A program made the translations under genes and the position numbers. 64,000 nucleotides of DNA. Origin: Edaphobacter flagellatus. GTDB taxonomy: Bacteria > Acidobacteriota > Terriglobia > Terriglobales > Acidobacteriaceae. The stretch is from positions 3,949,501-4,013,500 of the forward strand of contig NZ_CP073697.1 of assembly GCF_025264665.1 (NCBI RefSeq). The letters run 5' to 3'. The notes under the pieces are model-generated. The model was not told the origin of the DNA, made no database searches, and saw only the letters and a program-made list of their open reading frames with translations. Shown one piece after another: positions 1 through 64,000 of the stretch. Each line of letters opens with the position of its first letter. Within the stretch, counting starts at the first letter, position 1.

Positions 1-485
1 CGGGCGCGGAGGCCCAATGCGGCAAAGAAAGTCCCGTTGACCACCAGCGCCCAGGTTCCCAGCGGAAGGATAAGCGCTAGCAACCATGCATTTCCAAGCA
101 CATGCAGATTGAAAAAGACGACGAAAATGGGCGCCAGGACTGCCTCGACGATCAGAACGAAGATCATATTGGCCAGCGCCTTGCCGAGAAACAGGGCTGA
201 AGCCGGTGACGGAGCCATCCGCTGCGCTTCGAGCACCTGGTTACGCTGCTCGCGAGCCCACGACTGGTTGAGTGCCGTCATCGAGGCAAACAGTAGCCCG
301 ACCCACAGGATTCCGCCCGAGATCTGCCGTGTCACCGTCGGATATCCTGCAGGATCGAAGGCGATCGAGAAAACGACGACGACCAGCAGCACGAAGAAGA
401 GCATGCCGTTGATTGCATCGCGGGAGCGCCATTCAAGACGCAGGTCCTTGCGAAGGTGTTCGAGTACATAGCCGAAGTACTTCAC
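1..485 (-). CDS. ccmB: Heme exporter protein CcmB (C-terminus beyond window edge)
   Basis: Membrane subunit of the CcmABCD heme-handling ABC transporter of cytochrome c maturation System I. The visible 161 codons begin VKYFGYVLEHLRKDLRLEW, followed by a hydrophobic segment (GMLFFVLLVVVVFSIAF), a second (GGILWVGLLFASMTAL), the CcmB-like stretch NQSWAREQRNQVLEAQRMAP, and two further hydrophobic stretches. I chose the GTG at 485 because it overlaps the stop of the upstream ybaK gene in a GTGA arrangement, which implies translational coupling, and because the CcmB similarity begins there. The reading frame is open to base 1, so the protein is cut by the window. CcmA lies two genes upstream on the same strand. 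The family call rests on sequence pattern and context. Confidence 0.85.
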   Translation of the reverse strand, partial: MKYFGYVLEHLRKDLRLEWRSRDAINGMLFFVLLVVVVFSIAFDPAGYPTVTRQISGGILWVGLLFASMTALNQSWAREQRNQVLEAQRMAPSPASALFLGKALANMIFVLIVEAVLAPIFVVFFNLHVLGNAWLLALILPLGTWALVVNGTFFAALGLRA

Positions 486-988
486 CGTGGCTCTCCTGTC
501 GGGGCTTTGGTGAGGTCGGCGAGCATGGCCTCGGTGGCGCGGAGATAATCGGCGGGGGCGAGGATGATCTGTAGCCCACGCAGTCCAGCAGATACGCTGA
601 TGACATCGAAAAGTTCGATCGTTTCGTCAGCGAAGGCAGGGAAGGGCTTACGAGCGCCCATGACGGTAACGCCGCCGCGTATGTAGCCGGTAAGAGGTTC
701 GACGTCTTTCAGCGATGCCAGCTCCGCCTTCTTCGCTCCGGCAGCGTGTGCGAGCTTCTTCAGATCAAGCTCTGAGTTGCCGGGGATGACCGCAAAGAGA
801 TGCTGGCCGTCGTTGGTGTGCGAGAGTAGCGTCTTAAAGACCTGCTCCGGTGGCATGCCGATTTTGCGCGCGACAGAGAGGGCCGTGAGGTCCTCGGGAT
901 CGACCTCATAGGCCCGCAGCTCATAGATGATGCCGAGTGAATTGAGAAGGCGTGCGGCGTTAGTTTTAGCTGGAGCGGCGTGCTTCAT
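482..988 (-). CDS. ybaK: YbaK/EbsC-family Cys-tRNA(Pro) deacylase
   Basis: Predicted trans-editing enzyme that hydrolyses Cys-tRNA(Pro), a cytoplasmic single-domain protein of 168 residues, the usual YbaK length. The family catalytic lysine is visible in VFKTLL, and the conserved glycine-rich segment appears as GYIRGGVTVMGARK. The ATG at 988 is preferred over upstream in-frame starts because it forms an ATGA overlap with the ccmA stop; the longer frame upstream reads through ccmA and has no family similarity. Its stop overlaps the GTG of ccmB. The placement between two subunits of a heme ABC transporter is unusual: it would be co-translated with them although no functional link between cysteine editing and heme export is established. 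Confidence 0.85.
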   Translation of the reverse strand: MKHAAPAKTNAARLLNSLGIIYELRAYEVDPEDLTALSVARKIGMPPEQVFKTLLSHTNDGQHLFAVIPGNSELDLKKLAHAAGAKKAELASLKDVEPLTGYIRGGVTVMGARKPFPAFADETIELFDVISVSAGLRGLQIILAPADYLRATEAMLADLTKAPTGEPR

Positions 989-1704
989 CCGCGTGAACCG
1001 GTATGCGTTTCGATGATCTGTCCCTGGCGCATGATGATGGTGGTATCGGCGATAGGCTCGGCAAGCGAAGCCTGATGTGTGGTGAGGATGACGGTGCGCC
1101 CACTGCCGTTCTTTGAGGGGGGCGGCCATGTGCGGAAGTCTGCGAGCAGTTCGACCATGTGGTGTGCGCTCTGCGCGTCCATGTTGGAAAAGGGCTCGTC
1201 CAGCAGCAGCAACTCCGGATCGGTCTGCAACACACGCGCAAGCGAAGCGCGCTGCCTCATGCCCTGGGAGTACTGACCTACGGGACGCGTGAGATTTGGA
1301 TCAAGTCCAACGGCGCGCAGGGCCATCTCTGGTGAGCCGACACAGTCGCATCCTTCACCGCGATGCAGTCGTGCGAAGTAGCGGAGATTCTCCATTGCGG
1401 TCAGTTCGTCATAGAGCATAGGTGCGTGGCTCATATAGGCAACACGACGGCGTTGCAGATGCGGCAGCTCTCCATAGACACTAACCTTCCCTCGGTTCGG
1501 CGTAATTAGCCCTGCGACGACGCGAAGCAGCGTGGACTTGCCAGCCCCGTTTTCGCCAAGGATTACGGTGCATGTGCCTGCAGAGAAAGTCGTGGAAACG
1601 TTGCGCAACGCGGCAAATGTGCCGTAAATCTTCGATACAGACTCAAGCGAGACGGCAAAAGTTGCTGCTGCGGTTTCACTCGGAATGGATGCGGCTGTCG
1701 ACAT
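985..1704 (-). CDS. ccmA: Heme exporter ATP-binding protein CcmA
   Basis: Cytoplasmic ATPase of the cytochrome c maturation ABC transporter, 239 residues. Walker A is GENGAGKST at residues 50-58, the ABC signature YSQGM at 145-149, Walker B LLLLDEP at 165-171, and an H-loop histidine occurs in ILTTH near residue 214. The start at 1704 (MSTAAS) places the nucleotide-binding fold at the expected distance; the open frame continues upstream to 2034 but there it overlaps the divergent peptidase gene. It leads the ccmA-ybaK-ccmB run, with 4-base overlaps at both junctions. A generic ABC ATPase is the alternative, but the adjacent CcmB and nearby CcmE make CcmA the best reading. Confidence 0.87.
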   Translation of the reverse strand: MSTAASIPSETAAATFAVSLESVSKIYGTFAALRNVSTTFSAGTCTVILGENGAGKSTLLRVVAGLITPNRGKVSVYGELPHLQRRRVAYMSHAPMLYDELTAMENLRYFARLHRGEGCDCVGSPEMALRAVGLDPNLTRPVGQYSQGMRQRASLARVLQTDPELLLLDEPFSNMDAQSAHHMVELLADFRTWPPPSKNGSGRTVILTTHQASLAEPIADTTIIMRQGQIIETHTGSRG

Positions 1705-1771
1705 GTTCTCTATGCGAGTATAAGGGTTGGACACCGATAACTTGCAGTGCGAAAGCATGGAGAGCCGTGTG

Positions 1772-3223
1772 ATGAAAGGTAAATCTGTCGCTTTATGCGC
1801 TAGTTTGTGTGCGGTATTGAGTGCGTCTGTAGTGATGCTGAACGCGCAGGCAGCGTCGGATGCCGCCTCACGAGAGGCAGCTCGTGACATCTTCAAGCAG
1901 CTGATTGAGATCAATACGACGGATTCGGTGGGCAGCACAACGCTTGCTGCCGAGGCCATGCGGAGGCGTCTGCTGGACGCAGGCTTCCCTGAGGCAGACG
2001 TTGTCGTGCTCGGTCCAAACGAACGCAAAGGCAACCTGGTCGCTCGCTATCGCGGTGTGCAAGGGAGTACGAAGAAGCCCGTGCTGCTGATTGCTCATAC
2101 GGATGTGGTCGAGGCGAAACGCGAGGACTGGACAACCGATCCATTCGTATTCACAGAGAAAGACGGCTACTTCTACGGTCGCGGCACGCAGGACATGAAG
2201 GACTCCGTTGCAGCGATTGTCGCCAGCGTTGTCCGTATGAAGAAGGAGGGGTATCAACCAGACCGAGACATTATTCTCGCCCTCACTGCGGACGAGGAAG
2301 GTGGCGGGTCGAACGGTGTGAGCTGGCTCCTCAAGGAGCATCGAGACCTGATCGATGCAGCCTTTGCGCTGAATGCCGACGCCGGCGGTTTGAATACGGT
2401 GAGAGGAAAGCCCATCAGCATGGGCGTGGAAGCAACGGAGAAGCTCTATGCCGACTTCCGCCTGACCGTAACCGATCCCGGCGGACATAGCTCGCTACCT
2501 CGGCGCGACAACGCTATTTATAGACTCTCCAACGCGCTCAGCAGGCTTGAAGCATATAAGTTTCCCTTGGAACTGAACACAGTGACGCGCGGATATTTCG
2601 AAGCGATGGCAAAGATGCAGAAGGGACATGCCGAAGACATGCGCGCCATCTTGAAGTCACCGCCAAGCGCGGCTGCTGCCGCGCGTTTGTCGCATGACCC
2701 TCTTTACAATGCGATGCTGCGCACGACTTGCGTTGCTACGATGGTGCAGGCAGGGCATGCGCCAAATGCTCTGCCGCAGCGCGCCGAGGCCAACATCAAC
2801 TGCAGAATCTTTCCTGGGCACACGCCTGCGGAGATTCGGGCCACTCTGGTTGAGGTACTGGCCGATCCGAAGATCGGGATCAGTCTTCTCAACAGCGCGC
2901 GCCAACCCAGCGATGCAGGGTTGCATGAGCTCTCCGTGGCGCCTCCGCCGCTGAACGAAGAAGTCTTTTCGGCTCTGCGCTCAGTGGTAGGTGCGATGTG
3001 GACTGGGTTGCCAATTATTCCTGAAATGGAGACCGGAGCCACGGACAGCAAGTACACGATGGCTGCGGGCATTCCATCCTATGGATTTTCAGGAATGGGA
3101 ATCGATGAAGATGATGCTCGCGCGCACGGACGCGACGAGAGAATCGGTGTCGATTCGTACTACAAGGGCGTGGAGTTCGAGTACCACTATTTGAAAGCCC
3201 TAACCGGCGGCGAAACGAAGTAG
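1772..3223 (+). CDS. Exported M20-family metallopeptidase
   Basis: Zinc-dependent amidohydrolase/peptidase of the M20/M25/M40 family, 483 residues. Residues 1-27 form a Sec signal peptide ending near NAQA-A, so it probably acts in the periplasm. Metal-binding and catalytic positions are recognisable: HTD (H109, D111), GRGTQDMK (D141), and DEE (E175/E176). The C-terminal part has the family's TGATDSKYT and AHGRDERIG segments, the last probably carrying the final metal-binding histidine. The ATG at 1772 begins directly at the signal peptide; upstream starts (1727, 1757) would put polar residues in front of it. The gene is inverted relative to the ccm genes on both sides and abuts ccmE stop to stop. 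Specificity cannot be told; carboxypeptidase or aminoacylase activity is typical. Confidence 0.85.
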   Translation: MKGKSVALCASLCAVLSASVVMLNAQAASDAASREAARDIFKQLIEINTTDSVGSTTLAAEAMRRRLLDAGFPEADVVVLGPNERKGNLVARYRGVQGSTKKPVLLIAHTDVVEAKREDWTTDPFVFTEKDGYFYGRGTQDMKDSVAAIVASVVRMKKEGYQPDRDIILALTADEEGGGSNGVSWLLKEHRDLIDAAFALNADAGGLNTVRGKPISMGVEATEKLYADFRLTVTDPGGHSSLPRRDNAIYRLSNALSRLEAYKFPLELNTVTRGYFEAMAKMQKGHAEDMRAILKSPPSAAAAARLSHDPLYNAMLRTTCVATMVQAGHAPNALPQRAEANINCRIFPGHTPAEIRATLVEVLADPKIGISLLNSARQPSDAGLHELSVAPPPLNEEVFSALRSVVGAMWTGLPIIPEMETGATDSKYTMAAGIPSYGFSGMGIDEDDARAHGRDERIGVDSYYKGVEFEYHYLKALTGGETK

Positions 3224-3224
3224 G

Positions 3225-3677
3225 CTAGCGCGTTACTGGAAGCGTCGCCGTGGCGGTTGTTGCCGGGGTCTGATTTGCCGCAGGAGCATACTTCGAAGCA
3301 CATTTCGCCTGCAACTGGGTGGCATGGAAGACGCCATCATGGCCGTAAGTTCCAACGGCCAGCGCCTGCGAGTCGTCCTTGAAGGTGTCCGGCGGAGGCT
3401 CAGAGCCACGGTAAGCAACGCGGAGGGTCTTACCCTGCTCCAGCAAGGTGAAGGTAGCGTTTGTACCCGAGCGTTCGATCGAGCCGGGAGCGACATTCCC
3501 GGCTACGCGAAGATGACGCACATAGGCCTTATCACCCATCTTCTGAAGCTCGCTGATGGTGACGTAGTAGCTCTTGTTGTCGCGTACGCCGGTGAAGGCG
3601 AGATAGGCGACAGTCCCCAGAATGATGACAGTGGCGACAATGATCTTCAGCGGGCTTTTCTGTGCAGAGGTTGCCAT
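3225..3677 (-). CDS. ccmE: Cytochrome c maturation heme chaperone CcmE, Cys-type
   Basis: Membrane-anchored heme chaperone of System I, 150 residues: one N-terminal membrane segment (about residues 11-30) followed by a periplasmic OB-fold domain. The heme-binding motif, normally HxxxY with a covalently attached heme on His (for example AKHDENY in E. coli), reads AKCASKY here, with Cys126 replacing the histidine and Tyr130 kept. CxxxY CcmE proteins are known from archaea and some sulfate reducers, where they accompany a reduced Ccm system. A Thr/Pro/Ala-rich tail follows. It lies on the same strand as ccmA-ybaK-ccmB but is separated from them by an inverted peptidase gene. Confidence 0.9.
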   Translation of the reverse strand: MATSAQKSPLKIIVATVIILGTVAYLAFTGVRDNKSYYVTISELQKMGDKAYVRHLRVAGNVAPGSIERSGTNATFTLLEQGKTLRVAYRGSEPPPDTFKDDSQALAVGTYGHDGVFHATQLQAKCASKYAPAANQTPATTATATLPVTR

Positions 3678-3727
3678 ACCGCTCCCATTCTACAGGGAGA
3701 GAGTGACCCAAGAACACATGGACGTTT

Positions 3728-3937
3728 TCAGGCGGCCTTGCCTGCTGGAGATGCCGAATGCAGCAGCTCCTCCAGCCGGGCCAGGTAACACTCTGTCCGG
3801 CGGATGTGATTCTTGAACTCGGCCACAAGATGGCGGTCCGGAGAACTATTTCCAGTCAGGTTCCTGATGCGGTTGGTTGCCTGATTATCAATCGAATGGG
3901 CCGGAAGGTCTTCAAATCGGGTTGAAAACGACTTCAT
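3728..3937 (-). CDS. Small hypothetical protein (69 aa)
   Basis: Unrecognised 69-residue protein, starting MKSFSTRFEDLPAHS, mostly polar and probably helical in its second half (FKNHIRRTECYLARLEELL, which could form an amphipathic helix). A good AAGGAG ribosome binding site sits 6 bases upstream of the ATG, which is the main reason to accept it as real. It is upstream of and codirectional with ccmE, with about 50 bases between. No signal peptide or membrane segment. Function unknown. Confidence 0.55.
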   Translation of the reverse strand: MKSFSTRFEDLPAHSIDNQATNRIRNLTGNSSPDRHLVAEFKNHIRRTECYLARLEELLHSASPAGKAA

Positions 3938-4064
3938 ATGGGCTCCTTACAGCGGAGAAGGCTACGCTCTCACCGCTACCCGGGGAGGGGCTTATGGGCG
4001 TTTAGACGCAAGGGTTGTCGCTGAAGTTGATTTTCTTTTCCAGTTTTTTGGGAACCTTTCCGCA

Positions 4065-4106
4065 CCTGTGGCGTATCCACATGTATAAATGTGGGCATAC
4101 CACAGG
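4065..4106. promoter_or_regulatory. Tandem palindromic operator upstream of padR
   Basis: Two copies of the 15-bp palindrome TGTGG-N5-CCACA lie at 4067-4081 and 4090-4104, 23 bp centre to centre. The whole block 4065-4106 is itself a long imperfect palindrome running from CCTGTGG to CCACAGG. The central part also reads CCACAT-N6-ATGTGG (4077-4094). The block ends inside the AGGAGAA ribosome binding site (4104-4110) of padR, so a protein bound here would block both transcription and initiation. Autoregulation by the adjacent PadR protein is the simplest inference. Confidence 0.7.
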
Positions 4107-4114
4107 AGAAACGC

Positions 4115-4468
4115 ATGGGAGACGAGAAACTGGATCTTTTGCAGGGGACCCTGGATCTGATGGTCCTGCAGACTTTAGCCACGATGGGCAACATGCATGG
4201 CTATGGGATTGCCCGCCGTATCGAGCAGGTCAGCGGCGACGAGGTGCTGCTCAACCAGGGGACGATTTATGCCGCTTTGGTCAGGCTGCAGCAGCGCGGA
4301 TGGATCGATGCGGAATGGGGAGCGTCGGAGAACAATCGTAAAGCGAAATTCTACTCGATCACCAAGCGCGGCCTGAAGCAATTGGCCGACGATACGGCGT
4401 ACTGGATGCGGCTCTCCGGCGTGATGGGGCGCGTGTTGGCTATGGGGCAAGAGGGAAGCGAGCCATGA
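4115..4468 (+). CDS. PadR-family transcriptional regulator (acidobacterial type)
   Basis: Winged-helix repressor of 117 residues with the PadR core: LLQGTLDLMVLQTLATMG, then HGYGIARRIEQVS, then NQGTIYAALVRLQQRGWI and the wing, ending in a short C-terminal dimerisation helix. The start is the ATG at 4115, behind AGGAGAA at 4104-4110; a GTG at 4091 is in frame but lies inside the operator palindrome. The stop overlaps the start of the permease gene (ATGA), so the two are co-translated. In Acidobacteria such PadR proteins regularly precede large duplicated permeases. It probably binds the tandem palindrome immediately upstream. Ligand unknown. Confidence 0.9.
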   Translation: MGDEKLDLLQGTLDLMVLQTLATMGNMHGYGIARRIEQVSGDEVLLNQGTIYAALVRLQQRGWIDAEWGASENNRKAKFYSITKRGLKQLADDTAYWMRLSGVMGRVLAMGQEGSEP

Positions 4469-7137
4469 AGAATCCGTCTCAAGAGTCGTCGATGGATGCC
4501 TTGCGCCGCGGGTGGGCACGATTAAGAGCCTTCTTCCGCAAGCAACCTCTGGATCGTGAGCTTGAGGAAGAGATTGCCTCTCACATTGCGATGGCCACTG
4601 AAGAGAACCTGCATAACGGAATGTCGCCCGACGAGGCAAGAAGGAAGGCCATGGTGAAGTTCGGTGGAGTGGAACAGGCGAAAGAGAAGCAGCGCGAGTC
4701 GCGAGGCTTGCCCTGGTTGGAAAGAGTGCTGCAGGATCTTCGCTATGCATTGCGCAGCCTAAGTCGGGATCGCGGATTTGCGACGGTGGCCATATTGATT
4801 CTTGCGCTGGGGATTGGCGCGAACGTTGTTGTGTTCAGCGTGGTCAATACCATTTTGCTGCGGCCGTTGCCGTTCTACGATCCATCACGGCTTGTATGGA
4901 TCGCGCCAGATGGTGCGAATGGGCTATCGGCATCGACGTACTCCGTCGATGCATATGAAGATCTGCGTTCGATGAACAAGTCCTATGAAGATGTGACAGG
5001 CTACTTCGCCTTCTCGACCGAGGACAACTATAAGCTCACGGGACGAGGCGTTCCGCTTCCTGTGACCGGCATCATGGTTACCGGCAACTTCTTCCACGTG
5101 CTCGGCGTAGAGCCGATGTTCGGGCGCCAGTTCACTCCCGAGGAATCCATCAAAGGCGGCCCGGCTGCGGTGATGCTGACCTACCCTTTCTGGCAGCGAC
5201 AGTTTGGTGGCGACCGCTCCATCGTGGGCAAAACCATCGAGCTCGATAATAAGCCGGTAACTGTGGCGGGCATTCTGCCGGAGAGCTTCGACTTTGGAGC
5301 TGCATTTTCTCCAGGAGCCAGGGTCGACGTCCTGACCCCGCTGATCATGGACGACATCCGCTACGATGGAAATACGATTGCGATCATCGGCAGGCTGAAG
5401 CCGGGCGTTACGATTGAGCAGTCCCGCATCGAGGCCAGAACGCTATTTCCGCAGTTCTATTGGGGCAAGCGGTTTCCGGATTCCAAAAATAACTACACTG
5501 CCTATCCCGTCTTCCTGAAGGACTACATCAGCGGCAAGATGCGCCGCTCCCTGATCGTGCTCTGGAGCGCCGTGGGACTGATTCTGTTGATTGTCTGTGT
5601 CAACCTCGCCAATCTGCTACTGGCTCGGGCTGCTGCACGCAGTAAGGAGTTTGCCCTGCGCAGCGCACTCGGCGCGGGCCGCAGGCGTCTGATCGGCCAG
5701 GTGCTGACCGAAAGCCTCGTGCTGGCCGCAGGCGGCGCTGCCTTGGGCCTCGCCCTCGCCTATGGACTGCTGCGCTATCTCGCGCATCAAGGATCGATCG
5801 CACTTCCCCTGCTGAGCAGTGTGCGGCTGGACGGAACAGCTCTGATCTGGACGCTGTTAATCACCGTATCGACCGCAGTCCTGTTCGGTCTGGTCCCCGG
5901 AATCAAGGTCTCGCGCACGAACGTGCAGGAGGCGCTGAAAGACGGCGGACATGGCACGACCGAAGGTCGCCAGCACGAGACAATGCGCACTACGCTGGTG
6001 ATCTCCGAGGTTGCGCTGGCCTGCGTTCTGTTGGTCGGAGCAGGACTTCTTCTGCGAAGCTTTCTGCACGTGCTTGATGTAGACCTCGGCTTTGAGCCGA
6101 GCACTGCGGCTGCCGTGCGCATCGACTATGACGACGGCGGGAAAACGGACAAGCGAAGCGCCATCCTGCAGAACATCGCAAACCGCGTAAGCAGTCTTCC
6201 CGGAGTCGATGCCGTCGGCTTTTCCGACAATCTACCGCTTGATCGCAACCGCTCCTGGGGAGGGCCGCGGATCAAGGGAAAAACCTATAAACCGGGAGAG
6301 GGAAAGGGGGCATTTGTCTATATCGTTTCGCCCGGCTACATGAAGGCGATGGGCATGCATCTGCGTGGTCGCGATTTTACCTGGCAGGACAACGACAACA
6401 GCGAAGGCGCCGTCATCCTGAATGAATCCGCTGCGAAAGAGCTTTGGCCCAATGAAGATGCCGTCGGCAAGATGGCTGTTATCGGTAAGAAAGATGTTCG
6501 TGTGATCGGAGTGATCGCCGATGTCCGCGATACCAGCGTCGAAGGCAAGGTCAGCTGGCAGATGTACCTGCCGATGATGCAGAAGGACTGGGGACCGGAC
6601 GGAGCCGTCCTCGTGCTGCGCAGCAAGTTGCCGCCAGAGCAGCTTGCTGGCAGCGTGATGCGTACCTTGCGCGATATCAATCCGAACCAGGCGGCCGTCG
6701 AATTTCGCCCCATGCAGCGCCTGGTAGAGCACGCCCTCTCACCGCGGCAGTTCTTCATGCTGCTGGTGGGCATCTTCGCCGGGCTGGGGCTGCTGCTGGC
6801 CTCGCTGGGCATCTATGGCGTGATCTCCTACTCGGTGACACGACGAACCCAGGAGATTGGCGTGCGCATGGCGCTCGGTGCTTCACCCGGCAACGTGCAA
6901 ATGGGGGTGCTGACGAAGACGCTGCGCATGACGGCAGTTGGAATTGCTGTAGGAGCCGTCGTATCGCTTGCAGTAGCAAACCTGATTGCTTCGTTGCTGT
7001 TCGGCACCAGACCAACGGACCCGATGACGTTTATTGCCATGACGATTGTGCTTGGTGTTGTGGCGGCTTTGGCTGGGTATCTCCCGGCGCGTCGTGCTTC
7101 GAGGATTAATCCCATGGTGGCCCTCAGAAACGAATAA
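4465..7137 (+). CDS. ADOP-type ABC transporter permease (duplicated MacB/FtsX)
   Basis: Integral membrane protein of 890 residues, the length of acidobacterial duplicated orphan permeases. After a cytoplasmic N-terminal helical region (residues 1-95, with EIASHIAMATEENL and the LQDLRYALRSL motif) come a first membrane helix (about 105-130), a large periplasmic MacB-like domain, an FtsX domain with three helices (about 350-480), a helix near 510, a second periplasmic domain, and a second FtsX domain (about 760-885) with GIYGVISYSVTRRTQEIGVR and the terminal PARRASRINPMVALR. No ATPase gene is adjacent, which is why the family is called orphan. Coupled to padR by a 4-base overlap. Substrate unknown; export or mechanotransmission is typical of the fold. 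Confidence 0.92.
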   Translation: MKNPSQESSMDALRRGWARLRAFFRKQPLDRELEEEIASHIAMATEENLHNGMSPDEARRKAMVKFGGVEQAKEKQRESRGLPWLERVLQDLRYALRSLSRDRGFATVAILILALGIGANVVVFSVVNTILLRPLPFYDPSRLVWIAPDGANGLSASTYSVDAYEDLRSMNKSYEDVTGYFAFSTEDNYKLTGRGVPLPVTGIMVTGNFFHVLGVEPMFGRQFTPEESIKGGPAAVMLTYPFWQRQFGGDRSIVGKTIELDNKPVTVAGILPESFDFGAAFSPGARVDVLTPLIMDDIRYDGNTIAIIGRLKPGVTIEQSRIEARTLFPQFYWGKRFPDSKNNYTAYPVFLKDYISGKMRRSLIVLWSAVGLILLIVCVNLANLLLARAAARSKEFALRSALGAGRRRLIGQVLTESLVLAAGGAALGLALAYGLLRYLAHQGSIALPLLSSVRLDGTALIWTLLITVSTAVLFGLVPGIKVSRTNVQEALKDGGHGTTEGRQHETMRTTLVISEVALACVLLVGAGLLLRSFLHVLDVDLGFEPSTAAAVRIDYDDGGKTDKRSAILQNIANRVSSLPGVDAVGFSDNLPLDRNRSWGGPRIKGKTYKPGEGKGAFVYIVSPGYMKAMGMHLRGRDFTWQDNDNSEGAVILNESAAKELWPNEDAVGKMAVIGKKDVRVIGVIADVRDTSVEGKVSWQMYLPMMQKDWGPDGAVLVLRSKLPPEQLAGSVMRTLRDINPNQAAVEFRPMQRLVEHALSPRQFFMLLVGIFAGLGLLLASLGIYGVISYSVTRRTQEIGVRMALGASPGNVQMGVLTKTLRMTAVGIAVGAVVSLAVANLIASLLFGTRPTDPMTFIAMTIVLGVVAALAGYLPARRASRINPMVALRNE

Positions 7138-7151
7138 CGAACACCTCCGGC

Positions 7152-8716
<1,565 letters not shown>

Positions 8717-8739
8717 TTTTCATCGTACCCAAACACACG

Positions 8740-8772
8740 AAAGCCGCGTCCCTGGTGGGGTGCGGCTTTTGT
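8740..8772 (+). terminator. Rho-independent terminator of thiC
   Basis: AAAGCCGC at 8740-8747 pairs with GCGGCTTT at 8762-8769 and is followed by a short T run. It lies 24 bases after the thiC stop. Confidence 0.8.
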
Positions 8773-8838
8773 CCTTCTGAAGCGTAGATCTGCGTTGATC
8801 CGTTTGGCCCGGTGCTACAGGGCCACGAGTAAAGGCGC

Positions 8839-8940
8839 TTACAGGGCGTCCTTCTCCTCTTTTTCGGAGCGCATGGCGAGCAATGCAGGAGCGATGATCA
8901 TTGCAAGAAAGATCAGGGCGAGAACCAAGTCGTGAACCAT
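8839..8940 (-). CDS. 33-residue single-span membrane protein
   Basis: Short gene easily missed by length cut-offs. The protein starts MVHDLVLALIFLAMIIAP, continues hydrophobic to about residue 23, and ends in a charged tail RSEKEEKDAL. A perfect GAGGAG ribosome binding site (8949-8954 on the plus strand as its complement) stands 8 bases from the ATG. One membrane helix with a short periplasmic N-terminus and a charged cytoplasmic tail is the predicted topology. It lies alone between convergent thiC and the SDR gene. Function unknown; proteins of this form often modulate a larger membrane complex. Confidence 0.7.
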   Translation of the reverse strand: MVHDLVLALIFLAMIIAPALLAMRSEKEEKDAL

Positions 8941-9073
8941 GGGGCAATCTCCTCAGCGGTGGCGGCTTTCTGCCGTCTCATGAGCATGATGCCGCTATTT
9001 ACAAGATGGGAACATCCCCCGTCTGCCTGCCCAGCGTAACCCTTTAGTTGCAGTGCCACCTCTTTGCCATCAC

Positions 9074-9847
9074 TTATTGTTCGTGGTAATTCACCATCAA
9101 TCCACCATCGATCACATAGGTGCTGCCCGTGATGTAGGCTGCCTCGTCGGAGGCCAGAAAGGCGGCAAGCCCGGCGACCTCCTCCGGCTTTCCCATGCGC
9201 CCCAGCGGGATGTTTTTCAGCAGCGCATCGAGTTTGGGTTTGTCATCCAGCAGGGAGGTGTTGATCGGCGTCATGATTGCTCCCGGTGCAATGTTGTTCA
9301 CCGTGATACCGAGAGGGCCAAGTTCTACAGCCAGATTGCGTGCGAGCATGCGCATCGCCCCCTTTGAGGCGCAATACGTCGAAAAGTGAGGAAACGCCAT
9401 GTCCTCATGCACGGAGCTGATATTGACGATCCGCCCCGGACGCTTTGCATCGCGTAGCCGGCGGACGAAGGCCTGCGTAAGAAAAAACGCACCCTTCAGA
9501 TTGATGCCAAGCACAGCATCGTAATCGGCCTCCGTGACCTCCCAGAAATCCGCAGCCCTCTCGATGCCCGCATTGTTGACGAGAATGTCGCAGCCGCCAA
9601 ACTGCTGCCATGCCTGATCGACAAGCTGCTGGGTGTCGGCTAGCTTCGAAACATCGGCATGAACGACGATCGCCTTGGCTCCCACTGTCTCAATCTGCTG
9701 CTTCGTCGCGTCGGCACCTTCAGGATGATTGCGATAGTCGACGACGATGTTAGCTCCTTCCGACGCGAGACGAATGGCGATGGACTGACCGATGCCGGAG
9801 GAGGAGCCTGTAACGATTGCGGTCTTGCCTGCGAGACGGCCTGCCAT
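9074..9847 (-). CDS. SDR-family oxidoreductase (glucose 1-dehydrogenase/FabG-like)
   Basis: Classical short-chain dehydrogenase/reductase, 257 residues, NAD(P)-dependent. Cofactor motif TGSSSGIG at 13-20, NNAG at 91-94, catalytic Ser144/145, Tyr158 and Lys162 in YCASK, and the C-terminal GSTYVIDGGLMVN. The 'hp' acceptor loop DYRNHPEGA resembles glucose 1-dehydrogenase-like members that favour NADP. AAGGAGA lies 8 bases upstream of the ATG. It is the last gene of a minus-strand run aguA, amidohydrolase, tadA, SDR. Substrate cannot be assigned. Confidence 0.87.
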   Translation of the reverse strand: MAGRLAGKTAIVTGSSSGIGQSIAIRLASEGANIVVDYRNHPEGADATKQQIETVGAKAIVVHADVSKLADTQQLVDQAWQQFGGCDILVNNAGIERAADFWEVTEADYDAVLGINLKGAFFLTQAFVRRLRDAKRPGRIVNISSVHEDMAFPHFSTYCASKGAMRMLARNLAVELGPLGITVNNIAPGAIMTPINTSLLDDKPKLDALLKNIPLGRMGKPEEVAGLAAFLASDEAAYITGSTYVIDGGLMVNYHEQ

Positions 9848-9871
9848 GCCTGTTTCTCCTTAGTGAGAAGT

Positions 9872-11772
<1,901 letters not shown>

Positions 11773-11846
11773 CTTGGTCTATCTGTCTCCGTAAGAGTTT
11801 TTACGAACGGCAAAGACTAGTTGGATGCCTGCGTTCCGTATCAGGT

Positions 11847-12920
11847 TTACGCAGGCTCCTGTTGCGTCATGCAGTGTAGCGCGCCGAGGCCCCAGATGAA
11901 GTCGGTGCAGTGAATTCCGGTCACCTTGCGGGTAGGGAAGCACTCCGCGACGATGTTCAGCGCGTGGCGATCGTTCGGGTCGTTGAACGTGGGCACCAGC
12001 ACCAGATCATTCGCGATATAGAAGTTGGCATAGCTGGCCGGAAGCCGCTGATTGTCGAAGATAACAGGCGCGGGCATCGGCAGTTCGACGACCTTGAAGG
12101 GCTTGCCTTCGAGATTGCGGGCGGAGCGCAGACGGTCGAGATTTTCCGCCAGCGGCAGGTGATTTTCGTCATGTGTGCTGGGCTCGACGCAGGTGAGGAT
12201 GGTGTTTTCGGTGACGAAACGGGTGATGTCATCGACGTGACCGTGGGTGTCGTCACCGGCTGCGCCGCGATTGAGCCAGAGAACCTGGTCGATGCCGAGG
12301 TAGTCGTGGAAGGCTTTTTCGAGCTGTTCGCGCGAGACTCCCGGGTTACGCTGCTGCACCTCGGAGAGTAGGCACTCTTCGGTCGTCAGCAGGATGCCTG
12401 CACCGTTGGTGTCGATGGAGCCGCCCTCAAGAACGAGGCGTTGCGGTTTGCCTTCGACCTCAACCTGAGGCTGGAACTCTTCCATGCTGTAGAGTCTGGC
12501 AACGTGGTGCGGAATCTGGTCGTCGCGGCGATAGTTGTCATACTTGGCCCAGGCGTTGAAGCGCCAGTTGGTGAGCGCGAGCTCGCCTTGCGGATTCTTG
12601 ACGAAGATGGGGCCGGAGTCGCGCAGCCAGACGCGATCTGTTTCCCATTGGTGGAAGTGCAGGCGGGCGAGGTTCGCTCCAGCGCGGCGGAGGAAGTTGG
12701 TTGCGCGTTTTTCGGCATCCTGGCTGTTGACGAGGATGTGGACATCTTCCACGGAAGAGAGGTGGCGAACAATGTCGGCGTAAACCCATGGAATGGGCTG
12801 GAACTTGCCGGGCCAATCCTCAGCGTTGTGCGGCCATGCGATCCACGTAGCGGAGTGGGGGTCCCATTCGGCGGGCATGCGGAAGTTACGGTCGCGAGGT
12901 GTCGGTGTGCTGGCTGTCAT
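11847..12920 (-). CDS. aguA: Agmatine deiminase
   Basis: Peptidylarginine-deiminase superfamily enzyme, 357 residues, predicted to hydrolyse agmatine to N-carbamoylputrescine and ammonia. Family motifs: RMPAEWDPHSATWIAWPHN at the N-terminus, WLRDSGPIF, LEGGSIDTNGAG, DTHGHVDDITRF, and the C-terminal LGALHCMTQQEP with the nucleophilic Cys350. No signal peptide, so cytoplasmic. N-carbamoylputrescine amidase is not adjacent. It is the first gene of the minus-strand run towards tadA. Confidence 0.92.
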   Translation of the reverse strand: MTASTPTPRDRNFRMPAEWDPHSATWIAWPHNAEDWPGKFQPIPWVYADIVRHLSSVEDVHILVNSQDAEKRATNFLRRAGANLARLHFHQWETDRVWLRDSGPIFVKNPQGELALTNWRFNAWAKYDNYRRDDQIPHHVARLYSMEEFQPQVEVEGKPQRLVLEGGSIDTNGAGILLTTEECLLSEVQQRNPGVSREQLEKAFHDYLGIDQVLWLNRGAAGDDTHGHVDDITRFVTENTILTCVEPSTHDENHLPLAENLDRLRSARNLEGKPFKVVELPMPAPVIFDNQRLPASYANFYIANDLVLVPTFNDPNDRHALNIVAECFPTRKVTGIHCTDFIWGLGALHCMTQQEPA

Positions 12921-12951
12921 CTGCTTTATTCAACTTTCCAAGAGGCCGGGG

Positions 12952-12995
12952 CCCCCCCTGGTACTTTTTTGTGCAAAGTCTTCTAAAGACAGACT
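12952..12995 (+). repeat. Short dispersed intergenic repeat, copy A
   Basis: The 315-base gap between aguA and the divergent sugar transporter holds a C-tract followed by GGTAC and TTTTTGTGCAAAGT (12966-12979), then TTCTAAAGACAGACTTTA. The same order and an exact 14-base core recur in inverse orientation at 58285-58335, and a related form follows guaB. The rest of this gap shows no further structure that I can name; it must hold divergent promoters. Confidence 0.5.
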
Positions 12996-13235
12996 TTATT
13001 CTGGCACTCCCTTTTCTGGCGACCCTGGAACCGTTAAAAGAATCTGAAACGCAGACGGCCAGTGTTCTGCCTGTTTTAAGTATAGCTTCTTGGCCATAAC
13101 GAATCGGCAAATGCAAGTGCTTGATGTGGCAGGAGTTGACGTGCACCGAGGCTTGACAGAATTTCGACCTGGTTTTCCACAGATGCGCCCGCCATCGGCA
13201 CGAAGAATAGGGCAGATGCTATAGCGGCGTATAGG

Positions 13236-14597
13236 ATGAGTAAGTCCAATTTGTTGGGTTCAGGAGAAGTTGTCGGGAACATGGCTATCAGTGCAGAAAC
13301 CACCACAAGTTATTCCTCGGGTACGGCGCAGAAGACGGATGTCCGTGCAATGAGCATCGCTACGATGCTCTTTTTCATGTGGGGGTTCCTTACCTGCCTG
13401 AACGACATCCTGATTCCGCACCTGAAGGGCATCTTCGACCTGAACTACGCCCAGGCGATGCTGGTGCAGTTCTGCTTCTTCTCGTCGTACTTCATCTTTG
13501 CGCTGCCCTCAGGCAAGCTGGTGGAGTGGCGCGGCTATAAGGGCACGATGGTGATCGGGCTGCTGGTGATGGCTGTTGGTGCGTTCCTCTTTCTGCCCGC
13601 CTCGGCGTCCGCCTCGTTCGGGTTATTTCTGTCGGCACTGGTCATTCTGGCGGCTGGAATTACGACGCTGCAGGTTGCTGCGAATCCATACGTGGCGCAT
13701 CTCGGGCCTCCGGAGACCAGTGCGGCACGACTGAATTTGTCGCAGGCGTTCAATTCGTTTGGGACATTTGTCGCTCCTTTTTTCGGCAGTGCATTCATTC
13801 TGGTTGAGGCGCCGATGGCGCAGGAGAAACTAAAGACGCTTTCGGCCAGTGCGCTGCAGGCGTACCGGGCGCAGCAGGCTTCGTCCGTGCGCCTGCCTTA
13901 CCTGGGAATCGGGCTGACGCTGGTGCTGCTGGCGATTTCGTTCGCTGTGGTGAAGATGCCGACGATGGACTTCACGCGCGACATTCGTCCTGGCGAGTTG
14001 AATGAAGGCACAGACGACAGCATCTGGAAACACCCGGTGCTGCTTGCCGGAGCGCTGGCCATCTTTGTTTATGTCGGCGCGGAGGTTTCCATCGGTAGCT
14101 TTCTGGTGAACTACTTCGGTCTGCCGGATATTGCCGGGTTTACGGAGAAGACAGCGGCGAAGTATGTGGCTCTGTACTGGGGTGGTGCGATGGTGGGCCG
14201 GTTTATCGGCTCGGCACTGCTGACAAAGTTCAGGACAAGCGTAGTGCTGGGAACGGCTGCTGTGATGTCATGCCTGCTGGTGACGACGTCGATTCTTACG
14301 CACGGACACACGGCGATGTGGACGATTCTTGCGGTGGGCCTGTTCAACTCGGTGATGTTCCCGAGCATCTTTACGGTTGGCCTGACAGGACTGGGGCCGC
14401 TGACGAGCAAAGGATCGAGTCTGATGGTGGCTGCGATCGTCGGCGGAGCACTGATTCCGCTGGCCGAAGGACATCTGGCCGATGCCATCGGCGTGCAGCA
14501 TGCGTTCATGATCCCCGCAGTCTGCTATATCTACATCGCACTGTTTGGATACATCGGAGGACGCAGAGCCGAGCATGAAGCTGGCGTAACGGTTTAG
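13236..14597 (+). CDS. Sugar:H+ symporter, FHS family (FucP/GluP-like MFS)
   Basis: Inner-membrane transporter of the fucose/glucose/galactose-H+ symporter group, up to 453 residues with 12 predicted helices. The family's opening MSIATMLFFMWGFLTCLNDILIPHLK and QVAANPY motifs are present, as is LNLSQAFNSFGT. The ATG at 13236 has only a poor ribosome binding site; an in-frame ATG at 13281 with AGGAG about 14 bases before it is a reasonable alternative and would remove 15 polar residues. No sugar-catabolic gene is adjacent, so whether it carries glucose, galactose or fucose is undecided. Confidence 0.87.
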   Translation: MSKSNLLGSGEVVGNMAISAETTTSYSSGTAQKTDVRAMSIATMLFFMWGFLTCLNDILIPHLKGIFDLNYAQAMLVQFCFFSSYFIFALPSGKLVEWRGYKGTMVIGLLVMAVGAFLFLPASASASFGLFLSALVILAAGITTLQVAANPYVAHLGPPETSAARLNLSQAFNSFGTFVAPFFGSAFILVEAPMAQEKLKTLSASALQAYRAQQASSVRLPYLGIGLTLVLLAISFAVVKMPTMDFTRDIRPGELNEGTDDSIWKHPVLLAGALAIFVYVGAEVSIGSFLVNYFGLPDIAGFTEKTAAKYVALYWGGAMVGRFIGSALLTKFRTSVVLGTAAVMSCLLVTTSILTHGHTAMWTILAVGLFNSVMFPSIFTVGLTGLGPLTSKGSSLMVAAIVGGALIPLAEGHLADAIGVQHAFMIPAVCYIYIALFGYIGGRRAEHEAGVTV

Positions 14598-14733
14598 GGC
14601 GTTCTGATGTGAGGGGAGTTATCCCGCCAAATAGATTTGAGGAACCAATAATCGCCGATCTGCGTACCCCTCTCGAGATGCTGACAGCATTGATTTGCAG
14701 CTAAAGACCTCTTTGCAGAGGGGGGAACTGCTC

Positions 14734-15423
14734 GTGACTCAACGTGCCGATGCCAGGGCTGCGGGGATCGCGTACCTCAGCTATATCGTGTTTACGATGT
14801 CCAGCAGCATCATCTACGGAAAAGCCACTGCGGGTGATGATGTCGCGCAACAACTTTCCAATCTTTCGCAGATGCTTCTTTCGGCGCGTGTAACCATACT
14901 GCTGGATCTTCTGCAGGTTCTTTGCGCGCTGGTGCTGGCTGTAACGCTATATCGCCTTACCAAAACCTTTGCTCCGTCGCTTGCCTTGTTCGCGATGATG
15001 TTTCGTGTTGGGGAGGGATTGTTCGGGGCATTGCCCATACTCAGCAAACTTGAGCTGATTCGTTTGGTAAGCACTCATGCTTTGAACGCAGACGCGGCCG
15101 GATATAGCCTTCTTGCGAACTACATCCTGAGTCGGCCTGACGAGCAATTCAGTGAGTTCTGCTTTGTCGTGGGTGGATTCGTTTTTGCGTATCTTCTTCT
15201 GCGTGGACGCATGATTCCGAGCTGGCTGGCATGGATCGGAGTTATCACGATCGGTGTGCAGATGATTTGTGTTCCATTGCACATGGCCGGCTTTGTCAAA
15301 GGTTCGATCGTGAACTTACTCTGGATGCCGATTTTGGCTTACGAGATTCCGCTCGGATTCTGGTTGATTTTTAAGGGCGTAGAGGATTCTCATCGTCCGA
15401 TCCGTCATACAGCGCAGGCATAA
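14734..15423 (+). CDS. DUF4386 membrane protein
   Basis: Membrane protein of about 229 residues with six predicted helices, matching the DUF4386 pattern: N-terminal RAAGIAYLSYIVF, a central FRVGEGLFGALPIL, and C-terminal PSWLAWIGVI and GFWLIFKGVE. GTG at 14734 is chosen because GAGGGGGG at 14719-14726 gives a good ribosome binding site; an in-frame TTG lies at 14695. Function of the family is unknown. It stands alone, convergent with infB. Confidence 0.78.
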   Translation: MTQRADARAAGIAYLSYIVFTMSSSIIYGKATAGDDVAQQLSNLSQMLLSARVTILLDLLQVLCALVLAVTLYRLTKTFAPSLALFAMMFRVGEGLFGALPILSKLELIRLVSTHALNADAAGYSLLANYILSRPDEQFSEFCFVVGGFVFAYLLLRGRMIPSWLAWIGVITIGVQMICVPLHMAGFVKGSIVNLLWMPILAYEIPLGFWLIFKGVEDSHRPIRHTAQA

Positions 15424-15425
15424 AG

Positions 15426-15455
15426 AAAGGCCAGGATTGCTCCCGGCCTTTGCTT
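15426..15455. terminator. Bidirectional terminator between DUF4386 gene and infB
   Basis: AAAGGCC at 15426-15432 pairs with GGCCTTT at 15445-15451 between two convergent genes; short A/T runs on both flanks would let it serve both strands. Confidence 0.6.
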
Positions 15456-15473
15456 TGGATTGAGGTTGGCAGA

Positions 15474-18400
15474 CTATGCGCTGGCAGAATCTCCGCTCTC
15501 TGCCTTGCGTTGTGCTGCGGTCTGGCCGAGTTCGGCGGCGAGACGCTCGGTGGTGAAGGCCTCGATGAAATCGCCGACCTGAATGTCCTTGAAGTTGCCG
15601 AGATCGATACCGCACTCGACACCCTGACGGACCTCGGAGGCATCGTCCTTGAAGCGCTTGAGCGAAGCGATCTTGCCCTTCCAGACCTCCTCGCCGTTGC
15701 GCTCGACCTTGACCTGCGCGTCGCGGCGTATAAGTCCGTCGCGAACGATGCAGCCAGCGATCTGGCCGACCTTGGTGATCTTGAAGACGTTGAGCACCTC
15801 GGCGCGTCCCAGGTAGTTCTCCTTGAACACAGGCTCGAGCAGGCCGTACATGGCCTTGGTGATCTCGTCCTGCAGTTCGTAGATGATCGAGTGGATGCGG
15901 ATCTCGACGTTCTCGCGCTCGGCGATCTCGGCGGCCTTGCGGTCTGGACGCACGTTGAAGCCGATGACGACAGCGTTCGAGGCCGACGCCAGCAGCACGT
16001 CGGATTCCGTGATGGCACCGACGCCTGCGCGAAGTACGCGGACTCGAACCTTTTCCGTGGACATCTTCTCGAGCGAGTCGGCGAGCACTTCGACAGAGCC
16101 CTGCACGTCGCCCTTGAGGATGAGGTTCAGGTCCTTCATGCCGGCCTGCTTGATCTGCTCGGAGAGGCCCTCGAGCGAGACACGCGAGCTCTTGGCAAGC
16201 TGCGCCTCGCGCTCCTTCAGCGTACGGTAGCGTGCGATTTCCTTGGCACGGTCGCGGTCGGCCATGACGAGGAAGGTATCGCCAGCATCGGGGATGGCTT
16301 CGAGGCCGAGGATCTCAACTGGGGTCGAGGGGCCAGCCTCTTCGATGGCGCGTCCGCGGTCGTCGAACATGGCACGGACCTTACCAAACGTGTTGCCGAC
16401 GATGTAGCTGTCACCGATGCGGAGCGTTCCGTTCTGCACCAGGATGGAGGCTACCGCGCCGCGTCCGCGATCGAGCTTGGCTTCGATGACGGTACCGACA
16501 GCGGGACGCTCCGGCTGTGCCTTTTGCTCGTTGACGTCGGCGACGAGGCAGATCATCTCCTCGAGCTTGTCGAGGTTCATGCGCTTCTTGGCAGACACCT
16601 CCACGTATTCGACGTCGCCGCCCCAGCCCTGGAGCTGCAGGCCGCGCTCGGCGAGCTGCTGCTTGATGCGGTCGGGGTTGGCTTCGGGCTTGTCGATCTT
16701 GTTGATCGCCACGATGATCGGCACGCTGGCGGCCTTGGCATGGTCGATCGCCTCAAGCGTCTGCGGCATGACGCCATCGTCGGCTGCGACCACGATGACG
16801 ACGATGTCTGTGACCTTGGCTCCGCGAGCACGCATGCGGGTGAAGGCCTCATGACCGGGGGTGTCGAGGAAGACGATCTCGCGGCCGAAGGCGGGCGAGT
16901 CGGGCTTGGTAATTTTGACCTTGTAGGCGCCGATGTGCTGGGTGATGCCTCCAGCCTCGCCTGCGGCGACATCGGTCAAGCGGATGGCGTCGAGCAGCGA
17001 GGTCTTACCGTGATCGACGTGGCCCATGACGGTGACCACGGGCGAGCGCACGATCTCGGTCATGCCGGTCGTGTCCTCGAGGAAGCCTTCGATGGCCTCG
17101 TTCTCCATCTGCTCTTCGACCGAGATGATGGTAGCGTCTGCGCCGAACTGGCGCGCGACGTCCTTCACCAGCTCGCCTTCGAGCGACTGGTTGACCGTGA
17201 CGAAGACGCCACGCATCAACAGCGTTGCGATCAGGTCCTTGCCGCGGATGTCGAGCTTCTCGGCGAGATCCTTGACGCTGATGCCTTCCGTCACGGTAAT
17301 GGTGCGGGTGATCGGCAGCGGCTCGTGGGGGATCTGGACTCCACCAAAACGCGGTGGCGGAGCAAAGCCCTTCATCGGGCCTTCTTTGCTCTTTTCGTAA
17401 CGTTGGTTTCCGCCTCGACCGCGAGGTGCGGGACGGCCCTGCGGACGGCCAGCCGGGGCTTCGACCGAACCTGGAGGAAGCAGACCGGGGGCTCCGGGGC
17501 GTGGGCCACCAAAGCCAGGGCGCGGTCCACCGAAGCCGGGACGACCACCTGGGCCGCCAGGGCGACCTCCGGGTCCGCCAAAGCCTGGGCGTCCGCCTGG
17601 ACCTCCGGGGCCACCTGGACCGCCGGGGAAGCTGCGCGTAGGATGCATGGGCCGTCGCGCTCCGGGTGGAAGCGAGGGACGGTTGCCTCCGGGGGCTCCA
17701 GGGCCCTGTGGGCGTGGCCGCTCAAAGATGGGGCGATTACGCGGCGGAACTCCAGGTGCGTTGACAGGGGCCGTATAAATGGGGCGTGGGCCTGTCTGCG
17801 GCATGATGACGCGGCGCGCAGGTGCGGCGGGCGCTGTTACGGCTGCTGCGGGTGCTTCTGGCGCCGTCTCTGCTGGCGTAGCTGCCGGAGGCTCAACGAC
17901 CGGAGCTGGGGCAGGGGCTGGTGTGGCCGGTGCGACTGCTTGCTGCACAGCCGGAGCGGGAGGCGCAACCGGTGTAGCGGGTGGCTGTACCGCAGCCGGT
18001 GCCGCTGGCTTCGGAGTCGCAACGACCACCGGGCGTTCCTGCACAGGAGCGGCGGGAGGCGTAGCTGGGGGACGGGCAATAACCGGTCCTGCCGGCGGCT
18101 TGGTGGCGATGGCCGGTGCCTGTTGCGGAGGAGCAACAATATTTGCCTGTGGGCGAGGCTGCGGGACGATCTTTCGCGGACCTTGAGGCGCAGCCGGAGC
18201 TACAGCAGGAGGCGCGACGGCAACCGGAGGAGTGCTCGGCGCTGCTGCCGGACGCTGTGCTGTAGCGGGCGGGACCACAACGGCCGGACGCGCTGCAACG
18301 GGTGGTGCAGCCTTAGCTGCGGTCTCGGCCTGCTTACGCTCGAGGATTGCCTTCAGTGCATCGCCGGGTTTGGAGACCTTGGAGAGGTCGAACTTCGGCT

Positions 18401-18602
18401 TGGAGTCGGCAGCCGGTTTACCGGCGCCCGATGCACGCGAGCCGCCTGTCAGGTAGGCGCGAACCTTCTCTGCTTCGTCGGCTTCAATAGAGCTGGAGTG
18501 GGTCTTCTTCTCTGTAACGCCGACAGCCGTCAGCGCGTCCAGAATGGACTTGCTCTTCACTTCCAGTTCGCGTGCCAGATCGTTGATTCGAACTTTGCTC
18601 AT
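15474..18602 (-). CDS. infB: Translation initiation factor IF-2
   Basis: GTPase delivering initiator tRNA to the 30S subunit, 1042 residues. The N-terminal IF2_N-like helix-rich domain ([19 protein letters not shown]) is followed by about 300 residues of Pro/Ala-rich sequence, then a Gly/Arg/Pro-rich block (about residues 325-375), a second IF2_N-like domain ([20 protein letters not shown]), and the G domain: GHVDHGKTS near 524, DTPGHEAF, and NKIDKPEAN. Domains II, III and IV complete the protein. AAAGGA lies about 6 bases before the ATG. It follows nusA by 124 bases in the rimP-nusA-infB order. A long antisense open frame covers the same bases but has no coding logic. Confidence 0.97.
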
Positions 18603-18692
18603 CCGTTCCTTTATTTTGCTTCCCTAGCGCCCTTAGCTGCTCATATCGGCCTCTTCGAGGTAGGAATCGTTATCTCTATTATCTCTGAAGTT

Positions 18693-18711
18693 GCTGCATC
18701 CGCGATGCAGC
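18693..18711 (-). other. Perfect hairpin in the nusA-infB gap
   Basis: GCTGCATC (18693-18700) and GATGCAGC (18704-18711) form an 8-bp stem with a 3-base loop just after the nusA stop. There is no T run in the direction of transcription, so it is not a standard terminator; an RNA-processing or stability element is possible. Confidence 0.4.
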
Positions 18712-18726
18712 GCCTCACGACCGCGG

Positions 18727-20298
18727 CTAGCCACGGTCGTTTCCATCGTCGATGCCTTCGTCGGAGACCTCCTGGGCTTCGTCGACCAGGGTGTCGATGG
18801 CATCGTTATCTTGCTCGATCTGTTCTTCGCGCGCATCTGCGTCGCTGTATGCATCGGAGTCCGACGCCTTCTCTTCAGCTTCGGCGATATCCTCGGCGCT
18901 GAATGCGTTGACCTCTTTTGCGCTACCTGTTCCAGCTTCACTTGCGAGAATTTCTTCCGGAGTTTTCACAGAACCCTCCCCTTCTACAGCCGCAGCGACC
19001 GTCGCGGGACGCTCTTCGCCTTCTTCGTACTGTCCGAAATAATGGCGCACGGCGACCGAAATCTTCTCGACCGTCTTTTCGCCAATGCCCGGAACCTCTT
19101 CGAGCTGCTCGGGGGTCATGTCGGCAAGTGACTCGACCGTGGTGATGCCTGCAGCCACCAGCTTCTCGATGATGGACTCACCAAGCTCGGAGACCTGCTC
19201 GATCGGCGTCGAAGGCCCGCCACCCATGGCCTGCATCTGCTGTTCGACCTCCTGGCGCTTCTCCTCTTCGCTCTTGATGTCGATCTTCCACTGCAGCAGC
19301 TTGGCGGCCAGGCGGACGTTCTGTCCCTTCTTACCGATGGCAAGCGAGAGCTGGGTGTCGTCGACGATGACCTCAAGCTGCTTCTCGCCGAGATCGGTGA
19401 TGGAGACGCGCGATACCTTGGCGGGCTGCAATGCTTTCTCCGCGAAGGTGGTGATCTCGTCGGAGAACTCGATGATGTCGATCTTCTCGCCGCGCAGCTC
19501 ACGGATGATGGACTGCACGCGCATGCCTTTCATGCCGACGCAGGCGCCGACCGGGTCGACGTCCTTGTCGCGGGACTGTACGGCGATCTTGGTGCGCTCG
19601 CCGGCCTCTCGCGCGATGGCCTTGATGGTCACCGTGTTGTCGTAGATCTCCGGCACTTCGCTCTGGAAGAGATTCTGCACGAGGATCGGTGAGGCGCGGG
19701 AGACGATGACCTGCGGGCCCTTGGCAGCGCGGTCGACGCGCAGCAGCACAACGCGTACACGCTCGCCGACGGCAAACTGCTCCAGACGCGACTGCTCGCG
19801 CTTGGGCATGCGGGCCTCCGCCTTGCCGAGGTCAAAGATGACGTCCATCGGCTCCAGACGTTTGACGGTCGCTGTGAGGACCTCATTGGCGCGGTGCGCA
19901 TACTCGTTGAAGACTGTATCGCGCTCAGCCTCGCGGACCTTCTGAAAAATAACCTGCTTGGCCATCTGCGCTGCGATACGGCCGAGCGGCGTGGTGTCCT
20001 TGTAGAAGCGCAGCTCACCGCCGACCTCAACCTCGGGTGCGAGGGCGCGGGCCTGCTCCAGCGTCAGCTGGTTGATTTCGTCCTCGACCTGCTCGGGGCC
20101 GTCGACCACTGTTTTGAACACATACGCGCGGATCTCACCCGTTTCGCGGTCCATCTCGGCGCGCATGTTCTCCTGCGTCTTGTAGTACTTGCGTGTCGCC
20201 AGCGCGATTGCGTCTTCGACGGCGCCTACGACGACGTTTGCATCGATGCCCTTATCGCGGCTCAAAATTTCGATCGACTGATACAAAGCACTTGCCAT
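18727..20298 (-). CDS. nusA: Transcription elongation/termination factor NusA
   Basis: RNA polymerase-binding factor, 523 residues. N-terminal polymerase-binding domain (1-130, ALYQSIEILSRDKGID), S1 domain (LTATVKRLEPMDVIFDLGKAEARMP), KH1 and KH2 with GACVGMKGMRVQ and AIGKKGQNVRLA, then one helix-hairpin-helix unit (LVAAGITTVESLADMTPEQLEEVPGIG) and a strongly acidic C-terminal tail of about 90 residues. The ATG at 20298 begins directly at the conserved domain; an upstream in-frame start would add eight residues. Second gene of rimP-nusA-infB. Confidence 0.96.
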   Translation of the reverse strand: MASALYQSIEILSRDKGIDANVVVGAVEDAIALATRKYYKTQENMRAEMDRETGEIRAYVFKTVVDGPEQVEDEINQLTLEQARALAPEVEVGGELRFYKDTTPLGRIAAQMAKQVIFQKVREAERDTVFNEYAHRANEVLTATVKRLEPMDVIFDLGKAEARMPKREQSRLEQFAVGERVRVVLLRVDRAAKGPQVIVSRASPILVQNLFQSEVPEIYDNTVTIKAIAREAGERTKIAVQSRDKDVDPVGACVGMKGMRVQSIIRELRGEKIDIIEFSDEITTFAEKALQPAKVSRVSITDLGEKQLEVIVDDTQLSLAIGKKGQNVRLAAKLLQWKIDIKSEEEKRQEVEQQMQAMGGGPSTPIEQVSELGESIIEKLVAAGITTVESLADMTPEQLEEVPGIGEKTVEKISVAVRHYFGQYEEGEERPATVAAAVEGEGSVKTPEEILASEAGTGSAKEVNAFSAEDIAEAEEKASDSDAYSDADAREEQIEQDNDAIDTLVDEAQEVSDEGIDDGNDRG

Positions 20299-20392
20299 TG
20301 CTGTTGTCCTTCTTTTCTGCAACTCGTCCGGCGAGGGAGCATTCCGCTGCCGGAGCTGAAATCTTTCGGTGTTGTTATTCAGATGCGGCGAG

Positions 20393-20983
20393 CTAGAGTT
20401 CAGCCACCAGCTGCGCCTTTTCTATATTGGCCAGCGGAATCTCCACCACCGGCGCGGTTACAGCTTTCTTTGCCTTGCCCTTCTGCTTGACGGCAGAGAG
20501 GTCCAGCGTCAGTACGTTATTCGCAAAACCTGTCAGGCGCCCCTGCCAGTGCCGGTTATTGTTGACCGGCGAAAAAGTCTGAATCTTCACGAGGCTTCCG
20601 GTAAAGCGGACGTAGTCTTCGGGCTTTTGCAGCCGACGCTCCAGGCCGGGCGAGGAGACCTCAAGGGTGTACTCAGCTCCGGGCATCAGATCTTCTACGT
20701 CGAGGACGGTGCCGAAGTCCTGCGCGAAGCTGGCGCAATCTTCGTGCGTAACGCCCGAGAGCATCTCGGCGGGAACACCTTTGGGCAGGGCAGCATCCTC
20801 GTCCGCGCCTTCAGGGGCGGTTTTAGCGGCAAGCTTCGCGCGCTCCTCGGCGTTCTTTTCGATGAAGATGCGAAGCGTGCGGAACTTCGCGCCGCCCTGA
20901 TACTCCAGGTCGACCACGTCGAGGTGGTGCGAGGCGGCTACGCGCTCTGCTGTTGCCCGAATTGTGTCCAGATTCAACGCCAT
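20393..20983 (-). CDS. rimP: Ribosome maturation factor RimP
   Basis: 30S assembly factor, 196 residues with the two-domain RimP fold: LDTIRATAERVAASHHLDVVDLEY, then VTHEDCASFAQDFGTVLDVED, the signature YTLEVSSPGLERRLQKPEDY, and a C-terminal Sm-like domain. An insertion rich in Ala, Glu and Lys (about residues 46-72) lengthens the N-terminal domain compared with typical 150-residue members. AGGAAA lies 8 bases before the ATG. First gene of rimP-nusA-infB; 94 bases separate it from nusA. Confidence 0.93.
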   Translation of the reverse strand: MALNLDTIRATAERVAASHHLDVVDLEYQGGAKFRTLRIFIEKNAEERAKLAAKTAPEGADEDAALPKGVPAEMLSGVTHEDCASFAQDFGTVLDVEDLMPGAEYTLEVSSPGLERRLQKPEDYVRFTGSLVKIQTFSPVNNNRHWQGRLTGFANNVLTLDLSAVKQKGKAKKAVTAPVVEIPLANIEKAQLVAEL

Positions 20984-21050
20984 TCATCGTTTCCTGTTGC
21001 TTTGCGCGGGGCCATCCGCCTTGCGGCTCCGGGCATATTTCAGAGCAAAT

Positions 21051-21071
21051 AAAAAGTGGGCTCTAGCCCAC
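21051..21071 (-). terminator. Rho-independent terminator upstream of rimP
   Basis: The palindrome GTGGGCTCTAGCCCAC (21056-21071) is followed on the minus strand by TTTTT, so it ends transcription arriving from the glycosyltransferase gene before the rimP operon. The remaining 130 bases up to 21203 show no convincing gene. Confidence 0.75.
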
Positions 21072-21203
21072 TCATCTCTTCCGTCGTTTTGCCGGACACG
21101 TCACGGCGTACCATCAGCGGCAGAATAAATTCGCTATTCAGATACTAGGCCACTTCGAGGAAAAACTCAATATCCGCCTCCCGTGCGAGCGGGGCCGTAC
21201 AGT

Positions 21204-22160
21204 TCAGGCGCTCTGACGGTCTAACTCCAGTTGTGTCTGGGAGAGTTGCTCGCTGAGTCGGAGCAGCATCTCCCGATTGAATTGGAACTTTCGCGCGAAA
21301 TGAGACGAAGAGGACAGCAGGTGCGGAATGTCGGCCTCGGTCAGAGTGCGCGGATGATTGAACTGACCGGCCCAGTCTGTAAAACGCTTATTGTCGGGCG
21401 ATATTTTCAAAGACGGGACATTGCCCAGCACTGTATGCGTAAACCCTTCATCGGGAACGGGGCGGCGCATAAAGTGGGCAATCAGGCTGCGGTTCAGCTC
21501 GCTGTCTGCTATCAATGCTTCCGCGGTTGCACGGTTGCCGGTCAGCCAGAAGTCTCCGGCATAACATTTAACAGAGCCATGAAACGGGGTCAGTTTCTCG
21601 ATCAGGAACCTTTGACGCAGATAAAAAGCTTTGGTTCTCCACTTCATGCGAGTAGCCAGCTTATAGAAGCCAAAGCCGATGGCCACATACCGCTCAAAAG
21701 CGAGCCGTTCCCAGGCCGGGTGCACGAAATTTTCGTTTCCAAATCCTTTTTCATGCGGAATCGGCAGGTCGCAGCGTTCGATTTGCCGATGATAGAGATA
21801 TGCATCGAAGCCGCCGTTGTAGAGATCGTCCAAGATGGACTGCGCTGGCTTTATGGGAAAGTCCGCCGCGCTTAGAACAACAAACCAGTCTGGGTTGTGA
21901 TCGGCATAGAGACGGCGTAAGGCTTTAAGCTTGCCCCCAACAATACCCCAGCTTCCCCACTGCGTCGTAAGCCAATCCTCAACAAAGCTGACGTTTTTCG
22001 GGAAGAGCCCGACATTCACTTGGCATTGGCTGAAGTCGTGATGAATGACGATGGGTGCGTTGTCGAAAAGCTTCGTCAGCTGTTCGCAGAGGAACAGGAT
22101 CTGGTCTGGATTGTTGTGCGTCAGGAGCACAAAACCAATGGCAGGATTCACAGAAGTCAA
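21204..22160 (-). CDS. GT14 (core-2/I-branching type) glycosyltransferase
   Basis: Predicted beta-1,6-N-acetylglucosaminyltransferase-like enzyme, 318 residues, GT-A fold. Family features: N-terminal GFVLLTHNNPDQILFL, FVVLSAADFPIKP, a WFVVLS strand, the late acidic PVPDEGFTHTVLGN, and FARKF near the C-terminus. The start is uncertain: TTG at 22160 opens the frame and a GTG at 22151 is an alternative; neither has a strong ribosome binding site. It stands between rimP and guaB with no other glycan genes nearby. Acceptor unknown; a surface polysaccharide is the general expectation. Confidence 0.75.
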   Translation of the reverse strand: MTSVNPAIGFVLLTHNNPDQILFLCEQLTKLFDNAPIVIHHDFSQCQVNVGLFPKNVSFVEDWLTTQWGSWGIVGGKLKALRRLYADHNPDWFVVLSAADFPIKPAQSILDDLYNGGFDAYLYHRQIERCDLPIPHEKGFGNENFVHPAWERLAFERYVAIGFGFYKLATRMKWRTKAFYLRQRFLIEKLTPFHGSVKCYAGDFWLTGNRATAEALIADSELNRSLIAHFMRRPVPDEGFTHTVLGNVPSLKISPDNKRFTDWAGQFNHPRTLTEADIPHLLSSSSHFARKFQFNREMLLRLSEQLSQTQLELDRQSA

Positions 22161-22365
22161 CTTTCGAGGTCGAACAAAGACGTGCAGATACGTAGTTCTG
22201 TTACAGATGCGTAGTTATGTTAATAGCCGATGGCGCTTTGATGAACAACTGTTTTGGGACGGGTAGAACCTTGCTGTAATGCAGCATTCTCCCCTACAAT
22301 TGACTATTAAATCTTCAACGCCTATCGCCTCCTATGAGGCCCTCACACGGGATTAATAAAACGAC

Positions 22366-23883
22366 ATGATTCAACTCCCTGTACCCGAAGCGCTCACCTT
22401 CGACGACGTCCTTCTTGTACCTGCTTACAGCGATGTGATTCCTACCCAGGTTTCGACACAGACGCAACTGACTCGCAATATCACCCTGTTTACTCCGCTG
22501 CTGTCGGCGGCGATGGATACGGTTACGGAATCGCGGCTGGCGATTGCCATGGCGCAGCAGGGAGGTATGGGCGTTGTGCACCGGAATCTGACGATCGAGC
22601 AGCAGGCAGGCGAGATCGATAAGGTGAAGCGTTCGGAGTCGGGCATGATCGTCGATCCGGTGACGATTGAGCCAGAGCAGCCTATCGCGGCTGCGCTCGA
22701 GGTGATGCGGCGCTACAAGATCTCCGGCGTTCCGGTGACGAAGAACAAGAAGCTGGTTGGCATCCTGACCAATCGCGACCTGCGGTTTGTCTTGCGGACG
22801 GATATTCCGATTGCGGATGTGATGACGAAGAGCAACCTGATCACGGTTCCGGTGGGAACGACGCTCGAACAGGCGGAGCAGATTCTGCATCAGCATCGGG
22901 TGGAGAAGCTGCTGGTGGTCAACGACGACTACGAGCTGAAGGGCCTGATCACGGTCAAGGACATTCAGAAGAAGTTGAAGTATCCGAACGCTTCGAAGGA
23001 CTCGCAGGGACGACTTCGGGTTGCGGGCGCGATTGGCGCGACGGGCGACTTCCTGGAGCGTGCGGAGGAACTGGTCAAGGCGCGTGTGGATGCGCTGGCG
23101 ATCGACTCGGCGCATGGTCATTCGTCGCGTGTGCTGGAGGCGGTGCGCGAGACGAAGCGCCGCTTTCCGGAGATCGATCTGCTGGCAGGCAATGTGGCGA
23201 CATACGATGGCGCATTGGCGCTGATCAAAGCTGGAGCTGATGCGGTGAAAGTAGGAATCGGGCCGGGCTCGATCTGCACGACGCGCATGGTGACGGGTGC
23301 GGGCATGCCGCAGATTACGGCGATTTCGGAGGCCTACCGTGCAGGTAAGGAGAACAACGTTCCGATCATCGCGGACGGTGGCATCAAGTACTCGGGCGAT
23401 GTGACCAAGGCGATTGCCGCGGGCGCGAGCGTGGTGATGATGGGCTCGCTGTTTGCCGGAGTCGATGAGTCGCCGGGCGAAACAATTCTTTACCAGGGCC
23501 GCAGCTTCAAGGCCTATCGCGGTATGGGCTCGCTGAGTGCGATGGCGCAGGGCTCGGGAGAGCGCTACTTCCAGGGCAAGGACGACATCTCGGAGAGCGA
23601 GCGGCCGAACCTGACTGCTCGCGAGAATGCTTCGTCGAACCGGCTGGCGAAGTTCGTGCCGGAAGGCATCGAAGGCCGCGTGCCGCATCGCGGGCCGCTG
23701 GAAGGCGTTGTTTACCAGATGGTTGGCGGCCTGCGGTCGGGAATGGGCTATCTCGGGTGCTCGTCGATCCGGGAGCTGCAGGAGAATGCACGGTTTATCC
23801 GCATCTCCGGAGCTGGGCTACGAGAGAGCCATGTGCATGATGTGATCATCACGCGTGAGGCACCGAACTATCACGTAGAATAG
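22366..23883 (+). CDS. guaB: Inosine-5'-monophosphate dehydrogenase
   Basis: NAD-dependent oxidation of IMP to XMP, the committed step of GMP synthesis; 505 residues, cytoplasmic. The TIM barrel is interrupted by two CBS domains at about residues 95-210. Catalytic Cys304 lies in [11 protein letters not shown]; the flap and IMP-binding segments [19 protein letters not shown] and [13 protein letters not shown] are present. The ribosome binding site before the ATG is weak. A TTGACT at 22300-22305 could be a -35 element, and a GCCTC-CTAT-GAGGC hairpin (22327-22340) lies in the leader. Confidence 0.97.
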
Positions 23884-23996
23884 GCCCCCCTCCCCCCTCA
23901 AAGGTGGTAAGTGATTTGCTTTCTGTTGTTTGCTCGATTTGCACAGGGCAAAATATTGAAAACAGATCAGTTAAGGCCAAAAATATTGATTCCAAA
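23884..23996 (+). repeat. Intergenic repeat-like sequence after guaB, copy C
   Basis: A C-rich stretch (CCCCCCTCCCCCCT) is followed by two related units, GCAAAATATTGAAAACAG (from about 23949) and CAAAAATATTGATTCCAAAG (from about 23977). The first resembles the GCAAAGTCTT-type core of the repeats at 12952 and 58285 and shares their C-tract. The 337-base gap to ylxP otherwise contains only the terminator at 24001. Confidence 0.4.
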
Positions 23997-24000
23997 GGAG

Positions 24001-24028
24001 AAAAGCCCCGCAATGCGCGGGGCTTTTT
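24001..24028 (+). terminator. Strong Rho-independent terminator
   Basis: GCCCCGC (24005-24011), 5-base loop, GCGGGGC (24017-24023), flanked by AAAA on the left and TTTTT on the right; it ends the guaB transcript and could act on both strands. Confidence 0.88.
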
Positions 24029-24220
24029 GCCTACTTCTTAAAGATAACAAATCGGGATAGGTCAATCGGCACATTTTTGTAACTCTATCTCTTTTTGATT
24101 GTGATGGTTACGATTTAAGGGGGCTTGACAAGATTTGCGCCCAGTCCGGCGGAATATGAGGAATGCTCGATTTCGCTCGGCATGGTGCGTGGGTGCGAGG
24201 GGTTAGACTTCATCCTGTTT

Positions 24221-24526
24221 ATGCCGATTGCCAGCCTGACCCTTGAAATCGAGATTCCTCATGCCCAGTCGTTGAAGGACCGCCGTCAGGTGGTGCGGTC
24301 GATGAAGGAGCGCCTGCGCCATGCGTTCAACCTTTCGATTGCAGAGCTGGACAACGCGGAGGTATGGAACCGGGCGACGCTGGGGATTGCGGCCATCTCT
24401 TCGTCTACAAGTTATTTGAATGGGCAACTGCGGGAGATCGACCAGGCGGCGCACCGGATTGCGAACGGATTGGGGGCGCAGATTGTGGACTCCTGGGCGG
24501 AGGTGCTTTCGCCTGGGGAGGAGTGA
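24221..24526 (+). CDS. ylxP: DUF503 (YlxP-like) protein
   Basis: Small protein of 101 residues matching the DUF503 pattern: IASLTLEIEIPHAQSLKDRRQVVRS, SMKERLRHAFNLSIAELDN and NRATLGIAAISS. In Firmicutes the homologue sits between infB and rbfA; here it directly precedes rbfA, which supports the assignment. The ATG at 24221 starts at the conserved domain; the longer in-frame extension to 24125 has no similarity to the family. Function is unproven, with a link to ribosome biogenesis from gene context. Confidence 0.8.
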   Translation: MPIASLTLEIEIPHAQSLKDRRQVVRSMKERLRHAFNLSIAELDNAEVWNRATLGIAAISSSTSYLNGQLREIDQAAHRIANGLGAQIVDSWAEVLSPGEE

Positions 24527-24617
24527 GATTGCGGCCATCTTTGTGCTGGCCGAGTCCAGCAATTAGGATGGGTGAAGGATTTTTGATATTCTCAACCGTT
24601 CGCCAACCAAAAGACCT

Positions 24618-25019
24618 ATGCCAGAACAGAGAGCCAGAGCGTACCACCGTAGTCGAGTTGCCAACACTTTCTCCGAAGAGATTGGAGCGATGCTGGAGGG
24701 AGAGTTGTCGGACCCCCGTATTGCGCCAAGCCATGTGACCGACGTGGTGCTTGCCCCCGGAGGGAAGTCGGCGCGTATTTATGTTGCTGTTCATGGCAAC
24801 GAAGAGGAGGAGGAGTCGACGCTTGCCGGGTTAATGGCGGCGCGGGCCTACATTCGTTCGCAGCTTCGTGAGCGGATGGGGGTGCGGCATGTTCCTGATC
24901 TGACGTTTGCCATCGACCGGTCGGAGAAGATGACGGGACGCGTGGACGAGCTGCTGGGCCGTATCCATAAGCGGGAAAAGAAGCCCGTGCAGAATGTCGA
25001 GGCGATTTCCGGATCATGA
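24618..25019 (+). CDS. rbfA: Ribosome-binding factor A
   Basis: KH-type 30S maturation factor, 133 residues. N-terminal RVANTFSEEIGAMLEGELSDPRI, the strand KSARIYVAVHG, and LRERMGVRHVPDLTFAIDRSEKM match the family. The stop overlaps the ATG of the following DHH phosphoesterase gene (ATGA), so the two are translationally coupled; ylxP is 91 bases upstream. Confidence 0.94.
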   Translation: MPEQRARAYHRSRVANTFSEEIGAMLEGELSDPRIAPSHVTDVVLAPGGKSARIYVAVHGNEEEEESTLAGLMAARAYIRSQLRERMGVRHVPDLTFAIDRSEKMTGRVDELLGRIHKREKKPVQNVEAISGS

Positions 25020-25987
25020 CTGTAGACCCTCCCATCGTGGCCTTGCTGGAGGCCTTCCGATCGCATCGCCACTTTCTGGTTACCTCGCATGAGCGTCCTG
25101 ACGGGGACGCGATTGGCTCTGTATTGGCTACGGCCGAATTGCTGGAGCTGCTGGGGCGCGAAGCGACGGTAGTTCTGGTCGATGAGATTCCCAATATCTA
25201 CAAGACATTGCCGGGTGTTGACCGGATCGTGCAGGCATCGGATGTCGGCGAGGTGGAGCCGGACATTGCAGCTCCCGTGATTGTGCTGGAGTGCGATGGG
25301 ATTCCGCGCACGGGACTTGCGGGCCTGGAGGGCAGGGTCCTGATCAATATTGACCACCATGCCAGCGGGCGGAATTTCGGCAAGGTGAACTGGATCGACG
25401 ACGCCGCATGTGCGGTGGCCGAGCTGGTGTACCGGTTGGCGAAGGCTGCCGGGGTGGAGATCACTCCAGCGATGGCGACGTGCCTGTATACGGCGATTCT
25501 GTCGGATACGGGGTCGTTTACGTACTCGTGCACCAATGCAGGCACGTTTGCGATGGCGCACGATCTGGCAGCCCATGGCGCGAGTCCGAGTCAGATTGCG
25601 CGGGACATCTATTTTTCGAATTCGGAGGGCAAGATTCGCCTGCTGGGAACGGCCCTCTCGAATCTGCGAATGGACGGCGCCGTGGCGTGGAGCTGGGTGA
25701 CGACGAACGATATGGACCGGGCCGGAGCAGGAGCGGAGGACTGCGAAGGTGTGGTGAATTACCTGATCAGCATTGCGGGAGTGGAGTCCGCAGTCTTTCT
25801 CCGCGAGCTTCCGTCGGTGGACCAATACCGGTTGAGCATACGCAGTAAAGGCAAAGTGGATGTGGCCCAGATCGCCGAGAGCTTCGGCGGCGGGGGACAC
25901 CGCAATGCCAGCGGATGCACACTGGATGGGCCGCTGCCCGTTGCCATGGAGCGCATCCTAAGCCAACTACGAACGGGGCTCTGTTAA
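25016..25987 (+). CDS. nrnA: DHH/DHHA1 phosphoesterase, NrnA-like
   Basis: Predicted bifunctional oligoribonuclease and pAp phosphatase, 323 residues. Metal-binding motifs: HERPDGDAIGS (DGD near 30-32), an Asp in the VLECDG strand, and the DHH signature in NIDHHASGRNFG; DTGSFTYSCTN follows. The DHHA1 domain ends with FGGGGHRNASGC. Cytoplasmic; degrades 2-5-mer RNA and 3'-phosphoadenosine phosphate. Overlaps rbfA by four bases. In many bacteria this gene follows rbfA. Confidence 0.92.
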   Translation: MTVDPPIVALLEAFRSHRHFLVTSHERPDGDAIGSVLATAELLELLGREATVVLVDEIPNIYKTLPGVDRIVQASDVGEVEPDIAAPVIVLECDGIPRTGLAGLEGRVLINIDHHASGRNFGKVNWIDDAACAVAELVYRLAKAAGVEITPAMATCLYTAILSDTGSFTYSCTNAGTFAMAHDLAAHGASPSQIARDIYFSNSEGKIRLLGTALSNLRMDGAVAWSWVTTNDMDRAGAGAEDCEGVVNYLISIAGVESAVFLRELPSVDQYRLSIRSKGKVDVAQIAESFGGGGHRNASGCTLDGPLPVAMERILSQLRTGLC

Positions 25988-26012
25988 TCTGGTTCCGTTT
26001 CCAATGCCCTGA

Positions 26013-27851
26013 ATGAGTGAACGCTATCCATCATCTGGTTCTAGTGTGAGGACCGAAAAAGCTCCGCACGGTCTGTTGTACCGATTGTGGAACCACCCGG
26101 AGGCTATGGCCCCGCGTGAGTTGATCCTGCTGACGCTGGTGAGCGGGTTTCTGCTGCTGTATGGCCTGGTTCCGGCGTTTGGAGGCGACCAGCTGGGGCT
26201 GGTAGGTGCCGATGAGCCGCGATATGCGCAGATTGCCCGCGAGATGCTGGCGGCGCACTCGGAGGCATGTCATGCGGTGAATGCGAAGATCTTTCCGCGG
26301 AGTCTGCGGATCGAGGACCTGAAGGCTTCGTATCGTTGCCTGTCGGGTGGAACGGTGACGCCGATTTTGTACGGCAAGCCGTGGCTGGAGAAGCCGGCGC
26401 TGTATTACTGGCGAGCGATGGGGTTCTTCAAGGAGTTTGGCGTCTCGGACTGGGCGGCGCGGCTGCCGTCGTCTTCGGGCGCGTTTGTGCTGATTGCGTT
26501 GATCTATCTGCATATGCGGAGGTTCAGACCGGGTGGTCACCTGGATGCGGCGCTGATTACGGCTTCGTGCGTGGGGATTGTGAGCTTTGCGCGAGGCGCT
26601 TCGACGGATATGCAGCTGGCGGCGCCGTTCTGTATTGGCATGCTGGGCTGGTATGCGTGGTACGAGACGGGGAAGAAGTTCTGGCTGTTCGACCTGTACT
26701 TCTTCGGCGCGGCGGCGACGCTGGCCAAAGGGCCGGTGGCTCCGTTTCTGGCGCTGAGCATTATTGTGCTGTTTGCGGGGCTGAGGCGGGAGTGGTCGCT
26801 GCTGCGCAGGACGATCTGGCTGCCGGGCGTGGCGTTGTATCTCGCGATGGTGCTGCCGTGGTTTATCGCGGTGCAGCATCATAATCCGACGTTCTTCCGG
26901 GTGTTCTTTAAAGAACACAACCTGGAGCGGTTTGCGACGAATCGTTATCAGCACCATCAGCCGTTCTGGTACTACGTTGCGGTGCTGGTGATCGCGCTGA
27001 TGCCGTGGACGGTGATCGCGCTGCGCGCACTGCTGGATTCGATTGAAGTGTCGATCGCGGAGTGGAAGGTGCGGCATAATCCGACGCGCTACCTGGGGCA
27101 TACGCGCGCGGGCGATGCGTTCCCGGAGTTCCTGGTGCTGTGGGCGCTGTTTCCGATTGTCTTCTTCTCGTTTTCAGGATCGAAGCTTCCCGGGTACATC
27201 CTGCCATCGATTCCTCCGCTGACGATTCTGGCGGCAGATTATATGAATCGCATACGGAGGCAGGGACTGCCGCGGTGGCTGCTGTGGTCGCATGCGGCGA
27301 TGTGCGCGCTGCTGGTCTTTGTGCTGACGCTGGCTCCGCAGCATATGAAGTACGAGACGCTGGTGCCTTCGGCGACATGGCTGGCGGTGGCTGCGGCTGC
27401 TGCGGTGTTCTTTGGGGCGCTGGTGTTCTGGATTGTGCGGCGGTGGGGAATTTCGCAGATTGCGAATGCGACGCTGCTGCCGGTCCTGGCTGTGCTGGTG
27501 TTTCTGCTGGGGTTCCACGGGAAGGATCTGGATCTGAACTATTCGGCGCGTCCGCTGGCGGAGGAGATGGCGAAGCAGGCTCCGGATGTGAAGGTTGTGG
27601 CGGTGGAGTCGGTGAGGCGCGACATTGATTACGGGCTGGCGTTTTATCGCAACGAGCCGATGGTGCACTATGACTCGGACGGCGTTCCGGCGGGTGAGCA
27701 TCTGCTGGTGATTCGTGCGAGCGATACCGCTGACTTAGATCGGTATCTGGCGGGAAGAGTGTATAAGCCGCTGTTTCTGTATGACTCGCAGGGGCTGGAA
27801 GTGTATCGGGTTGCAGCGCGGCCTGAGGGTGCATTGCAGCCCGGCTTATAA
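26013..27851 (+). CDS. GT39/ArnT-like membrane glycosyltransferase
   Basis: Polytopic glycosyltransferase of the PMT/ArnT superfamily, 612 residues with roughly 11-12 helices and a soluble C-terminal region from about 500. The first periplasmic loop carries the catalytic acidic motif VGADEPRYAQIAREML, followed by GKPWLEKPALYYW typical of ArnT-like members. SFSGSKLPGYILPSIPPL in the later membrane part is also characteristic. It probably moves a sugar from a polyprenyl phosphate donor to an envelope acceptor. It starts 25 bases after nrnA and may share its transcript. Confidence 0.85.
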   Translation: MSERYPSSGSSVRTEKAPHGLLYRLWNHPEAMAPRELILLTLVSGFLLLYGLVPAFGGDQLGLVGADEPRYAQIAREMLAAHSEACHAVNAKIFPRSLRIEDLKASYRCLSGGTVTPILYGKPWLEKPALYYWRAMGFFKEFGVSDWAARLPSSSGAFVLIALIYLHMRRFRPGGHLDAALITASCVGIVSFARGASTDMQLAAPFCIGMLGWYAWYETGKKFWLFDLYFFGAAATLAKGPVAPFLALSIIVLFAGLRREWSLLRRTIWLPGVALYLAMVLPWFIAVQHHNPTFFRVFFKEHNLERFATNRYQHHQPFWYYVAVLVIALMPWTVIALRALLDSIEVSIAEWKVRHNPTRYLGHTRAGDAFPEFLVLWALFPIVFFSFSGSKLPGYILPSIPPLTILAADYMNRIRRQGLPRWLLWSHAAMCALLVFVLTLAPQHMKYETLVPSATWLAVAAAAAVFFGALVFWIVRRWGISQIANATLLPVLAVLVFLLGFHGKDLDLNYSARPLAEEMAKQAPDVKVVAVESVRRDIDYGLAFYRNEPMVHYDSDGVPAGEHLLVIRASDTADLDRYLAGRVYKPLFLYDSQGLEVYRVAARPEGALQPGL

Positions 27852-27961
27852 GTGAGAGTCCGGTGTGTGGAAATGGTGCTTGTCGAAGCAGGAATTTCCG
27901 ATAAGCTCTTTCGATAAGGCTCCCTGGACGGGATGGGAGAGCTTGCGGAGATTTTCCAGTT

Positions 27962-28984
27962 GTGACGGTTGCGACCCAACTCGAGATTCTGGACCTGAGG
28001 CATTTCTCGGCGCGTCAGCTGCGGCCCCTGCTGGAGGCTGAGGCGAGGATATGGGAGCAGAGGCTGCGGTGGGATTACCGCGGCTCGACGGAGCTGCTGC
28101 TGCAGTATCTGGATTCGCGGATTCTGCCGGGGTTTGTGGCGCTGGATCGCGGGAAGGTCTGCGGCTATACGTTCTGCGTTTATGAAGGCCACAAGGCCGT
28201 GGTGGGCGATGCGTTTGCGATGGCAGGCGATGTGGAACAGAGCCTGTATGTGACGCAGACCCTGTTGCGGCGGCTGATGGAGCTGCTACTGCACTCGCCG
28301 CATATTGAACGTATTGAATCGCAGCTTCTGCTGTACGACTCGTCGTTGGTGCAGGAGAGCTTTCTGGAGGCCGGTTTTGTGCAACATGCGCGGCTCTTCA
28401 TGGAGTGCGATCTGGCGCGCGAGCCGTGGCGAGTCGCAGACGCGAAGCCGAGGATGACATTGCCTGCGGGCGTTGAGTTGATTCCGTGGTCGACGACGTA
28501 TTATCAGCAGGCGGCGGAGCTGATTCATGCGGCGTATGCAGGGCATATCGACGCGCAGATCAACGATCAGTACTGCTCGCTGCATGGGTCACTGCGGTTT
28601 CTGCATAACATTGTCCGCTTTCCGGGATGCGGTGTCTTCGACGCCGACCAGTCGTGGCTGTTGCTGGACAAGCGTACCGGCACGCTGGCAGGGATGCTGT
28701 TGTGCTCGCGTGTGTCGCCGGATGTGGCGCATATTACACAGCTCTGCGTGCTGCCGTCGTTTCGTGGGCTGGGTTTGGGGAGGCTGCTGCTGCAACATGC
28801 GATGGCGCAGCTGATGATCGCGGGGTATTCCGCCATTACGCTGACGGTGACAGAGGCGAACAGGCAGGCAGTGCAGCTTTATCTTGCTTTGGGGTTCCGC
28901 GTGCGGTATCGCTTCGATGCGATGGTGCTGGACCGGAGCGAAGAACGCGGACCGGATACGGTCTGGCGGCTGCGCAAAAACTAA
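27962..28984 (+). CDS. Tandem GNAT N-acetyltransferase
   Basis: Protein of 340 residues with two GNAT-like halves. The C-terminal domain (about 170-340) has the acetyl-CoA motif VLPSFRGLGLGRLLLQHAM and the following ITLTVTEANRQAVQLYLALGFRVRYRF; the N-terminal half is more degenerate. A mycothiol-synthase-like arrangement is possible but nothing else supports that activity. The GTG start at 27962 follows GGAG by about 12 bases. It lies 110 bases after the glycosyltransferase gene on the same strand. Confidence 0.78.
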   Translation: MTVATQLEILDLRHFSARQLRPLLEAEARIWEQRLRWDYRGSTELLLQYLDSRILPGFVALDRGKVCGYTFCVYEGHKAVVGDAFAMAGDVEQSLYVTQTLLRRLMELLLHSPHIERIESQLLLYDSSLVQESFLEAGFVQHARLFMECDLAREPWRVADAKPRMTLPAGVELIPWSTTYYQQAAELIHAAYAGHIDAQINDQYCSLHGSLRFLHNIVRFPGCGVFDADQSWLLLDKRTGTLAGMLLCSRVSPDVAHITQLCVLPSFRGLGLGRLLLQHAMAQLMIAGYSAITLTVTEANRQAVQLYLALGFRVRYRFDAMVLDRSEERGPDTVWRLRKN

Positions 28985-29033
28985 GGGCGCAGCCTGAAGC
29001 CGCACCCTCTATTCCATTACGAAATTCAATCCG

Positions 29034-29729
29034 CTAGAAGCGAAGGAAGAAACCTGCGGCCGGTTCGATGGTCCAGGTTTGTTGCTGAATCCTGAGGTAG
29101 TTCGCCTGGAAGTCGGGAGCTTTGAAGAATGTCTGACGAAGCTGGATGCGAAGGCCAAAGTGATCGTTGAAGACGTTCTGCTCGGCACCCACGGCGTAGT
29201 AATAGGTCATACGTGCCTGCTCCGGTAATTTCTGACCGCCGCCTGTTGTGGGGCGGAAGGCTGTGGAGCCAGCGCCGACAGCGATAAAGGGATGGGCGCT
29301 AAGAAGCAGGCGCGGGGGATGAGCGACGTAGCCGAGGCTGTATTCGTTGGCGTTGGTCTGTACGCCGCCAGTGATGTACTGGTTGGGAATGCTGGCGTTG
29401 GTCGCGTTGGTAAAGTTCTCGGTATAGCGAGCGTAGCCATAGTTGAACTCGCCGCCTAACCAGGGAGATTTCGTGTAGCGGATGGTGACAAGGGCACCAA
29501 CCGTGGTGGAGGCGTTTTGGTCGACTTTGAGATGGTCGCGCTCGTTTATGCCGGAGACACTCTTGGTGATGGCGCCGAAGCCACTAATTCCCAGATCGAG
29601 GCGCGAGAGATGGCGATCGAGCGTGGAGTTGCCGGTGGTGGCCTGAGCATGGACTGCCGGGGCAACGAGTGATGCAAAGAGGCAAAGAACGAAGCTCCGG
29701 GCGAGCAGCAGGCGAGACACATTCGACAT
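29034..29729 (-). CDS. Outer-membrane beta-barrel protein
   Basis: 231 residues with a signal peptide (cleavage near VHA-QA) and alternating-hydrophobicity strands such as WLGGEFNYGYARYTENF, MTYYYAVGAEQNVF and FGLRIQLRQTFF; the C-terminus FLRF ends in the aromatic residue used for barrel insertion. An OmpA-like eight-strand barrel is likely. The ATG at 29729 is 10 bases after AAGGAG; a TTG at 29735 is only 4 bases away from it. Downstream of the TPR-nfeD genes on the same strand but 110 bases apart. Function unknown. Confidence 0.75.
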   Translation of the reverse strand: MSNVSRLLLARSFVLCLFASLVAPAVHAQATTGNSTLDRHLSRLDLGISGFGAITKSVSGINERDHLKVDQNASTTVGALVTIRYTKSPWLGGEFNYGYARYTENFTNATNASIPNQYITGGVQTNANEYSLGYVAHPPRLLLSAHPFIAVGAGSTAFRPTTGGGQKLPEQARMTYYYAVGAEQNVFNDHFGLRIQLRQTFFKAPDFQANYLRIQQQTWTIEPAAGFFLRF

Positions 29730-29840
29730 CAGCAACAGACTCCTTAGAAACGGCTTGCGACAAGAGATGATGTACTTCCAGTCTACTCTGTAGGGTCGCT
29801 TTCCGTCCGGGATGAAGGGTTTTCGGAGAACCGAAATATC

Positions 29841-31151
29841 TTAGGGTTCGACGAGTAGAGTGAGGTTTTCGATAGCGCGGACATAGACAGTGCTTCCGGG
29901 GGGTATAGGGGCGGAAGCGGGATTGAGCAGGCGGGCCTGCCAGATTTCGCCGCGAATTTCGACCTGGCCGGTGGGTGAAAGAGAAGTGCGGGCGATGGCG
30001 GAGGCTCCGACCATGGCCTGCGGGCCAATGAGGATTTTGTTGCGGCGAGCGCGCAGGGCGATAAAAGCCAGCGAGAAGGAGATGATGCCGAAGGCGATGC
30101 CGAGAGAGACAGCCGTGGAGGTGTGAACGCGCTGCTCGGGGATGGGGCCGTCGACCAGGGTCAGAAGCCCGAAGATGAGCGACAGGGTTCCGGCGAGGGC
30201 GAGGATGCCGTGGCTGGGGAACTTGGCTTCGAGCACGATGAGGGCAAGCGCAGCGAAGAGAAGAAAGACGGCCGTGTGGTGAATGGGAAGAAGATTGAGG
30301 CCGAAGAGCGCGAGCAGGAAGAGAAGTGTGCCGAGCGATCCGGGGACGATGGTGCCCGGGACGTTGAATTCGAGGTAGATGAGCAGCACGCCGATGACGA
30401 GGGCGAAGACGGCGAGGTCAGGGTTGGCCAGGCGGCTGAGGAGGCGCTCGCGCAGCGAGGGCTGGAGAAAGGAGATGGCCGCTCCTGCGAGATGCAGCGT
30501 TTGTGCGGAGCCGTCGAGGCGATGGATGGGATGGCCATCGAGCTGGTGCAGGAGATCGTCGTCGCTGGATGCGGTGAGATCGATGAGGTTGAGTTTGAGC
30601 GCTTCCTGATCGCTGTAGGATTTTGAGCTGCGGATGGCGTCTTCGGCGGCCTGCAGGTTGCGTCCGCGGCGCGAGGCGTAGGAGCGGAGGAAGGCTGCGG
30701 CGTCGTTTTCGATCTTCTCTTTGAGGACAGGGTCGAGCTGGCGTCCTTCGACGATGGGATGGGCTGCACCGGCATTCGTGCCGGGAGCCATGGCGGCGAC
30801 GTCGGCGGCTTCGAGGATGAAGAAGCCTGCGGAACCGGCGCGGCTGCCAGTCGGTGAGATGTAGATGATGACGGGAACGCGGGAACGCTCGATGGCCTGG
30901 ACGATCTCACGTGTGGAGTCGAGGAGGCCGCCGGGCGTGCCAAGCGAGATGAGGACGGCGGAGGCGTTGCTGCGCGCAGCCTCATCGATACCGCGCTCGA
31001 TATAACTGGCGGAGATGGGCTGGATGGTGTCGTGGAGGGAGAGCTTGAGAACGCGGGGTGCGACGGGTGCGTTTTGTGCGTGGACGGTGATGACGCACAG
31101 GAGAAGTGCAATCAAGGCGAGCAGGGCGCGTTGCGAAGATGGAGGCTTCAT
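29841..31151 (-). CDS. NfeD-family membrane serine protease (ClpP-class/SppA-like)
   Basis: 436 residues. After a signal sequence, a ClpP-fold protease domain (35-200) has ISLGTPGGLLDSTREIV, the nucleophile Ser107 in SRAGSAG and a candidate catalytic Lys146 in KEKIENDAAAFL. Then come four membrane helices (about 232-365) with FNVPGTIVPGSLG and SHGILALAGTLSL, and a C-terminal NfeD OB-fold (about 370-436, ATGEVEIRG-like TGQVEIRGEIWQAR). Members degrade stomatin-like proteins or work on lipid-raft-like structures; no stomatin gene is present here. The start overlaps the upstream TPR gene (ATGA). Confidence 0.88.
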   Translation of the reverse strand: MKPPSSQRALLALIALLLCVITVHAQNAPVAPRVLKLSLHDTIQPISASYIERGIDEAARSNASAVLISLGTPGGLLDSTREIVQAIERSRVPVIIYISPTGSRAGSAGFFILEAADVAAMAPGTNAGAAHPIVEGRQLDPVLKEKIENDAAAFLRSYASRRGRNLQAAEDAIRSSKSYSDQEALKLNLIDLTASSDDDLLHQLDGHPIHRLDGSAQTLHLAGAAISFLQPSLRERLLSRLANPDLAVFALVIGVLLIYLEFNVPGTIVPGSLGTLLFLLALFGLNLLPIHHTAVFLLFAALALIVLEAKFPSHGILALAGTLSLIFGLLTLVDGPIPEQRVHTSTAVSLGIAFGIISFSLAFIALRARRNKILIGPQAMVGASAIARTSLSPTGQVEIRGEIWQARLLNPASAPIPPGSTVYVRAIENLTLLVEP

Positions 31152-32827
31152 GGAAGACTCTGGCCGCGTGCGGCGAGTGCCTGTTTCATGCCGAGAGCGG
31201 CGGTGTTGGTGGGCTCGATTTTGAGAGCCCGGCTGACGTCCGCAGCCGAGGCGGCGGTCTGGTTGTCGTGCAGCTCAAGCCGGGCGAGGACAAGGTAGGC
31301 GGGTGCGTTGGGGCGAAGCTGGATGGAGGCCTGGGCTTCGGTGCGTGCGGCGGCGATATCGCCACTTTGTTCGCGTACCTGGGCGAGTCCGGCGCGGGCT
31401 TCGGCGCTGGAGGTGTTGATGGCGAGCGCGGACTGGAACTGCTGTTCGGCTTCGGGAATAAGGCCCTGGGCGAGATAGTCGCGTCCGAGCTGAACATATT
31501 GCGAGACCTGCTCTGCAGCAGAAAGTGTGGCCATCCGCATGGCGCGCATCTGGTCAAGCTGGAAGGCAGCCTGACGGAAGGAAGCTTCGGAGTAAGTGCG
31601 GCGGATGCGTTCGAGAGGCTCGAAGGTTGGGCCGGAGGCTGGAGCTGGTTTTGTTGCACTGGTGGTTGTGGCGGTGGGTTTCGACGCGGGCAGTGCAATG
31701 GGAGCGGGTGGGCGTCCGAAGGCGATGAGGGCCTTCAGCTCGGGTGCTTCGGTGTCGTTGGGACGAAGACGGAGAACCTGGTTGACCTCGTCCTGAGCGC
31801 GGGCGAAGTTTCCCTGACGCCAGAGCGAGACGGCGAGGTTGTAGTGGAAGTCGGCGTCGTTGGGGTCGGCAGCGACGGCCCGCTCGAAGAGCGCTGTGGC
31901 GTTGTGGCCCTGGCGTGCGGAAGCGACGGCCTGATTGTTGATGACCTCAGGTAGAGGAAGGCGGCCGGCGACGAAGGTGAATGCTTTTTCGGCGTCGGCG
32001 TAGCGGGCGGAGTTGAAGCGTGCGAGACCGAGGTAGAAGTTTGCCTCCAGCGCGCGGCGGTCGGCAACAGGGATGCGCGCGAGAGTCTGGGAGGCGTGAT
32101 CGTAATCGCGATCGGTGTACTGCGCTTTGCCCAGTGCGAGCAGCGCGGCGGCGTAGCTGGGCGACTCCTGCACGGCGAGCTGGAGGCGCTTGAGGCGCTC
32201 CTGTGGGGTGGCGGCGGCGATGCCGCGAATGTAGTTTTCGAAGGCGCTGAGTTTTACCTGGCCGGGAGCGGCAAGGAAAGTCTGTTCTGCGACATTGAAG
32301 CGCGGGTCGATTTGACGTGCGATCTTCCAGGCGATCGCGTTCTGTACGTCGAAGAGGCGAGTCAGCTCACTAGAGTCTTCGAGAGGCGAGGACATGCGCA
32401 GATTATTGACTTCGAGAACCTGGGCCTGGACAGAGATGCGTCCGTTGGCGACGTTGTAGCTGCCGATGATGACGTAGTTGGCGTCGAGCGTTTGCGCGAT
32501 ACGGATGGTGGTGGCGCGGGTGGGGCGGAAGTCGGTGGGAAGTCCGAGGTGGTCGAGTGCGTACTGACGGTCGTCGCGGGAGATGGTGAGGAATCCGGCG
32601 GAGTTGAGGCGCTGGTTGAGGGTGTCGGGGAAGGACTCGCCGATCCAGCCGAGGTCGGACTGACCGGAGCGGTTGTCGAAGGGAAGGACCAGCACGACGC
32701 GGCCGGTGGGGCCTGCGGCGTCGGCGCTTTGCATGGGAGCTGCGTGCGAGGCGAGTGCTACGCAGAAGAGAACGAGCAGGAGCAAGAGGCGCGAGAGACC
32801 CGAACGAAGATCAGTGAGCTGGTGCAC
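31148..32827 (-). CDS. Exported TPR protein with N-terminal TolB/FlgO-like domain
   Basis: 559 residues. Signal peptide 1-29 (cleavage near SHA-AP), then a 150-residue domain beginning VVLVLPFDNRSGQSDLGWIGESF, of the type found in front of TPR regions in adenylate-cyclase-associated and FlgO-like lipoproteins. From about 200 to the end at least seven TPR-like helical repeats can be seen (for example DFHYNLAVSLWRQGNFARAQDEV and AEARAGLAQVREQSGDIAAARTEA). Predicted periplasmic scaffold. Translationally coupled to the protease gene downstream, suggesting a joint envelope function. Confidence 0.78.
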   Translation of the reverse strand: MHQLTDLRSGLSRLLLLLVLFCVALASHAAPMQSADAAGPTGRVVLVLPFDNRSGQSDLGWIGESFPDTLNQRLNSAGFLTISRDDRQYALDHLGLPTDFRPTRATTIRIAQTLDANYVIIGSYNVANGRISVQAQVLEVNNLRMSSPLEDSSELTRLFDVQNAIAWKIARQIDPRFNVAEQTFLAAPGQVKLSAFENYIRGIAAATPQERLKRLQLAVQESPSYAAALLALGKAQYTDRDYDHASQTLARIPVADRRALEANFYLGLARFNSARYADAEKAFTFVAGRLPLPEVINNQAVASARQGHNATALFERAVAADPNDADFHYNLAVSLWRQGNFARAQDEVNQVLRLRPNDTEAPELKALIAFGRPPAPIALPASKPTATTTSATKPAPASGPTFEPLERIRRTYSEASFRQAAFQLDQMRAMRMATLSAAEQVSQYVQLGRDYLAQGLIPEAEQQFQSALAINTSSAEARAGLAQVREQSGDIAAARTEAQASIQLRPNAPAYLVLARLELHDNQTAASAADVSRALKIEPTNTAALGMKQALAARGQSLP

Positions 32828-32959
32828 AGCTTGAGTATAGAAGGGTGGCTGCTCCTCTGTAGATTTCGAATCATGTTACCTGAGAGAAGCCTTGCGCTGG
32901 TAAGCTTCCAGACGAGTTGAAGGTTGCTCAACGAAAGAGTCCGGTTTTGAGGAGGATGG

Positions 32960-34297
32960 ATGTACAGGTGGTTGGGTGCGGCGTGTGTGGCATTGTTTCT
33001 TGGACTGGGATGTGCGAACGATGTGGAGGGCCAGCAGGGAATACGGCATAAGGTGGTGGTGATCAGCCTGGATGCTTTTGGAGCGGAGAGTCTTCGGGAC
33101 CCGCATCTTCCTGCGCCGACACTGCATGCGCTGATGCAGGCAGGCTCTTATGCCAGGGCAATGCGTCCGATCAATCCCACGGTGACATGGCCGAATCACA
33201 CGGCAATGATCTCGGGAGTCAATGCGAGCAGACATCATGTGCTGGTGAATGGGCTGGTTGTGAACCAGAGGCAGGACACGGCTCCGAAGATTGAGCCGCA
33301 CACGCCGAAATCGGAGCTGGTTGCTGTGCCTACCGTGTATGACGCTGCGCATAAAGCCGGGCTGACGACTGCGGAGGTCGACTGGGTTGCGATTGAGAAG
33401 GCAGATGGCATCACATGGCGGTTCACCGAGTACAGCGATGCGAATGGCGAGATTGAGCACGACCTGATGCAGCAGGGCACGCTGACTGCGGACGATCTGG
33501 CCCACTTCAACAAGCCGTCGCAGGCGTGGCGCGATCGCGTCTATGGGCTTGCGGCAGTGGACATCATTAAGAAGCACCATCCTGACCTGATGCTGCTGCA
33601 CTTTCTTGCTCTGGACAGCATTGAGCATCAGACCGGCTATGGCAATAACTCGGGCATCAACACGATTGCTTTTCTGGATGACCGGGTGCGCGACGTGGTT
33701 GAGGCTGTGCGCGAAGCAGGCGATCTGCCGAATACGACGTTTCTTATCGTCTCCGATCATGGCCAGATGAGCGTTCATCATCATCTCGATGCAAATCTGC
33801 TGCTTAAGCAGGCAGGCTTGCAGGGACAGGCGGCCAGCAATACAGCTTTTGCAATTCCTGAAGGCGGATATGCGCTGATCTACCAGAAGCAGGCGACTGC
33901 GGAGTCGACGGCTGCGCTAAAGGCCCTCTTTACGGGCAAGCCCGGAGTTCGCGCTGTGTTGAGTCCGGCAGAGGCGGCTAAAGATGGATGGCCGACGCCG
34001 ACGCAGACCAGCCAGGCTCCCGATCTTTTGATCTATGCGGAGAATGGCTATGCGTTTTCCGGTGTGGGCAACGGGGAGTTTGTCTCGGATGCGAAGGAGA
34101 GCGGAGCGCATGGCTACCCCAACACGGAGCCGCTGATGAAAGAGATATTCATTGCATCGGGCGCGGGAATTGCGAAGAAGGGCGAGATTGCGGAGTTCGA
34201 CAACGTCGATGTTGCACCGACGATTGCACGGTTGCTGAATGTGCCGTTGACGAACATTGACGGCAAGGCGCTGGAGGAGATTCTGACAGGGAAGTAG
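32960..34297 (+). CDS. Exported type I phosphodiesterase/nucleotide pyrophosphatase
   Basis: Alkaline-phosphatase superfamily enzyme, 445 residues with a signal peptide (cleavage probably after residue 24-25; the Cys18 context GLGC is a poor lipobox). Metal and nucleophile residues: Asp38 in VVVISLDAFG, nucleophile Thr76 in NPTVTWPNH, LALDSIEH, SDHGQM, and a later HGYPNTEPLM. It fits ectonucleotide pyrophosphatase/phosphodiesterase proteins (AlkP-like NPP). It acts in the periplasm on phosphodiesters; natural substrate unknown. Its stop abuts the stop of the convergent glycosyltransferase gene. Confidence 0.87.
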   Translation: MYRWLGAACVALFLGLGCANDVEGQQGIRHKVVVISLDAFGAESLRDPHLPAPTLHALMQAGSYARAMRPINPTVTWPNHTAMISGVNASRHHVLVNGLVVNQRQDTAPKIEPHTPKSELVAVPTVYDAAHKAGLTTAEVDWVAIEKADGITWRFTEYSDANGEIEHDLMQQGTLTADDLAHFNKPSQAWRDRVYGLAAVDIIKKHHPDLMLLHFLALDSIEHQTGYGNNSGINTIAFLDDRVRDVVEAVREAGDLPNTTFLIVSDHGQMSVHHHLDANLLLKQAGLQGQAASNTAFAIPEGGYALIYQKQATAESTAALKALFTGKPGVRAVLSPAEAAKDGWPTPTQTSQAPDLLIYAENGYAFSGVGNGEFVSDAKESGAHGYPNTEPLMKEIFIASGAGIAKKGEIAEFDNVDVAPTIARLLNVPLTNIDGKALEEILTGK

Positions 34298-35887
34298 TTA
34301 CTGCTGCGGAGCGATGAGCGAGGCATTGACGGCGCGTGGGAAGCGGAGCACAGCGGCCCACTCGCCTTTGCGGCGCGCCTGCCAGACGATTTCGCCGTGG
34401 AGCAGAGCGGCGGCTTCGGTGGGCGAGAGGTCGTGGTGAAAGTCGAAGTACTTCTCATCGGACTGGCGGTTGGCGCGTCCGAGGTCGATGCGGTTGGCGG
34501 GTGGCTCCCACTTGGTGGAGAAGAGGAGCGCGGTGTCGTAAGCGCCGGGGTCCTGGGCTGCGCTTTCGATCTGGTCGATAGCGAAGTTCTGGAGCTGGAC
34601 GGTCTTGAGCGGACTACGAATGTACCCGAGCTCGGGGCGCGACATCTCGGCAGTGGCGGGCCAGGCGGAGAGTACGATGGCCTGCGGATAACGATGCGCA
34701 ATGACCGAGATGGCCTGCTGGTGGAGAACGATCATGTCGCGGTAGGTGAGGTTGTCCTCAGGCGCGAAGGCGTAGGGCGGGTTGATCCAGATGCCTGCGA
34801 GGAAGGCCACAAAGCTGAGCGCGGCGAGTGTCCACCACTGCTTGAGATGGCGTTGCCATGTGACGACGCAGAGCAGGAGGACGAGGGGATACATCGGCAG
34901 CAGATAGCGCGTGAGCAGAGCACCGCCGAGCACCGAGAAGGCGATCCAGTTGGCGATAAGGACGGTCGCGATGGCTTCGAGCGAACGGCGCGAGAGGGCC
35001 TGCGCCGCGGTTCGTACCGGCATGAAGAGGACGGCGATAGCGCAGGCGGCAGGGACGTACATGTTCATGTGCGTCGTGAGGTGGAGGAGGCGATGCCAGA
35101 GCGAGAGCAGGATGCGGTGTACACCGAGATTCGCAGTCGCGTTGTAGCGAAGATATTCGGGGTTGCCGAAGGTGAAGCCAGTCTGGTGGCGATGATAGGC
35201 ATACCAGGCGATGAGCGGGATCAGCGGTGAGAGCAGCGAGGCGATCCAGAGAAGATGGGCGCGACGCTGCGCTGCGTTGGCGCATTGGCGATAAAGCAGG
35301 GTGGTTTCGTAGACGGCCAGCGCAAGCGGTGTAACGATGGCGGTTTCTTTCGACAACGCGGCAAAGGAGAAGAGTGCGGAGGCGAGGATCTGATTGTCGG
35401 CTCCGGGCTCAAGGTAAAGCGCAAGGCCCCACAGGGTAAATGCGGCGGCGAAGATGTCGGCGTGTGCGAGTGTGCTCTGCGCGAACCAGACGGGATAGGT
35501 GGCGGTGAGCAATGTGACTGCGATGGCGGCGGGTGTGTTGAGCAGCGACCGCGTGAGCCGAAAGACGGCGAGGAGTGCGGCGGCAGCGATCATGACGACC
35601 AGCGTGCGCGTTCCGCTAACGACGAAGCCGGAGAGATGCCACCAGGAGGCAAGCAGGATGGACGGCAGCGGAGGATGTGCGTTGGTGAGCGTTGTTTGCG
35701 GAATGAGGGAGCCGGTGCGGAAGAAGTCCCACGCGGCGGGAATGTAGTAGCCGGCCTCGTCCCAGAAGTAGGGCAGGCGAAGGAGGGTGATGTGCGAGAG
35801 ATAGACCGCGGCGAAGAATAGCGGATAGAGCATCCCGAGTGAGATGTCCTTTGCGCGTTCTCGTCGTCGGCTCAATGCGGATATCAC
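34298..35887 (-). CDS. GT39-type membrane glycosyltransferase
   Basis: 529 residues, about 10-11 membrane helices. The first loop contains RLPYFWDEAGYYIPAAW with the catalytic acidic pair of the PMT superfamily, then TNAHPPLPSILLASWW. The C-terminal 130 residues are soluble. GTG at 35887 opens the frame; an ATG at MLYPLF (residue 19) is an alternative just before the first helix. It is the second such enzyme in the window and shares the general architecture but not close sequence with the one at 26013. Follows the DUF3467 gene by 24 bases on the same strand. Confidence 0.8.
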   Translation of the reverse strand: MISALSRRRERAKDISLGMLYPLFFAAVYLSHITLLRLPYFWDEAGYYIPAAWDFFRTGSLIPQTTLTNAHPPLPSILLASWWHLSGFVVSGTRTLVVMIAAAALLAVFRLTRSLLNTPAAIAVTLLTATYPVWFAQSTLAHADIFAAAFTLWGLALYLEPGADNQILASALFSFAALSKETAIVTPLALAVYETTLLYRQCANAAQRRAHLLWIASLLSPLIPLIAWYAYHRHQTGFTFGNPEYLRYNATANLGVHRILLSLWHRLLHLTTHMNMYVPAACAIAVLFMPVRTAAQALSRRSLEAIATVLIANWIAFSVLGGALLTRYLLPMYPLVLLLCVVTWQRHLKQWWTLAALSFVAFLAGIWINPPYAFAPEDNLTYRDMIVLHQQAISVIAHRYPQAIVLSAWPATAEMSRPELGYIRSPLKTVQLQNFAIDQIESAAQDPGAYDTALLFSTKWEPPANRIDLGRANRQSDEKYFDFHHDLSPTEAAALLHGEIVWQARRKGEWAAVLRFPRAVNASLIAPQQ

Positions 35888-35911
35888 GCGCTGTTCGTCG
35901 GGCTTGATTGA

Positions 35912-36217
35912 TTAGTGGACGGGACCGCCCGGCTGAGGAACCTGCTGATCGAGAGCGATGGTCCCGAAAGCCTGTTCATACTGGGCGAGATTGCTGTTCA
36001 GCACGTTCGACAGGGCTTTCGCCTGCTGTGGACTGAGATAGATGCCCTGGAAATTTTTGATGTTGATCTCATCCGGGCTTTCCTGGCTAAGGGTGCCGAA
36101 GACGAGCAGGAAGTCCCAGACGGACATGCGAACCTGAACGCTGTTGGCGTAGCCGTCGCGGTAGTCGGGTGTGGTGGTGAGATTAACCTTAGGCTCTACG
36201 GGTTTCGGCTGGCTCAT
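35912..36217 (-). CDS. DUF3467 protein
   Basis: 101 residues; the family's central block is visible as YANSVQVRMSVWDFLLVFGTL followed by INIKNFQGIYLSPQQAKAL and LNSNLAQYEQAFG. No signal peptide or membrane segment. Function unknown. It lies just downstream of tRNA-Leu on the same strand and upstream of the GT39 gene. Confidence 0.83.
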   Translation of the reverse strand: MSQPKPVEPKVNLTTTPDYRDGYANSVQVRMSVWDFLLVFGTLSQESPDEINIKNFQGIYLSPQQAKALSNVLNSNLAQYEQAFGTIALDQQVPQPGGPVH

Positions 36218-36242
36218 ACGTCTGCTTTCAACGGTAAAGATT

Positions 36243-36327
36243 TGGTGCGAAAGGGGGGACTTGAACCCCCACGGATTGCTCCGCCAGATCCTAAGTCTGG
36301 TGCGTCTGCCAATTCCGCCACTTTCGC
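36243..36327 (-). tRNA. tRNA-Leu(UAG)
   Basis: Cloverleaf on the minus strand: acceptor arms GCGAAAG and CTTTCGC, anticodon stem CCAGA/TCTGG around loop CTTAGGA (anticodon TAG), a variable arm CGGAGCAATCCG typical of class II leucine tRNAs, T loop TTCAAGT, and an encoded CCA end at 36243-36245. Reads CUN leucine codons. Confidence 0.97.
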
Positions 36328-36403
36328 AAGGATCGATACGGTTGGTATCGGATCAACATGTTGAATTGTATCGTGTCTGTCGGTCTATGGAGATCATCGC
36401 GCA

Positions 36404-37831
36404 TTAAACCGGGTTGACTTCCATTTCGGGCTGGCGATGACCGCTTGTGGTTGCTCCTGCATCGTGGGAGAGGCCGAGGGCATCGAAGACCGGACCGAGC
36501 GACAGCAGAGCAATCACGAGAATGGCGATGCGGAAGTCGCGTAGCTGGGGTGCCGCAGCAGAGTGGCCATGTGCGTGGGCGACCATGCGGAGCGTGATGG
36601 CGCCGACGGCGACTCCCATGCCCATGCTGAGCTGCATGATGGCGCTGAGGAAGCCGTTGGCCCGGCTCATGCGGCTGGGGGAAATCTCGGAGTAGGCAAG
36701 CGTGGTCATGCAGGTGAATTCAAGCGAACGGCATGCCCCGTGAGAGAACAGTATGGCGACGATCAGAGCCGGGGGCGTTGACGGACTAAGTGCCGCGCAG
36801 AGGGCCATCGATGCCGTAGTGATGAGGCCATTGACGATAAGCAACTTACGGAAACCGTAGCGCCGGAGCAGCTGGATGACGATGGACTTCATGCTGAGAT
36901 CGCCGGCGAAGAGTGCAAGCAGATAGAGTCCCGATCGAAAGGCGCTGAGGCCGAAAGAGATCTGGAACATGAGCGGCAGCAGGAAGGGAAGCACGGAGAC
37001 GGAGATGCGGAAGAGGCTGGCTCCGTAGATGGAGAGAGAGTAGCTCTTCAGCTTCATCGATTCGAGATCGATGAAGGAGGTCGCTGGCCTGCGACGAGCG
37101 CAGACGATGGCCGCTGCTCCGCTGAGCAGACTGAGCACGAGGATGGAGACCGGATTTTGCCAGTGCACGCCTTCTCCACCGAGCTTCTCCATGGCATAGA
37201 CCGCGCCTGAAGAGGCTGCCCCGCCGAGCGCGAAGGTGATCCAGTCGAAGGAGTGTATCTCCTCGGTGCGGACGTTTTCGATCCAGAGCTGTGTCAGGAT
37301 GAGCGCCGCGATTCCCAGGGGGAGATTCAGGAAGAAGATCCAGTGCCAGCTCCAGTAGGTGGTGATGAAGCCGCCGATGGCAGGGCCGAGGACGAGCGCG
37401 GTCAGGCCCGGCCAGGAGATGTAGGCGATGGCCTGCGCCAGCTGGTCCTTCGGTGTATTGCGCAGGACGATCAGACGGCCGACCGGAACCATCATGGCTC
37501 CGCCGATGCCCTGGAGAATGCGCATGAGCGTGAACTGGGTGAGCGTGTGCGAGAGACCGCAGAAGAGGGAGGCAAGCGTAAAGGTAAGGATCGCCGCAGA
37601 GAAAACTGAGCGCGAGCCGAAGCGGTCGGCCACCCAGCCGCTGATGGGGATAAATACGGCAAGTGTCAGCAGATAAGCGGTCATACCAATATTCAGGTTG
37701 ACGGCGCCTACGTGAAAGCTGAGGGCCATCTGCGGCAGTGCCGTGGCGATAATCGTACCGTCCAGGTTCTCCATGAAGAATGCCCCCGCAACGAGGGAGG
37801 TGACATAGAGCGTGGAGCGATGCTTCGTCAT
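36404..37831 (-). CDS. DHA2-family MFS drug:H+ antiporter (EmrB/QacA/HsrA-like)
   Basis: 475 residues with 14 predicted helices. Motif D1-like LDGTIIATALPQM in the first helix region, motif A GWVADRFGSRSVF, and the antiporter motif C LVLGPAIGGFITTYWSWHWIFFLNLP identify the 14-spanner exporter group. No membrane-fusion or TetR regulator gene is next to it. Substrate range unknown. Confidence 0.88.
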   Translation of the reverse strand: MTKHRSTLYVTSLVAGAFFMENLDGTIIATALPQMALSFHVGAVNLNIGMTAYLLTLAVFIPISGWVADRFGSRSVFSAAILTFTLASLFCGLSHTLTQFTLMRILQGIGGAMMVPVGRLIVLRNTPKDQLAQAIAYISWPGLTALVLGPAIGGFITTYWSWHWIFFLNLPLGIAALILTQLWIENVRTEEIHSFDWITFALGGAASSGAVYAMEKLGGEGVHWQNPVSILVLSLLSGAAAIVCARRRPATSFIDLESMKLKSYSLSIYGASLFRISVSVLPFLLPLMFQISFGLSAFRSGLYLLALFAGDLSMKSIVIQLLRRYGFRKLLIVNGLITTASMALCAALSPSTPPALIVAILFSHGACRSLEFTCMTTLAYSEISPSRMSRANGFLSAIMQLSMGMGVAVGAITLRMVAHAHGHSAAAPQLRDFRIAILVIALLSLGPVFDALGLSHDAGATTSGHRQPEMEVNPV

Positions 37832-38053
37832 ATCTTAAGTTTACGAAACATGCGATGTGGTAGGGCTTGGGCGGCTGCGGGCGGTATCTTTTTAGGCTAT
37901 TCAGCGGAGAGGGTTTGCAGGGCAACTAAGACATATGGCCCTTGCGTGTCGTTATTGCCGGTCGATACCATTCGGGGTGCTACGCAAAATTGCGGGCGAA
38001 ATCTTAGATTTGCAAACGCAGGCGGCCTCTTTCAGTCGGCTGCCAGGAGCATG

Positions 38054-39346
38054 ATGTCCGACGAACGCCGTACACGGATCCGATTTTTTCTCGCCTTTTG
38101 GCTCTTTGTTCTTAGCGGAGTAGCCTTTCTCGACCGCACCAATCTGTCTATTGCAGGTCTTGCCATCAGCCAGGAATACGGGCTGGGCAACCAGCGCCTG
38201 GGATGGATTTTCAGCGCCTTTCTGATCGGTTATGCGGGCTTTCAGCTGCCGGCCGGATGGCTGGCTGCGCGGTTCGGTCCACGGCGCGTGCTGACGCTGG
38301 GCGTCGTATGGTGGGGAGTCGCTACGGCCCTGACGGCTATGTTGCCCTCAGGCATTTCACACGCGGTCTTGCTGCTGATCTCCATTCGCTTTGCTCTGGG
38401 TGCGGGTGAGGCTGTGATCTATCCTGCGGCGAACCAGTTTGTGGCTCGCTGGGTGCCACTGGAGGAACGCGGCCTTATTAATGGACTGATCTTTGCAGGA
38501 GTAGGCGCGGGCAGCGGTCTGACGCCTCCGCTGCTGGCATGGATCATTAAGAATCAGGGATGGCGCGCTGCCTTCTGGTTCAGCGCCATTATTGGAGCGA
38601 TTGCCGGCCTCGTATGGTGGTATGCCGCGCGGGATACTCCTGAAGAGCATCCTGCCGTCTCGCAGGCGGAGTTGCGCGAGATTCGCGATGGACTGAGCTA
38701 TACGCCTGTTGGAGCTGCTGCGCCAGCCGGGCAGCAGAAACAGATCTCGTGGAGCGCCATCTTGCATCGCCGCGACCTGCCTGCACTCATGATCGGCTAC
38801 TTCAGTTTCGGCTATATCGCGTGGATCTTCTTCAGCTGGTTCTTCCTGTATATGACGCAGGCGCGTGGGTTCGATCCGAAGTCGAGTGCGTTCTATACGA
38901 TGTTTCCGTTCCTTGCGATGACGGTCTTCTGTCTTGCAGGTGGTGTGCTGAGTGACAGGCTGACGTTGAAGTATGGACTGCGTGTGGGGCGTTGCTGGCT
39001 TGCCTCGATCGCACTTCTGGCCACCGCGGTGTTTCTTGTGTTGGGATCGCAGGTTGCCAGCCCACAGCTTGCCGGCATTATTCTTGCGTGCGGCGCGGGC
39101 TCAATGTATCTCTCGCAGAGCTCCTTCTGGTCGGTCTCGAACGATATCGCGGGGCGTAGCTCAGGCATATTTTCGAGTATGGTCAACATGGGCGGACAGA
39201 TCGGCGGTGCTGTAACGGCCTCTCTGACTCCGTGGATTGCGCAGCGTTTCGGCTGGACGACATCGTTTGCGGTGGCTGCAGCACTCTCCATTTTGGGAGC
39301 GATCTGCTGGATGACGGTGCATCCTGAGCGTCCGCTGGATGCCTGA
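38054..39346 (+). CDS. ACS-family MFS transporter (sugar-acid/organic-anion type)
   Basis: 430 residues, 12 helices. N-terminal RTNLSIAGLAISQEYGL, motif GWIFSAFLIGYAGFQLPAGWLAARFGPRRVL, and FALGAGEAVIYPAANQFVARWVP match anion:cation symporters such as galactonate and hexuronate carriers. The ATG at 38054 lies 4 bases after AGGAG; the ATG at 38051 is too close to it. It is 45 bases upstream of a two-component system and the exported enzyme cluster, so it may carry that pathway's acidic product into the cytoplasm; this is inference from position. Confidence 0.85.
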   Translation: MSDERRTRIRFFLAFWLFVLSGVAFLDRTNLSIAGLAISQEYGLGNQRLGWIFSAFLIGYAGFQLPAGWLAARFGPRRVLTLGVVWWGVATALTAMLPSGISHAVLLLISIRFALGAGEAVIYPAANQFVARWVPLEERGLINGLIFAGVGAGSGLTPPLLAWIIKNQGWRAAFWFSAIIGAIAGLVWWYAARDTPEEHPAVSQAELREIRDGLSYTPVGAAAPAGQQKQISWSAILHRRDLPALMIGYFSFGYIAWIFFSWFFLYMTQARGFDPKSSAFYTMFPFLAMTVFCLAGGVLSDRLTLKYGLRVGRCWLASIALLATAVFLVLGSQVASPQLAGIILACGAGSMYLSQSSFWSVSNDIAGRSSGIFSSMVNMGGQIGGAVTASLTPWIAQRFGWTTSFAVAAALSILGAICWMTVHPERPLDA

Positions 39347-39391
39347 GGAGTTTGTAGCGCCGATGTTAGAGCGAGGCGAGTGGGGTTGCAG

Positions 39392-40900
39392 ATGACCATG
39401 CTGTCGGAGAAAGGAATTCGTGTTTGCCGATGGGCGCTGCTGGCTCTGTTGCTATGCGCTATGTCAGGGGTCCTCTTTGCCGATGATGCTGCGCAGGTGG
39501 AAACCCACGACGAGTCTCGTTTTACTCAGGCTGGCGCTGGGGTTCGCTGCATCTATCGCGACAAGCAGGGGACGGCTTGGATTGCGACTGAGGATGGCAT
39601 TGAGCGATTGACAGGGAAGACCCTCGAAGCGCTCCCGTCTGTGGGGGGCGTCTCGAGCGACATCGTGGCTCCGTTTACAGAAGACGGCAACGGAGGCATG
39701 TTCTTCATCACCTCTGCAGGACTGTTTCTGTGGGAGAAGGGAGCTGTGCGCGAGCTTCCGTTGCAGCTTCCCAAGGACGATTCGCCGGTGGCGCTCTATC
39801 GCGATCCGCAGCAGCGTGTCTGGCTCGGCACACATACCGGTGTCTATAAGCTGGTGCCGCAGCCGAAAAGCCTTTTTCAATCGCAGCCATCGCCGGCTTA
39901 CACCGCAGTTCTGAATGCGAGTATGCATGGAGCGGTGACCGCGCTGACGGGAGATGCTCAAGGAAATCTTTGGATCGGAACAAGCTCCGATGGTCTCTGG
40001 CGGCTGGATAAAGACGGCCTTGTGCGCGTGATGCGCAGTGCGCTGGGGACTGGACCAGATGCGGCTTCTGACAAGCCGACGACGCCTCCTGCTGGCGAGG
40101 GACAGCGCCTTGCGTTCTACCAGACATGGTATTTCTACGTTGCTGTTGTCATCGCGATTGTCGGTTTTTCCATGCTGTTTCTGCGCAGAAGAATGCAGCT
40201 GATGACGGGGCATCTCGGCATCATCCTGGAAGAGCGCAATCGTATTGCATCGGAGTGCCACGATACGCTGATGGCGGGCTTTGCTGCGATCTCATGGCAG
40301 CTTGAGGCGACGGCAAAACTGTTTCGCGACAGCGGATCGGAAGCAACGCCGGCGGCGAAGTCGTGCGAGCTGGCGCGCAGTATGGTGGCGCACTGCCAGG
40401 CTGAAGCGCGACGCATTATCTGGGATCTCCGCGATACGGGCGAAGTGACCGACGTGCTCTCGCAGGCGCTCTCTCGCGCATTGTCTGCGAGTCATCTTCA
40501 GGCGCCGATTGAGACGACGCTCGATGTCGAAGGCGATGAGGTTCATCTCGCGCCAGGATGTGTGCATCACCTGGTCTGCATTGGGCAGGAGGCGGTCTCC
40601 AATGCGATTCGTCACGCGCAGCCGTCGCGCATTATCGTCAATCTCCGTTATGACAGCGATGCGCTGAGCCTGTCGATTCGCGATAACGGACACGGCTTTC
40701 TTACTTCCGATCGCGCGTTATCGCGTCGCGGACATTTTGGCATTCCAGTGATGGAAGAGCGCGCACGAAAGCTCGGCGGAACACTCAAGATACAAACCTC
40801 AGTCGGTGGCGGGACGGAGGTTGTCGTGAAGGTTGCATTCAATGCAATGCAGCAGCCCGTTAACCAACAGCATCATGTGATACGGTGGATCGGAATATGA
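39392..40900 (+). CDS. NarL-type sensor histidine kinase with short propeller sensor
   Basis: 502 residues. Signal/anchor helix (about 10-30), then a periplasmic region of about 220 residues with only three or so two-component-propeller blades (RCIYRDKQGTAWIATEDGIERL, ALYRDPQQRVWLGTHTGVYKL, ALTGDAQGNLWIGTSSDGLWRL), a membrane helix (YVAVVIAIVGFSMLFL), and a kinase core: phospho-His in SECHDTLMAGFAAISWQLE and an ATPase with GQEAVSNAIRHAQP and IRDNGHGF. Typical relatives have 12-14 blades and a Y_Y_Y domain, so the sensor is reduced. Starts at 39392, 39398 and 39380 are all possible. Overlaps its regulator gene by four bases. Confidence 0.88.
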   Translation: MTMLSEKGIRVCRWALLALLLCAMSGVLFADDAAQVETHDESRFTQAGAGVRCIYRDKQGTAWIATEDGIERLTGKTLEALPSVGGVSSDIVAPFTEDGNGGMFFITSAGLFLWEKGAVRELPLQLPKDDSPVALYRDPQQRVWLGTHTGVYKLVPQPKSLFQSQPSPAYTAVLNASMHGAVTALTGDAQGNLWIGTSSDGLWRLDKDGLVRVMRSALGTGPDAASDKPTTPPAGEGQRLAFYQTWYFYVAVVIAIVGFSMLFLRRRMQLMTGHLGIILEERNRIASECHDTLMAGFAAISWQLEATAKLFRDSGSEATPAAKSCELARSMVAHCQAEARRIIWDLRDTGEVTDVLSQALSRALSASHLQAPIETTLDVEGDEVHLAPGCVHHLVCIGQEAVSNAIRHAQPSRIIVNLRYDSDALSLSIRDNGHGFLTSDRALSRRGHFGIPVMEERARKLGGTLKIQTSVGGGTEVVVKVAFNAMQQPVNQQHHVIRWIGI

Positions 40901-41520
40901 AGCAGATTCGAGTCCTGTTGATCGAAGACCATTTTCTCGCACGCGTCGCGCTCCATTCTGTGCTCTCGGGGCACCCGCAGATTCAAATCGTCGGCGAGGC
41001 GGGCGACGGCGAACTCGGCATTTCGATGTATCGTTCGCTGCGTCCGGATGTGGTCGTACTCGATCTGCGTCTGCCGCGCGTCAGCGGCTTCGATGTGATC
41101 GTTGCATTGCGTAAGGAATTTCCTACGGTGCGCATTGTTGTGCTCTCGAACTACCAGGGCAGCGAAGATATCTACCGTGCCGTACGCAGTGGCGCGATGG
41201 CTTACCTGACGAAGGACGCCAGCGGAGAAGAACTTCTCAGTGCGATTCAAAGCGTTGACCGTGGATTGCGATACCTCCCTCACGGAGCGCTCGACCGGCT
41301 TGCCGAGCGCATGCCCGCAGTCGATCTGACTCCGCGCGAGGCCGAGGTGCTGGCCTGCATTACGCAGGGGCGCAGCAACCGCGAAATCGCGGAGGAGCTG
41401 AAGATAGCAGAGAAGACCGTACGCATTCATGTCAGCTCACTGCTGGACAAGATGGGCGCTCGCGATCGCACGCAGGCAACAATTTATGCGCTGCAACGCG
41501 GCCTCGTTCACCTGGACTGA
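40897..41520 (+). CDS. NarL/FixJ-type response regulator
   Basis: 207 residues. Receiver domain with phosphoacceptor Asp56 in VVVLDLRLPRVSG and the conserved Lys in YLTKDAS, then a LuxR-type helix-turn-helix LTPREAEVLACITQGRSNREIAEELKIAEKTVRIHV. The ATG at 40897 overlaps the kinase stop. It is followed at 41 bases by the palindrome at 41561 and then by the receptor operon, so it is the prime candidate to bind that palindrome and its other copies. Confidence 0.92.
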   Translation: MKQIRVLLIEDHFLARVALHSVLSGHPQIQIVGEAGDGELGISMYRSLRPDVVVLDLRLPRVSGFDVIVALRKEFPTVRIVVLSNYQGSEDIYRAVRSGAMAYLTKDASGEELLSAIQSVDRGLRYLPHGALDRLAERMPAVDLTPREAEVLACITQGRSNREIAEELKIAEKTVRIHVSSLLDKMGARDRTQATIYALQRGLVHLD

Positions 41521-41560
41521 TCGCTCCATCCCGTTGCTGAACATCTACTTGCAGCATCAG

Positions 41561-41578
41561 TTAGGTCAAATGGCCTAA
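41561..41578. promoter_or_regulatory. Operator 1 (TAGGTCA-type palindrome) upstream of receptor operon
   Basis: TTAGGTCAAATGGCCTAA: arms TAGGTCA and TGGCCTA around AA (one mismatch between arms). 17 of 18 positions equal operator 2 at 53445, and a weaker copy occurs at 45963. It lies about 24 bases upstream of the putative -35 element at 41602, a normal place for an activator. Confidence 0.7.
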
Positions 41579-41601
41579 GAAGTGGGGCGGCAACTGTCCG
41601 A

Positions 41602-41675
41602 TTGACGATTGTTTAGCAAAGTAATCACAATCTATTCACACATAGATTGCTAGCGGTTCGCACATGGAATGTGCG
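41602..41675 (+). promoter_or_regulatory. Putative promoter and leader hairpins of receptor operon
   Basis: TTGACG at 41602-41607 and CACAAT at 41626-41631 (18-bp spacer) form a plausible promoter. An inverted repeat CAATCTA-N8-TAGATTG (41628-41649) covers the -10/start area, and CGCACAT-GGA-ATGTGCG (41659-41675) gives a stable hairpin in the roughly 125-base leader. Confidence 0.4.
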
Positions 41676-41764
41676 GATTGTTTGATTTCTTTGTCCGGCG
41701 GCAAGGGAGATGTCGCACGTTTCTGCAATACCTGCTTCATTCAGGTTTTACCCAGGAGGCTTCA

Positions 41765-44700
41765 GTGAAAAAGTTTATTTGTTGTCTCGCGCTTTTGATC
41801 GGCTCCGTATTACTCCATGCCCAGGTTGCGGATAATACGGCGCTTGTAGGAACAGTCACCGATCCTTCGGGAAGTGTTGTTGTTGGGGCGAAGGTCGTGG
41901 GCGTCAACCGCGAAACCAAGGTGGTCTACAACGGTACAACGAACACTGAAGGCTACTATTCGATTCCGTTCGTGAGCCCTGGAACCTATGACGTCACCGT
42001 CGAGATGACCGGGTTCCAGAAGATGACGTCAACCAATGTCATCGTTACGATCAATCACGCCGTCCGTACGGACTTCGCGCTTTCGGTTGGTTCGGAGACA
42101 TCCGTTGTCAGCGTCTCGGCTGATACACCTCCACTGTCGACCGATGATGCGCTCCTTGGTGAAACCATCGACTCGCAGCAGGTACACGATCTACCGATGA
42201 ATGGCCGGCACGCCATCGATCTGGCGGCGACTGCGTCCAATATTACGATCAGCGGCAATGCTCTGACGGGTAATCCTCCCGGCAACCGCGCCAGCGGCTC
42301 GGGTACGCGCAACATCAACAACAGCATCTCGCTCGATGGCATTTCGATCATGAACAACCTGATCACAACGGCCACACTCTCTCCCAATCCGGATGCTCTG
42401 AGCGCCGTGCAAACCCAGAACGGAAACTATACCGCGCAGTATGGCGACTATCTGGGCGTTCACATCAACCTTGTATCGAAGAGCGGAACCAATAAGTTCC
42501 ACGGCACGGTTTATGACTACATCCAGAATGATGCGATGAACGCTAAGGGTTGGCTTCAACCTACAACCGGACTCGCTTCTCTTAAGCCCAAGCTTCGTTA
42601 CAACCTCTTCGGTGGCGTATTGAGCGGTCCAGTTGTTATCCCCTTCCTATACAACGGGAAGGATAAGACCTTCTTCACTGGGTCATATGAGGGTCTTCGC
42701 AACAATGGTGCGACTGTGACTACAGGGACCGTTCTCACCAACAAGATGCGTACCGGCGATTTCAGCGAACTTGGTAAAGCTCTTTACAACCCCAAGACAC
42801 GCTTTACTCAGTGCTCTGCGCCAAACTTTGCATGCCCTGCGGCACAGTACGTCAATTCAATCATCCCTATCGATCCTATCGCTGCAAAGCTTCTTCCTTA
42901 TTTGGCCGCTCCTACAAACTCAGCCACTACGGGAAACTGGCAAGGAAACCTTCCTACGCAGATCAATGAAGACTCAACATTGGAGCGCTTAGATCACAAC
43001 ATCAATGGTAAAGTATCGCTCTTTGGCCGTTTCGCATGGCAGTCGGTCAATAACTTCACCCAAGCGATCAATCCTGCAAATACCGCCTATACCACGACGA
43101 AGACTCGCAACGGAGCAGCTGGCTATACCCACATCATTACGCCAAAGCTCGTAAACGATCTGCGCTTTGGATTCAACGTGGTCAATACGTTCATCCTGAA
43201 TCAGCAGGCTCAGCTTAAGCAGACGAATGCTGGCTCTGCGCTGGGTATTCCAGGCTTCACCGCCGATGTTGATAGCGGCAATCCTGGCCTGGTTGATATG
43301 CAATTAGGTGGTACTGCCGCCGCTCCTCTGTATCAAGGCATTGCCCAGACCGGAACGAACTGGTATCAGGATGACCGCCAACTTACCTGGTACGACCAGA
43401 TCAGCTATACCTTGGGCAAGCACGCTCTTATGGCTGGGATCAGCTTCCGCAAAATGACGATTGGACGTTCTGCCGCCAATACGGCGCGTGGGCAATTCAC
43501 ATTTGACGGAACCCTAAATGGAGCGACTTCAGGGACCGGCGATGCGGCGGCAGCTTTTATTGCTGGCACTCCAACCGGTTACACCTCTCCGTTCTTCCAG
43601 GTAAAGGGTTCGATCGGCCAGTGGCGTGATGGCTTCTTCATTCAGGACACCTGGCAGGTGACCCAGAATTTCACTCTGCAGTATGGTCTGCGCTACGAGC
43701 TGCCTCAGGTCGCTTACAGTTTGAATGGCGTCGGTCGCATCATGGACGCCGGTCTCACCACACTGTATCCGGCTATCGGCGGTACAACGCCTCTAAATGC
43801 CCAGAAGTATCCTGGCTTCAAGTTCAGCGGGCCTTCTCACGACAACATTAGTCCGCGTGTTGGTTTTTCCTACCGTGCAACGGATAAAATTGTGATTCGC
43901 GGAGGTGGTGGAATCTACTACAACGCGAACCAGCTCAACTCTTATACCTTGTCCTCGACGAACTACCCCTACTCGGCAGTGGTCACCCCCTCTGCTGGCT
44001 TCGGCACTACACCGGCATTCACACTCGCCAATCCGAATGTACCCGCGCCGGTAGCGTGGCCCGGTCCAGCGAATAGTCCATACGCGAACTTCGCTGTCGA
44101 TCAGAATCTGCCCACTGCTCGGATGTATCAGTGGAACATCGATATTGGTAATGAGATATGGCATAACGGCGGCTTCGAGTTGCAGTATCTGGGGTCGCGT
44201 ACGATCCACCTGGACCAGAGCTACTATCCGAACCAGCCAGCTCCTTCGCCGATTGCGTTCTCGCAGTCTCGCCGTCCCAATCCGGCGATTGGTCAGATTC
44301 GTCTGATTCATAACGATGGATTCGCAACGTATAACGGCCTCACTGCCATTCTGCGACAACGGTTGACCCGCGGTATCAGTGCAAACCTTAGCTATACCTG
44401 GTCGCATTCCATGGATACATCGGACAGCTCCAACGACGGCGGTTCTGCGATGTGGCAGGGACATTTGAAGCTTGACTACGGTAACTCGGCTTACGACATT
44501 CGCAATCGCTTTGTTGGTACTGTTACCTACGAGCTGCCGAAGTTTGAGGGGCGCAATATATTCATTCGTCAGGCTATTGGTGGATGGCAGGCGAATGCGA
44601 TCGTCGACCTCCGCAGCGGTACTCCTCTCAACATTACGATTAACTCGAATCTGGCGAATGTCGGAGGTGTAGGAGGATCTCAACGTCCGAACTACGTTCA

Positions 44701-45058
44701 CGAAAGCCACGTAACCTGCAGCCGCGGAACAGTGACTGGGCCTGGTGGATCCCAGAGAAACAGCTGCATAGATGCAACTGCTTACGCGAATCCAACCGCA
44801 GGAACCTTCGGCAACCTGCACCGTGACGCGATCAACGCACCGGGTGTAGCTAACACCAATTTTTCACTCTTCAAGAACTTTCCGATCTGGGAGACAGTCG
44901 CCTTCCAGCTTCGCGGAGAGGCCTTCAACGTCTTCAATCATCCCAACCCCGGCAGCCCGAACACCACCTTCGGTGGTCCGAGTTTCGGATTCATCACGGG
45001 AGCCAACACCAACTTTGGTTCACGTGTGATGCAGATTGCAGGAAAGATCAACTTCTAA
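41765..45058 (+). CDS. TonB-dependent receptor, Oar-like, with carboxypeptidase-regulatory domain
   Basis: Outer-membrane receptor, 1097 residues. Signal peptide ends near LHA-Q; residues about 27-110 form a carboxypeptidase-regulatory-like beta domain (NTALVGTVTDPSGSVVVGAKV); then a plug region (GLPMNGR-like HDLPMNGRHAIDL) and a large barrel ending MQIAGKINF with terminal Phe. The GTG at 41765 follows AGGAGG by 5 bases. A terminator after the gene probably makes it the most expressed member of the operon. It likely imports or binds the substrate of the exported enzymes encoded downstream; substrate unknown. Confidence 0.93.
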   Translation: MKKFICCLALLIGSVLLHAQVADNTALVGTVTDPSGSVVVGAKVVGVNRETKVVYNGTTNTEGYYSIPFVSPGTYDVTVEMTGFQKMTSTNVIVTINHAVRTDFALSVGSETSVVSVSADTPPLSTDDALLGETIDSQQVHDLPMNGRHAIDLAATASNITISGNALTGNPPGNRASGSGTRNINNSISLDGISIMNNLITTATLSPNPDALSAVQTQNGNYTAQYGDYLGVHINLVSKSGTNKFHGTVYDYIQNDAMNAKGWLQPTTGLASLKPKLRYNLFGGVLSGPVVIPFLYNGKDKTFFTGSYEGLRNNGATVTTGTVLTNKMRTGDFSELGKALYNPKTRFTQCSAPNFACPAAQYVNSIIPIDPIAAKLLPYLAAPTNSATTGNWQGNLPTQINEDSTLERLDHNINGKVSLFGRFAWQSVNNFTQAINPANTAYTTTKTRNGAAGYTHIITPKLVNDLRFGFNVVNTFILNQQAQLKQTNAGSALGIPGFTADVDSGNPGLVDMQLGGTAAAPLYQGIAQTGTNWYQDDRQLTWYDQISYTLGKHALMAGISFRKMTIGRSAANTARGQFTFDGTLNGATSGTGDAAAAFIAGTPTGYTSPFFQVKGSIGQWRDGFFIQDTWQVTQNFTLQYGLRYELPQVAYSLNGVGRIMDAGLTTLYPAIGGTTPLNAQKYPGFKFSGPSHDNISPRVGFSYRATDKIVIRGGGGIYYNANQLNSYTLSSTNYPYSAVVTPSAGFGTTPAFTLANPNVPAPVAWPGPANSPYANFAVDQNLPTARMYQWNIDIGNEIWHNGGFELQYLGSRTIHLDQSYYPNQPAPSPIAFSQSRRPNPAIGQIRLIHNDGFATYNGLTAILRQRLTRGISANLSYTWSHSMDTSDSSNDGGSAMWQGHLKLDYGNSAYDIRNRFVGTVTYELPKFEGRNIFIRQAIGGWQANAIVDLRSGTPLNITINSNLANVGGVGGSQRPNYVHESHVTCSRGTVTGPGGSQRNSCIDATAYANPTAGTFGNLHRDAINAPGVANTNFSLFKNFPIWETVAFQLRGEAFNVFNHPNPGSPNTTFGGPSFGFITGANTNFGSRVMQIAGKINF

Positions 45059-45065
45059 CGATTTG

Positions 45066-45094
45066 GCCGCCGGGTCTCCCGGCGGCTAAATTTT
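45066..45094 (+). terminator. Terminator after the receptor gene (possibly partial)
   Basis: GCCGCCGGG-TCT-CCCGGCGGC (45066-45086), then AAATTTTTT. It separates the receptor from the codirectional enzyme genes, so those depend on read-through or on their own promoter near operator 3. Confidence 0.88.
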
Positions 45095-45162
45095 TTGCAA
45101 ACCTGTCAAACCTTGGCCTAGTCCGGTAACATTTTCCTGTCTATACAAGGAGTCGTAAAGTC

Positions 45163-45954
45163 TTGAAGTATTCTTCTCTGGTTTCAGTTTTTCAGTCCCG
45201 CCTTCTTCGCATTTCAGCAGCAGCAGCCATCGTTTGCGGATCGCTCTTTACCGCAAATCTCATTGTTCATGCCGATGCGCCGAAGACGGCAGCTGATTAT
45301 CAGGCTGATCCAGCTTCCATGATCGATGCATATCGTCGTGTCGAGGCCGCATCCGTCTCCGACGCCATGGAGCAGCTGCTGCATCAGAAGCGCTACATGT
45401 CGCATCGCATGCAGTCCATTTTTCCAACCAAGTTTGCGGGAACGGCGCTTACGGTCAAGCTGGTTAAGCAGGAAAACCATGACCCCGACGCATTGAGCGG
45501 CATGCTGAAAGCGATCGACTCAGGCGGTGCTGGCTCTGTCTATGTCATGCAGGTTGAGGATGGAGCAGACATCGCCGGCATGGGTGGGCTGATGGGCACG
45601 GCGATGTTCAATCGAGGATTCGCCGGAGCGGTTGTCGATGGCGGTGTCCGTGATCTTCCCCAGTTGAAAAAGATTGGTTTCCCGGTGTACTCGACGGGAC
45701 CCGTGCCTTCGACCTCGGTCAGCCACTACAAGTTTGGCGGCATGAATATTCCGGTCGACTGCGATGGGGTTCGCGTCAATCCGAATGACATTATTGTCGC
45801 GGATCAGGACGGTGTAGTGGTTGTGCCGCGTGATCGTGCGGCTGAGATTCTGGTGCTTGCGCAGAAGCTCGATAACAGCGAGCACTCGATGTACCCATTC
45901 ATTGAAAAGTTCCACTCCATTGAAGAAGCTGTAAAGCAGTTCGGCAGAATCTAG
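45163..45954 (+). CDS. Exported RraA-like aldolase/demethylmenaquinone-methyltransferase-fold protein
   Basis: 263 residues. Start is TTG at 45163, 10 bases after AAGGAG. Signal peptide to about VHA-DA (residue 38). The RraA/HMG-aldolase fold follows: VEAASVSDAMEQL at the N-terminus, GMGGLMGTAMFNRGFAGAVVDGGVRDLPQL with the catalytic-loop Arg and Asp, and VNPNDIIVADQDGVVVVPRD. Cytoplasmic members cleave 4-hydroxy-4-methyl-2-oxoglutarate or oxaloacetate, or act as RNase E inhibitors. An exported member is uncommon and a role as a pyruvate-type aldolase/decarboxylase in the envelope is my inference from the neighbours. Confidence 0.85.
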   Translation: MKYSSLVSVFQSRLLRISAAAAIVCGSLFTANLIVHADAPKTAADYQADPASMIDAYRRVEAASVSDAMEQLLHQKRYMSHRMQSIFPTKFAGTALTVKLVKQENHDPDALSGMLKAIDSGGAGSVYVMQVEDGADIAGMGGLMGTAMFNRGFAGAVVDGGVRDLPQLKKIGFPVYSTGPVPSTSVSHYKFGGMNIPVDCDGVRVNPNDIIVADQDGVVVVPRDRAAEILVLAQKLDNSEHSMYPFIEKFHSIEEAVKQFGRI

Positions 45955-45962
45955 CGGCTCGC

Positions 45963-45979
45963 TACGTCATTTGACCCAT
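45963..45979. promoter_or_regulatory. Operator 3 (weaker TAGGTCA-type palindrome)
   Basis: TACGTCATTTGACCCAT shares the 9-base CATTTGACC with the reverse complement of operator 1 and matches it at 13 of 17 positions. Each arm (TACGTCA, and TGGGTCA read on the other strand) differs from TAGGTCA at one base, with the same 2-bp spacer. A TTTAAT at 45995-46000 could be a -10 element for the PLP enzyme gene. Confidence 0.5.
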
Positions 45980-46036
45980 GACAATGCGATCACATTTAAT
46001 TTCCCATCGAATCAACAAAATACAGGGGTAAACAGG

Positions 46037-47317
46037 ATGTCCAGCGAGAATCGCGCTCTCTTTAGCCGCCGCAGCTTCCTGCGGTGGTCGCAGTCGGCCA
46101 TGGCCATGTTTGGCGCCGCGCCGTTCCTTAGTAAGACAGCGGAAGCAGCCGCGCCAGCATCTTCGGTTACGGACTATTACGACAAGCTCGGTGTTGCGAA
46201 AATCATCAACGCTGCTGGAACCTACACGACACTGACGGCGGCGTGCATGCCTCCGCAGGTGCGTCGCGCAGTCGAACTTGCCGCGCAGCATCCAGTGCAG
46301 CTTCACGATCTGCAGGTTAAGTCCGGCGAGTATCTGGCCAAGAAGCTTCGTTGCGAGGGGGCGCTTGTTACCTCGGGCGCTTCGGGAGCCATTACGCTTG
46401 CCACGGCTGCCTGCATTACCTACGCGAATAACAGCAAGCCAGGCGCTCTGCCGCAGGATGCCGGCAACCTGAAGAACGAGGTCATCGTCCAGAAGTCGCA
46501 TCGTTACAGCTATGACCACGCGATGATGCTGAGCGGAGCCGTAATTCGCGAGGTAGTGACACTCGACGATTACAAGCGTGCTTTTAATGAGAAGACGGTG
46601 ATGACCAACTTCTTCAATGCGGCAGAGGAAGAGGATGGTCCAGTTGCGCAGATTGGCCGTGAGCAGTGGCTCGAGATTGCGCATCAGCATAATGTTCCAT
46701 GCCACATGGACGCTGCTGCAGACATGCCGCCGATTGAAAATCTGTGGAAGTACACGGGGATGGGATTCGACCTAGTCTGTTTCTCGGGCGGCAAGGGAAT
46801 TCGCGGTCCGCAGAACGCAGGTCTGCTGCTGGGTAAGAAGCATCTCACGGACCTCGCACTGCGTAATACCAATCCGAATGGCGATGCGGTTGGCCGTGGT
46901 ATGAAAGTAGCGAAAGAGCAGATCGTCGGCATGGTCGCCGCGGTTGACTGGCTTCTGGAGCAGTCGGATGAGTCAAACGAGCGCGAGTACAACAGGCGCT
47001 GTAAGGTGATCTCGGATGCAGTCAAAAACATACCGACGATGCAATCCAGCGTTGTTATTCCGAAGATTGCCAATCATGTTCCACATCTTCTGTTGAAGTT
47101 TGATCCTGCTAAGGTTGGCGTTACTGTTGCTCAGGTGCAGGAGCGGCTGCGCGCACAGAACCCACCCATTGAACTCAATCCCAACACGGGCCATAAGCCG
47201 AATCAGGGCATTCCATCGGATGCTAATACGCTGGTCATCGGCGTGTGGATGTTGCAGCCGGGCGAAGACGAGATCGTTGGTCGTCGTCTACGTGCGGCCC
47301 TCACCCAAAAGGCATAA
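46037..47317 (+). CDS. Tat-exported SelA-fold PLP enzyme (DgaE-like lyase)
   Basis: 426 residues. Twin-arginine signal SRRSFLRW then hydrophobic stretch, cleavage near AEA-AA (residue 38). The rest is a type I-fold PLP enzyme of the SelA/D-glucosaminate-6-phosphate ammonia-lyase group: KIINAAGTYTTLTAACMP, VTSGASGAITLATAACI, PCHMDAAADMPP with Asp225, and the PLP-binding Lys253 in CFSGGKGIRGPQ. Selenocysteine synthase itself is cytoplasmic and unexported, so lyase or aminotransferase-like chemistry is more likely. Start at 46037 is right at the Tat signal. Followed 31 bases later by exported RidA, which would hydrolyse an enamine/imine product. Confidence 0.87.
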   Translation: MSSENRALFSRRSFLRWSQSAMAMFGAAPFLSKTAEAAAPASSVTDYYDKLGVAKIINAAGTYTTLTAACMPPQVRRAVELAAQHPVQLHDLQVKSGEYLAKKLRCEGALVTSGASGAITLATAACITYANNSKPGALPQDAGNLKNEVIVQKSHRYSYDHAMMLSGAVIREVVTLDDYKRAFNEKTVMTNFFNAAEEEDGPVAQIGREQWLEIAHQHNVPCHMDAAADMPPIENLWKYTGMGFDLVCFSGGKGIRGPQNAGLLLGKKHLTDLALRNTNPNGDAVGRGMKVAKEQIVGMVAAVDWLLEQSDESNEREYNRRCKVISDAVKNIPTMQSSVVIPKIANHVPHLLLKFDPAKVGVTVAQVQERLRAQNPPIELNPNTGHKPNQGIPSDANTLVIGVWMLQPGEDEIVGRRLRAALTQKA

Positions 47318-47348
47318 TTCACGTTCAACACAATAAGGAGCGAATCAA

Positions 47349-47846
47349 ATGGAAAAGCAGTCGAGAAGAGGTCTTCTCAAGAGTGCCGCAAAGGCGGCTG
47401 TAGCTGTTACCGGCGGCGCAGCGCTGGCCCAGACCGCGAACGCACAGGTGTCCGGCAAGCTTGAAAAGAAGTCGATTCCGCCGAAGACCCAGGCGGATAA
47501 GGTCCCCACAACTCCTGGAAAGAAGCCGCTGTTTTCGAGCATCGTGACCTATGGCAACATGGTATTTCTTGCCGGCATTGGAGCACACTTCAAGGGAACA
47601 GTCGAAGAGCACACCAAGCACGTGCTCGAGGAGTTGGAGAAGAACCTTATCAAGGCCGGCTCTTCGCTGGAAAAGGTTCTTAAGGTCAACGTTTATCTCA
47701 ACGACCTCAAGGACTATCAGGCCATGAACTCGGTTTACGCGCAGGCCAACTGGGGCGATACTCCGCCTGTCCGTACGACCATTGCTGCCGCAGGCGGAAT
47801 CCCTGGCGACTCGCTGGTTGAGATTGACTGCATCGCTTACATGTAA
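47349..47846 (+). CDS. Tat-exported RidA-family enamine/imine deaminase
   Basis: 165 residues: a Tat-like signal (QSRRGLLKSAAKAAVAVTGGAALAQ style, cleavage near ANA-Q) then a full RidA domain from about 55. The conserved substrate-binding Arg142 (PPVRTTIAAAG) and Glu158 (DSLVEIDCIAY) are present, so hydrolysis of 2-aminoacrylate-like enamines is plausible. AAGGAG lies upstream of the ATG. It sits between two PLP enzymes of the type whose elimination chemistry yields such intermediates. Known RidA proteins are cytosolic; export is the odd feature. Confidence 0.88.
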   Translation: MEKQSRRGLLKSAAKAAVAVTGGAALAQTANAQVSGKLEKKSIPPKTQADKVPTTPGKKPLFSSIVTYGNMVFLAGIGAHFKGTVEEHTKHVLEELEKNLIKAGSSLEKVLKVNVYLNDLKDYQAMNSVYAQANWGDTPPVRTTIAAAGGIPGDSLVEIDCIAYM

Positions 47847-47874
47847 ATTTCTCTCGTAATAAGGAAAGGTATCC

Positions 47875-49485
47875 ATGTCACTCTTTCGCAAGACCCGCTG
47901 GTCCCGTCGCGATGTGCTCAAGCAAACTGGAATGCTCTCTGCGCTTGGAGCAGCGAATGCTGTTGCTCCGATAGCAGGAGTTGCTGAGGCGGCGAAGCCA
48001 GGTGAGCACAAGCTTCCTGCGCGGAGTGGCACGGATACCGATAACCTCTTTACCCGTATCGGTGTCCGCCCAATCATCAATGGGCGCGGCACCTTTACGA
48101 TCATCAGCGGTTCGCGTTCTCTGCCTGAAGTGAAGCAGGCCATGTACGATGCCTCGTTCTACTACGTGCAGCTTGACGAGATGATGAACGGCATCGGCGC
48201 GCGGCTCGGCCAGTTGATGGGAGCAGAGTGGGGAATTACCACGACAGGCTGCGAGGCGGCAATCTGCCTCGCAACGGTCGCCTGTATGGTTGGCACAAAC
48301 GTCGAACAGAGCCAGGCTCTTCCTTATATCAAGAAGAAGGATCAAGTCATTATTCCCAAGCACTCCCGCAACCAATATGACTTTGGTGTGCGCATGGTGG
48401 GAGCAGAGATCATCGAGGTGGATTCGCCGGAAGAGCTGACGGCGAAGCTCAACGACCGTGTTGCGATGATCTATATCATGTCCAATCCGGGCAATGCCAC
48501 CGGCCCGATGAGCATTAAGAACATCTGCACTATCGCAAAGACGAAGAATGTCCCTGTCTTTGTCGATGCCGCTGCAGAAGAGCCATTGAGGCCCAATATC
48601 CATATTCAGGCGGGAGCTACGCTGGTTGGATATTCCGGCGGCAAGTGCCTGCGCGGGCCGCAGTCCTCGGGCATCCTGCTCGGACAGAAGGACCTCTGCA
48701 AGGCGGCATATTTTCAGGCGGCTCCGCACCACAACTATGGGCGTGCTTTGAAGTGCAGCAAAGAAGAGGCGATGGGCATCCTCGCTGCTGTTGAGACGTG
48801 GTACAAGCGCGATCATGCGGCGGAGCAGAAGATGTGGCGCTCGTGGCTGAACACGATTGAAAACCGGCTCAAAGGTCTTCCATCCACCAGCTTCACCTAT
48901 ATCGAACCAGAGGATCTCTCCAATCGCGCTCCGACACTTCAGATCAAGTGGGATGCCAATGTGTTGAAGATTACCGGGACCGAACTTACGGCACGCCTCG
49001 ATGCCGGAACGCCGCGCATCGTTATCGGTGGCGCGCGCGGCAGGCGTCCCGACATGATGGAAAGCGCCGTCTCCGTAATGCCGTACATGATGGATCCAGG
49101 CGAAGACAAGATCATCGCCGATGCCATCTACGAAGCGCTTACGAAACCCGGCCACTATGAGAATCCCGTTATTCCTGCGGGTGAACCTGCCAAGGTTGCC
49201 GGGGATTGGGCCGTCACGATCCACTATCCGCGAGGGACAGGCGAACAGAAGTTCTCGTTGCAGCAAAACGGCAACGACGTGAGTGGAAACCACATCGGCG
49301 AAATCTACAAAGCGACCTTTAAGGGAAGCATTCACGCAGACCAGCTTGAGCTGCACAGCGGGATGGCCGTTGGTGGCAATACAATTATGTGGACTTTCAA
49401 GGGCAAGGTCGAAGGTAACGAGATCTCTGGCACCGTTAATATGGGCGAGTACGGCAATGCAACATGGACAGCCGTTCGCGCCTGA
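47875..49485 (+). CDS. Tat-exported SelA-fold PLP enzyme with C-terminal beta domain
   Basis: 536 residues. Tat signal with WSRRDVLKQTG, cleavage near AEA-AK (residue 40). SelA-fold core: RPIINGRGTFTII, GITTTGCEAAICLATVAC, VFVDAAAEEPL with Asp231, and PLP Lys257 in GYSGGKCLRGPQSSG. Residues about 440-536 form an additional all-beta domain (DWAVTIHYPRGTGEQKF, VSGNHIGEIYKATFKG, TFKGKVEGNEISGTV) absent from the first enzyme; it resembles small lipocalin-like modules appended to exported acidobacterial hydrolases. Only 28 bases from the RidA gene. It shares the fold with the enzyme at 46037 but is clearly diverged, so the two may act on successive or different substrates. Confidence 0.86.
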   Translation: MSLFRKTRWSRRDVLKQTGMLSALGAANAVAPIAGVAEAAKPGEHKLPARSGTDTDNLFTRIGVRPIINGRGTFTIISGSRSLPEVKQAMYDASFYYVQLDEMMNGIGARLGQLMGAEWGITTTGCEAAICLATVACMVGTNVEQSQALPYIKKKDQVIIPKHSRNQYDFGVRMVGAEIIEVDSPEELTAKLNDRVAMIYIMSNPGNATGPMSIKNICTIAKTKNVPVFVDAAAEEPLRPNIHIQAGATLVGYSGGKCLRGPQSSGILLGQKDLCKAAYFQAAPHHNYGRALKCSKEEAMGILAAVETWYKRDHAAEQKMWRSWLNTIENRLKGLPSTSFTYIEPEDLSNRAPTLQIKWDANVLKITGTELTARLDAGTPRIVIGGARGRRPDMMESAVSVMPYMMDPGEDKIIADAIYEALTKPGHYENPVIPAGEPAKVAGDWAVTIHYPRGTGEQKFSLQQNGNDVSGNHIGEIYKATFKGSIHADQLELHSGMAVGGNTIMWTFKGKVEGNEISGTVNMGEYGNATWTAVRA

Positions 49486-49555
49486 ACAATTTCAAGAAAC
49501 AAGGCTCGGAGAGAGTGCCTTGTCAAAGCATCGTGGTTCTAACTTGAGGAGCACA

Positions 49556-50938
49556 ATGATTCATTCACTGCGTAAACGATCCATCACCTGTTGTGCGGTT
49601 CTTTCGCTGGCCGCCTCATCTGTTTATTCCTTCGCTCAGGAGAGGATGCCGCCGCTTCCGCCGCCTCCAGCAAATATCGCCTACGATCTCATCCTGCAGA
49701 GCGGTCATGTCATCGACGATAAGAATCACATCGATTCGGTGATGGACGTCGCCATCAAGAATGGCAAGATCGCTAAGGTCGCTCCGCACATTGCCTCTTC
49801 AGAAGCACTCAAGACCATCGATGTCAAAGGCCTTTACGTCACGCCGGGTCTCATCGATCTTCACGTGCACGTCTACAGCGGTACAGGCGAAAAGAATTCC
49901 TACGCTGGCGACAATAGCGTTCCTCCCGACGGTTTTACCTTCCGCGTCGGAGTCACCACGGTTGTTGATGCGGGCTGCGCCGGCTGGCGTAACTTCGAGG
50001 ACTTCAAGGATCGCATCATTGATCGCTCTAAGACCCGCGTCCTCGCCATGCTGAACATCGTGGGTTCCGGGATGCGTGGCGATAAGTACGAGAACAATCA
50101 GGCCGACATGGACGGGGAAGCCACCGCAAAGATGGCGCTCAAGTACCCGAATGTTGTTGTGGGCATCAAGACCGCCCATTACGCCGGGCCAGAGTGGACG
50201 CCGGTCGAGCAGGCCGTCATCGCCGGCACGAAAGCCAATATTCCTGTCATGGTCGACTTCGGCAACAATCATCCCGAGAGCCGCCCTCTCTATGACCTGC
50301 TGACGAAGAAGTTGCGTCCTGGCGACATCTACACACACATGTACTCCGGCCTGCGCAATGAGCAGGACCCTGTCACGATGGGGCCCAGCAAGGCCTTCAT
50401 CGAAGGCCGCAAGCGTGGCATCTTCTTCGACACAGGCACAGGCGGTGGCAGCTTCAAGTTCTCGCTCGCAGTACCCATGGTCAAAGATGGTTTTATTCCG
50501 GACTCCATTTCGACGGATCTTCATATCGGCAGCATGAACGGTGCAACCAAGGACGAGCTCAATGTCGCCAGCAAGATGATGGCGATTGGCATCTCCTTGC
50601 AGGAGGCGGTGGCCGAAATGACCTCGCATCCGGCGCGCGAGATCAAGCATGAAGAACTAGGCAATCTCTCCGTCGGTTCCGTTGCCGACGTCGCGGTGCT
50701 TCGCCTGGAAGAAGGCCACTACGGTTTCACCGATATGGTCAATGGCCGCCTCGACGGAACGAAGAAGCTGACTGCCGAGATCACCATCAAGGACGGCAGG
50801 ATCGTCTATGATCTCAATGGCATGGAAGCAGACAAGTGGGATGCTCCGGCCGATCCCAACGCAGCCTACGCCTATCGCTGGACGACCTTCGCGCCCCGTG
50901 TGCGTCAAGTACGTCCGAGCGACAACAATCGTCACTAA
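49556..50938 (+). CDS. Exported amidohydrolase/deacetylase (Atu3266/EF_0837-like)
   Basis: 460 residues with a signal peptide (cleavage near SFA-QE). Binuclear metal ligands of the amidohydrolase fold are in place: HVH (His103, His105), probable carboxylated Lys205 in GIKTAHY, His208/His261 (YTHMYSG) and Asp321 in STDLHIG. The family is often encoded next to SelA-like proteins in other bacteria and includes N-acyl or ester hydrolases. GAGGAG precedes the ATG at 49556; the open frame extends upstream into the PLP enzyme gene without meaning. It ends the plus-strand operon and would supply the free amine to the PLP enzymes. Confidence 0.88.
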   Translation: MIHSLRKRSITCCAVLSLAASSVYSFAQERMPPLPPPPANIAYDLILQSGHVIDDKNHIDSVMDVAIKNGKIAKVAPHIASSEALKTIDVKGLYVTPGLIDLHVHVYSGTGEKNSYAGDNSVPPDGFTFRVGVTTVVDAGCAGWRNFEDFKDRIIDRSKTRVLAMLNIVGSGMRGDKYENNQADMDGEATAKMALKYPNVVVGIKTAHYAGPEWTPVEQAVIAGTKANIPVMVDFGNNHPESRPLYDLLTKKLRPGDIYTHMYSGLRNEQDPVTMGPSKAFIEGRKRGIFFDTGTGGGSFKFSLAVPMVKDGFIPDSISTDLHIGSMNGATKDELNVASKMMAIGISLQEAVAEMTSHPAREIKHEELGNLSVGSVADVAVLRLEEGHYGFTDMVNGRLDGTKKLTAEITIKDGRIVYDLNGMEADKWDAPADPNAAYAYRWTTFAPRVRQVRPSDNNRH

Positions 50939-50954
50939 ACTTCCTGGTCGCAGC

Positions 50955-50986
50955 AAAATGGCTCAGCATATGCTGAGCCATTTTTG
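50955..50986. terminator. Bidirectional terminator, perfect 30-bp palindrome
   Basis: AAAATGGCTCAGCAT and its exact reverse complement fill 50955-50984, with T/A runs on both ends. It closes both the plus-strand enzyme operon and the convergent lactonase operon. Confidence 0.92.
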
Positions 50987-51004
50987 TTTGTCATACGATT
51001 GCGT

Positions 51005-52159
51005 CTAGACGAAGACAATACACTGCGGCCGCGACAACGGGAAGCTCTTGCCGTCGTTCGCCAGTTTGCCGGTCTTAGGGTCGCGTGCAAATACAGAAAG
51101 ATTGTCGGTTGCCTGATTTGCGACCAGCAGCCATTTACCGCTTGGAGACAATGCAATATGCCGCGGGGTCTTGCCTCCGCACGAGGTTCTCTCCATGAGC
51201 GTCAGCTTCCCATCCGCTGGCGATATCGAGAACGACACCATAAAGTCATCCAGGCGGTTTGCGACGTACACAAAGCGGCCCTTCTTATCCATCACAATGT
51301 CCGACGGAGCAGACGGTCCCTGATGTCCCTCCGGTACCGTCGAGATCAATTGCACGGTTGTGAAGACACCCTTCTTTTTGTCCCACTGCAGCACGTTGAC
51401 CGACGAGCCCACTTCATTTACGCAGTAGGCCCACTTATGGTTCGGATGGAAGAGCAGGGAACGCGGCCCTGAACCAGGCTCGGCCTTCCACGCAGGAGGA
51501 TCTTGCGCCGTCAACTTCGCTGTCGATGCGTCCAGGTGATAGACGTGAATTTCGTCCAGTCCCAGATCGTTCACAAAGAAATATTTGTTGTCCGGAGAAA
51601 CCGTCGCGCGATGGCCCCGCGGCCCCTTCTGCTGCGGCATCGGACCATGGCCCTCGTATTGAAAGAACGAGACCGCCTCGCTCAACTTGCCGCTCGGGTC
51701 CACGGCAAACGATGCAGCGCTGCCTCCGCCATAGTTCGCGGCAAAGACGCAACGGCCCGTATGATCGACGCTGACATGGCACGTCCCCGAGCCTTTGGCG
51801 GACACTTCATTGATCTTCGTCAGCTTCATCGTGCTGCGATCGACAACATAGCTTGAGACAGCACCGCTTCGCTTGCCTTCGTACTGATTCAGCTCATTGG
51901 CTGTAAACAGAAACTTGTGGTTTGGCGACAAGGCGAGAAATGTTGGGCTATCGGCCTCTGCTGCCAGCGCAGTCTGTTTCAGCTCGCCGGTCGCCTCATC
52001 GAAACTGTACGCATAAATACCTTTGCTCGTCTGTCCTGTCTGCGTTCCTACAAACAACATGCGCTCACCGGAATGCTTTGCCCAGGCTGGAGAAGCTCCA
52101 AGCACCGCAGCTGCCGAGGCTCCGTGAAGAAATCCACGCCTCGATATCTTCGTTGACAT
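51005..52159 (-). CDS. Tat-exported lactonase-family beta-propeller
   Basis: 384 residues: Tat signal ISRRGFLHG, cleavage near AWA-KH, then a seven-bladed propeller of the 6-phosphogluconolactonase (YbhE/Pgl) type: MLFVGTQTGQTSKGIYAYSFD, PTFLALSPNHKFLFTANEL, GTCHVSVDHTGRCVFAANYGGG, PRHIALSPSGKWLLVANQATDN. Phosphorylated sugars are unlikely periplasmic substrates, so it may hydrolyse a free sugar-acid lactone. Second gene of a two-gene minus-strand operon, 42 bases after its paralogue, and convergent with the enzyme operon. Confidence 0.85.
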   Translation of the reverse strand: MSTKISRRGFLHGASAAAVLGASPAWAKHSGERMLFVGTQTGQTSKGIYAYSFDEATGELKQTALAAEADSPTFLALSPNHKFLFTANELNQYEGKRSGAVSSYVVDRSTMKLTKINEVSAKGSGTCHVSVDHTGRCVFAANYGGGSAASFAVDPSGKLSEAVSFFQYEGHGPMPQQKGPRGHRATVSPDNKYFFVNDLGLDEIHVYHLDASTAKLTAQDPPAWKAEPGSGPRSLLFHPNHKWAYCVNEVGSSVNVLQWDKKKGVFTTVQLISTVPEGHQGPSAPSDIVMDKKGRFVYVANRLDDFMVSFSISPADGKLTLMERTSCGGKTPRHIALSPSGKWLLVANQATDNLSVFARDPKTGKLANDGKSFPLSRPQCIVFV

Positions 52160-52201
52160 CGTCTCTATAGCTCCTTGTTGAGTTCGTTTGCGGCAGAGGC
52201 A

Positions 52202-53323
52202 CTAACTATAAATGACCTGAAGGCAGATCGGTGCTTCGACGCGCGCCAGCAAGCGCGCATTGCTCACCGCACCGGTTGCGTCCAGCGAAGCTCCCCAGAT
52301 CGCTCCACGCTCTTTATTGATGGTGGTGATGTACCTTCCGTCATCCGACAATGCAAGTGCCTGTAGCACTCCCATCTCTTCTGCCTGACGGCCTGCCATC
52401 TTCAGTTCGCCGGTCGATGGATTGACCTTCCATGCTGCAACACCGCCGCCTGCATCGCATGCGAAAAGAGATCTTCCCGATGGATGCACCGCGAGTACCT
52501 CCGCACCATCCGTCACCCCGGAGAATGCAAGATGTTGCCGCATCGTTGCTACATGTCCGGCTTCGTAGTTGTACTCGTAGCTCTGCAACGAATCTCCATG
52601 CGCCACGAAGAGCAGCTTCCCTTCAGGAGCAAAGGCAAGATGCCGCGGTCCATCCCCTTGTTGCGTGGCGCTCAGCGTGTGCGGAATCAGTCCATCGCCA
52701 TGCGCAAGAGTGCGCAGTCGCGAGGTCCCCTGATCGGCACTCACAATGCGGCCGACACGATCAAAGGCCGTAGCGCGAGGCTGCGTCGTGCGGCCATCGC
52801 TATCCCCCGTCTCCTTCAGAATTCCTGTAACGCGACCTACAGATCCGTCGTCCTCGATCGCCAGCGTGTTGTATACGCCGCCACCGTGTGCTGCGACTAC
52901 AAGCTTTTTGCCATCGTGCGACACTGCCATATGCCGCGGCATCGTCGCCGACAGCGAAAGCTCCTGCCTATTGAGCTTCGTCAACGTTCCATCAGGGTTG
53001 ATGGCGAATGCCTCCACGGTGCCTCTGGGCAGCCCGCGATACTCCGCTATTTCATTGGCCGCGTACAGTACACGTCCGTTCGGTGCCAGCGCCAGTGCAG
53101 CAGGACGTGCGCTGGCTATGCTTTGAATCTTCTCGGCACGACCTCCGCGAATGGCGAAGACCTCAATCGTGCCTGCCCCGCTGCCTGCATAGGCGACAGC
53201 ATGCTTCGGCGAGCCGATACCTTGGGCGAAGGCCATCGACGAAGCTAACCCACGTGCAGAAAGCGCTGTCGCACCCATCACCTGAACGAAGTTTCTCCTG
53301 CTCCAGTTCCTCTGTTCACTCAT
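52202..53323 (-). CDS. Tat-exported lactonase-family beta-propeller (paralogue)
   Basis: 373 residues: Tat signal WSRRNFVQVMG, cleavage near AFA-QG, then propeller blades such as PAALALAPNGRVLYAANEI, PRHMAVSHDGKKLVVAAHGGG, PRHLAFAPEGKLLFVAHG and VLAVHPSGRSLFACDAGGG. Distant from the neighbour at 51005 in sequence but of the same fold and length. It is transcribed first; a TATATA at 53376-53381 could be its -10 element, with no good -35, and operator 2 lies a further 70 bases upstream. Confidence 0.84.
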   Translation of the reverse strand: MSEQRNWSRRNFVQVMGATALSARGLASSMAFAQGIGSPKHAVAYAGSGAGTIEVFAIRGGRAEKIQSIASARPAALALAPNGRVLYAANEIAEYRGLPRGTVEAFAINPDGTLTKLNRQELSLSATMPRHMAVSHDGKKLVVAAHGGGVYNTLAIEDDGSVGRVTGILKETGDSDGRTTQPRATAFDRVGRIVSADQGTSRLRTLAHGDGLIPHTLSATQQGDGPRHLAFAPEGKLLFVAHGDSLQSYEYNYEAGHVATMRQHLAFSGVTDGAEVLAVHPSGRSLFACDAGGGVAAWKVNPSTGELKMAGRQAEEMGVLQALALSDDGRYITTINKERGAIWGASLDATGAVSNARLLARVEAPICLQVIYS

Positions 53324-53444
53324 AGCTTTGATCGAGCGCTCCAGCGCATACTCCTTACATAAAGTCGCCGTTCCTTATATAGCTGCGCGGCTTTTCCAAA
53401 GATCATCGCACAACCAGGCAACGCTTGGCTCTCCGGATTTTCGC

Positions 53445-53462
53445 TTATGTCAAATGGCCTAA
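53445..53462. promoter_or_regulatory. Operator 2 (TAGGTCA-type palindrome) upstream of lactonase operon
   Basis: TTATGTCAAATGGCCTAA differs from operator 1 (41561) at one of 18 positions. A further half-site TGGGTCA lies at 53465-53471. It stands in the 209-base gap upstream of the lactonase operon, about 72 bases from the putative -10 element; the gap holds no other gene. Confidence 0.7.
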
Positions 53463-53532
53463 TATTGGGTCAAGCATTGGTCCTATCCATATTAAAGGCA
53501 TAAAGGATCAGTGACTTCCTGCAAATAGAGGG

Positions 53533-54354
53533 TCAACGAGTCGACAGCCACCATCCATCTCCTGCGCACCATGCTGTTTTGTCAGGATTGTTATTGCGCC
53601 GTAGTGATCGAACCCTTTCCGCATGCCCTCGTCGAAAACACTCAACCAGCTGTTGTTCCATGGCCGCATCGCGAGCTCCAATGCATCCCACAAACTGCGC
53701 TCCGCAGATGAATTGTGCGGAGTAGTTTTCCTCATGTCGTGTGACCAGCAGCATCGCTCCTCCACCATGGTCAGAAGTCAACGGGAAGAGCAGTCTTCCT
53801 CTATCACGTAGTGCATCCAGCCATGTGCTCAGCGGCGAAGTGGCCCCCGCATTGACATACAGCACATCGCACATCGGCAGGTTCGCCGTGCCGGAGCGCG
53901 CATGAACGTGCACCCAGGGCAGCGAGCGCAGATTCTCTGCGGCCTTCTGGGCCAGGGATGGCTCAATCTCATAACCTTCCACAAATCCGTCGCTGCCTAT
54001 CAGCCTCGCCAATATGGCGGTGTAATAACCGAGGCCCACGCCGACATGAACTGCCGTCTCTCCTGGCGTGATCGTGAGCGCAGCGAAGCATCGTGCATGA
54101 AGGCTCGGCTGTCCATTGTTAATCGCTGCTTCGCTCTTTAGCTGCACCAGTACATCCTGATACAGCATAGTCGGATCATCCGTCAGCAAGCCCGCATCTC
54201 CCCGCGCTCCAAATATCCGCCATGGAGGCGGCCCAAGAAACTCTTCCCGTGGTGTTGCGGCAAAGGCTTGTGCAATGGCACTGTCTTCGGCAACGCCAGC
54301 ACTCGCGGCCATCTGTCTGGCGAACTGCGCCCGTTGCTCCGTTCGTTCCATCAT
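53533..54354 (-). CDS. Protein-L-isoaspartate O-methyltransferase-like protein
   Basis: 273 residues, SAM-dependent methyltransferase of the PCMT group: N-terminal RAQFARQMAA and AFAATPREEFLGP, SAM site VHVGVGLGYYTAILARL, EIEPSLAQKAAENL, and a late GRLLFPLTSD. The first motif is VGVG.GYY instead of the usual DIGTGSGYQ-like sequence, and about 60 C-terminal residues exceed the standard 210. Repair of damaged aspartyl residues is the usual role, but the divergence leaves other substrates possible. No signal peptide. Confidence 0.75.
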   Translation of the reverse strand: MMERTEQRAQFARQMAASAGVAEDSAIAQAFAATPREEFLGPPPWRIFGARGDAGLLTDDPTMLYQDVLVQLKSEAAINNGQPSLHARCFAALTITPGETAVHVGVGLGYYTAILARLIGSDGFVEGYEIEPSLAQKAAENLRSLPWVHVHARSGTANLPMCDVLYVNAGATSPLSTWLDALRDRGRLLFPLTSDHGGGAMLLVTRHEENYSAQFICGAQFVGCIGARDAAMEQQLVECFRRGHAERVRSLRRNNNPDKTAWCAGDGWWLSTR

Positions 54355-54584
54355 GCTCCCGCCGCTTCTCGCCAGCAGAGCTGCCGCAAACCCCGCTGTG
54401 CGCAGAGATAGCTTATTGGATGAGCAAAACCGTGACGACGCCTGTCCCCAAAAGTTTCACTGAATACAGAAAAATTTAAAAAATACCGCGACTTGTCTCT
54501 CCGCGCGATGTTATACAAGGTGCCTGCAGAGTTTCGCTAGGGCAGCCAGAAGCCGCTCCGCTGCCAGGTAGCAAGACCGAATCA

Positions 54585-54598
54585 CAGCCTGGAGGCTG
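54585..54598 (+). promoter_or_regulatory. Hairpin covering the DUF1800 ribosome binding site
   Basis: CAGCCTGGAGGCTG can fold on itself and contains the GGAGG (54591-54595) that serves the ATG at 54606. Just upstream GGCAGC (54541-54546) can pair with GCTGCC near 54560, so the leader is structured. A TTATAC near 54520 may be a -10 element. The gap of 250 bases shows no other gene. Confidence 0.4.
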
Positions 54599-54605
54599 AG
54601 TGAAC

Positions 54606-56801
54606 ATGGATGCTCGCGCGCTGCTGCGACATAGAACCCGTCGTGTGTTTTTGCCCCTTGGCTGCGCAACTCTTGCGCTGGCAGTACTTGCAGGTTGCAG
54701 TGGAGGCGGCGGCACGAGTTCGACCCCCACGCCCCCGGCAGTCACCGTAACCGTTTCCGGCAACAGCCAGGCGCGTATCGGAACCACCGTTCAATACACC
54801 GCCACCGTCGCCAACAACCCCAACACAACCGTCACCTGGCAAGTCAACGGAGTCGCAGGCGGAGCCACTGCTACAGGAACCATTTCCGCCTCCGGCCTCT
54901 ACACGCCTCCCACAGCTCTTCCCAATCCAAACACCGTCACCATTACCGCTATTAGCCAGGCCGTATCCACCGCTTCCGGATCGCTCACCGCAACCTTGCT
55001 CAATCCGCAGCCCACCGTCACGAATGCAACCGTAGCAGTCTCCGGCTCTACCGACACCATCACCGTCAACGGCACAAACTTCGTCAGTGGAGCCCAGGTT
55101 CAGTTGCAAGGCCAGACCTTCAACGCAACAATTAACTCCTCGACACAGCTCACCGCAACGGCCTCGCTCTCTCTGCCCGCAGGAACGACGACGATTCCCA
55201 TCACCGTCATCAACCCCAATCCGGGAAGCATCGCCTCGTCGTCTTTCAACGCGCTCGTCACCACCCCGGCCAGTATCACGGCTGCGGCACGCCTGCTGGA
55301 TCAGGCTACGTTCGGGCCGACGCTCACCGACATCCAGCACGTCGAATCCGTCGGCATTGCCGGATACCTCAACGAGCAGTTCAACACCGCGCCGACGACG
55401 CTCCCGCTCATCGCAGCCACGCCACCCACACCCTGCGCAACCAATCTCGTCCCCTGTCTTCAGTCCGAGTGGTGGCAAGCGACGCTCACGGCGCCCGACC
55501 AGCTTCGTCAGCGCGTTGCCTTCGCACTCGCCGAAATGTTTGTCGTCTCCACCAACTCCGTCAACTCGCGCGCCGTCGTCGCCTTCCAGAACACGCTCGT
55601 CAATGATGCCTTCGGCAACTTCTCCACCATCATGAAGGACGTCACCCTTTCGCCCGCCATGGGTGCCTACCTCAACATGCTCAACAGCAACAAGCCCGGC
55701 ACCGTGAACGGCGTCCCGCAGATCGCCAATGAGAACTACGCACGCGAACTCATGCAGCTGTTCACCATGGGGCTCGTGCTTCTCAACCCCGACGGCACGG
55801 CGCAGCTCGATTCTTCTGGCAACACGATCCCGACCTACACGCAGGCGCAGGTCCAGGCCTTCGCCCGCGCCTACACCGGATGGACCTATGCCAACGCCGA
55901 CGGAAGCGCGCCATCCAAATTCCCTAACGGCACAGCGAACTACACCATGCCGATGGCTGCCGTCGACGCCAATCACGACACCACCGCAAAAATTCTCCTC
56001 AACGGAACTACGCTCCCCGCGGGCCAAACTTCCGCACAGGATCTCGATGGCGCACTCGCCAACATCTTCGCGCATCCCAATGTCGGCCCCTTCGTCTGTA
56101 AGCAACTCATCCAGCACCTCGTCGCCAGTAATCCAAGCCCGGCATATGTCCAGCGCGTCGCCGCTGTCTTTGCCAACAACGGCAATAACGTTCGTGGAGA
56201 TATGAAAGCCGTCATCACCGCCATCCTGACGGATACTGAGGCCCGCGCCGGTGACACGAATGCTACAGCCGAAGGCGGACATCTTCGCGAACCCATGCTC
56301 TGGCTCACCAATATGGTTCGCGGCCTGGGCTTCGTCAACAATGACGCCAAGGCAGGCAACGACGTCATCGCCAACGCCTCTTACAACACGCTCGGCAACT
56401 ACACATCTTCGCTCAGCGAGCGGCCCTACGCCTCACCCTCTGTCTTCAACTTCTTCCCGCCCGACTACGTCATTCCGAGCACAACCACCAATGCCCCCGA
56501 GTTTTCGCTGGAGAACACTGCCAGCGCCGTCCTTCGGCTCTCTTTGGCTAATACCGTCGTCTTCAATAAAATCAGCGGATTCACCGTCGACCTTTCCGCC
56601 ACCAGCCCGCTCGGGGCCATGGCGTCGAACCCCGGCAATCTCGTCGACGCCCTCGGCATGCTCTTCATGCACAGCCAGATGTCCACGCAGATGCGTACCG
56701 CCATCGTCAATCACATCTCTACCTTCACCGATCCGGCACAACGTGTTCGCGTAGCCACTTATCTCGTCATCACGTCATCGCAGTACAAGATTCTGCACTA
56801 A
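54606..56801 (+). CDS. DUF1800 lipoprotein
   Basis: 731 residues. Signal peptide with lipobox LAGC, so a probable lipoprotein, then a Ser/Thr/Pro linker, two Ig-like beta domains (about 40-210: VTVSGNSQARIGTTVQYTATV; TNATVAVSGSTDTITVNGTNF) and the DUF1800 domain from about 225 (AARLLDQATFGPTLTDIQHV, LRQRVAFALAEMFVV, NENYARELMQLFTMGL, FARAYTGW, HLREPMLWL). GTG at 54600 is an alternative start but too near the ribosome binding site. Directly followed by its usual partner DUF1501; both are exported. Molecular function is unknown. Confidence 0.87.
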   Translation: MDARALLRHRTRRVFLPLGCATLALAVLAGCSGGGGTSSTPTPPAVTVTVSGNSQARIGTTVQYTATVANNPNTTVTWQVNGVAGGATATGTISASGLYTPPTALPNPNTVTITAISQAVSTASGSLTATLLNPQPTVTNATVAVSGSTDTITVNGTNFVSGAQVQLQGQTFNATINSSTQLTATASLSLPAGTTTIPITVINPNPGSIASSSFNALVTTPASITAAARLLDQATFGPTLTDIQHVESVGIAGYLNEQFNTAPTTLPLIAATPPTPCATNLVPCLQSEWWQATLTAPDQLRQRVAFALAEMFVVSTNSVNSRAVVAFQNTLVNDAFGNFSTIMKDVTLSPAMGAYLNMLNSNKPGTVNGVPQIANENYARELMQLFTMGLVLLNPDGTAQLDSSGNTIPTYTQAQVQAFARAYTGWTYANADGSAPSKFPNGTANYTMPMAAVDANHDTTAKILLNGTTLPAGQTSAQDLDGALANIFAHPNVGPFVCKQLIQHLVASNPSPAYVQRVAAVFANNGNNVRGDMKAVITAILTDTEARAGDTNATAEGGHLREPMLWLTNMVRGLGFVNNDAKAGNDVIANASYNTLGNYTSSLSERPYASPSVFNFFPPDYVIPSTTTNAPEFSLENTASAVLRLSLANTVVFNKISGFTVDLSATSPLGAMASNPGNLVDALGMLFMHSQMSTQMRTAIVNHISTFTDPAQRVRVATYLVITSSQYKILH

Positions 56802-56817
56802 AGAGGAGACTCGAAGA

Positions 56818-58158
56818 ATGCGCCCCAATCGTCGTAGCTTTATCCGGTGTGCCTCACTGGCCGCGGCAGGCAATGTCCTCGGCCTGCGTCCCTTCGGAGC
56901 CCTCAATGCCCTCGCGCAGTCCGCGACCGATTACAAGGCGCTCGTCTGCGTCTTCCTTTACGGCGGCAACGATGCCAACAACACTTTCATCCCTTACGAC
57001 ACGGCTGGATACAACAGCTACGCCAACATACGTGGCCCTCTGGCCATCGCGCAGAACCAGCTTCTTCCTCTCACGCCGCTTCCCAACTTCGCCCTCAATC
57101 CCAACCTTCCCGACCTCCAGACGCTGTTCAACAACAAGAACGCCGCCATCGTCGCGAACGTCGGCACACTCGTCGCTCCAACGACGAAGGCGCAGTATCA
57201 GGCGAACCAGTCTCTCCCCAGCAATCTCTTTTCGCATCCCGACCAGCAGCTCGAATGGCAAAACGCATCGCAGTCTGCTGCTGCGCCTACCGGCTGGGCC
57301 GGACGCATCGCCGACACGCTCAACACCTCCTACAACCCCAACGGCCAGGTTCCGATGATCACCTCCGTTGCAGGAGACACCCTCTTCTGCAATGGCAGCG
57401 CAAGCACGCCCGTATCCGTCAGCCCCGGCAATCTCGGCGCCGCCGCATGTTCAGAGAGCACCACCGAGTGCGGCGCCCGTCTCGCCACTGCGCAGGCGCT
57501 ACTTTCCTTCGACACCGGCCTTACCCTGGTTCAAGCCGATGACACCATCACCTCGAACGCTTACAACTACTCCAAGATCCTCACTGCAGCCACGTCATCC
57601 GTTCCCAAATTGCAGACAGTTTTTCCGGCAAATAACGGATTGGCCGCCCAGCTCGCACAGATCGCGCAGATCATCCAGGTGCGTGCGGCCCTCGGAGTCA
57701 GCCGGCAGATCTTTTTCGCGGGTATAGGCAACTTCGACACGCACTCCGACCAGATCGCGCAACAGAGCGCCCTGCTTGCTCAAATCAGCCCGGCCCTGGC
57801 CGCCTTCTATCAGGCCACACAGGAGCTCGGCGTCGCCAGCAACGTCACCACCTTCACCATGTCCGACTTCAGCCGTACCTACCAGCCGAACTCCAACACT
57901 GGTTCCGACCACGCCTGGGGCTCGCATCATTTCGTCATCGGCGGTGCCGTCAAGGGAGGCCAGATGTACGGAACCTTCCCCACGCTCGCCCTCGGCGGCC
58001 CCGACGACTCCGGCTCCAACGGACGCTGGGTGCCCACTACCGGTTCCATGCAATACGCCGCCACGCTGGCCCAGTGGTTCGGCGTCAGCGCCGCTCAACT
58101 GCCGGCCATCTTCCCCAACATCGGCAGCTTCGCCACCAACAATCTGGGTTTCGTATAG
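56818..58158 (+). CDS. DUF1501 protein, Tat-exported
   Basis: 446 residues. Tat signal PNRRSFIRCASLAAAG with cleavage near ALA-QS, then a DUF1501 (alkaline-phosphatase-fold-related) domain: LVCVFLYGGNDANNTFIPYD near the N-terminus, GNFDTHSDQIAQQSALLAQI, VTTFTMSDFSRTYQPNSNTGSDHAWGSHHFVIGG. It starts 16 bases after DUF1800. The pair is widespread in Acidobacteria, Planctomycetes and Proteobacteria and always co-encoded; activity is not established. Confidence 0.88.
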   Translation: MRPNRRSFIRCASLAAAGNVLGLRPFGALNALAQSATDYKALVCVFLYGGNDANNTFIPYDTAGYNSYANIRGPLAIAQNQLLPLTPLPNFALNPNLPDLQTLFNNKNAAIVANVGTLVAPTTKAQYQANQSLPSNLFSHPDQQLEWQNASQSAAAPTGWAGRIADTLNTSYNPNGQVPMITSVAGDTLFCNGSASTPVSVSPGNLGAAACSESTTECGARLATAQALLSFDTGLTLVQADDTITSNAYNYSKILTAATSSVPKLQTVFPANNGLAAQLAQIAQIIQVRAALGVSRQIFFAGIGNFDTHSDQIAQQSALLAQISPALAAFYQATQELGVASNVTTFTMSDFSRTYQPNSNTGSDHAWGSHHFVIGGAVKGGQMYGTFPTLALGGPDDSGSNGRWVPTTGSMQYAATLAQWFGVSAAQLPAIFPNIGSFATNNLGFV

Positions 58159-58218
58159 TCGATTTCCACAGCAGTTTTCTTGACATGCCTGATACCCTTA
58201 ATAAAGAGAGAAATGCAG

Positions 58219-58248
58219 TAAGCCCGGCTTCGCTTAGCCGGGCTTTGC
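58219..58248 (+). terminator. Rho-independent terminator of DUF1800-DUF1501
   Basis: AAGCCCGGCT (58220-58229) and AGCCGGGCTT (58236-58245) with a 6-base loop, 62 bases after the DUF1501 stop. Confidence 0.82.
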
Positions 58249-58284
58249 TATTGCCGCCAAAACAGGTAACCAGGGTAACCGTCG

Positions 58285-58335
58285 CTGTAAGCCTTGCTTT
58301 TCGAATACTTTGCACAAAAACAATACCGGGGGCGA
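58285..58335 (-). repeat. Short dispersed intergenic repeat, copy B
   Basis: On the minus strand: CGCCCCCGGTATTG, TTTTTGTGCAAAGT (58307-58320), then ATTCGAAAAGCAAGG. It matches copy A at 12952 in order and in an exact 14-base core, and lies in a non-coding gap behind a terminator. Confidence 0.5.
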
Positions 58336-58363
58336 CCGGTTCTGACAGGGTGAGGTAGAGATC

Positions 58364-59119
58364 ATGCAACACCGCATTATCGGCACCACGATGCCCGTTC
58401 TTGAGTTCGCGCTCGACCACAACGATGCCATCATCTCCGAAGCTGGAGAGCTCTCCTGGATGAGCCAGTCCATTCAGATGACCACGCACACGCAGCACGC
58501 TGGCGGTGGCGGTTTGCTCGGCGCACTCAAGCGTGTCGCTGGCGGCGGCTCCCTCTTTATGACCGAGTACCGCGCCTACGGCGCACCCGGCACTGTCGCC
58601 TTCGCAACGCGCGTCCCCGGCCACATCGTCCCCGTCGAGGTCGGGCAGGGACACGAATACATGATTCACCGCCACGGCTTCCTTTGCGCGACAGAAGGCA
58701 TCGCGCTCGGCGTCGGCTTCCAGCAGTCGCTTGGCGCAGGTATCTTCGGTGGCGATGGCTTCCTCCTGCAGAAGGTCTATGGGCAGGGAATAGCCTGGCT
58801 GGAGCTCTCCGGCGAGGTCATCGTTAAAGACCTTGCCCCAGGTGAGACCCTTCGCGTCCACCCCGGCCACGTCGGAGCCTTCCATGCGAACGTCGCCTTC
58901 CAGATTCAGCGTGTTCCCGGTATCCGTAACATGATCTTTGGTGGCGACGGCGTGTTCCTCGCCGCACTCACAGGCCCAGGGCGTGTCTGGCTGCAGACAC
59001 TTCCCATTCAGCGCCTTGCCCATCAGCTTCAGGAATACATGAAGGTCGAACGCGTCGAGCAGCAAACGGGAGCAGGTGTCGTCGGCGGTGTCATCGGCTC
59101 TGTTCTCAAGGGTTTATAG
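58364..59119 (+). CDS. AIM24/TIGR00266-family protein
   Basis: 251 residues, double-stranded beta-helix-like fold of the AIM24 family: QHRIIGTTMPVLEFAL at the N-terminus, EAGELSWMS, GGGLLGALKRVAGGGSLFMTEY, and a glycine-rich C-terminus (TGAGVVGGVIGSVLKGL). Cytoplasmic, function unknown; the yeast relative is a mitochondrial inner-membrane organiser. It stands alone between the DUF1501 gene and a two-component system. Confidence 0.88.
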   Translation: MQHRIIGTTMPVLEFALDHNDAIISEAGELSWMSQSIQMTTHTQHAGGGGLLGALKRVAGGGSLFMTEYRAYGAPGTVAFATRVPGHIVPVEVGQGHEYMIHRHGFLCATEGIALGVGFQQSLGAGIFGGDGFLLQKVYGQGIAWLELSGEVIVKDLAPGETLRVHPGHVGAFHANVAFQIQRVPGIRNMIFGGDGVFLAALTGPGRVWLQTLPIQRLAHQLQEYMKVERVEQQTGAGVVGGVIGSVLKGL

Positions 59120-59156
59120 CGAAGAATAGTTGGCAAGGTTCAGTGGAGATTAAGCC

Positions 59157-59182
59157 CAACCTGAGAAAATAATCTCAGGTTG
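59157..59182 (+). promoter_or_regulatory. 10-bp perfect inverted repeat 5 bases before the response regulator
   Basis: CAACCTGAGA (59157-59166) and TCTCAGGTTG (59173-59182), spacer AAATAA. The right arm contains the only AGG that could serve as ribosome binding site for the ATG at 59187. As DNA it may be an autoregulatory site; as RNA a hairpin that hides the start. Confidence 0.6.
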
Positions 59183-59186
59183 ATCT

Positions 59187-59870
59187 ATGCGTGTACTTCT
59201 TGTCGAAGACGAACAGCGTCTCACTGAAAATATCGTGGCAGCATTGCGGGAAGTAGGCTTCGCCGTCGATTTCGCACTCGATGGAACCACTGGCTCTCAC
59301 CTCGCCGAGCAAGGTGTCTACGATGCGATCATTCTCGATCTGATGCTGCCGGGCAAAAGCGGCCAGAAGATCCTGCAGGATCTCCGCCGCAAAAAACTTC
59401 ACAGCCCCGTTCTGATCCTGACGGCTCAGGAAGGCAAAGAATCAATCGTAGAGCTTCTGAATGCTGGCGCGGACGATTATCTGAGCAAGCCATTTGATCT
59501 GGGCGAGTTGATTGCAAGAGTCAAAGCCCTGATTCGCAGAGCGAAAGGCGTTGCGACTCCTGTTCTCACCATCTCCGACGTCCAGATCAATACTGTTCAG
59601 CAAACCGTACGAAGAAAGGATCAACTCATCGATCTTTCGCCGACCGAGTACCGCATTCTGGAATATCTCTGTCATCGACCGCGCGCCGTCGTCTCAAAGC
59701 AGGAGCTTCTCGAACACCTGTACGACTTCGATTGGGAACATCACTCCAACGTGATTGAAGCGCACATCTCCAACCTGCGCAGAAAGCTGAATATCACAGG
59801 AACAGAAGAGCTGATCGAAACATTGCGGCATCGAGGTTATCGCCTCCGCGAGGAGCCGGCCGAAGCATGA
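59187..59870 (+). CDS. OmpR-family response regulator (PmrA/QseB-like)
   Basis: 227 residues. Receiver with acidic pocket in VLLVEDEQ, phosphoacceptor Asp51 in IILDLMLPGKSG and Lys in YLSKPFDLGEL; winged-helix output domain with LSPTEYRILEYLCHRPRAVVSKQELLEHLYD and the recognition helix SNVIEAHISNLRRKL. Overlaps the kinase gene by four bases. It probably regulates itself through the inverted repeat just upstream. Confidence 0.93.
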   Translation: MRVLLVEDEQRLTENIVAALREVGFAVDFALDGTTGSHLAEQGVYDAIILDLMLPGKSGQKILQDLRRKKLHSPVLILTAQEGKESIVELLNAGADDYLSKPFDLGELIARVKALIRRAKGVATPVLTISDVQINTVQQTVRRKDQLIDLSPTEYRILEYLCHRPRAVVSKQELLEHLYDFDWEHHSNVIEAHISNLRRKLNITGTEELIETLRHRGYRLREEPAEA

Positions 59871-61300
59871 GTGCCTCGGTCTCCATCACGCGCCGGCTGA
59901 TCCTTACTGTTCTCTTGTTGGAGCTACTTACAGCACTCGCATTGATCGGGGCCATCATTGTCCACGAGCGCCATGTCGAGCTGACGGCCTTCGATGCCAA
60001 TCTGCGAGGAACCGCGCAGACTCTGATGGGAGCTGTGCAGGATGCGGAAGATGTAGACGATAATGTGATGCTCGATCTCAGCGATATTCACCTGGCTCGA
60101 CATGCCATCTTTCTAGTCGAAGAGGATGGTGGAAAGGTTCTTGGATCAAGCGGTAAGGTCCCCGATTTCGATCGATCGTTAACGGGTCCGGAAATCCAGA
60201 ATAAACGCGTGGACGGTCATGCCTATCGGTTCTACAGCTTTCGAGGCGTCCGAGTCATCGATCCAGGAAAACCTAATGGCGGAACGCGTCACGACATCCG
60301 GATTTTCTATGGAATGCCGGTAGACCATGTGTGGCATGAGGTGCTGGAGTCAGTCCGCTTTTTCGCAGCGGCGACAGCCATCCTCATCGGCATGACAGCG
60401 ATTGTCCTGGCATGGCTCATTCGTCGCGGGTTGCGGCCAATCTATGAACTGGCTCACGAAGCCGAACGTCTTAGTGCAGCAGACTGGCAATTCAATGCTC
60501 CTGAAAGCGCCAAGCAGACGGTTGAACTGCGTCCGCTTTCTGCAGCGCTTGAGGCGGCTCTCTTGCGTGTTCAGCAATCCTTTGAGCAGCAACGACGCTT
60601 CACCAGCGATGCAGCACATGAACTGAAGACTGATGTTGCTATCGTGAAATCGTCCCTCCAACTGCTCGCTATGCGTAAGCGTACTGTAGAGGAGTACAGC
60701 CAGGGGCTGGCTTTGAGCCTGGACGACTTCACGCGGTTGGAGACAACAGTCCAAAGACTGCTTACCCTGGCAAGACTGGAGCAGCCAGTAGAGGTGAAGG
60801 GCCAGTCCTGCAGGCTGCGCGATGTGATGGAAGAGGCTCTGCACCAGAGTGCGTCCTTTGCCCAGCTCAAAGATGTGAAGGTGATAAGCGAGCTTTCGGG
60901 CGACGTCAGTATCCCGGTAGATAGTCGTGACGCATTGCTTTTATGCTCGAACATTCTCGTCAACGCTTTGCAGCACAGCATGCAGGGCGGAGAGGTTCGA
61001 GTTGCCTTGAGAGCATTGAACCAGCAAGTCCAGTTCGTTATAGAAGATGCAGGTGAAGGCATTACTGAAGAGGACAGGCCACATCTCTTCGAGCCCTTTT
61101 ATCGTGGCGATCCTTCTCGAAGCCGCAAAAGCGGGGGGACAGGGTTAGGCCTCGCTATCTGTAAAGCGATCTGTGATCGGGTGAATGGGACGATCGAGAT
61201 TTCGAATCGTGTGCCCCATGGTGCTTCGGTCGTAGTAACGCTCCCCGTATGCGCGCACATGGCTGAACCGGTTACTTCAGCTTCAATTAAGGAAGGATAG
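59867..61300 (+). CDS. OmpR-system sensor histidine kinase
   Basis: 477 residues. Membrane helix near 12-32, periplasmic sensor of about 130 residues, second helix near 165-188, HAMP-like linker, HisKA with His251 in SDAAHELKTDVAIVKSSLQL, and a complete ATPase domain (NILVNALQHSMQGG, EDAGEGITEEDRPHLFEPFYRG, GGTGLGLAICKAICDRV). The H-box has Asp where HELRTPL-type kinases have Pro. Signal unknown; the linked YncE propeller and RND pump genes suggest envelope or drug/metal stress. Confidence 0.92.
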   Translation: MSASVSITRRLILTVLLLELLTALALIGAIIVHERHVELTAFDANLRGTAQTLMGAVQDAEDVDDNVMLDLSDIHLARHAIFLVEEDGGKVLGSSGKVPDFDRSLTGPEIQNKRVDGHAYRFYSFRGVRVIDPGKPNGGTRHDIRIFYGMPVDHVWHEVLESVRFFAAATAILIGMTAIVLAWLIRRGLRPIYELAHEAERLSAADWQFNAPESAKQTVELRPLSAALEAALLRVQQSFEQQRRFTSDAAHELKTDVAIVKSSLQLLAMRKRTVEEYSQGLALSLDDFTRLETTVQRLLTLARLEQPVEVKGQSCRLRDVMEEALHQSASFAQLKDVKVISELSGDVSIPVDSRDALLLCSNILVNALQHSMQGGEVRVALRALNQQVQFVIEDAGEGITEEDRPHLFEPFYRGDPSRSRKSGGTGLGLAICKAICDRVNGTIEISNRVPHGASVVVTLPVCAHMAEPVTSASIKEG

Positions 61301-61349
61301 GAGAGACTAGGATGGCCGGCTCGATGCCGAGTTTATACGGGAGTCTCTC
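61301..61349 (+). promoter_or_regulatory. Inverted repeat framing the kinase-yncE gap
   Basis: GAGAGACT begins immediately after the kinase stop (61301-61308) and AGTCTCTC ends immediately before the propeller ATG (61342-61349). The right arm overlaps the GGGAG ribosome binding site, and the loop can form a smaller CGGC/GCCG stem. Could make translation of the third gene dependent on ribosomes finishing the second. Confidence 0.45.
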
Positions 61350-62363
61350 ATGCGCTTATATCGAGGATGGATCGTCGCAGCTGTCTGCTCCTTCGCAACA
61401 TTTGCAACCGCGCAAAATTATCACATCGCAGACCACTGGAAGATTGGTGGACAAGGCGGCTGGGACTATCTACTGAGTGATGATGCAGCTCATCGGCTGT
61501 ATATCACTCACAACTCGCGCATAGAAGTCGTCGATACTACAACGGGAAAAGTGATTGGCGCCGTCACCGGACTAAAGAGTACACACGGCGTAGCACTGAA
61601 CCCGGACGGCAGAACAGGCTACGCCAGCGATGGGGCAGGGAATGCGATCGTCGTTTTCAATCGTGCAGACTTCTCTGTAACAGCTACTGTTTCCGCAGGT
61701 TCGAATCCTGACGGCATCACCTATGAACCGTCGACGAAGACGGTATGGGCCTTCAACGGGCGCAGCAAAGATATATCCATCATGGATACGACCACCAATA
61801 AGGTGGTTGCCACGGTGCCGTTACCCGGCAAGCCGGAGTTTCCGCAGGTTGATGGGCATGGATCTGTGTATGTAAATATCGAAGATAAAAATGCCATCGT
61901 AAAGCTGGACGCATCTTCAAAGAAGATCGTGGACACTTGGCAGTTGCAGGGTTGCGATTCTCCCTCCGGAATGGCGATTGACCGAGTGAAGCACAGGCTC
62001 TTTTCCGTCTGCGATGGAGACAAGATGGCGGTCCTCGACTATCAGTCTGGCAAGCTACTTGGCTTGGCTGCGATTGGTGATTCTCCCGATGCTGCTGGGT
62101 TTGATACAAAGCATGAGCTGGCTTTTTCTTCCAATGGAGAGGGAACGCTTACGGTTGTCTCTGCAGGCAAGCCAGGCTTTCCTACAACACAAGCGCTGAA
62201 GACCGCAAGAGGTGCTCGCACAATGGCTTTGGATGCCGTTACCGGGCGAGTTTATCTGGTTACAGCGCAGTTTGGTCCAGCACCTGCTGCTACGCCCTCA
62301 GCGCCTCGGCCACGCCCGTCAATACTTCCGGATACCTTTGAAGTGATCGTTGTAGAGCGGTAA
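61350..62363 (+). CDS. Exported YncE-like beta-propeller protein
   Basis: 337 residues with a signal peptide (cleavage near ATA-QN) and YncE/YVTN-type repeats: HRLYITHNSRIEVVDTTTGKVIGAV, GYASDGAGNAIVVFNRADFSV, TVWAFNGRSKDISIMDTTTNKVVATV. Probably a seven-bladed periplasmic propeller binding protein or small ligand. It lies 49 bases after the kinase gene and may be cotranscribed. Function unknown. Confidence 0.8.
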   Translation: MRLYRGWIVAAVCSFATFATAQNYHIADHWKIGGQGGWDYLLSDDAAHRLYITHNSRIEVVDTTTGKVIGAVTGLKSTHGVALNPDGRTGYASDGAGNAIVVFNRADFSVTATVSAGSNPDGITYEPSTKTVWAFNGRSKDISIMDTTTNKVVATVPLPGKPEFPQVDGHGSVYVNIEDKNAIVKLDASSKKIVDTWQLQGCDSPSGMAIDRVKHRLFSVCDGDKMAVLDYQSGKLLGLAAIGDSPDAAGFDTKHELAFSSNGEGTLTVVSAGKPGFPTTQALKTARGARTMALDAVTGRVYLVTAQFGPAPAATPSAPRPRPSILPDTFEVIVVER

Positions 62364-62380
62364 TCCAGCGAGTGAGTGAA

Positions 62381-62412
62381 GGGCTGGCGTTCAGTTGAGC
62401 GCCAGCCCTTTT
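62381..62412 (+). terminator. Rho-independent terminator of the yncE operon
   Basis: GGGCTGGCG (62381-62389) and CGCCAGCCC (62400-62408) followed by TTTT; the T run reaches into the stop codon of the convergent RND gene. Confidence 0.88.
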
Positions 62413-64000
62413 AGGCTTCCGTGACAGTATGCCGCGTAAGCAGGTAATAGACCACGGGAGTAACGATCAGGCTCAACAGCATCGATAACACCAGGCCGCC
62501 GATGACTGCGATTGCCAGTGGCTGCAGCATCTGCGATCCGGAGCCAATGGCAAACGCAAGCGGTAACATGCCACAGATGGCTGCAGTAGCGGTCATCAGG
62601 ATGGGGCGCAAGCGTCGCTGAGCGGCGTGGATCATGGCATCTCTGGCATTCGCGCCCTCGTGGCGATATCGCTCGTCGGCGTCGAGGAGAAGAATACCGT
62701 TCTTTGCGACAATTCCAATGACCATAATGAGGCCCATGAACGAGGCAACGTTAAAGGTCGTCCGCGTAATGAGCAGGCCAAACAAAACTCCAGCAATAGA
62801 GAGGATGGAAGACGTAAGGATGGCTATGGGAGCTGAAAGGTTGCGGAACTCAATCAGAAGGACACCAAAGACAAGTGCCAGCGATAACAGCAGCACGCGT
62901 AGCAGTTCACGGAAGGATTGCTGTTGCTCCTGATAGGTTCCACCGTATTCGATCCGTACGGTCGGCGGAAAATGCATAGCGCTGACGGTTCGTTGAACTT
63001 TAGCAATCGCAGTCCCGAGGTCGGTGCCCTCAAGTCTGCCAGTGACAGTGATAAGTTGCTGTAAATTTTCGCGCTTGATTTCATTCTGGGGCGGCAGTTG
63101 TGTGACTTGCGCAAGAGCGCCTAGCGTCGCCAGCTTTCCCGTCGAACTATTGAAGACAGTGTTCTGGATGGTATCGAGAGATTGACGAGTCTCTTCGCCG
63201 AGGCGAACACGGATGGTGTAGGGTCTGCCGTTAGTGATGAGAGGATTTACGGCGTTCACACCATCCAGAATGGATGTGGCGTCCTCGGCGACTTCGCTTG
63301 CAGTGAAGCCCATGCGCCCAGCAACGCTTGGGTCGATCTGGAAGTTTGTAGCGGGTCCGCTGATCGTATTATCGATGCCATTTTGAATATCGACAACGCC
63401 ACCAATTTTCGAGATAGCGTCTCCGATGCGAGGGCCGAGGTTGGCTAAAAGCGCAGGATCATTCGCGAAGACTTTGATCTGGATGGGCTCTGGAGCGTTG
63501 GATAGATCGCCGATCATGTCCTGCAGAACCTGTGTAAATTCGATGTCCAACTCAGGTTCAGCTTTCTTGATCTGTGCTCGTGCGTCTGCAATCACCTCGT
63601 CGATTCCACGATCACGCGAGGTTTTCAGCTTGACGGTGATGTCGCCTGTATTGGCTTCTGTTACTGCGGCAAGGCCCATCTGGAGGCCTGTGCGACGCGA
63701 TGTGCTCTCGACCTCGGGCATATCGTGCAGAATGCGATCTACATGTTGTAGCACGCGGTTCGTCTCCGATAAGGAGCTTCCGGCGGGCATGATGTAGTCA
63801 AGGATAAAGCCCCCTTCATCCATTTCTGGAAGAAGGTCGGAGCCCAGAGAGCGATATGTAAACCAACTCCCTGTAACGAGGACGACACATAGCCCAAGAA
63901 GCGATGCAGGATGTTTGAGCGACCAACCGAGCCCTGTTCCATGCCAGCGCAGAATCCTGCTCATCAGCTTTCCATGGGTTTCATGGCTGGCTTTTGTGTT
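62411..64000 (-). CDS. RND efflux transporter permease, C-terminal half (cut by window)
   Basis: The frame is open to the right edge; 529 residues are visible, about half of a typical 1030-residue RND pump. It shows membrane helix 7 (HPASLLGLCVVLVTGSWFTYRSL), LLPEMDEGGFILDYIMPAGSSL, the second periplasmic porter region, and helices 8-12 with RRLRPILMTATAAICGMLPLAF. A Met inside the visible part (63964) is not the true start. The MDEGG segment is shared by CzcA-like and related pumps, but metal-ligand residues would lie in the missing half, so the substrate class is open. Confidence 0.88.
   Translation of the reverse strand, partial: NTKASHETHGKLMSRILRWHGTGLGWSLKHPASLLGLCVVLVTGSWFTYRSLGSDLLPEMDEGGFILDYIMPAGSSLSETNRVLQHVDRILHDMPEVESTSRRTGLQMGLAAVTEANTGDITVKLKTSRDRGIDEVIADARAQIKKAEPELDIEFTQVLQDMIGDLSNAPEPIQIKVFANDPALLANLGPRIGDAISKIGGVVDIQNGIDNTISGPATNFQIDPSVAGRMGFTASEVAEDATSILDGVNAVNPLITNGRPYTIRVRLGEETRQSLDTIQNTVFNSSTGKLATLGALAQVTQLPPQNEIKRENLQQLITVTGRLEGTDLGTAIAKVQRTVSAMHFPPTVRIEYGGTYQEQQQSFRELLRVLLLSLALVFGVLLIEFRNLSAPIAILTSSILSIAGVLFGLLITRTTFNVASFMGLIMVIGIVAKNGILLLDADERYRHEGANARDAMIHAAQRRLRPILMTATAAICGMLPLAFAIGSGSQMLQPLAIAVIGGLVLSMLLSLIVTPVVYYLLTRHTVTEA

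Follow-up and report, generated by a model that had tools for sequence, protein, structure and literature searches.

A conserved acidobacterial gene cluster of predicted exported enzymes as a possible analogue of the ong pathway

Related pathways and enzymes

The ong cluster of Pseudoalteromonas prydzensis encodes a pathway of oxidative chitin utilisation (PMC9537276; OngB also in PMC12017989). According to passages of the former source, GlcNAc1A is converted to KDG and ammonia without prior phosphorylation, and the RidA protein of the pathway, OngD, is needed for growth (PMC9537276). Among PLP enzymes, passages on DGL describe the His-162/His-163 pair as strictly conserved, and the H163A variant of DgaE as still active and releasing its enamine (PMC9529869). 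NagOx of Ralstonia solanacearum (7zzk) is described, in excerpts of its report, as an N-acetyl-D-hexosamine oxidase that oxidises GlcNAc and GalNAc at C1 (PMC9850908). Tat exports the PLP enzymes PvdN and PtaA, which tailor pyoverdine and are not catabolic, as stated in passages of PMC6206403. The view of an earlier sequence-only reading of the present locus, that PLP lyases and RidA stay in the cytosol in every known pathway, is therefore too strong as a general rule for PLP enzymes.

Gene cluster organization and conservation

The cluster lies in a window of 64,000 nucleotides from Edaphobacter flagellatus (NZ_CP073697.1), in which only nine + strand genes, from the MFS carrier through the amidohydrolase, share one direction. 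The carrier, of D-galactonate-transporter type (38054..39346; PF07690, 9.7e-64), is followed by a sensor histidine kinase with two-component propeller repeats (39380..40900; Reg_prop, HisKA_3, HATPase_c) and by a LuxR/NarL-type response regulator whose gene overlaps that of the kinase (40885..41520; Response_reg, GerE). After a + strand terminator-like hairpin of 14 pairs (41652..41682, consensus scan only) comes a TonB-dependent-type outer-membrane receptor with an inferred start codon (about 41765..45058; PF25183 2.1e-206, PF13620 2.6e-17), whose N-terminus is a carboxypeptidase-regulatory-like domain by profile search. Then follow an RraA-like protein with a TTG start (45163..45954; PF03737, 1.2e-39), the DgaE-like PLP enzyme SelA1 (46037..47317), a RidA-family enamine/imine deaminase (47349..47846; PF01042, 5.6e-21), a second DgaE-like PLP enzyme, SelA2 (47875..49485), and a COG3964-type amidohydrolase that is a candidate N-deacetylase (49556..50938). 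On the - strand lie Lac1, a lactonase 7-bladed propeller (51005..52159; PF10282, 1.5e-110), and Lac2, a diverged lactonase-type propeller (52202..53323). Both are convergent with the amidohydrolase gene, with a 13-pair terminator-like hairpin at 50955..50984 in between; such hairpins total fewer in the region than the shuffled mean in the consensus scan. Because of the opposite strand and the hairpin, the lactonases are probably outside the + strand transcript that carries the amidohydrolase. The sequence-only reading had described seven consecutive enzyme genes with export signals; their families and signals are borne out, but the two lactonases stand on the opposite strand.

The RidA protein scores 75.2 bits against a family cut-off of 27.3 (PF01042, Ribonuc_L-PSP), and its alignment keeps the Arg and Glu columns that we take to be active-site positions. 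In the RraA-like protein, GVRD aligns with the HMG/CHA aldolase 3noj at what is presumably the functional G-x-R-D motif of RraA-fold HMG/CHA aldolases, and the NF006731 equivalog scores 103.1 bits, below its cut-off of 179. By sequence this protein belongs to the metal-aldolase/decarboxylase family; that it acts as the oxo-acid aldolase, as read earlier, is no more than possible, because cytosolic KdgK and Eda may take the product instead. The amidohydrolase passes NF006689 (401.6 bits, cut-off 371), and its HxH, Lys206, His209, His262 and Asp322, presumably metal ligands, are invariant in 22 sequences; these residues, together with fold comparison, led to its rejection as an OngB orthologue. 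Lac2 matches the 6-phosphogluconolactonase model NF008258 weakly (53.5 bits, cut-off 370). The MFS carrier scores 221.5 bits with TIGR00893, below the cut-off of 395, its relatives among the tblastn matches listed are 71-83% identical, and it is a candidate importer of the sugar-acid product.

The gene set was to be sought in other Acidobacteria, and it is indeed kept in Edaphobacter, Granulicella and Terriglobus relatives. G. tundricola MP5ACTX9 and E. aggregans DSM 19364 carry the cluster, as does T. roseus DSM 18391 without an adjacent amidohydrolase. On plasmid pACIX902 of G. tundricola, one strand reads MFS-kinase-regulator-receptor-RraA-SelA1-RidA-SelA2-amidohydrolase-lactonase-NagOx. 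In one relative (G002), genes for a PfkB KDG-kinase-like protein and a KDPG aldolase lie directly downstream of the amidohydrolase, and homologues of these two are adjacent at C1:250997-252803 in the window genome. SelA2-like proteins of rhizobial plasmids (about 28-32% identity among the matches listed) were rejected as marking further clusters, the neighbours being methyltransferase and asparagine-synthase genes in the one region inspected, from 206 matching records, in addition to that of G. tundricola.

Proposed pathway

From what was observed (the genes present, their conservation, the export motifs, the residues typical of each family, NagOx co-occurrence and linkage, and KdgK and Eda homologues), we infer the reactions, substrate, step order and transport of a pathway that would run in the envelope, without phosphorylation, on an N-acetylhexosamine aldonic acid (from GlcNAc or GalNAc, C1-oxidised). 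We give this reading an even chance of being right. The receptor would carry the substrate into the periplasm, where the lactonases would open the lactone and the amidohydrolase would remove the acetyl group. SelA1 and SelA2, exported by Tat in folded form with PLP, would eliminate water at C2-C3 and, being without the proton-donating His-163 of DgaE, would release an enamine. The co-exported RidA would hydrolyse the enamine or imine, giving ammonia and a KDG-type 2-keto-3-deoxy sugar acid, and the MFS carrier would import this 2-keto-3-deoxygluconate-type product for cytosolic KdgK and KDPG aldolase. More tentatively, we propose a periplasmic form of amino-sugar catabolism in which PLP ammonia-lyases without the histidine that quenches the enamine are Tat-exported, folded, along with their own RidA. 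The reactive enamine would then form and be removed outside the cytoplasm, and only the 2-keto-3-deoxy sugar acid would be imported.

To our knowledge, this would be the first known periplasmic amino-sugar catabolic pathway. Amino sugars of fungal and bacterial walls and of glycoproteins are a large soil nitrogen pool, and Acidobacteria rank with the most common bacteria of soil. If the proposal is true, it moves the release of ammonia, the chemistry of PLP and the reactive enamines out of the cytoplasm, offers a testable reason for RidA genes beside such lyases, suggests a role for the unexplained OngD, and explains genes whose annotations go no further than "PLP-dependent transferase", "RidA family protein" and "RraA family protein".

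The NagOx link and the substrate

Of 41 relatives, 11 have a NagOx homologue, and these are precisely the 11 that have SelA2. As controls, GH20 was found in 28 of the 41 genomes (10 among the 11 cluster genomes) and alpha-L-fucosidase in 36, all 11 cluster genomes included. Among 396 genomes across the phylum, 16 have NagOx homologues, 15 have SelA2 and 14 have both. The two genes lie within 20 kb of each other, in several different arrangements, in 12 of 19 genomes that carry the pair. The two oxidase copies of the window genome match NagOx (7zzk) at 674.8 and 585.5 bits, against 259.3 and 271.1 for the next PDB chain. Tyr66, Asp383, Gln410, Tyr459 and Tyr462 are each kept in 20/20 homologues, as is the FAD-linking Cys123; His64 is kept in 19/20, and both window-genome copies have both FAD-linking residues. 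The N-acetyl pocket of NagOx varies, with Leu251, Val334 and Gln381 identical in 1, 0 and 1 of 20, and position 251 is hydrophobic in 17/20. AA10 LPMO was dismissed as the acid source, PF03067 being found in 0/41 genomes.

By eye, no signal peptide was seen on NagOx in the upstream frames of 20 loci and pACIX902, and a hidden one was rejected on this basis, whereas its neighbours have one; in the window genome, moreover, the homologues lie outside the window, unlinked to the cluster. These observations leave some room, though we think it the less probable course, for a cytosolic NagOx that makes aldonic acid or lactone inside the cell while the exported enzymes use acids that come from other organisms, leak or are exported, NagOx and the exported set then being co-inherited as one niche and not forming one chain. 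Against such a separation into two compartments, NagOx lies between RidA and Lac2 in one relative (G003) and inside the same-strand run of pACIX902, positions that suggest joint expression. Such a separation would still agree with the reading that we favour for the exported part.

The substrate suggested by the sequence-only reading, an N-acylated amino-sugar acid or lactone, remains likely, given the co-occurrence and linkage of NagOx and the KDG-kinase-like and KDPG-aldolase genes beside one relative's cluster. The same chemistry could serve an exported deacylase-deaminase for N-acyl-D-amino acids, hydroxy amino acids or muropeptide-type soil compounds, as the closest amidohydrolase structures, of COG3964 (2ogj, 2ics, 8je0, 8wzy), bear only generic titles ("dihydroorotase", "adenine deaminase", "novel amidohydrolase"). 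We regard such substrates as unlikely, because a sugar C1-oxidase and lactonases co-occur with and are linked to the cluster, the kinase and aldolase are of KDG type, and the MFS carrier is of sugar-acid type.

The PLP enzymes SelA1 and SelA2

With TIGR01437, SelA1 scores 165.7 bits (1.4e-48) and SelA2 141.3 bits (3.5e-41), both below the cut-off of 385.3. The PLP-binding Lys of the SGxK motif is kept in every aligned row except the shortened L171. At the columns of DgaE His-162/His-163, SelA1 has A-A and SelA2 has N-P; pairwise alignments shift SelA1 slightly, still without His. Among 114 SelA-type proteins, 14 have His at position 163, none of them with a Tat signal or with RidA within 1.5 kb, while the SelA1 and SelA2 orthologues have His-163 in 0/51 and RidA within 1.5 kb in 41/51. 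SelA2 has an extra C-terminal beta domain at about residues 441-536, by alignment, structure model and fold comparison.

Fold matches of the SelA enzymes do not discriminate between lyase and oxidase. Cap15 is reportedly an O2-dependent PLP enzyme of the capuramycin pathway, and SelA1 and/or SelA2 might similarly oxidise or decarboxylate a periplasmic amino acid with O2, RidA hydrolysing the imine or enamine released. This is improbable, as SelA2 is nearer DgaE in sequence (4.7e-27 vs 1.7e-22) and the kinase and aldolase genes by the G002 cluster are what a KDG-giving lyase needs.

Export signals

Export was called from motif, hydropathy and eye. Tat-type motifs are SRRSFLRW in SelA1, SRRGLLK in RidA, SRRDVLK in SelA2, and SRRGFLH and SRRNFVQ in the lactonases; RraA and the amidohydrolase have Sec-like hydrophobic N-termini. 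In the relatives, some genomes being present twice, RRxL or RRxM was found in 16/16 RidA rows, RRx(F) in 10/10 Lac2 rows, a Tat motif in 10/11 Lac1 rows (the eleventh, L053, matches only in part, from residue 287), and a stretch averaging at least 1.6 in hydropathy in 17/17 rows each of RraA and the amidohydrolase. The Tat test for the SelA enzymes, an RR-x-hydrophobic motif plus a hydrophobic stretch, was passed by SelA1 in 23/23 and SelA2 in 28/28 sequences (de-duplicated, with the window's own copies). A consistent lack of signals among orthologues is thus not what the relatives show, and the recurrence of signals across the set argues for the envelope location that had been predicted. That N-terminal motifs have been over-read and the enzymes are cytosolic is very improbable even with calls made from motif and hydropathy, since all 51 SelA1/SelA2 orthologues pass the Tat test and all 16 RidA rows carry an RR motif, while 0/14 HH-type DgaE proteins pass the same Tat test.

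Among the literature matches listed, the top 3 to 25 of up to 2,200 papers each time and with most subscription journals outside the coverage, none dealt with export of RidA or of a SelA-type lyase, which is weak evidence of absence.

Comparison with known systems

SelA1 and SelA2 resemble DgaE in the SelA-like fold, the PLP lysine and, as predicted, ammonia loss from an amino-sugar acid. DgaE acts on a 6-phosphate and has His-162/His-163, whereas SelA1 and SelA2 lack His-163 and bear Tat signals. Like PvdN and PtaA, they would cross the inner membrane folded via Tat; those enzymes, however, serve biosynthetic tailoring, and the passages of PMC6206403 do not mention an exported RidA.

The likeness to ong, as described in parts of PMC9537276, includes outer-membrane receptors, the amidohydrolase-superfamily deacetylase OngB, the PLP deaminase OngC, the RidA protein OngD and KDG kinase; here too an amidohydrolase, PLP enzymes, RidA and an outer-membrane receptor are encoded together, with roles that are putative. 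The differences drawn from these parts are several. OngC is of fold type III and OngB of subtype V (Cys/His/His), whereas here the PLP enzymes have fold type I (SelA/DgaE) and the amidohydrolase belongs to COG3964. In the ong pathway, an LPMO and a sodium-solute symporter supply the enzymes, and the repressor is OngR, whereas NagOx-like oxidases and a two-component system are found here, with AA10 LPMO (PF03067) in none of the 41 genomes. Placing the whole sequence in the envelope, it had been suggested, would make a new kind of catabolic module; a set of deacetylase, PLP deaminase and RidA is already known in ong, where OngB and OngC are predicted to be cytoplasmic (PMC9537276), but export, suggested here by Sec and Tat motifs, would set the present cluster apart. 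In the best reading, the cluster would be the exported counterpart of the marine ong pathway, assembled from other enzyme families.

Organization and spread of the cluster

Nine genes of the cluster lie on the + strand in the order MFS carrier, sensor kinase, LuxR-type regulator, TonB-type receptor, RraA-like protein, SelA1, RidA, SelA2 and amidohydrolase, followed on the - strand by two lactonase propellers (Lac1 and Lac2) that are convergent with the amidohydrolase gene. From RraA to the amidohydrolase, the intergenic gaps are short, at 82, 31, 28 and 70 bases with the start codons chosen. A hairpin scan gave 10 terminator-like sites against a mean of 14.1 in shuffled sequence, so that only the two longer stems are noteworthy, one of 13 pairs at 50955-50984, separating the amidohydrolase gene from the lactonase genes it converges with, and one of 14 pairs between the regulator and receptor genes. 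SelA2 carries an additional all-beta C-terminal domain (residues 441-536, window 49195-49482), found in 25 of 25 aligned sequences; mean pLDDT was 81.6 and 83.4 for the structure models, a moderate level of confidence.

The order from kinase to amidohydrolase recurs in Edaphobacter aggregans DSM 19364 (L032) and many relatives, and MFS relatives of 71-83% identity lie upstream of the kinase wherever the fetched locus extends that far. The set also occurs in Terriglobus roseus (L034, L035), there with no amidohydrolase found inside the fetched stretch. In genome G003, the cluster is broken into two facing runs, with a homologue of N-acetyl-D-hexosamine oxidase (NagOx) between RidA and Lac2, and in G005 RidA was not found on the cluster's contig. 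Of the 41 relatives, 11 have SelA2, and across the phylum it was found in 15 of 396 genomes when about 60% identity or more was required; with a threshold of E 1e-60, matches, some as low as ~35% identity, extend to 36 of these genomes and to 18 of 210 genera. SelA2 also turns up in L033, a metagenome bin, and L040, two records whose titles read Hyphomicrobiales and Rhizobiales. A Sinorhizobium numidicum plasmid encodes a distant relative of SelA2 (L197:5869-7509) next to methyltransferase, formyltransferase and asparagine-synthase genes, and this locus looks biosynthetic.

Export signals

Export signals were called from motif, hydropathy and inspection by eye. Among relatives, in row counts that contain some genomes fetched twice, the twin-arginine motif was found in RidA (16/16), Lac2 (10/10) and Lac1 (10/11, the remaining row being a partial match), and a hydrophobic N-terminal stretch in all 17 rows each of RraA and the amidohydrolase. 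The SelA-type proteins numbered 127, or 114 after de-duplication at 99.5% identity. Within these 114, a Tat signal was present in 23/23 SelA1 orthologues, 28/28 SelA2, 10/11 of a third type, SelA3, and 27/38 others; the same motif test found it in none of the 14 HH-type DgaE proteins, those with the His-162/His-163 pair. Judged from these N-terminal signals, the cluster enzymes would be located outside the cytoplasm, as the sequence-only reading had proposed.

The window genome also encodes a second exported pair, in which a RidA-like protein precedes SelA3, both with Tat signals (G000:C1:2300258-2302243; L052:9259-11244). This pair occurs again in several relatives and adjoins an amidohydrolase in L047 and L114. 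Another Tat-signal protein, DUF1501-like by eye, is encoded at window 56818-58158; in G010 and G076, a homologue of 87-89% identity is encoded close to the cluster.

NagOx co-occurrence and the likely substrate

The top PDB match of the FAD oxidase in the G003 cluster is 7zzk, an N-acetyl-D-hexosamine oxidase, at 577.1 bits, with the next at 255.6. Across 41 genomes, NagOx homologues were present in precisely the 11 with SelA2, an overlap with a hypergeometric chance of 3e-10, or 3e-5 within the 18 genus genomes of at least 4 Mb, ancestry being ignored in both. As controls, GH20 was found in 28 of the 41 genomes (10/11 cluster genomes, 18/30 others) and alpha-L-fucosidase in 36 (11/11 and 25/30), while AA10 LPMO was found in none of the 41. 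In the 396 phylum genomes, NagOx occurs in 16, of which 14 also have SelA2; G141 has SelA2 without the oxidase, and G176 and G287 the oxidase without SelA2. NagOx and SelA2 lie less than 20 kb apart in 12 of 19 genomes having both; in the other seven they are on separate contigs (3) or farther apart (4, including the window genome). The gene arrangements also vary from genome to genome, which argues against a single frozen neighbourhood. The FAD-linking and other active-site residues are conserved in the homologues and the N-acetyl pocket is not, so the 7zzk match does not fix the exact sugar.

The oxidase is present twice in the window genome, at C1:365519 (585.5 bits to 7zzk) and C1:709213 (674.8 bits). 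The second sits amid two TonB-type receptors and two Tat-signal TIM-barrel proteins that are sugar-isomerase-like by eye (L120, G000:C1:700500-720400). The topology gap at NagOx, which shows no signal peptide by eye, is real, and it may mean that oxidation and exported catabolism form two arms instead of a single chain.

The Granulicella tundricola plasmid pACIX902 (NC_015065.1) carries the cluster and NagOx on one strand (ACIX9_RS20550 to RS20500), in the order MFS, kinase, regulator, receptor, RraA, SelA1 (annotated 'aminotransferase class V'), RidA, SelA2 ('PLP-dependent transferase'), amidohydrolase/deacetylase, lactonase and NagOx (BBE-domain protein). On that strand, a Tat-signal propeller fragment and a beta-galactosidase-family gene follow NagOx, and GH125 and alpha-L-fucosidase genes lie ahead of the cluster. 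From these glycosidase neighbours, the substrate may derive from the glycans of glycoproteins or of walls.

In G002, PfkB kinase and KDPG/KHG aldolase genes lie 3' of the amidohydrolase on the same strand, with no signal visible at either. The aldolase scores above the TIGR01182 cut-off (202.9 versus 156.05 bits); the kinase matches best the models for a KDPG-aldolase/kinase fusion and for KDG/KDGal kinase, and it falls below the cut-off of each. The window genome has adjoining homologues, 56% (kinase) and 65% (aldolase) identical, at C1:250997-252803. In G176, which has no SelA2, NagOx and Lac2 face KDPG aldolase and KDG kinase genes (L129:8852-13325), perhaps a simpler form of the route.

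Proposed SelA mechanism and comparison with known systems

DgaE eliminates water from glucosaminate-6-phosphate to give an enamine that His-163 protonates; the H163A variant retains full activity but releases the enamine, which appears as a transient at 293 nm (PMC9529869). In our alignment, the PLP lysine is conserved in SelA1 and SelA2, and DgaE columns 162/163 hold N-P in SelA2 and A/S-type residues in SelA1. Histidine at column 163 was found in 14 of the 114 SelA-type proteins, the HH-type ones alone. RidA lies within 1.5 kb of 19/23 SelA1, 22/28 SelA2, 9/11 SelA3 and 9/38 other genes, some loci being incomplete at their ends, and of 0/14 HH-type DgaE genes. A sample of 299 genomes from G426's phylum showed HH-type DgaE without Tat in 13 of them, at 14 loci (L151-L164).

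The absence of His-163 and the nearby RidA fit enamine release by SelA1 and SelA2, with RidA as a putative helper. Against this reading, the histidine, Tat and RidA pattern is mostly a single split between clades, and a histidine occurs elsewhere in the aligned stretch in 5/23 SelA1 and 11/11 SelA3. The capuramycin-pathway enzyme Cap15, an O2-dependent PLP enzyme, has the same fold and apparently also lacks the His-162/His-163 pair, a further point against it. If enamine release by SelA with RidA as helper holds, a role would be suggested for OngD, the RidA protein of the marine ong pathway from GlcNAc1A to KDG.
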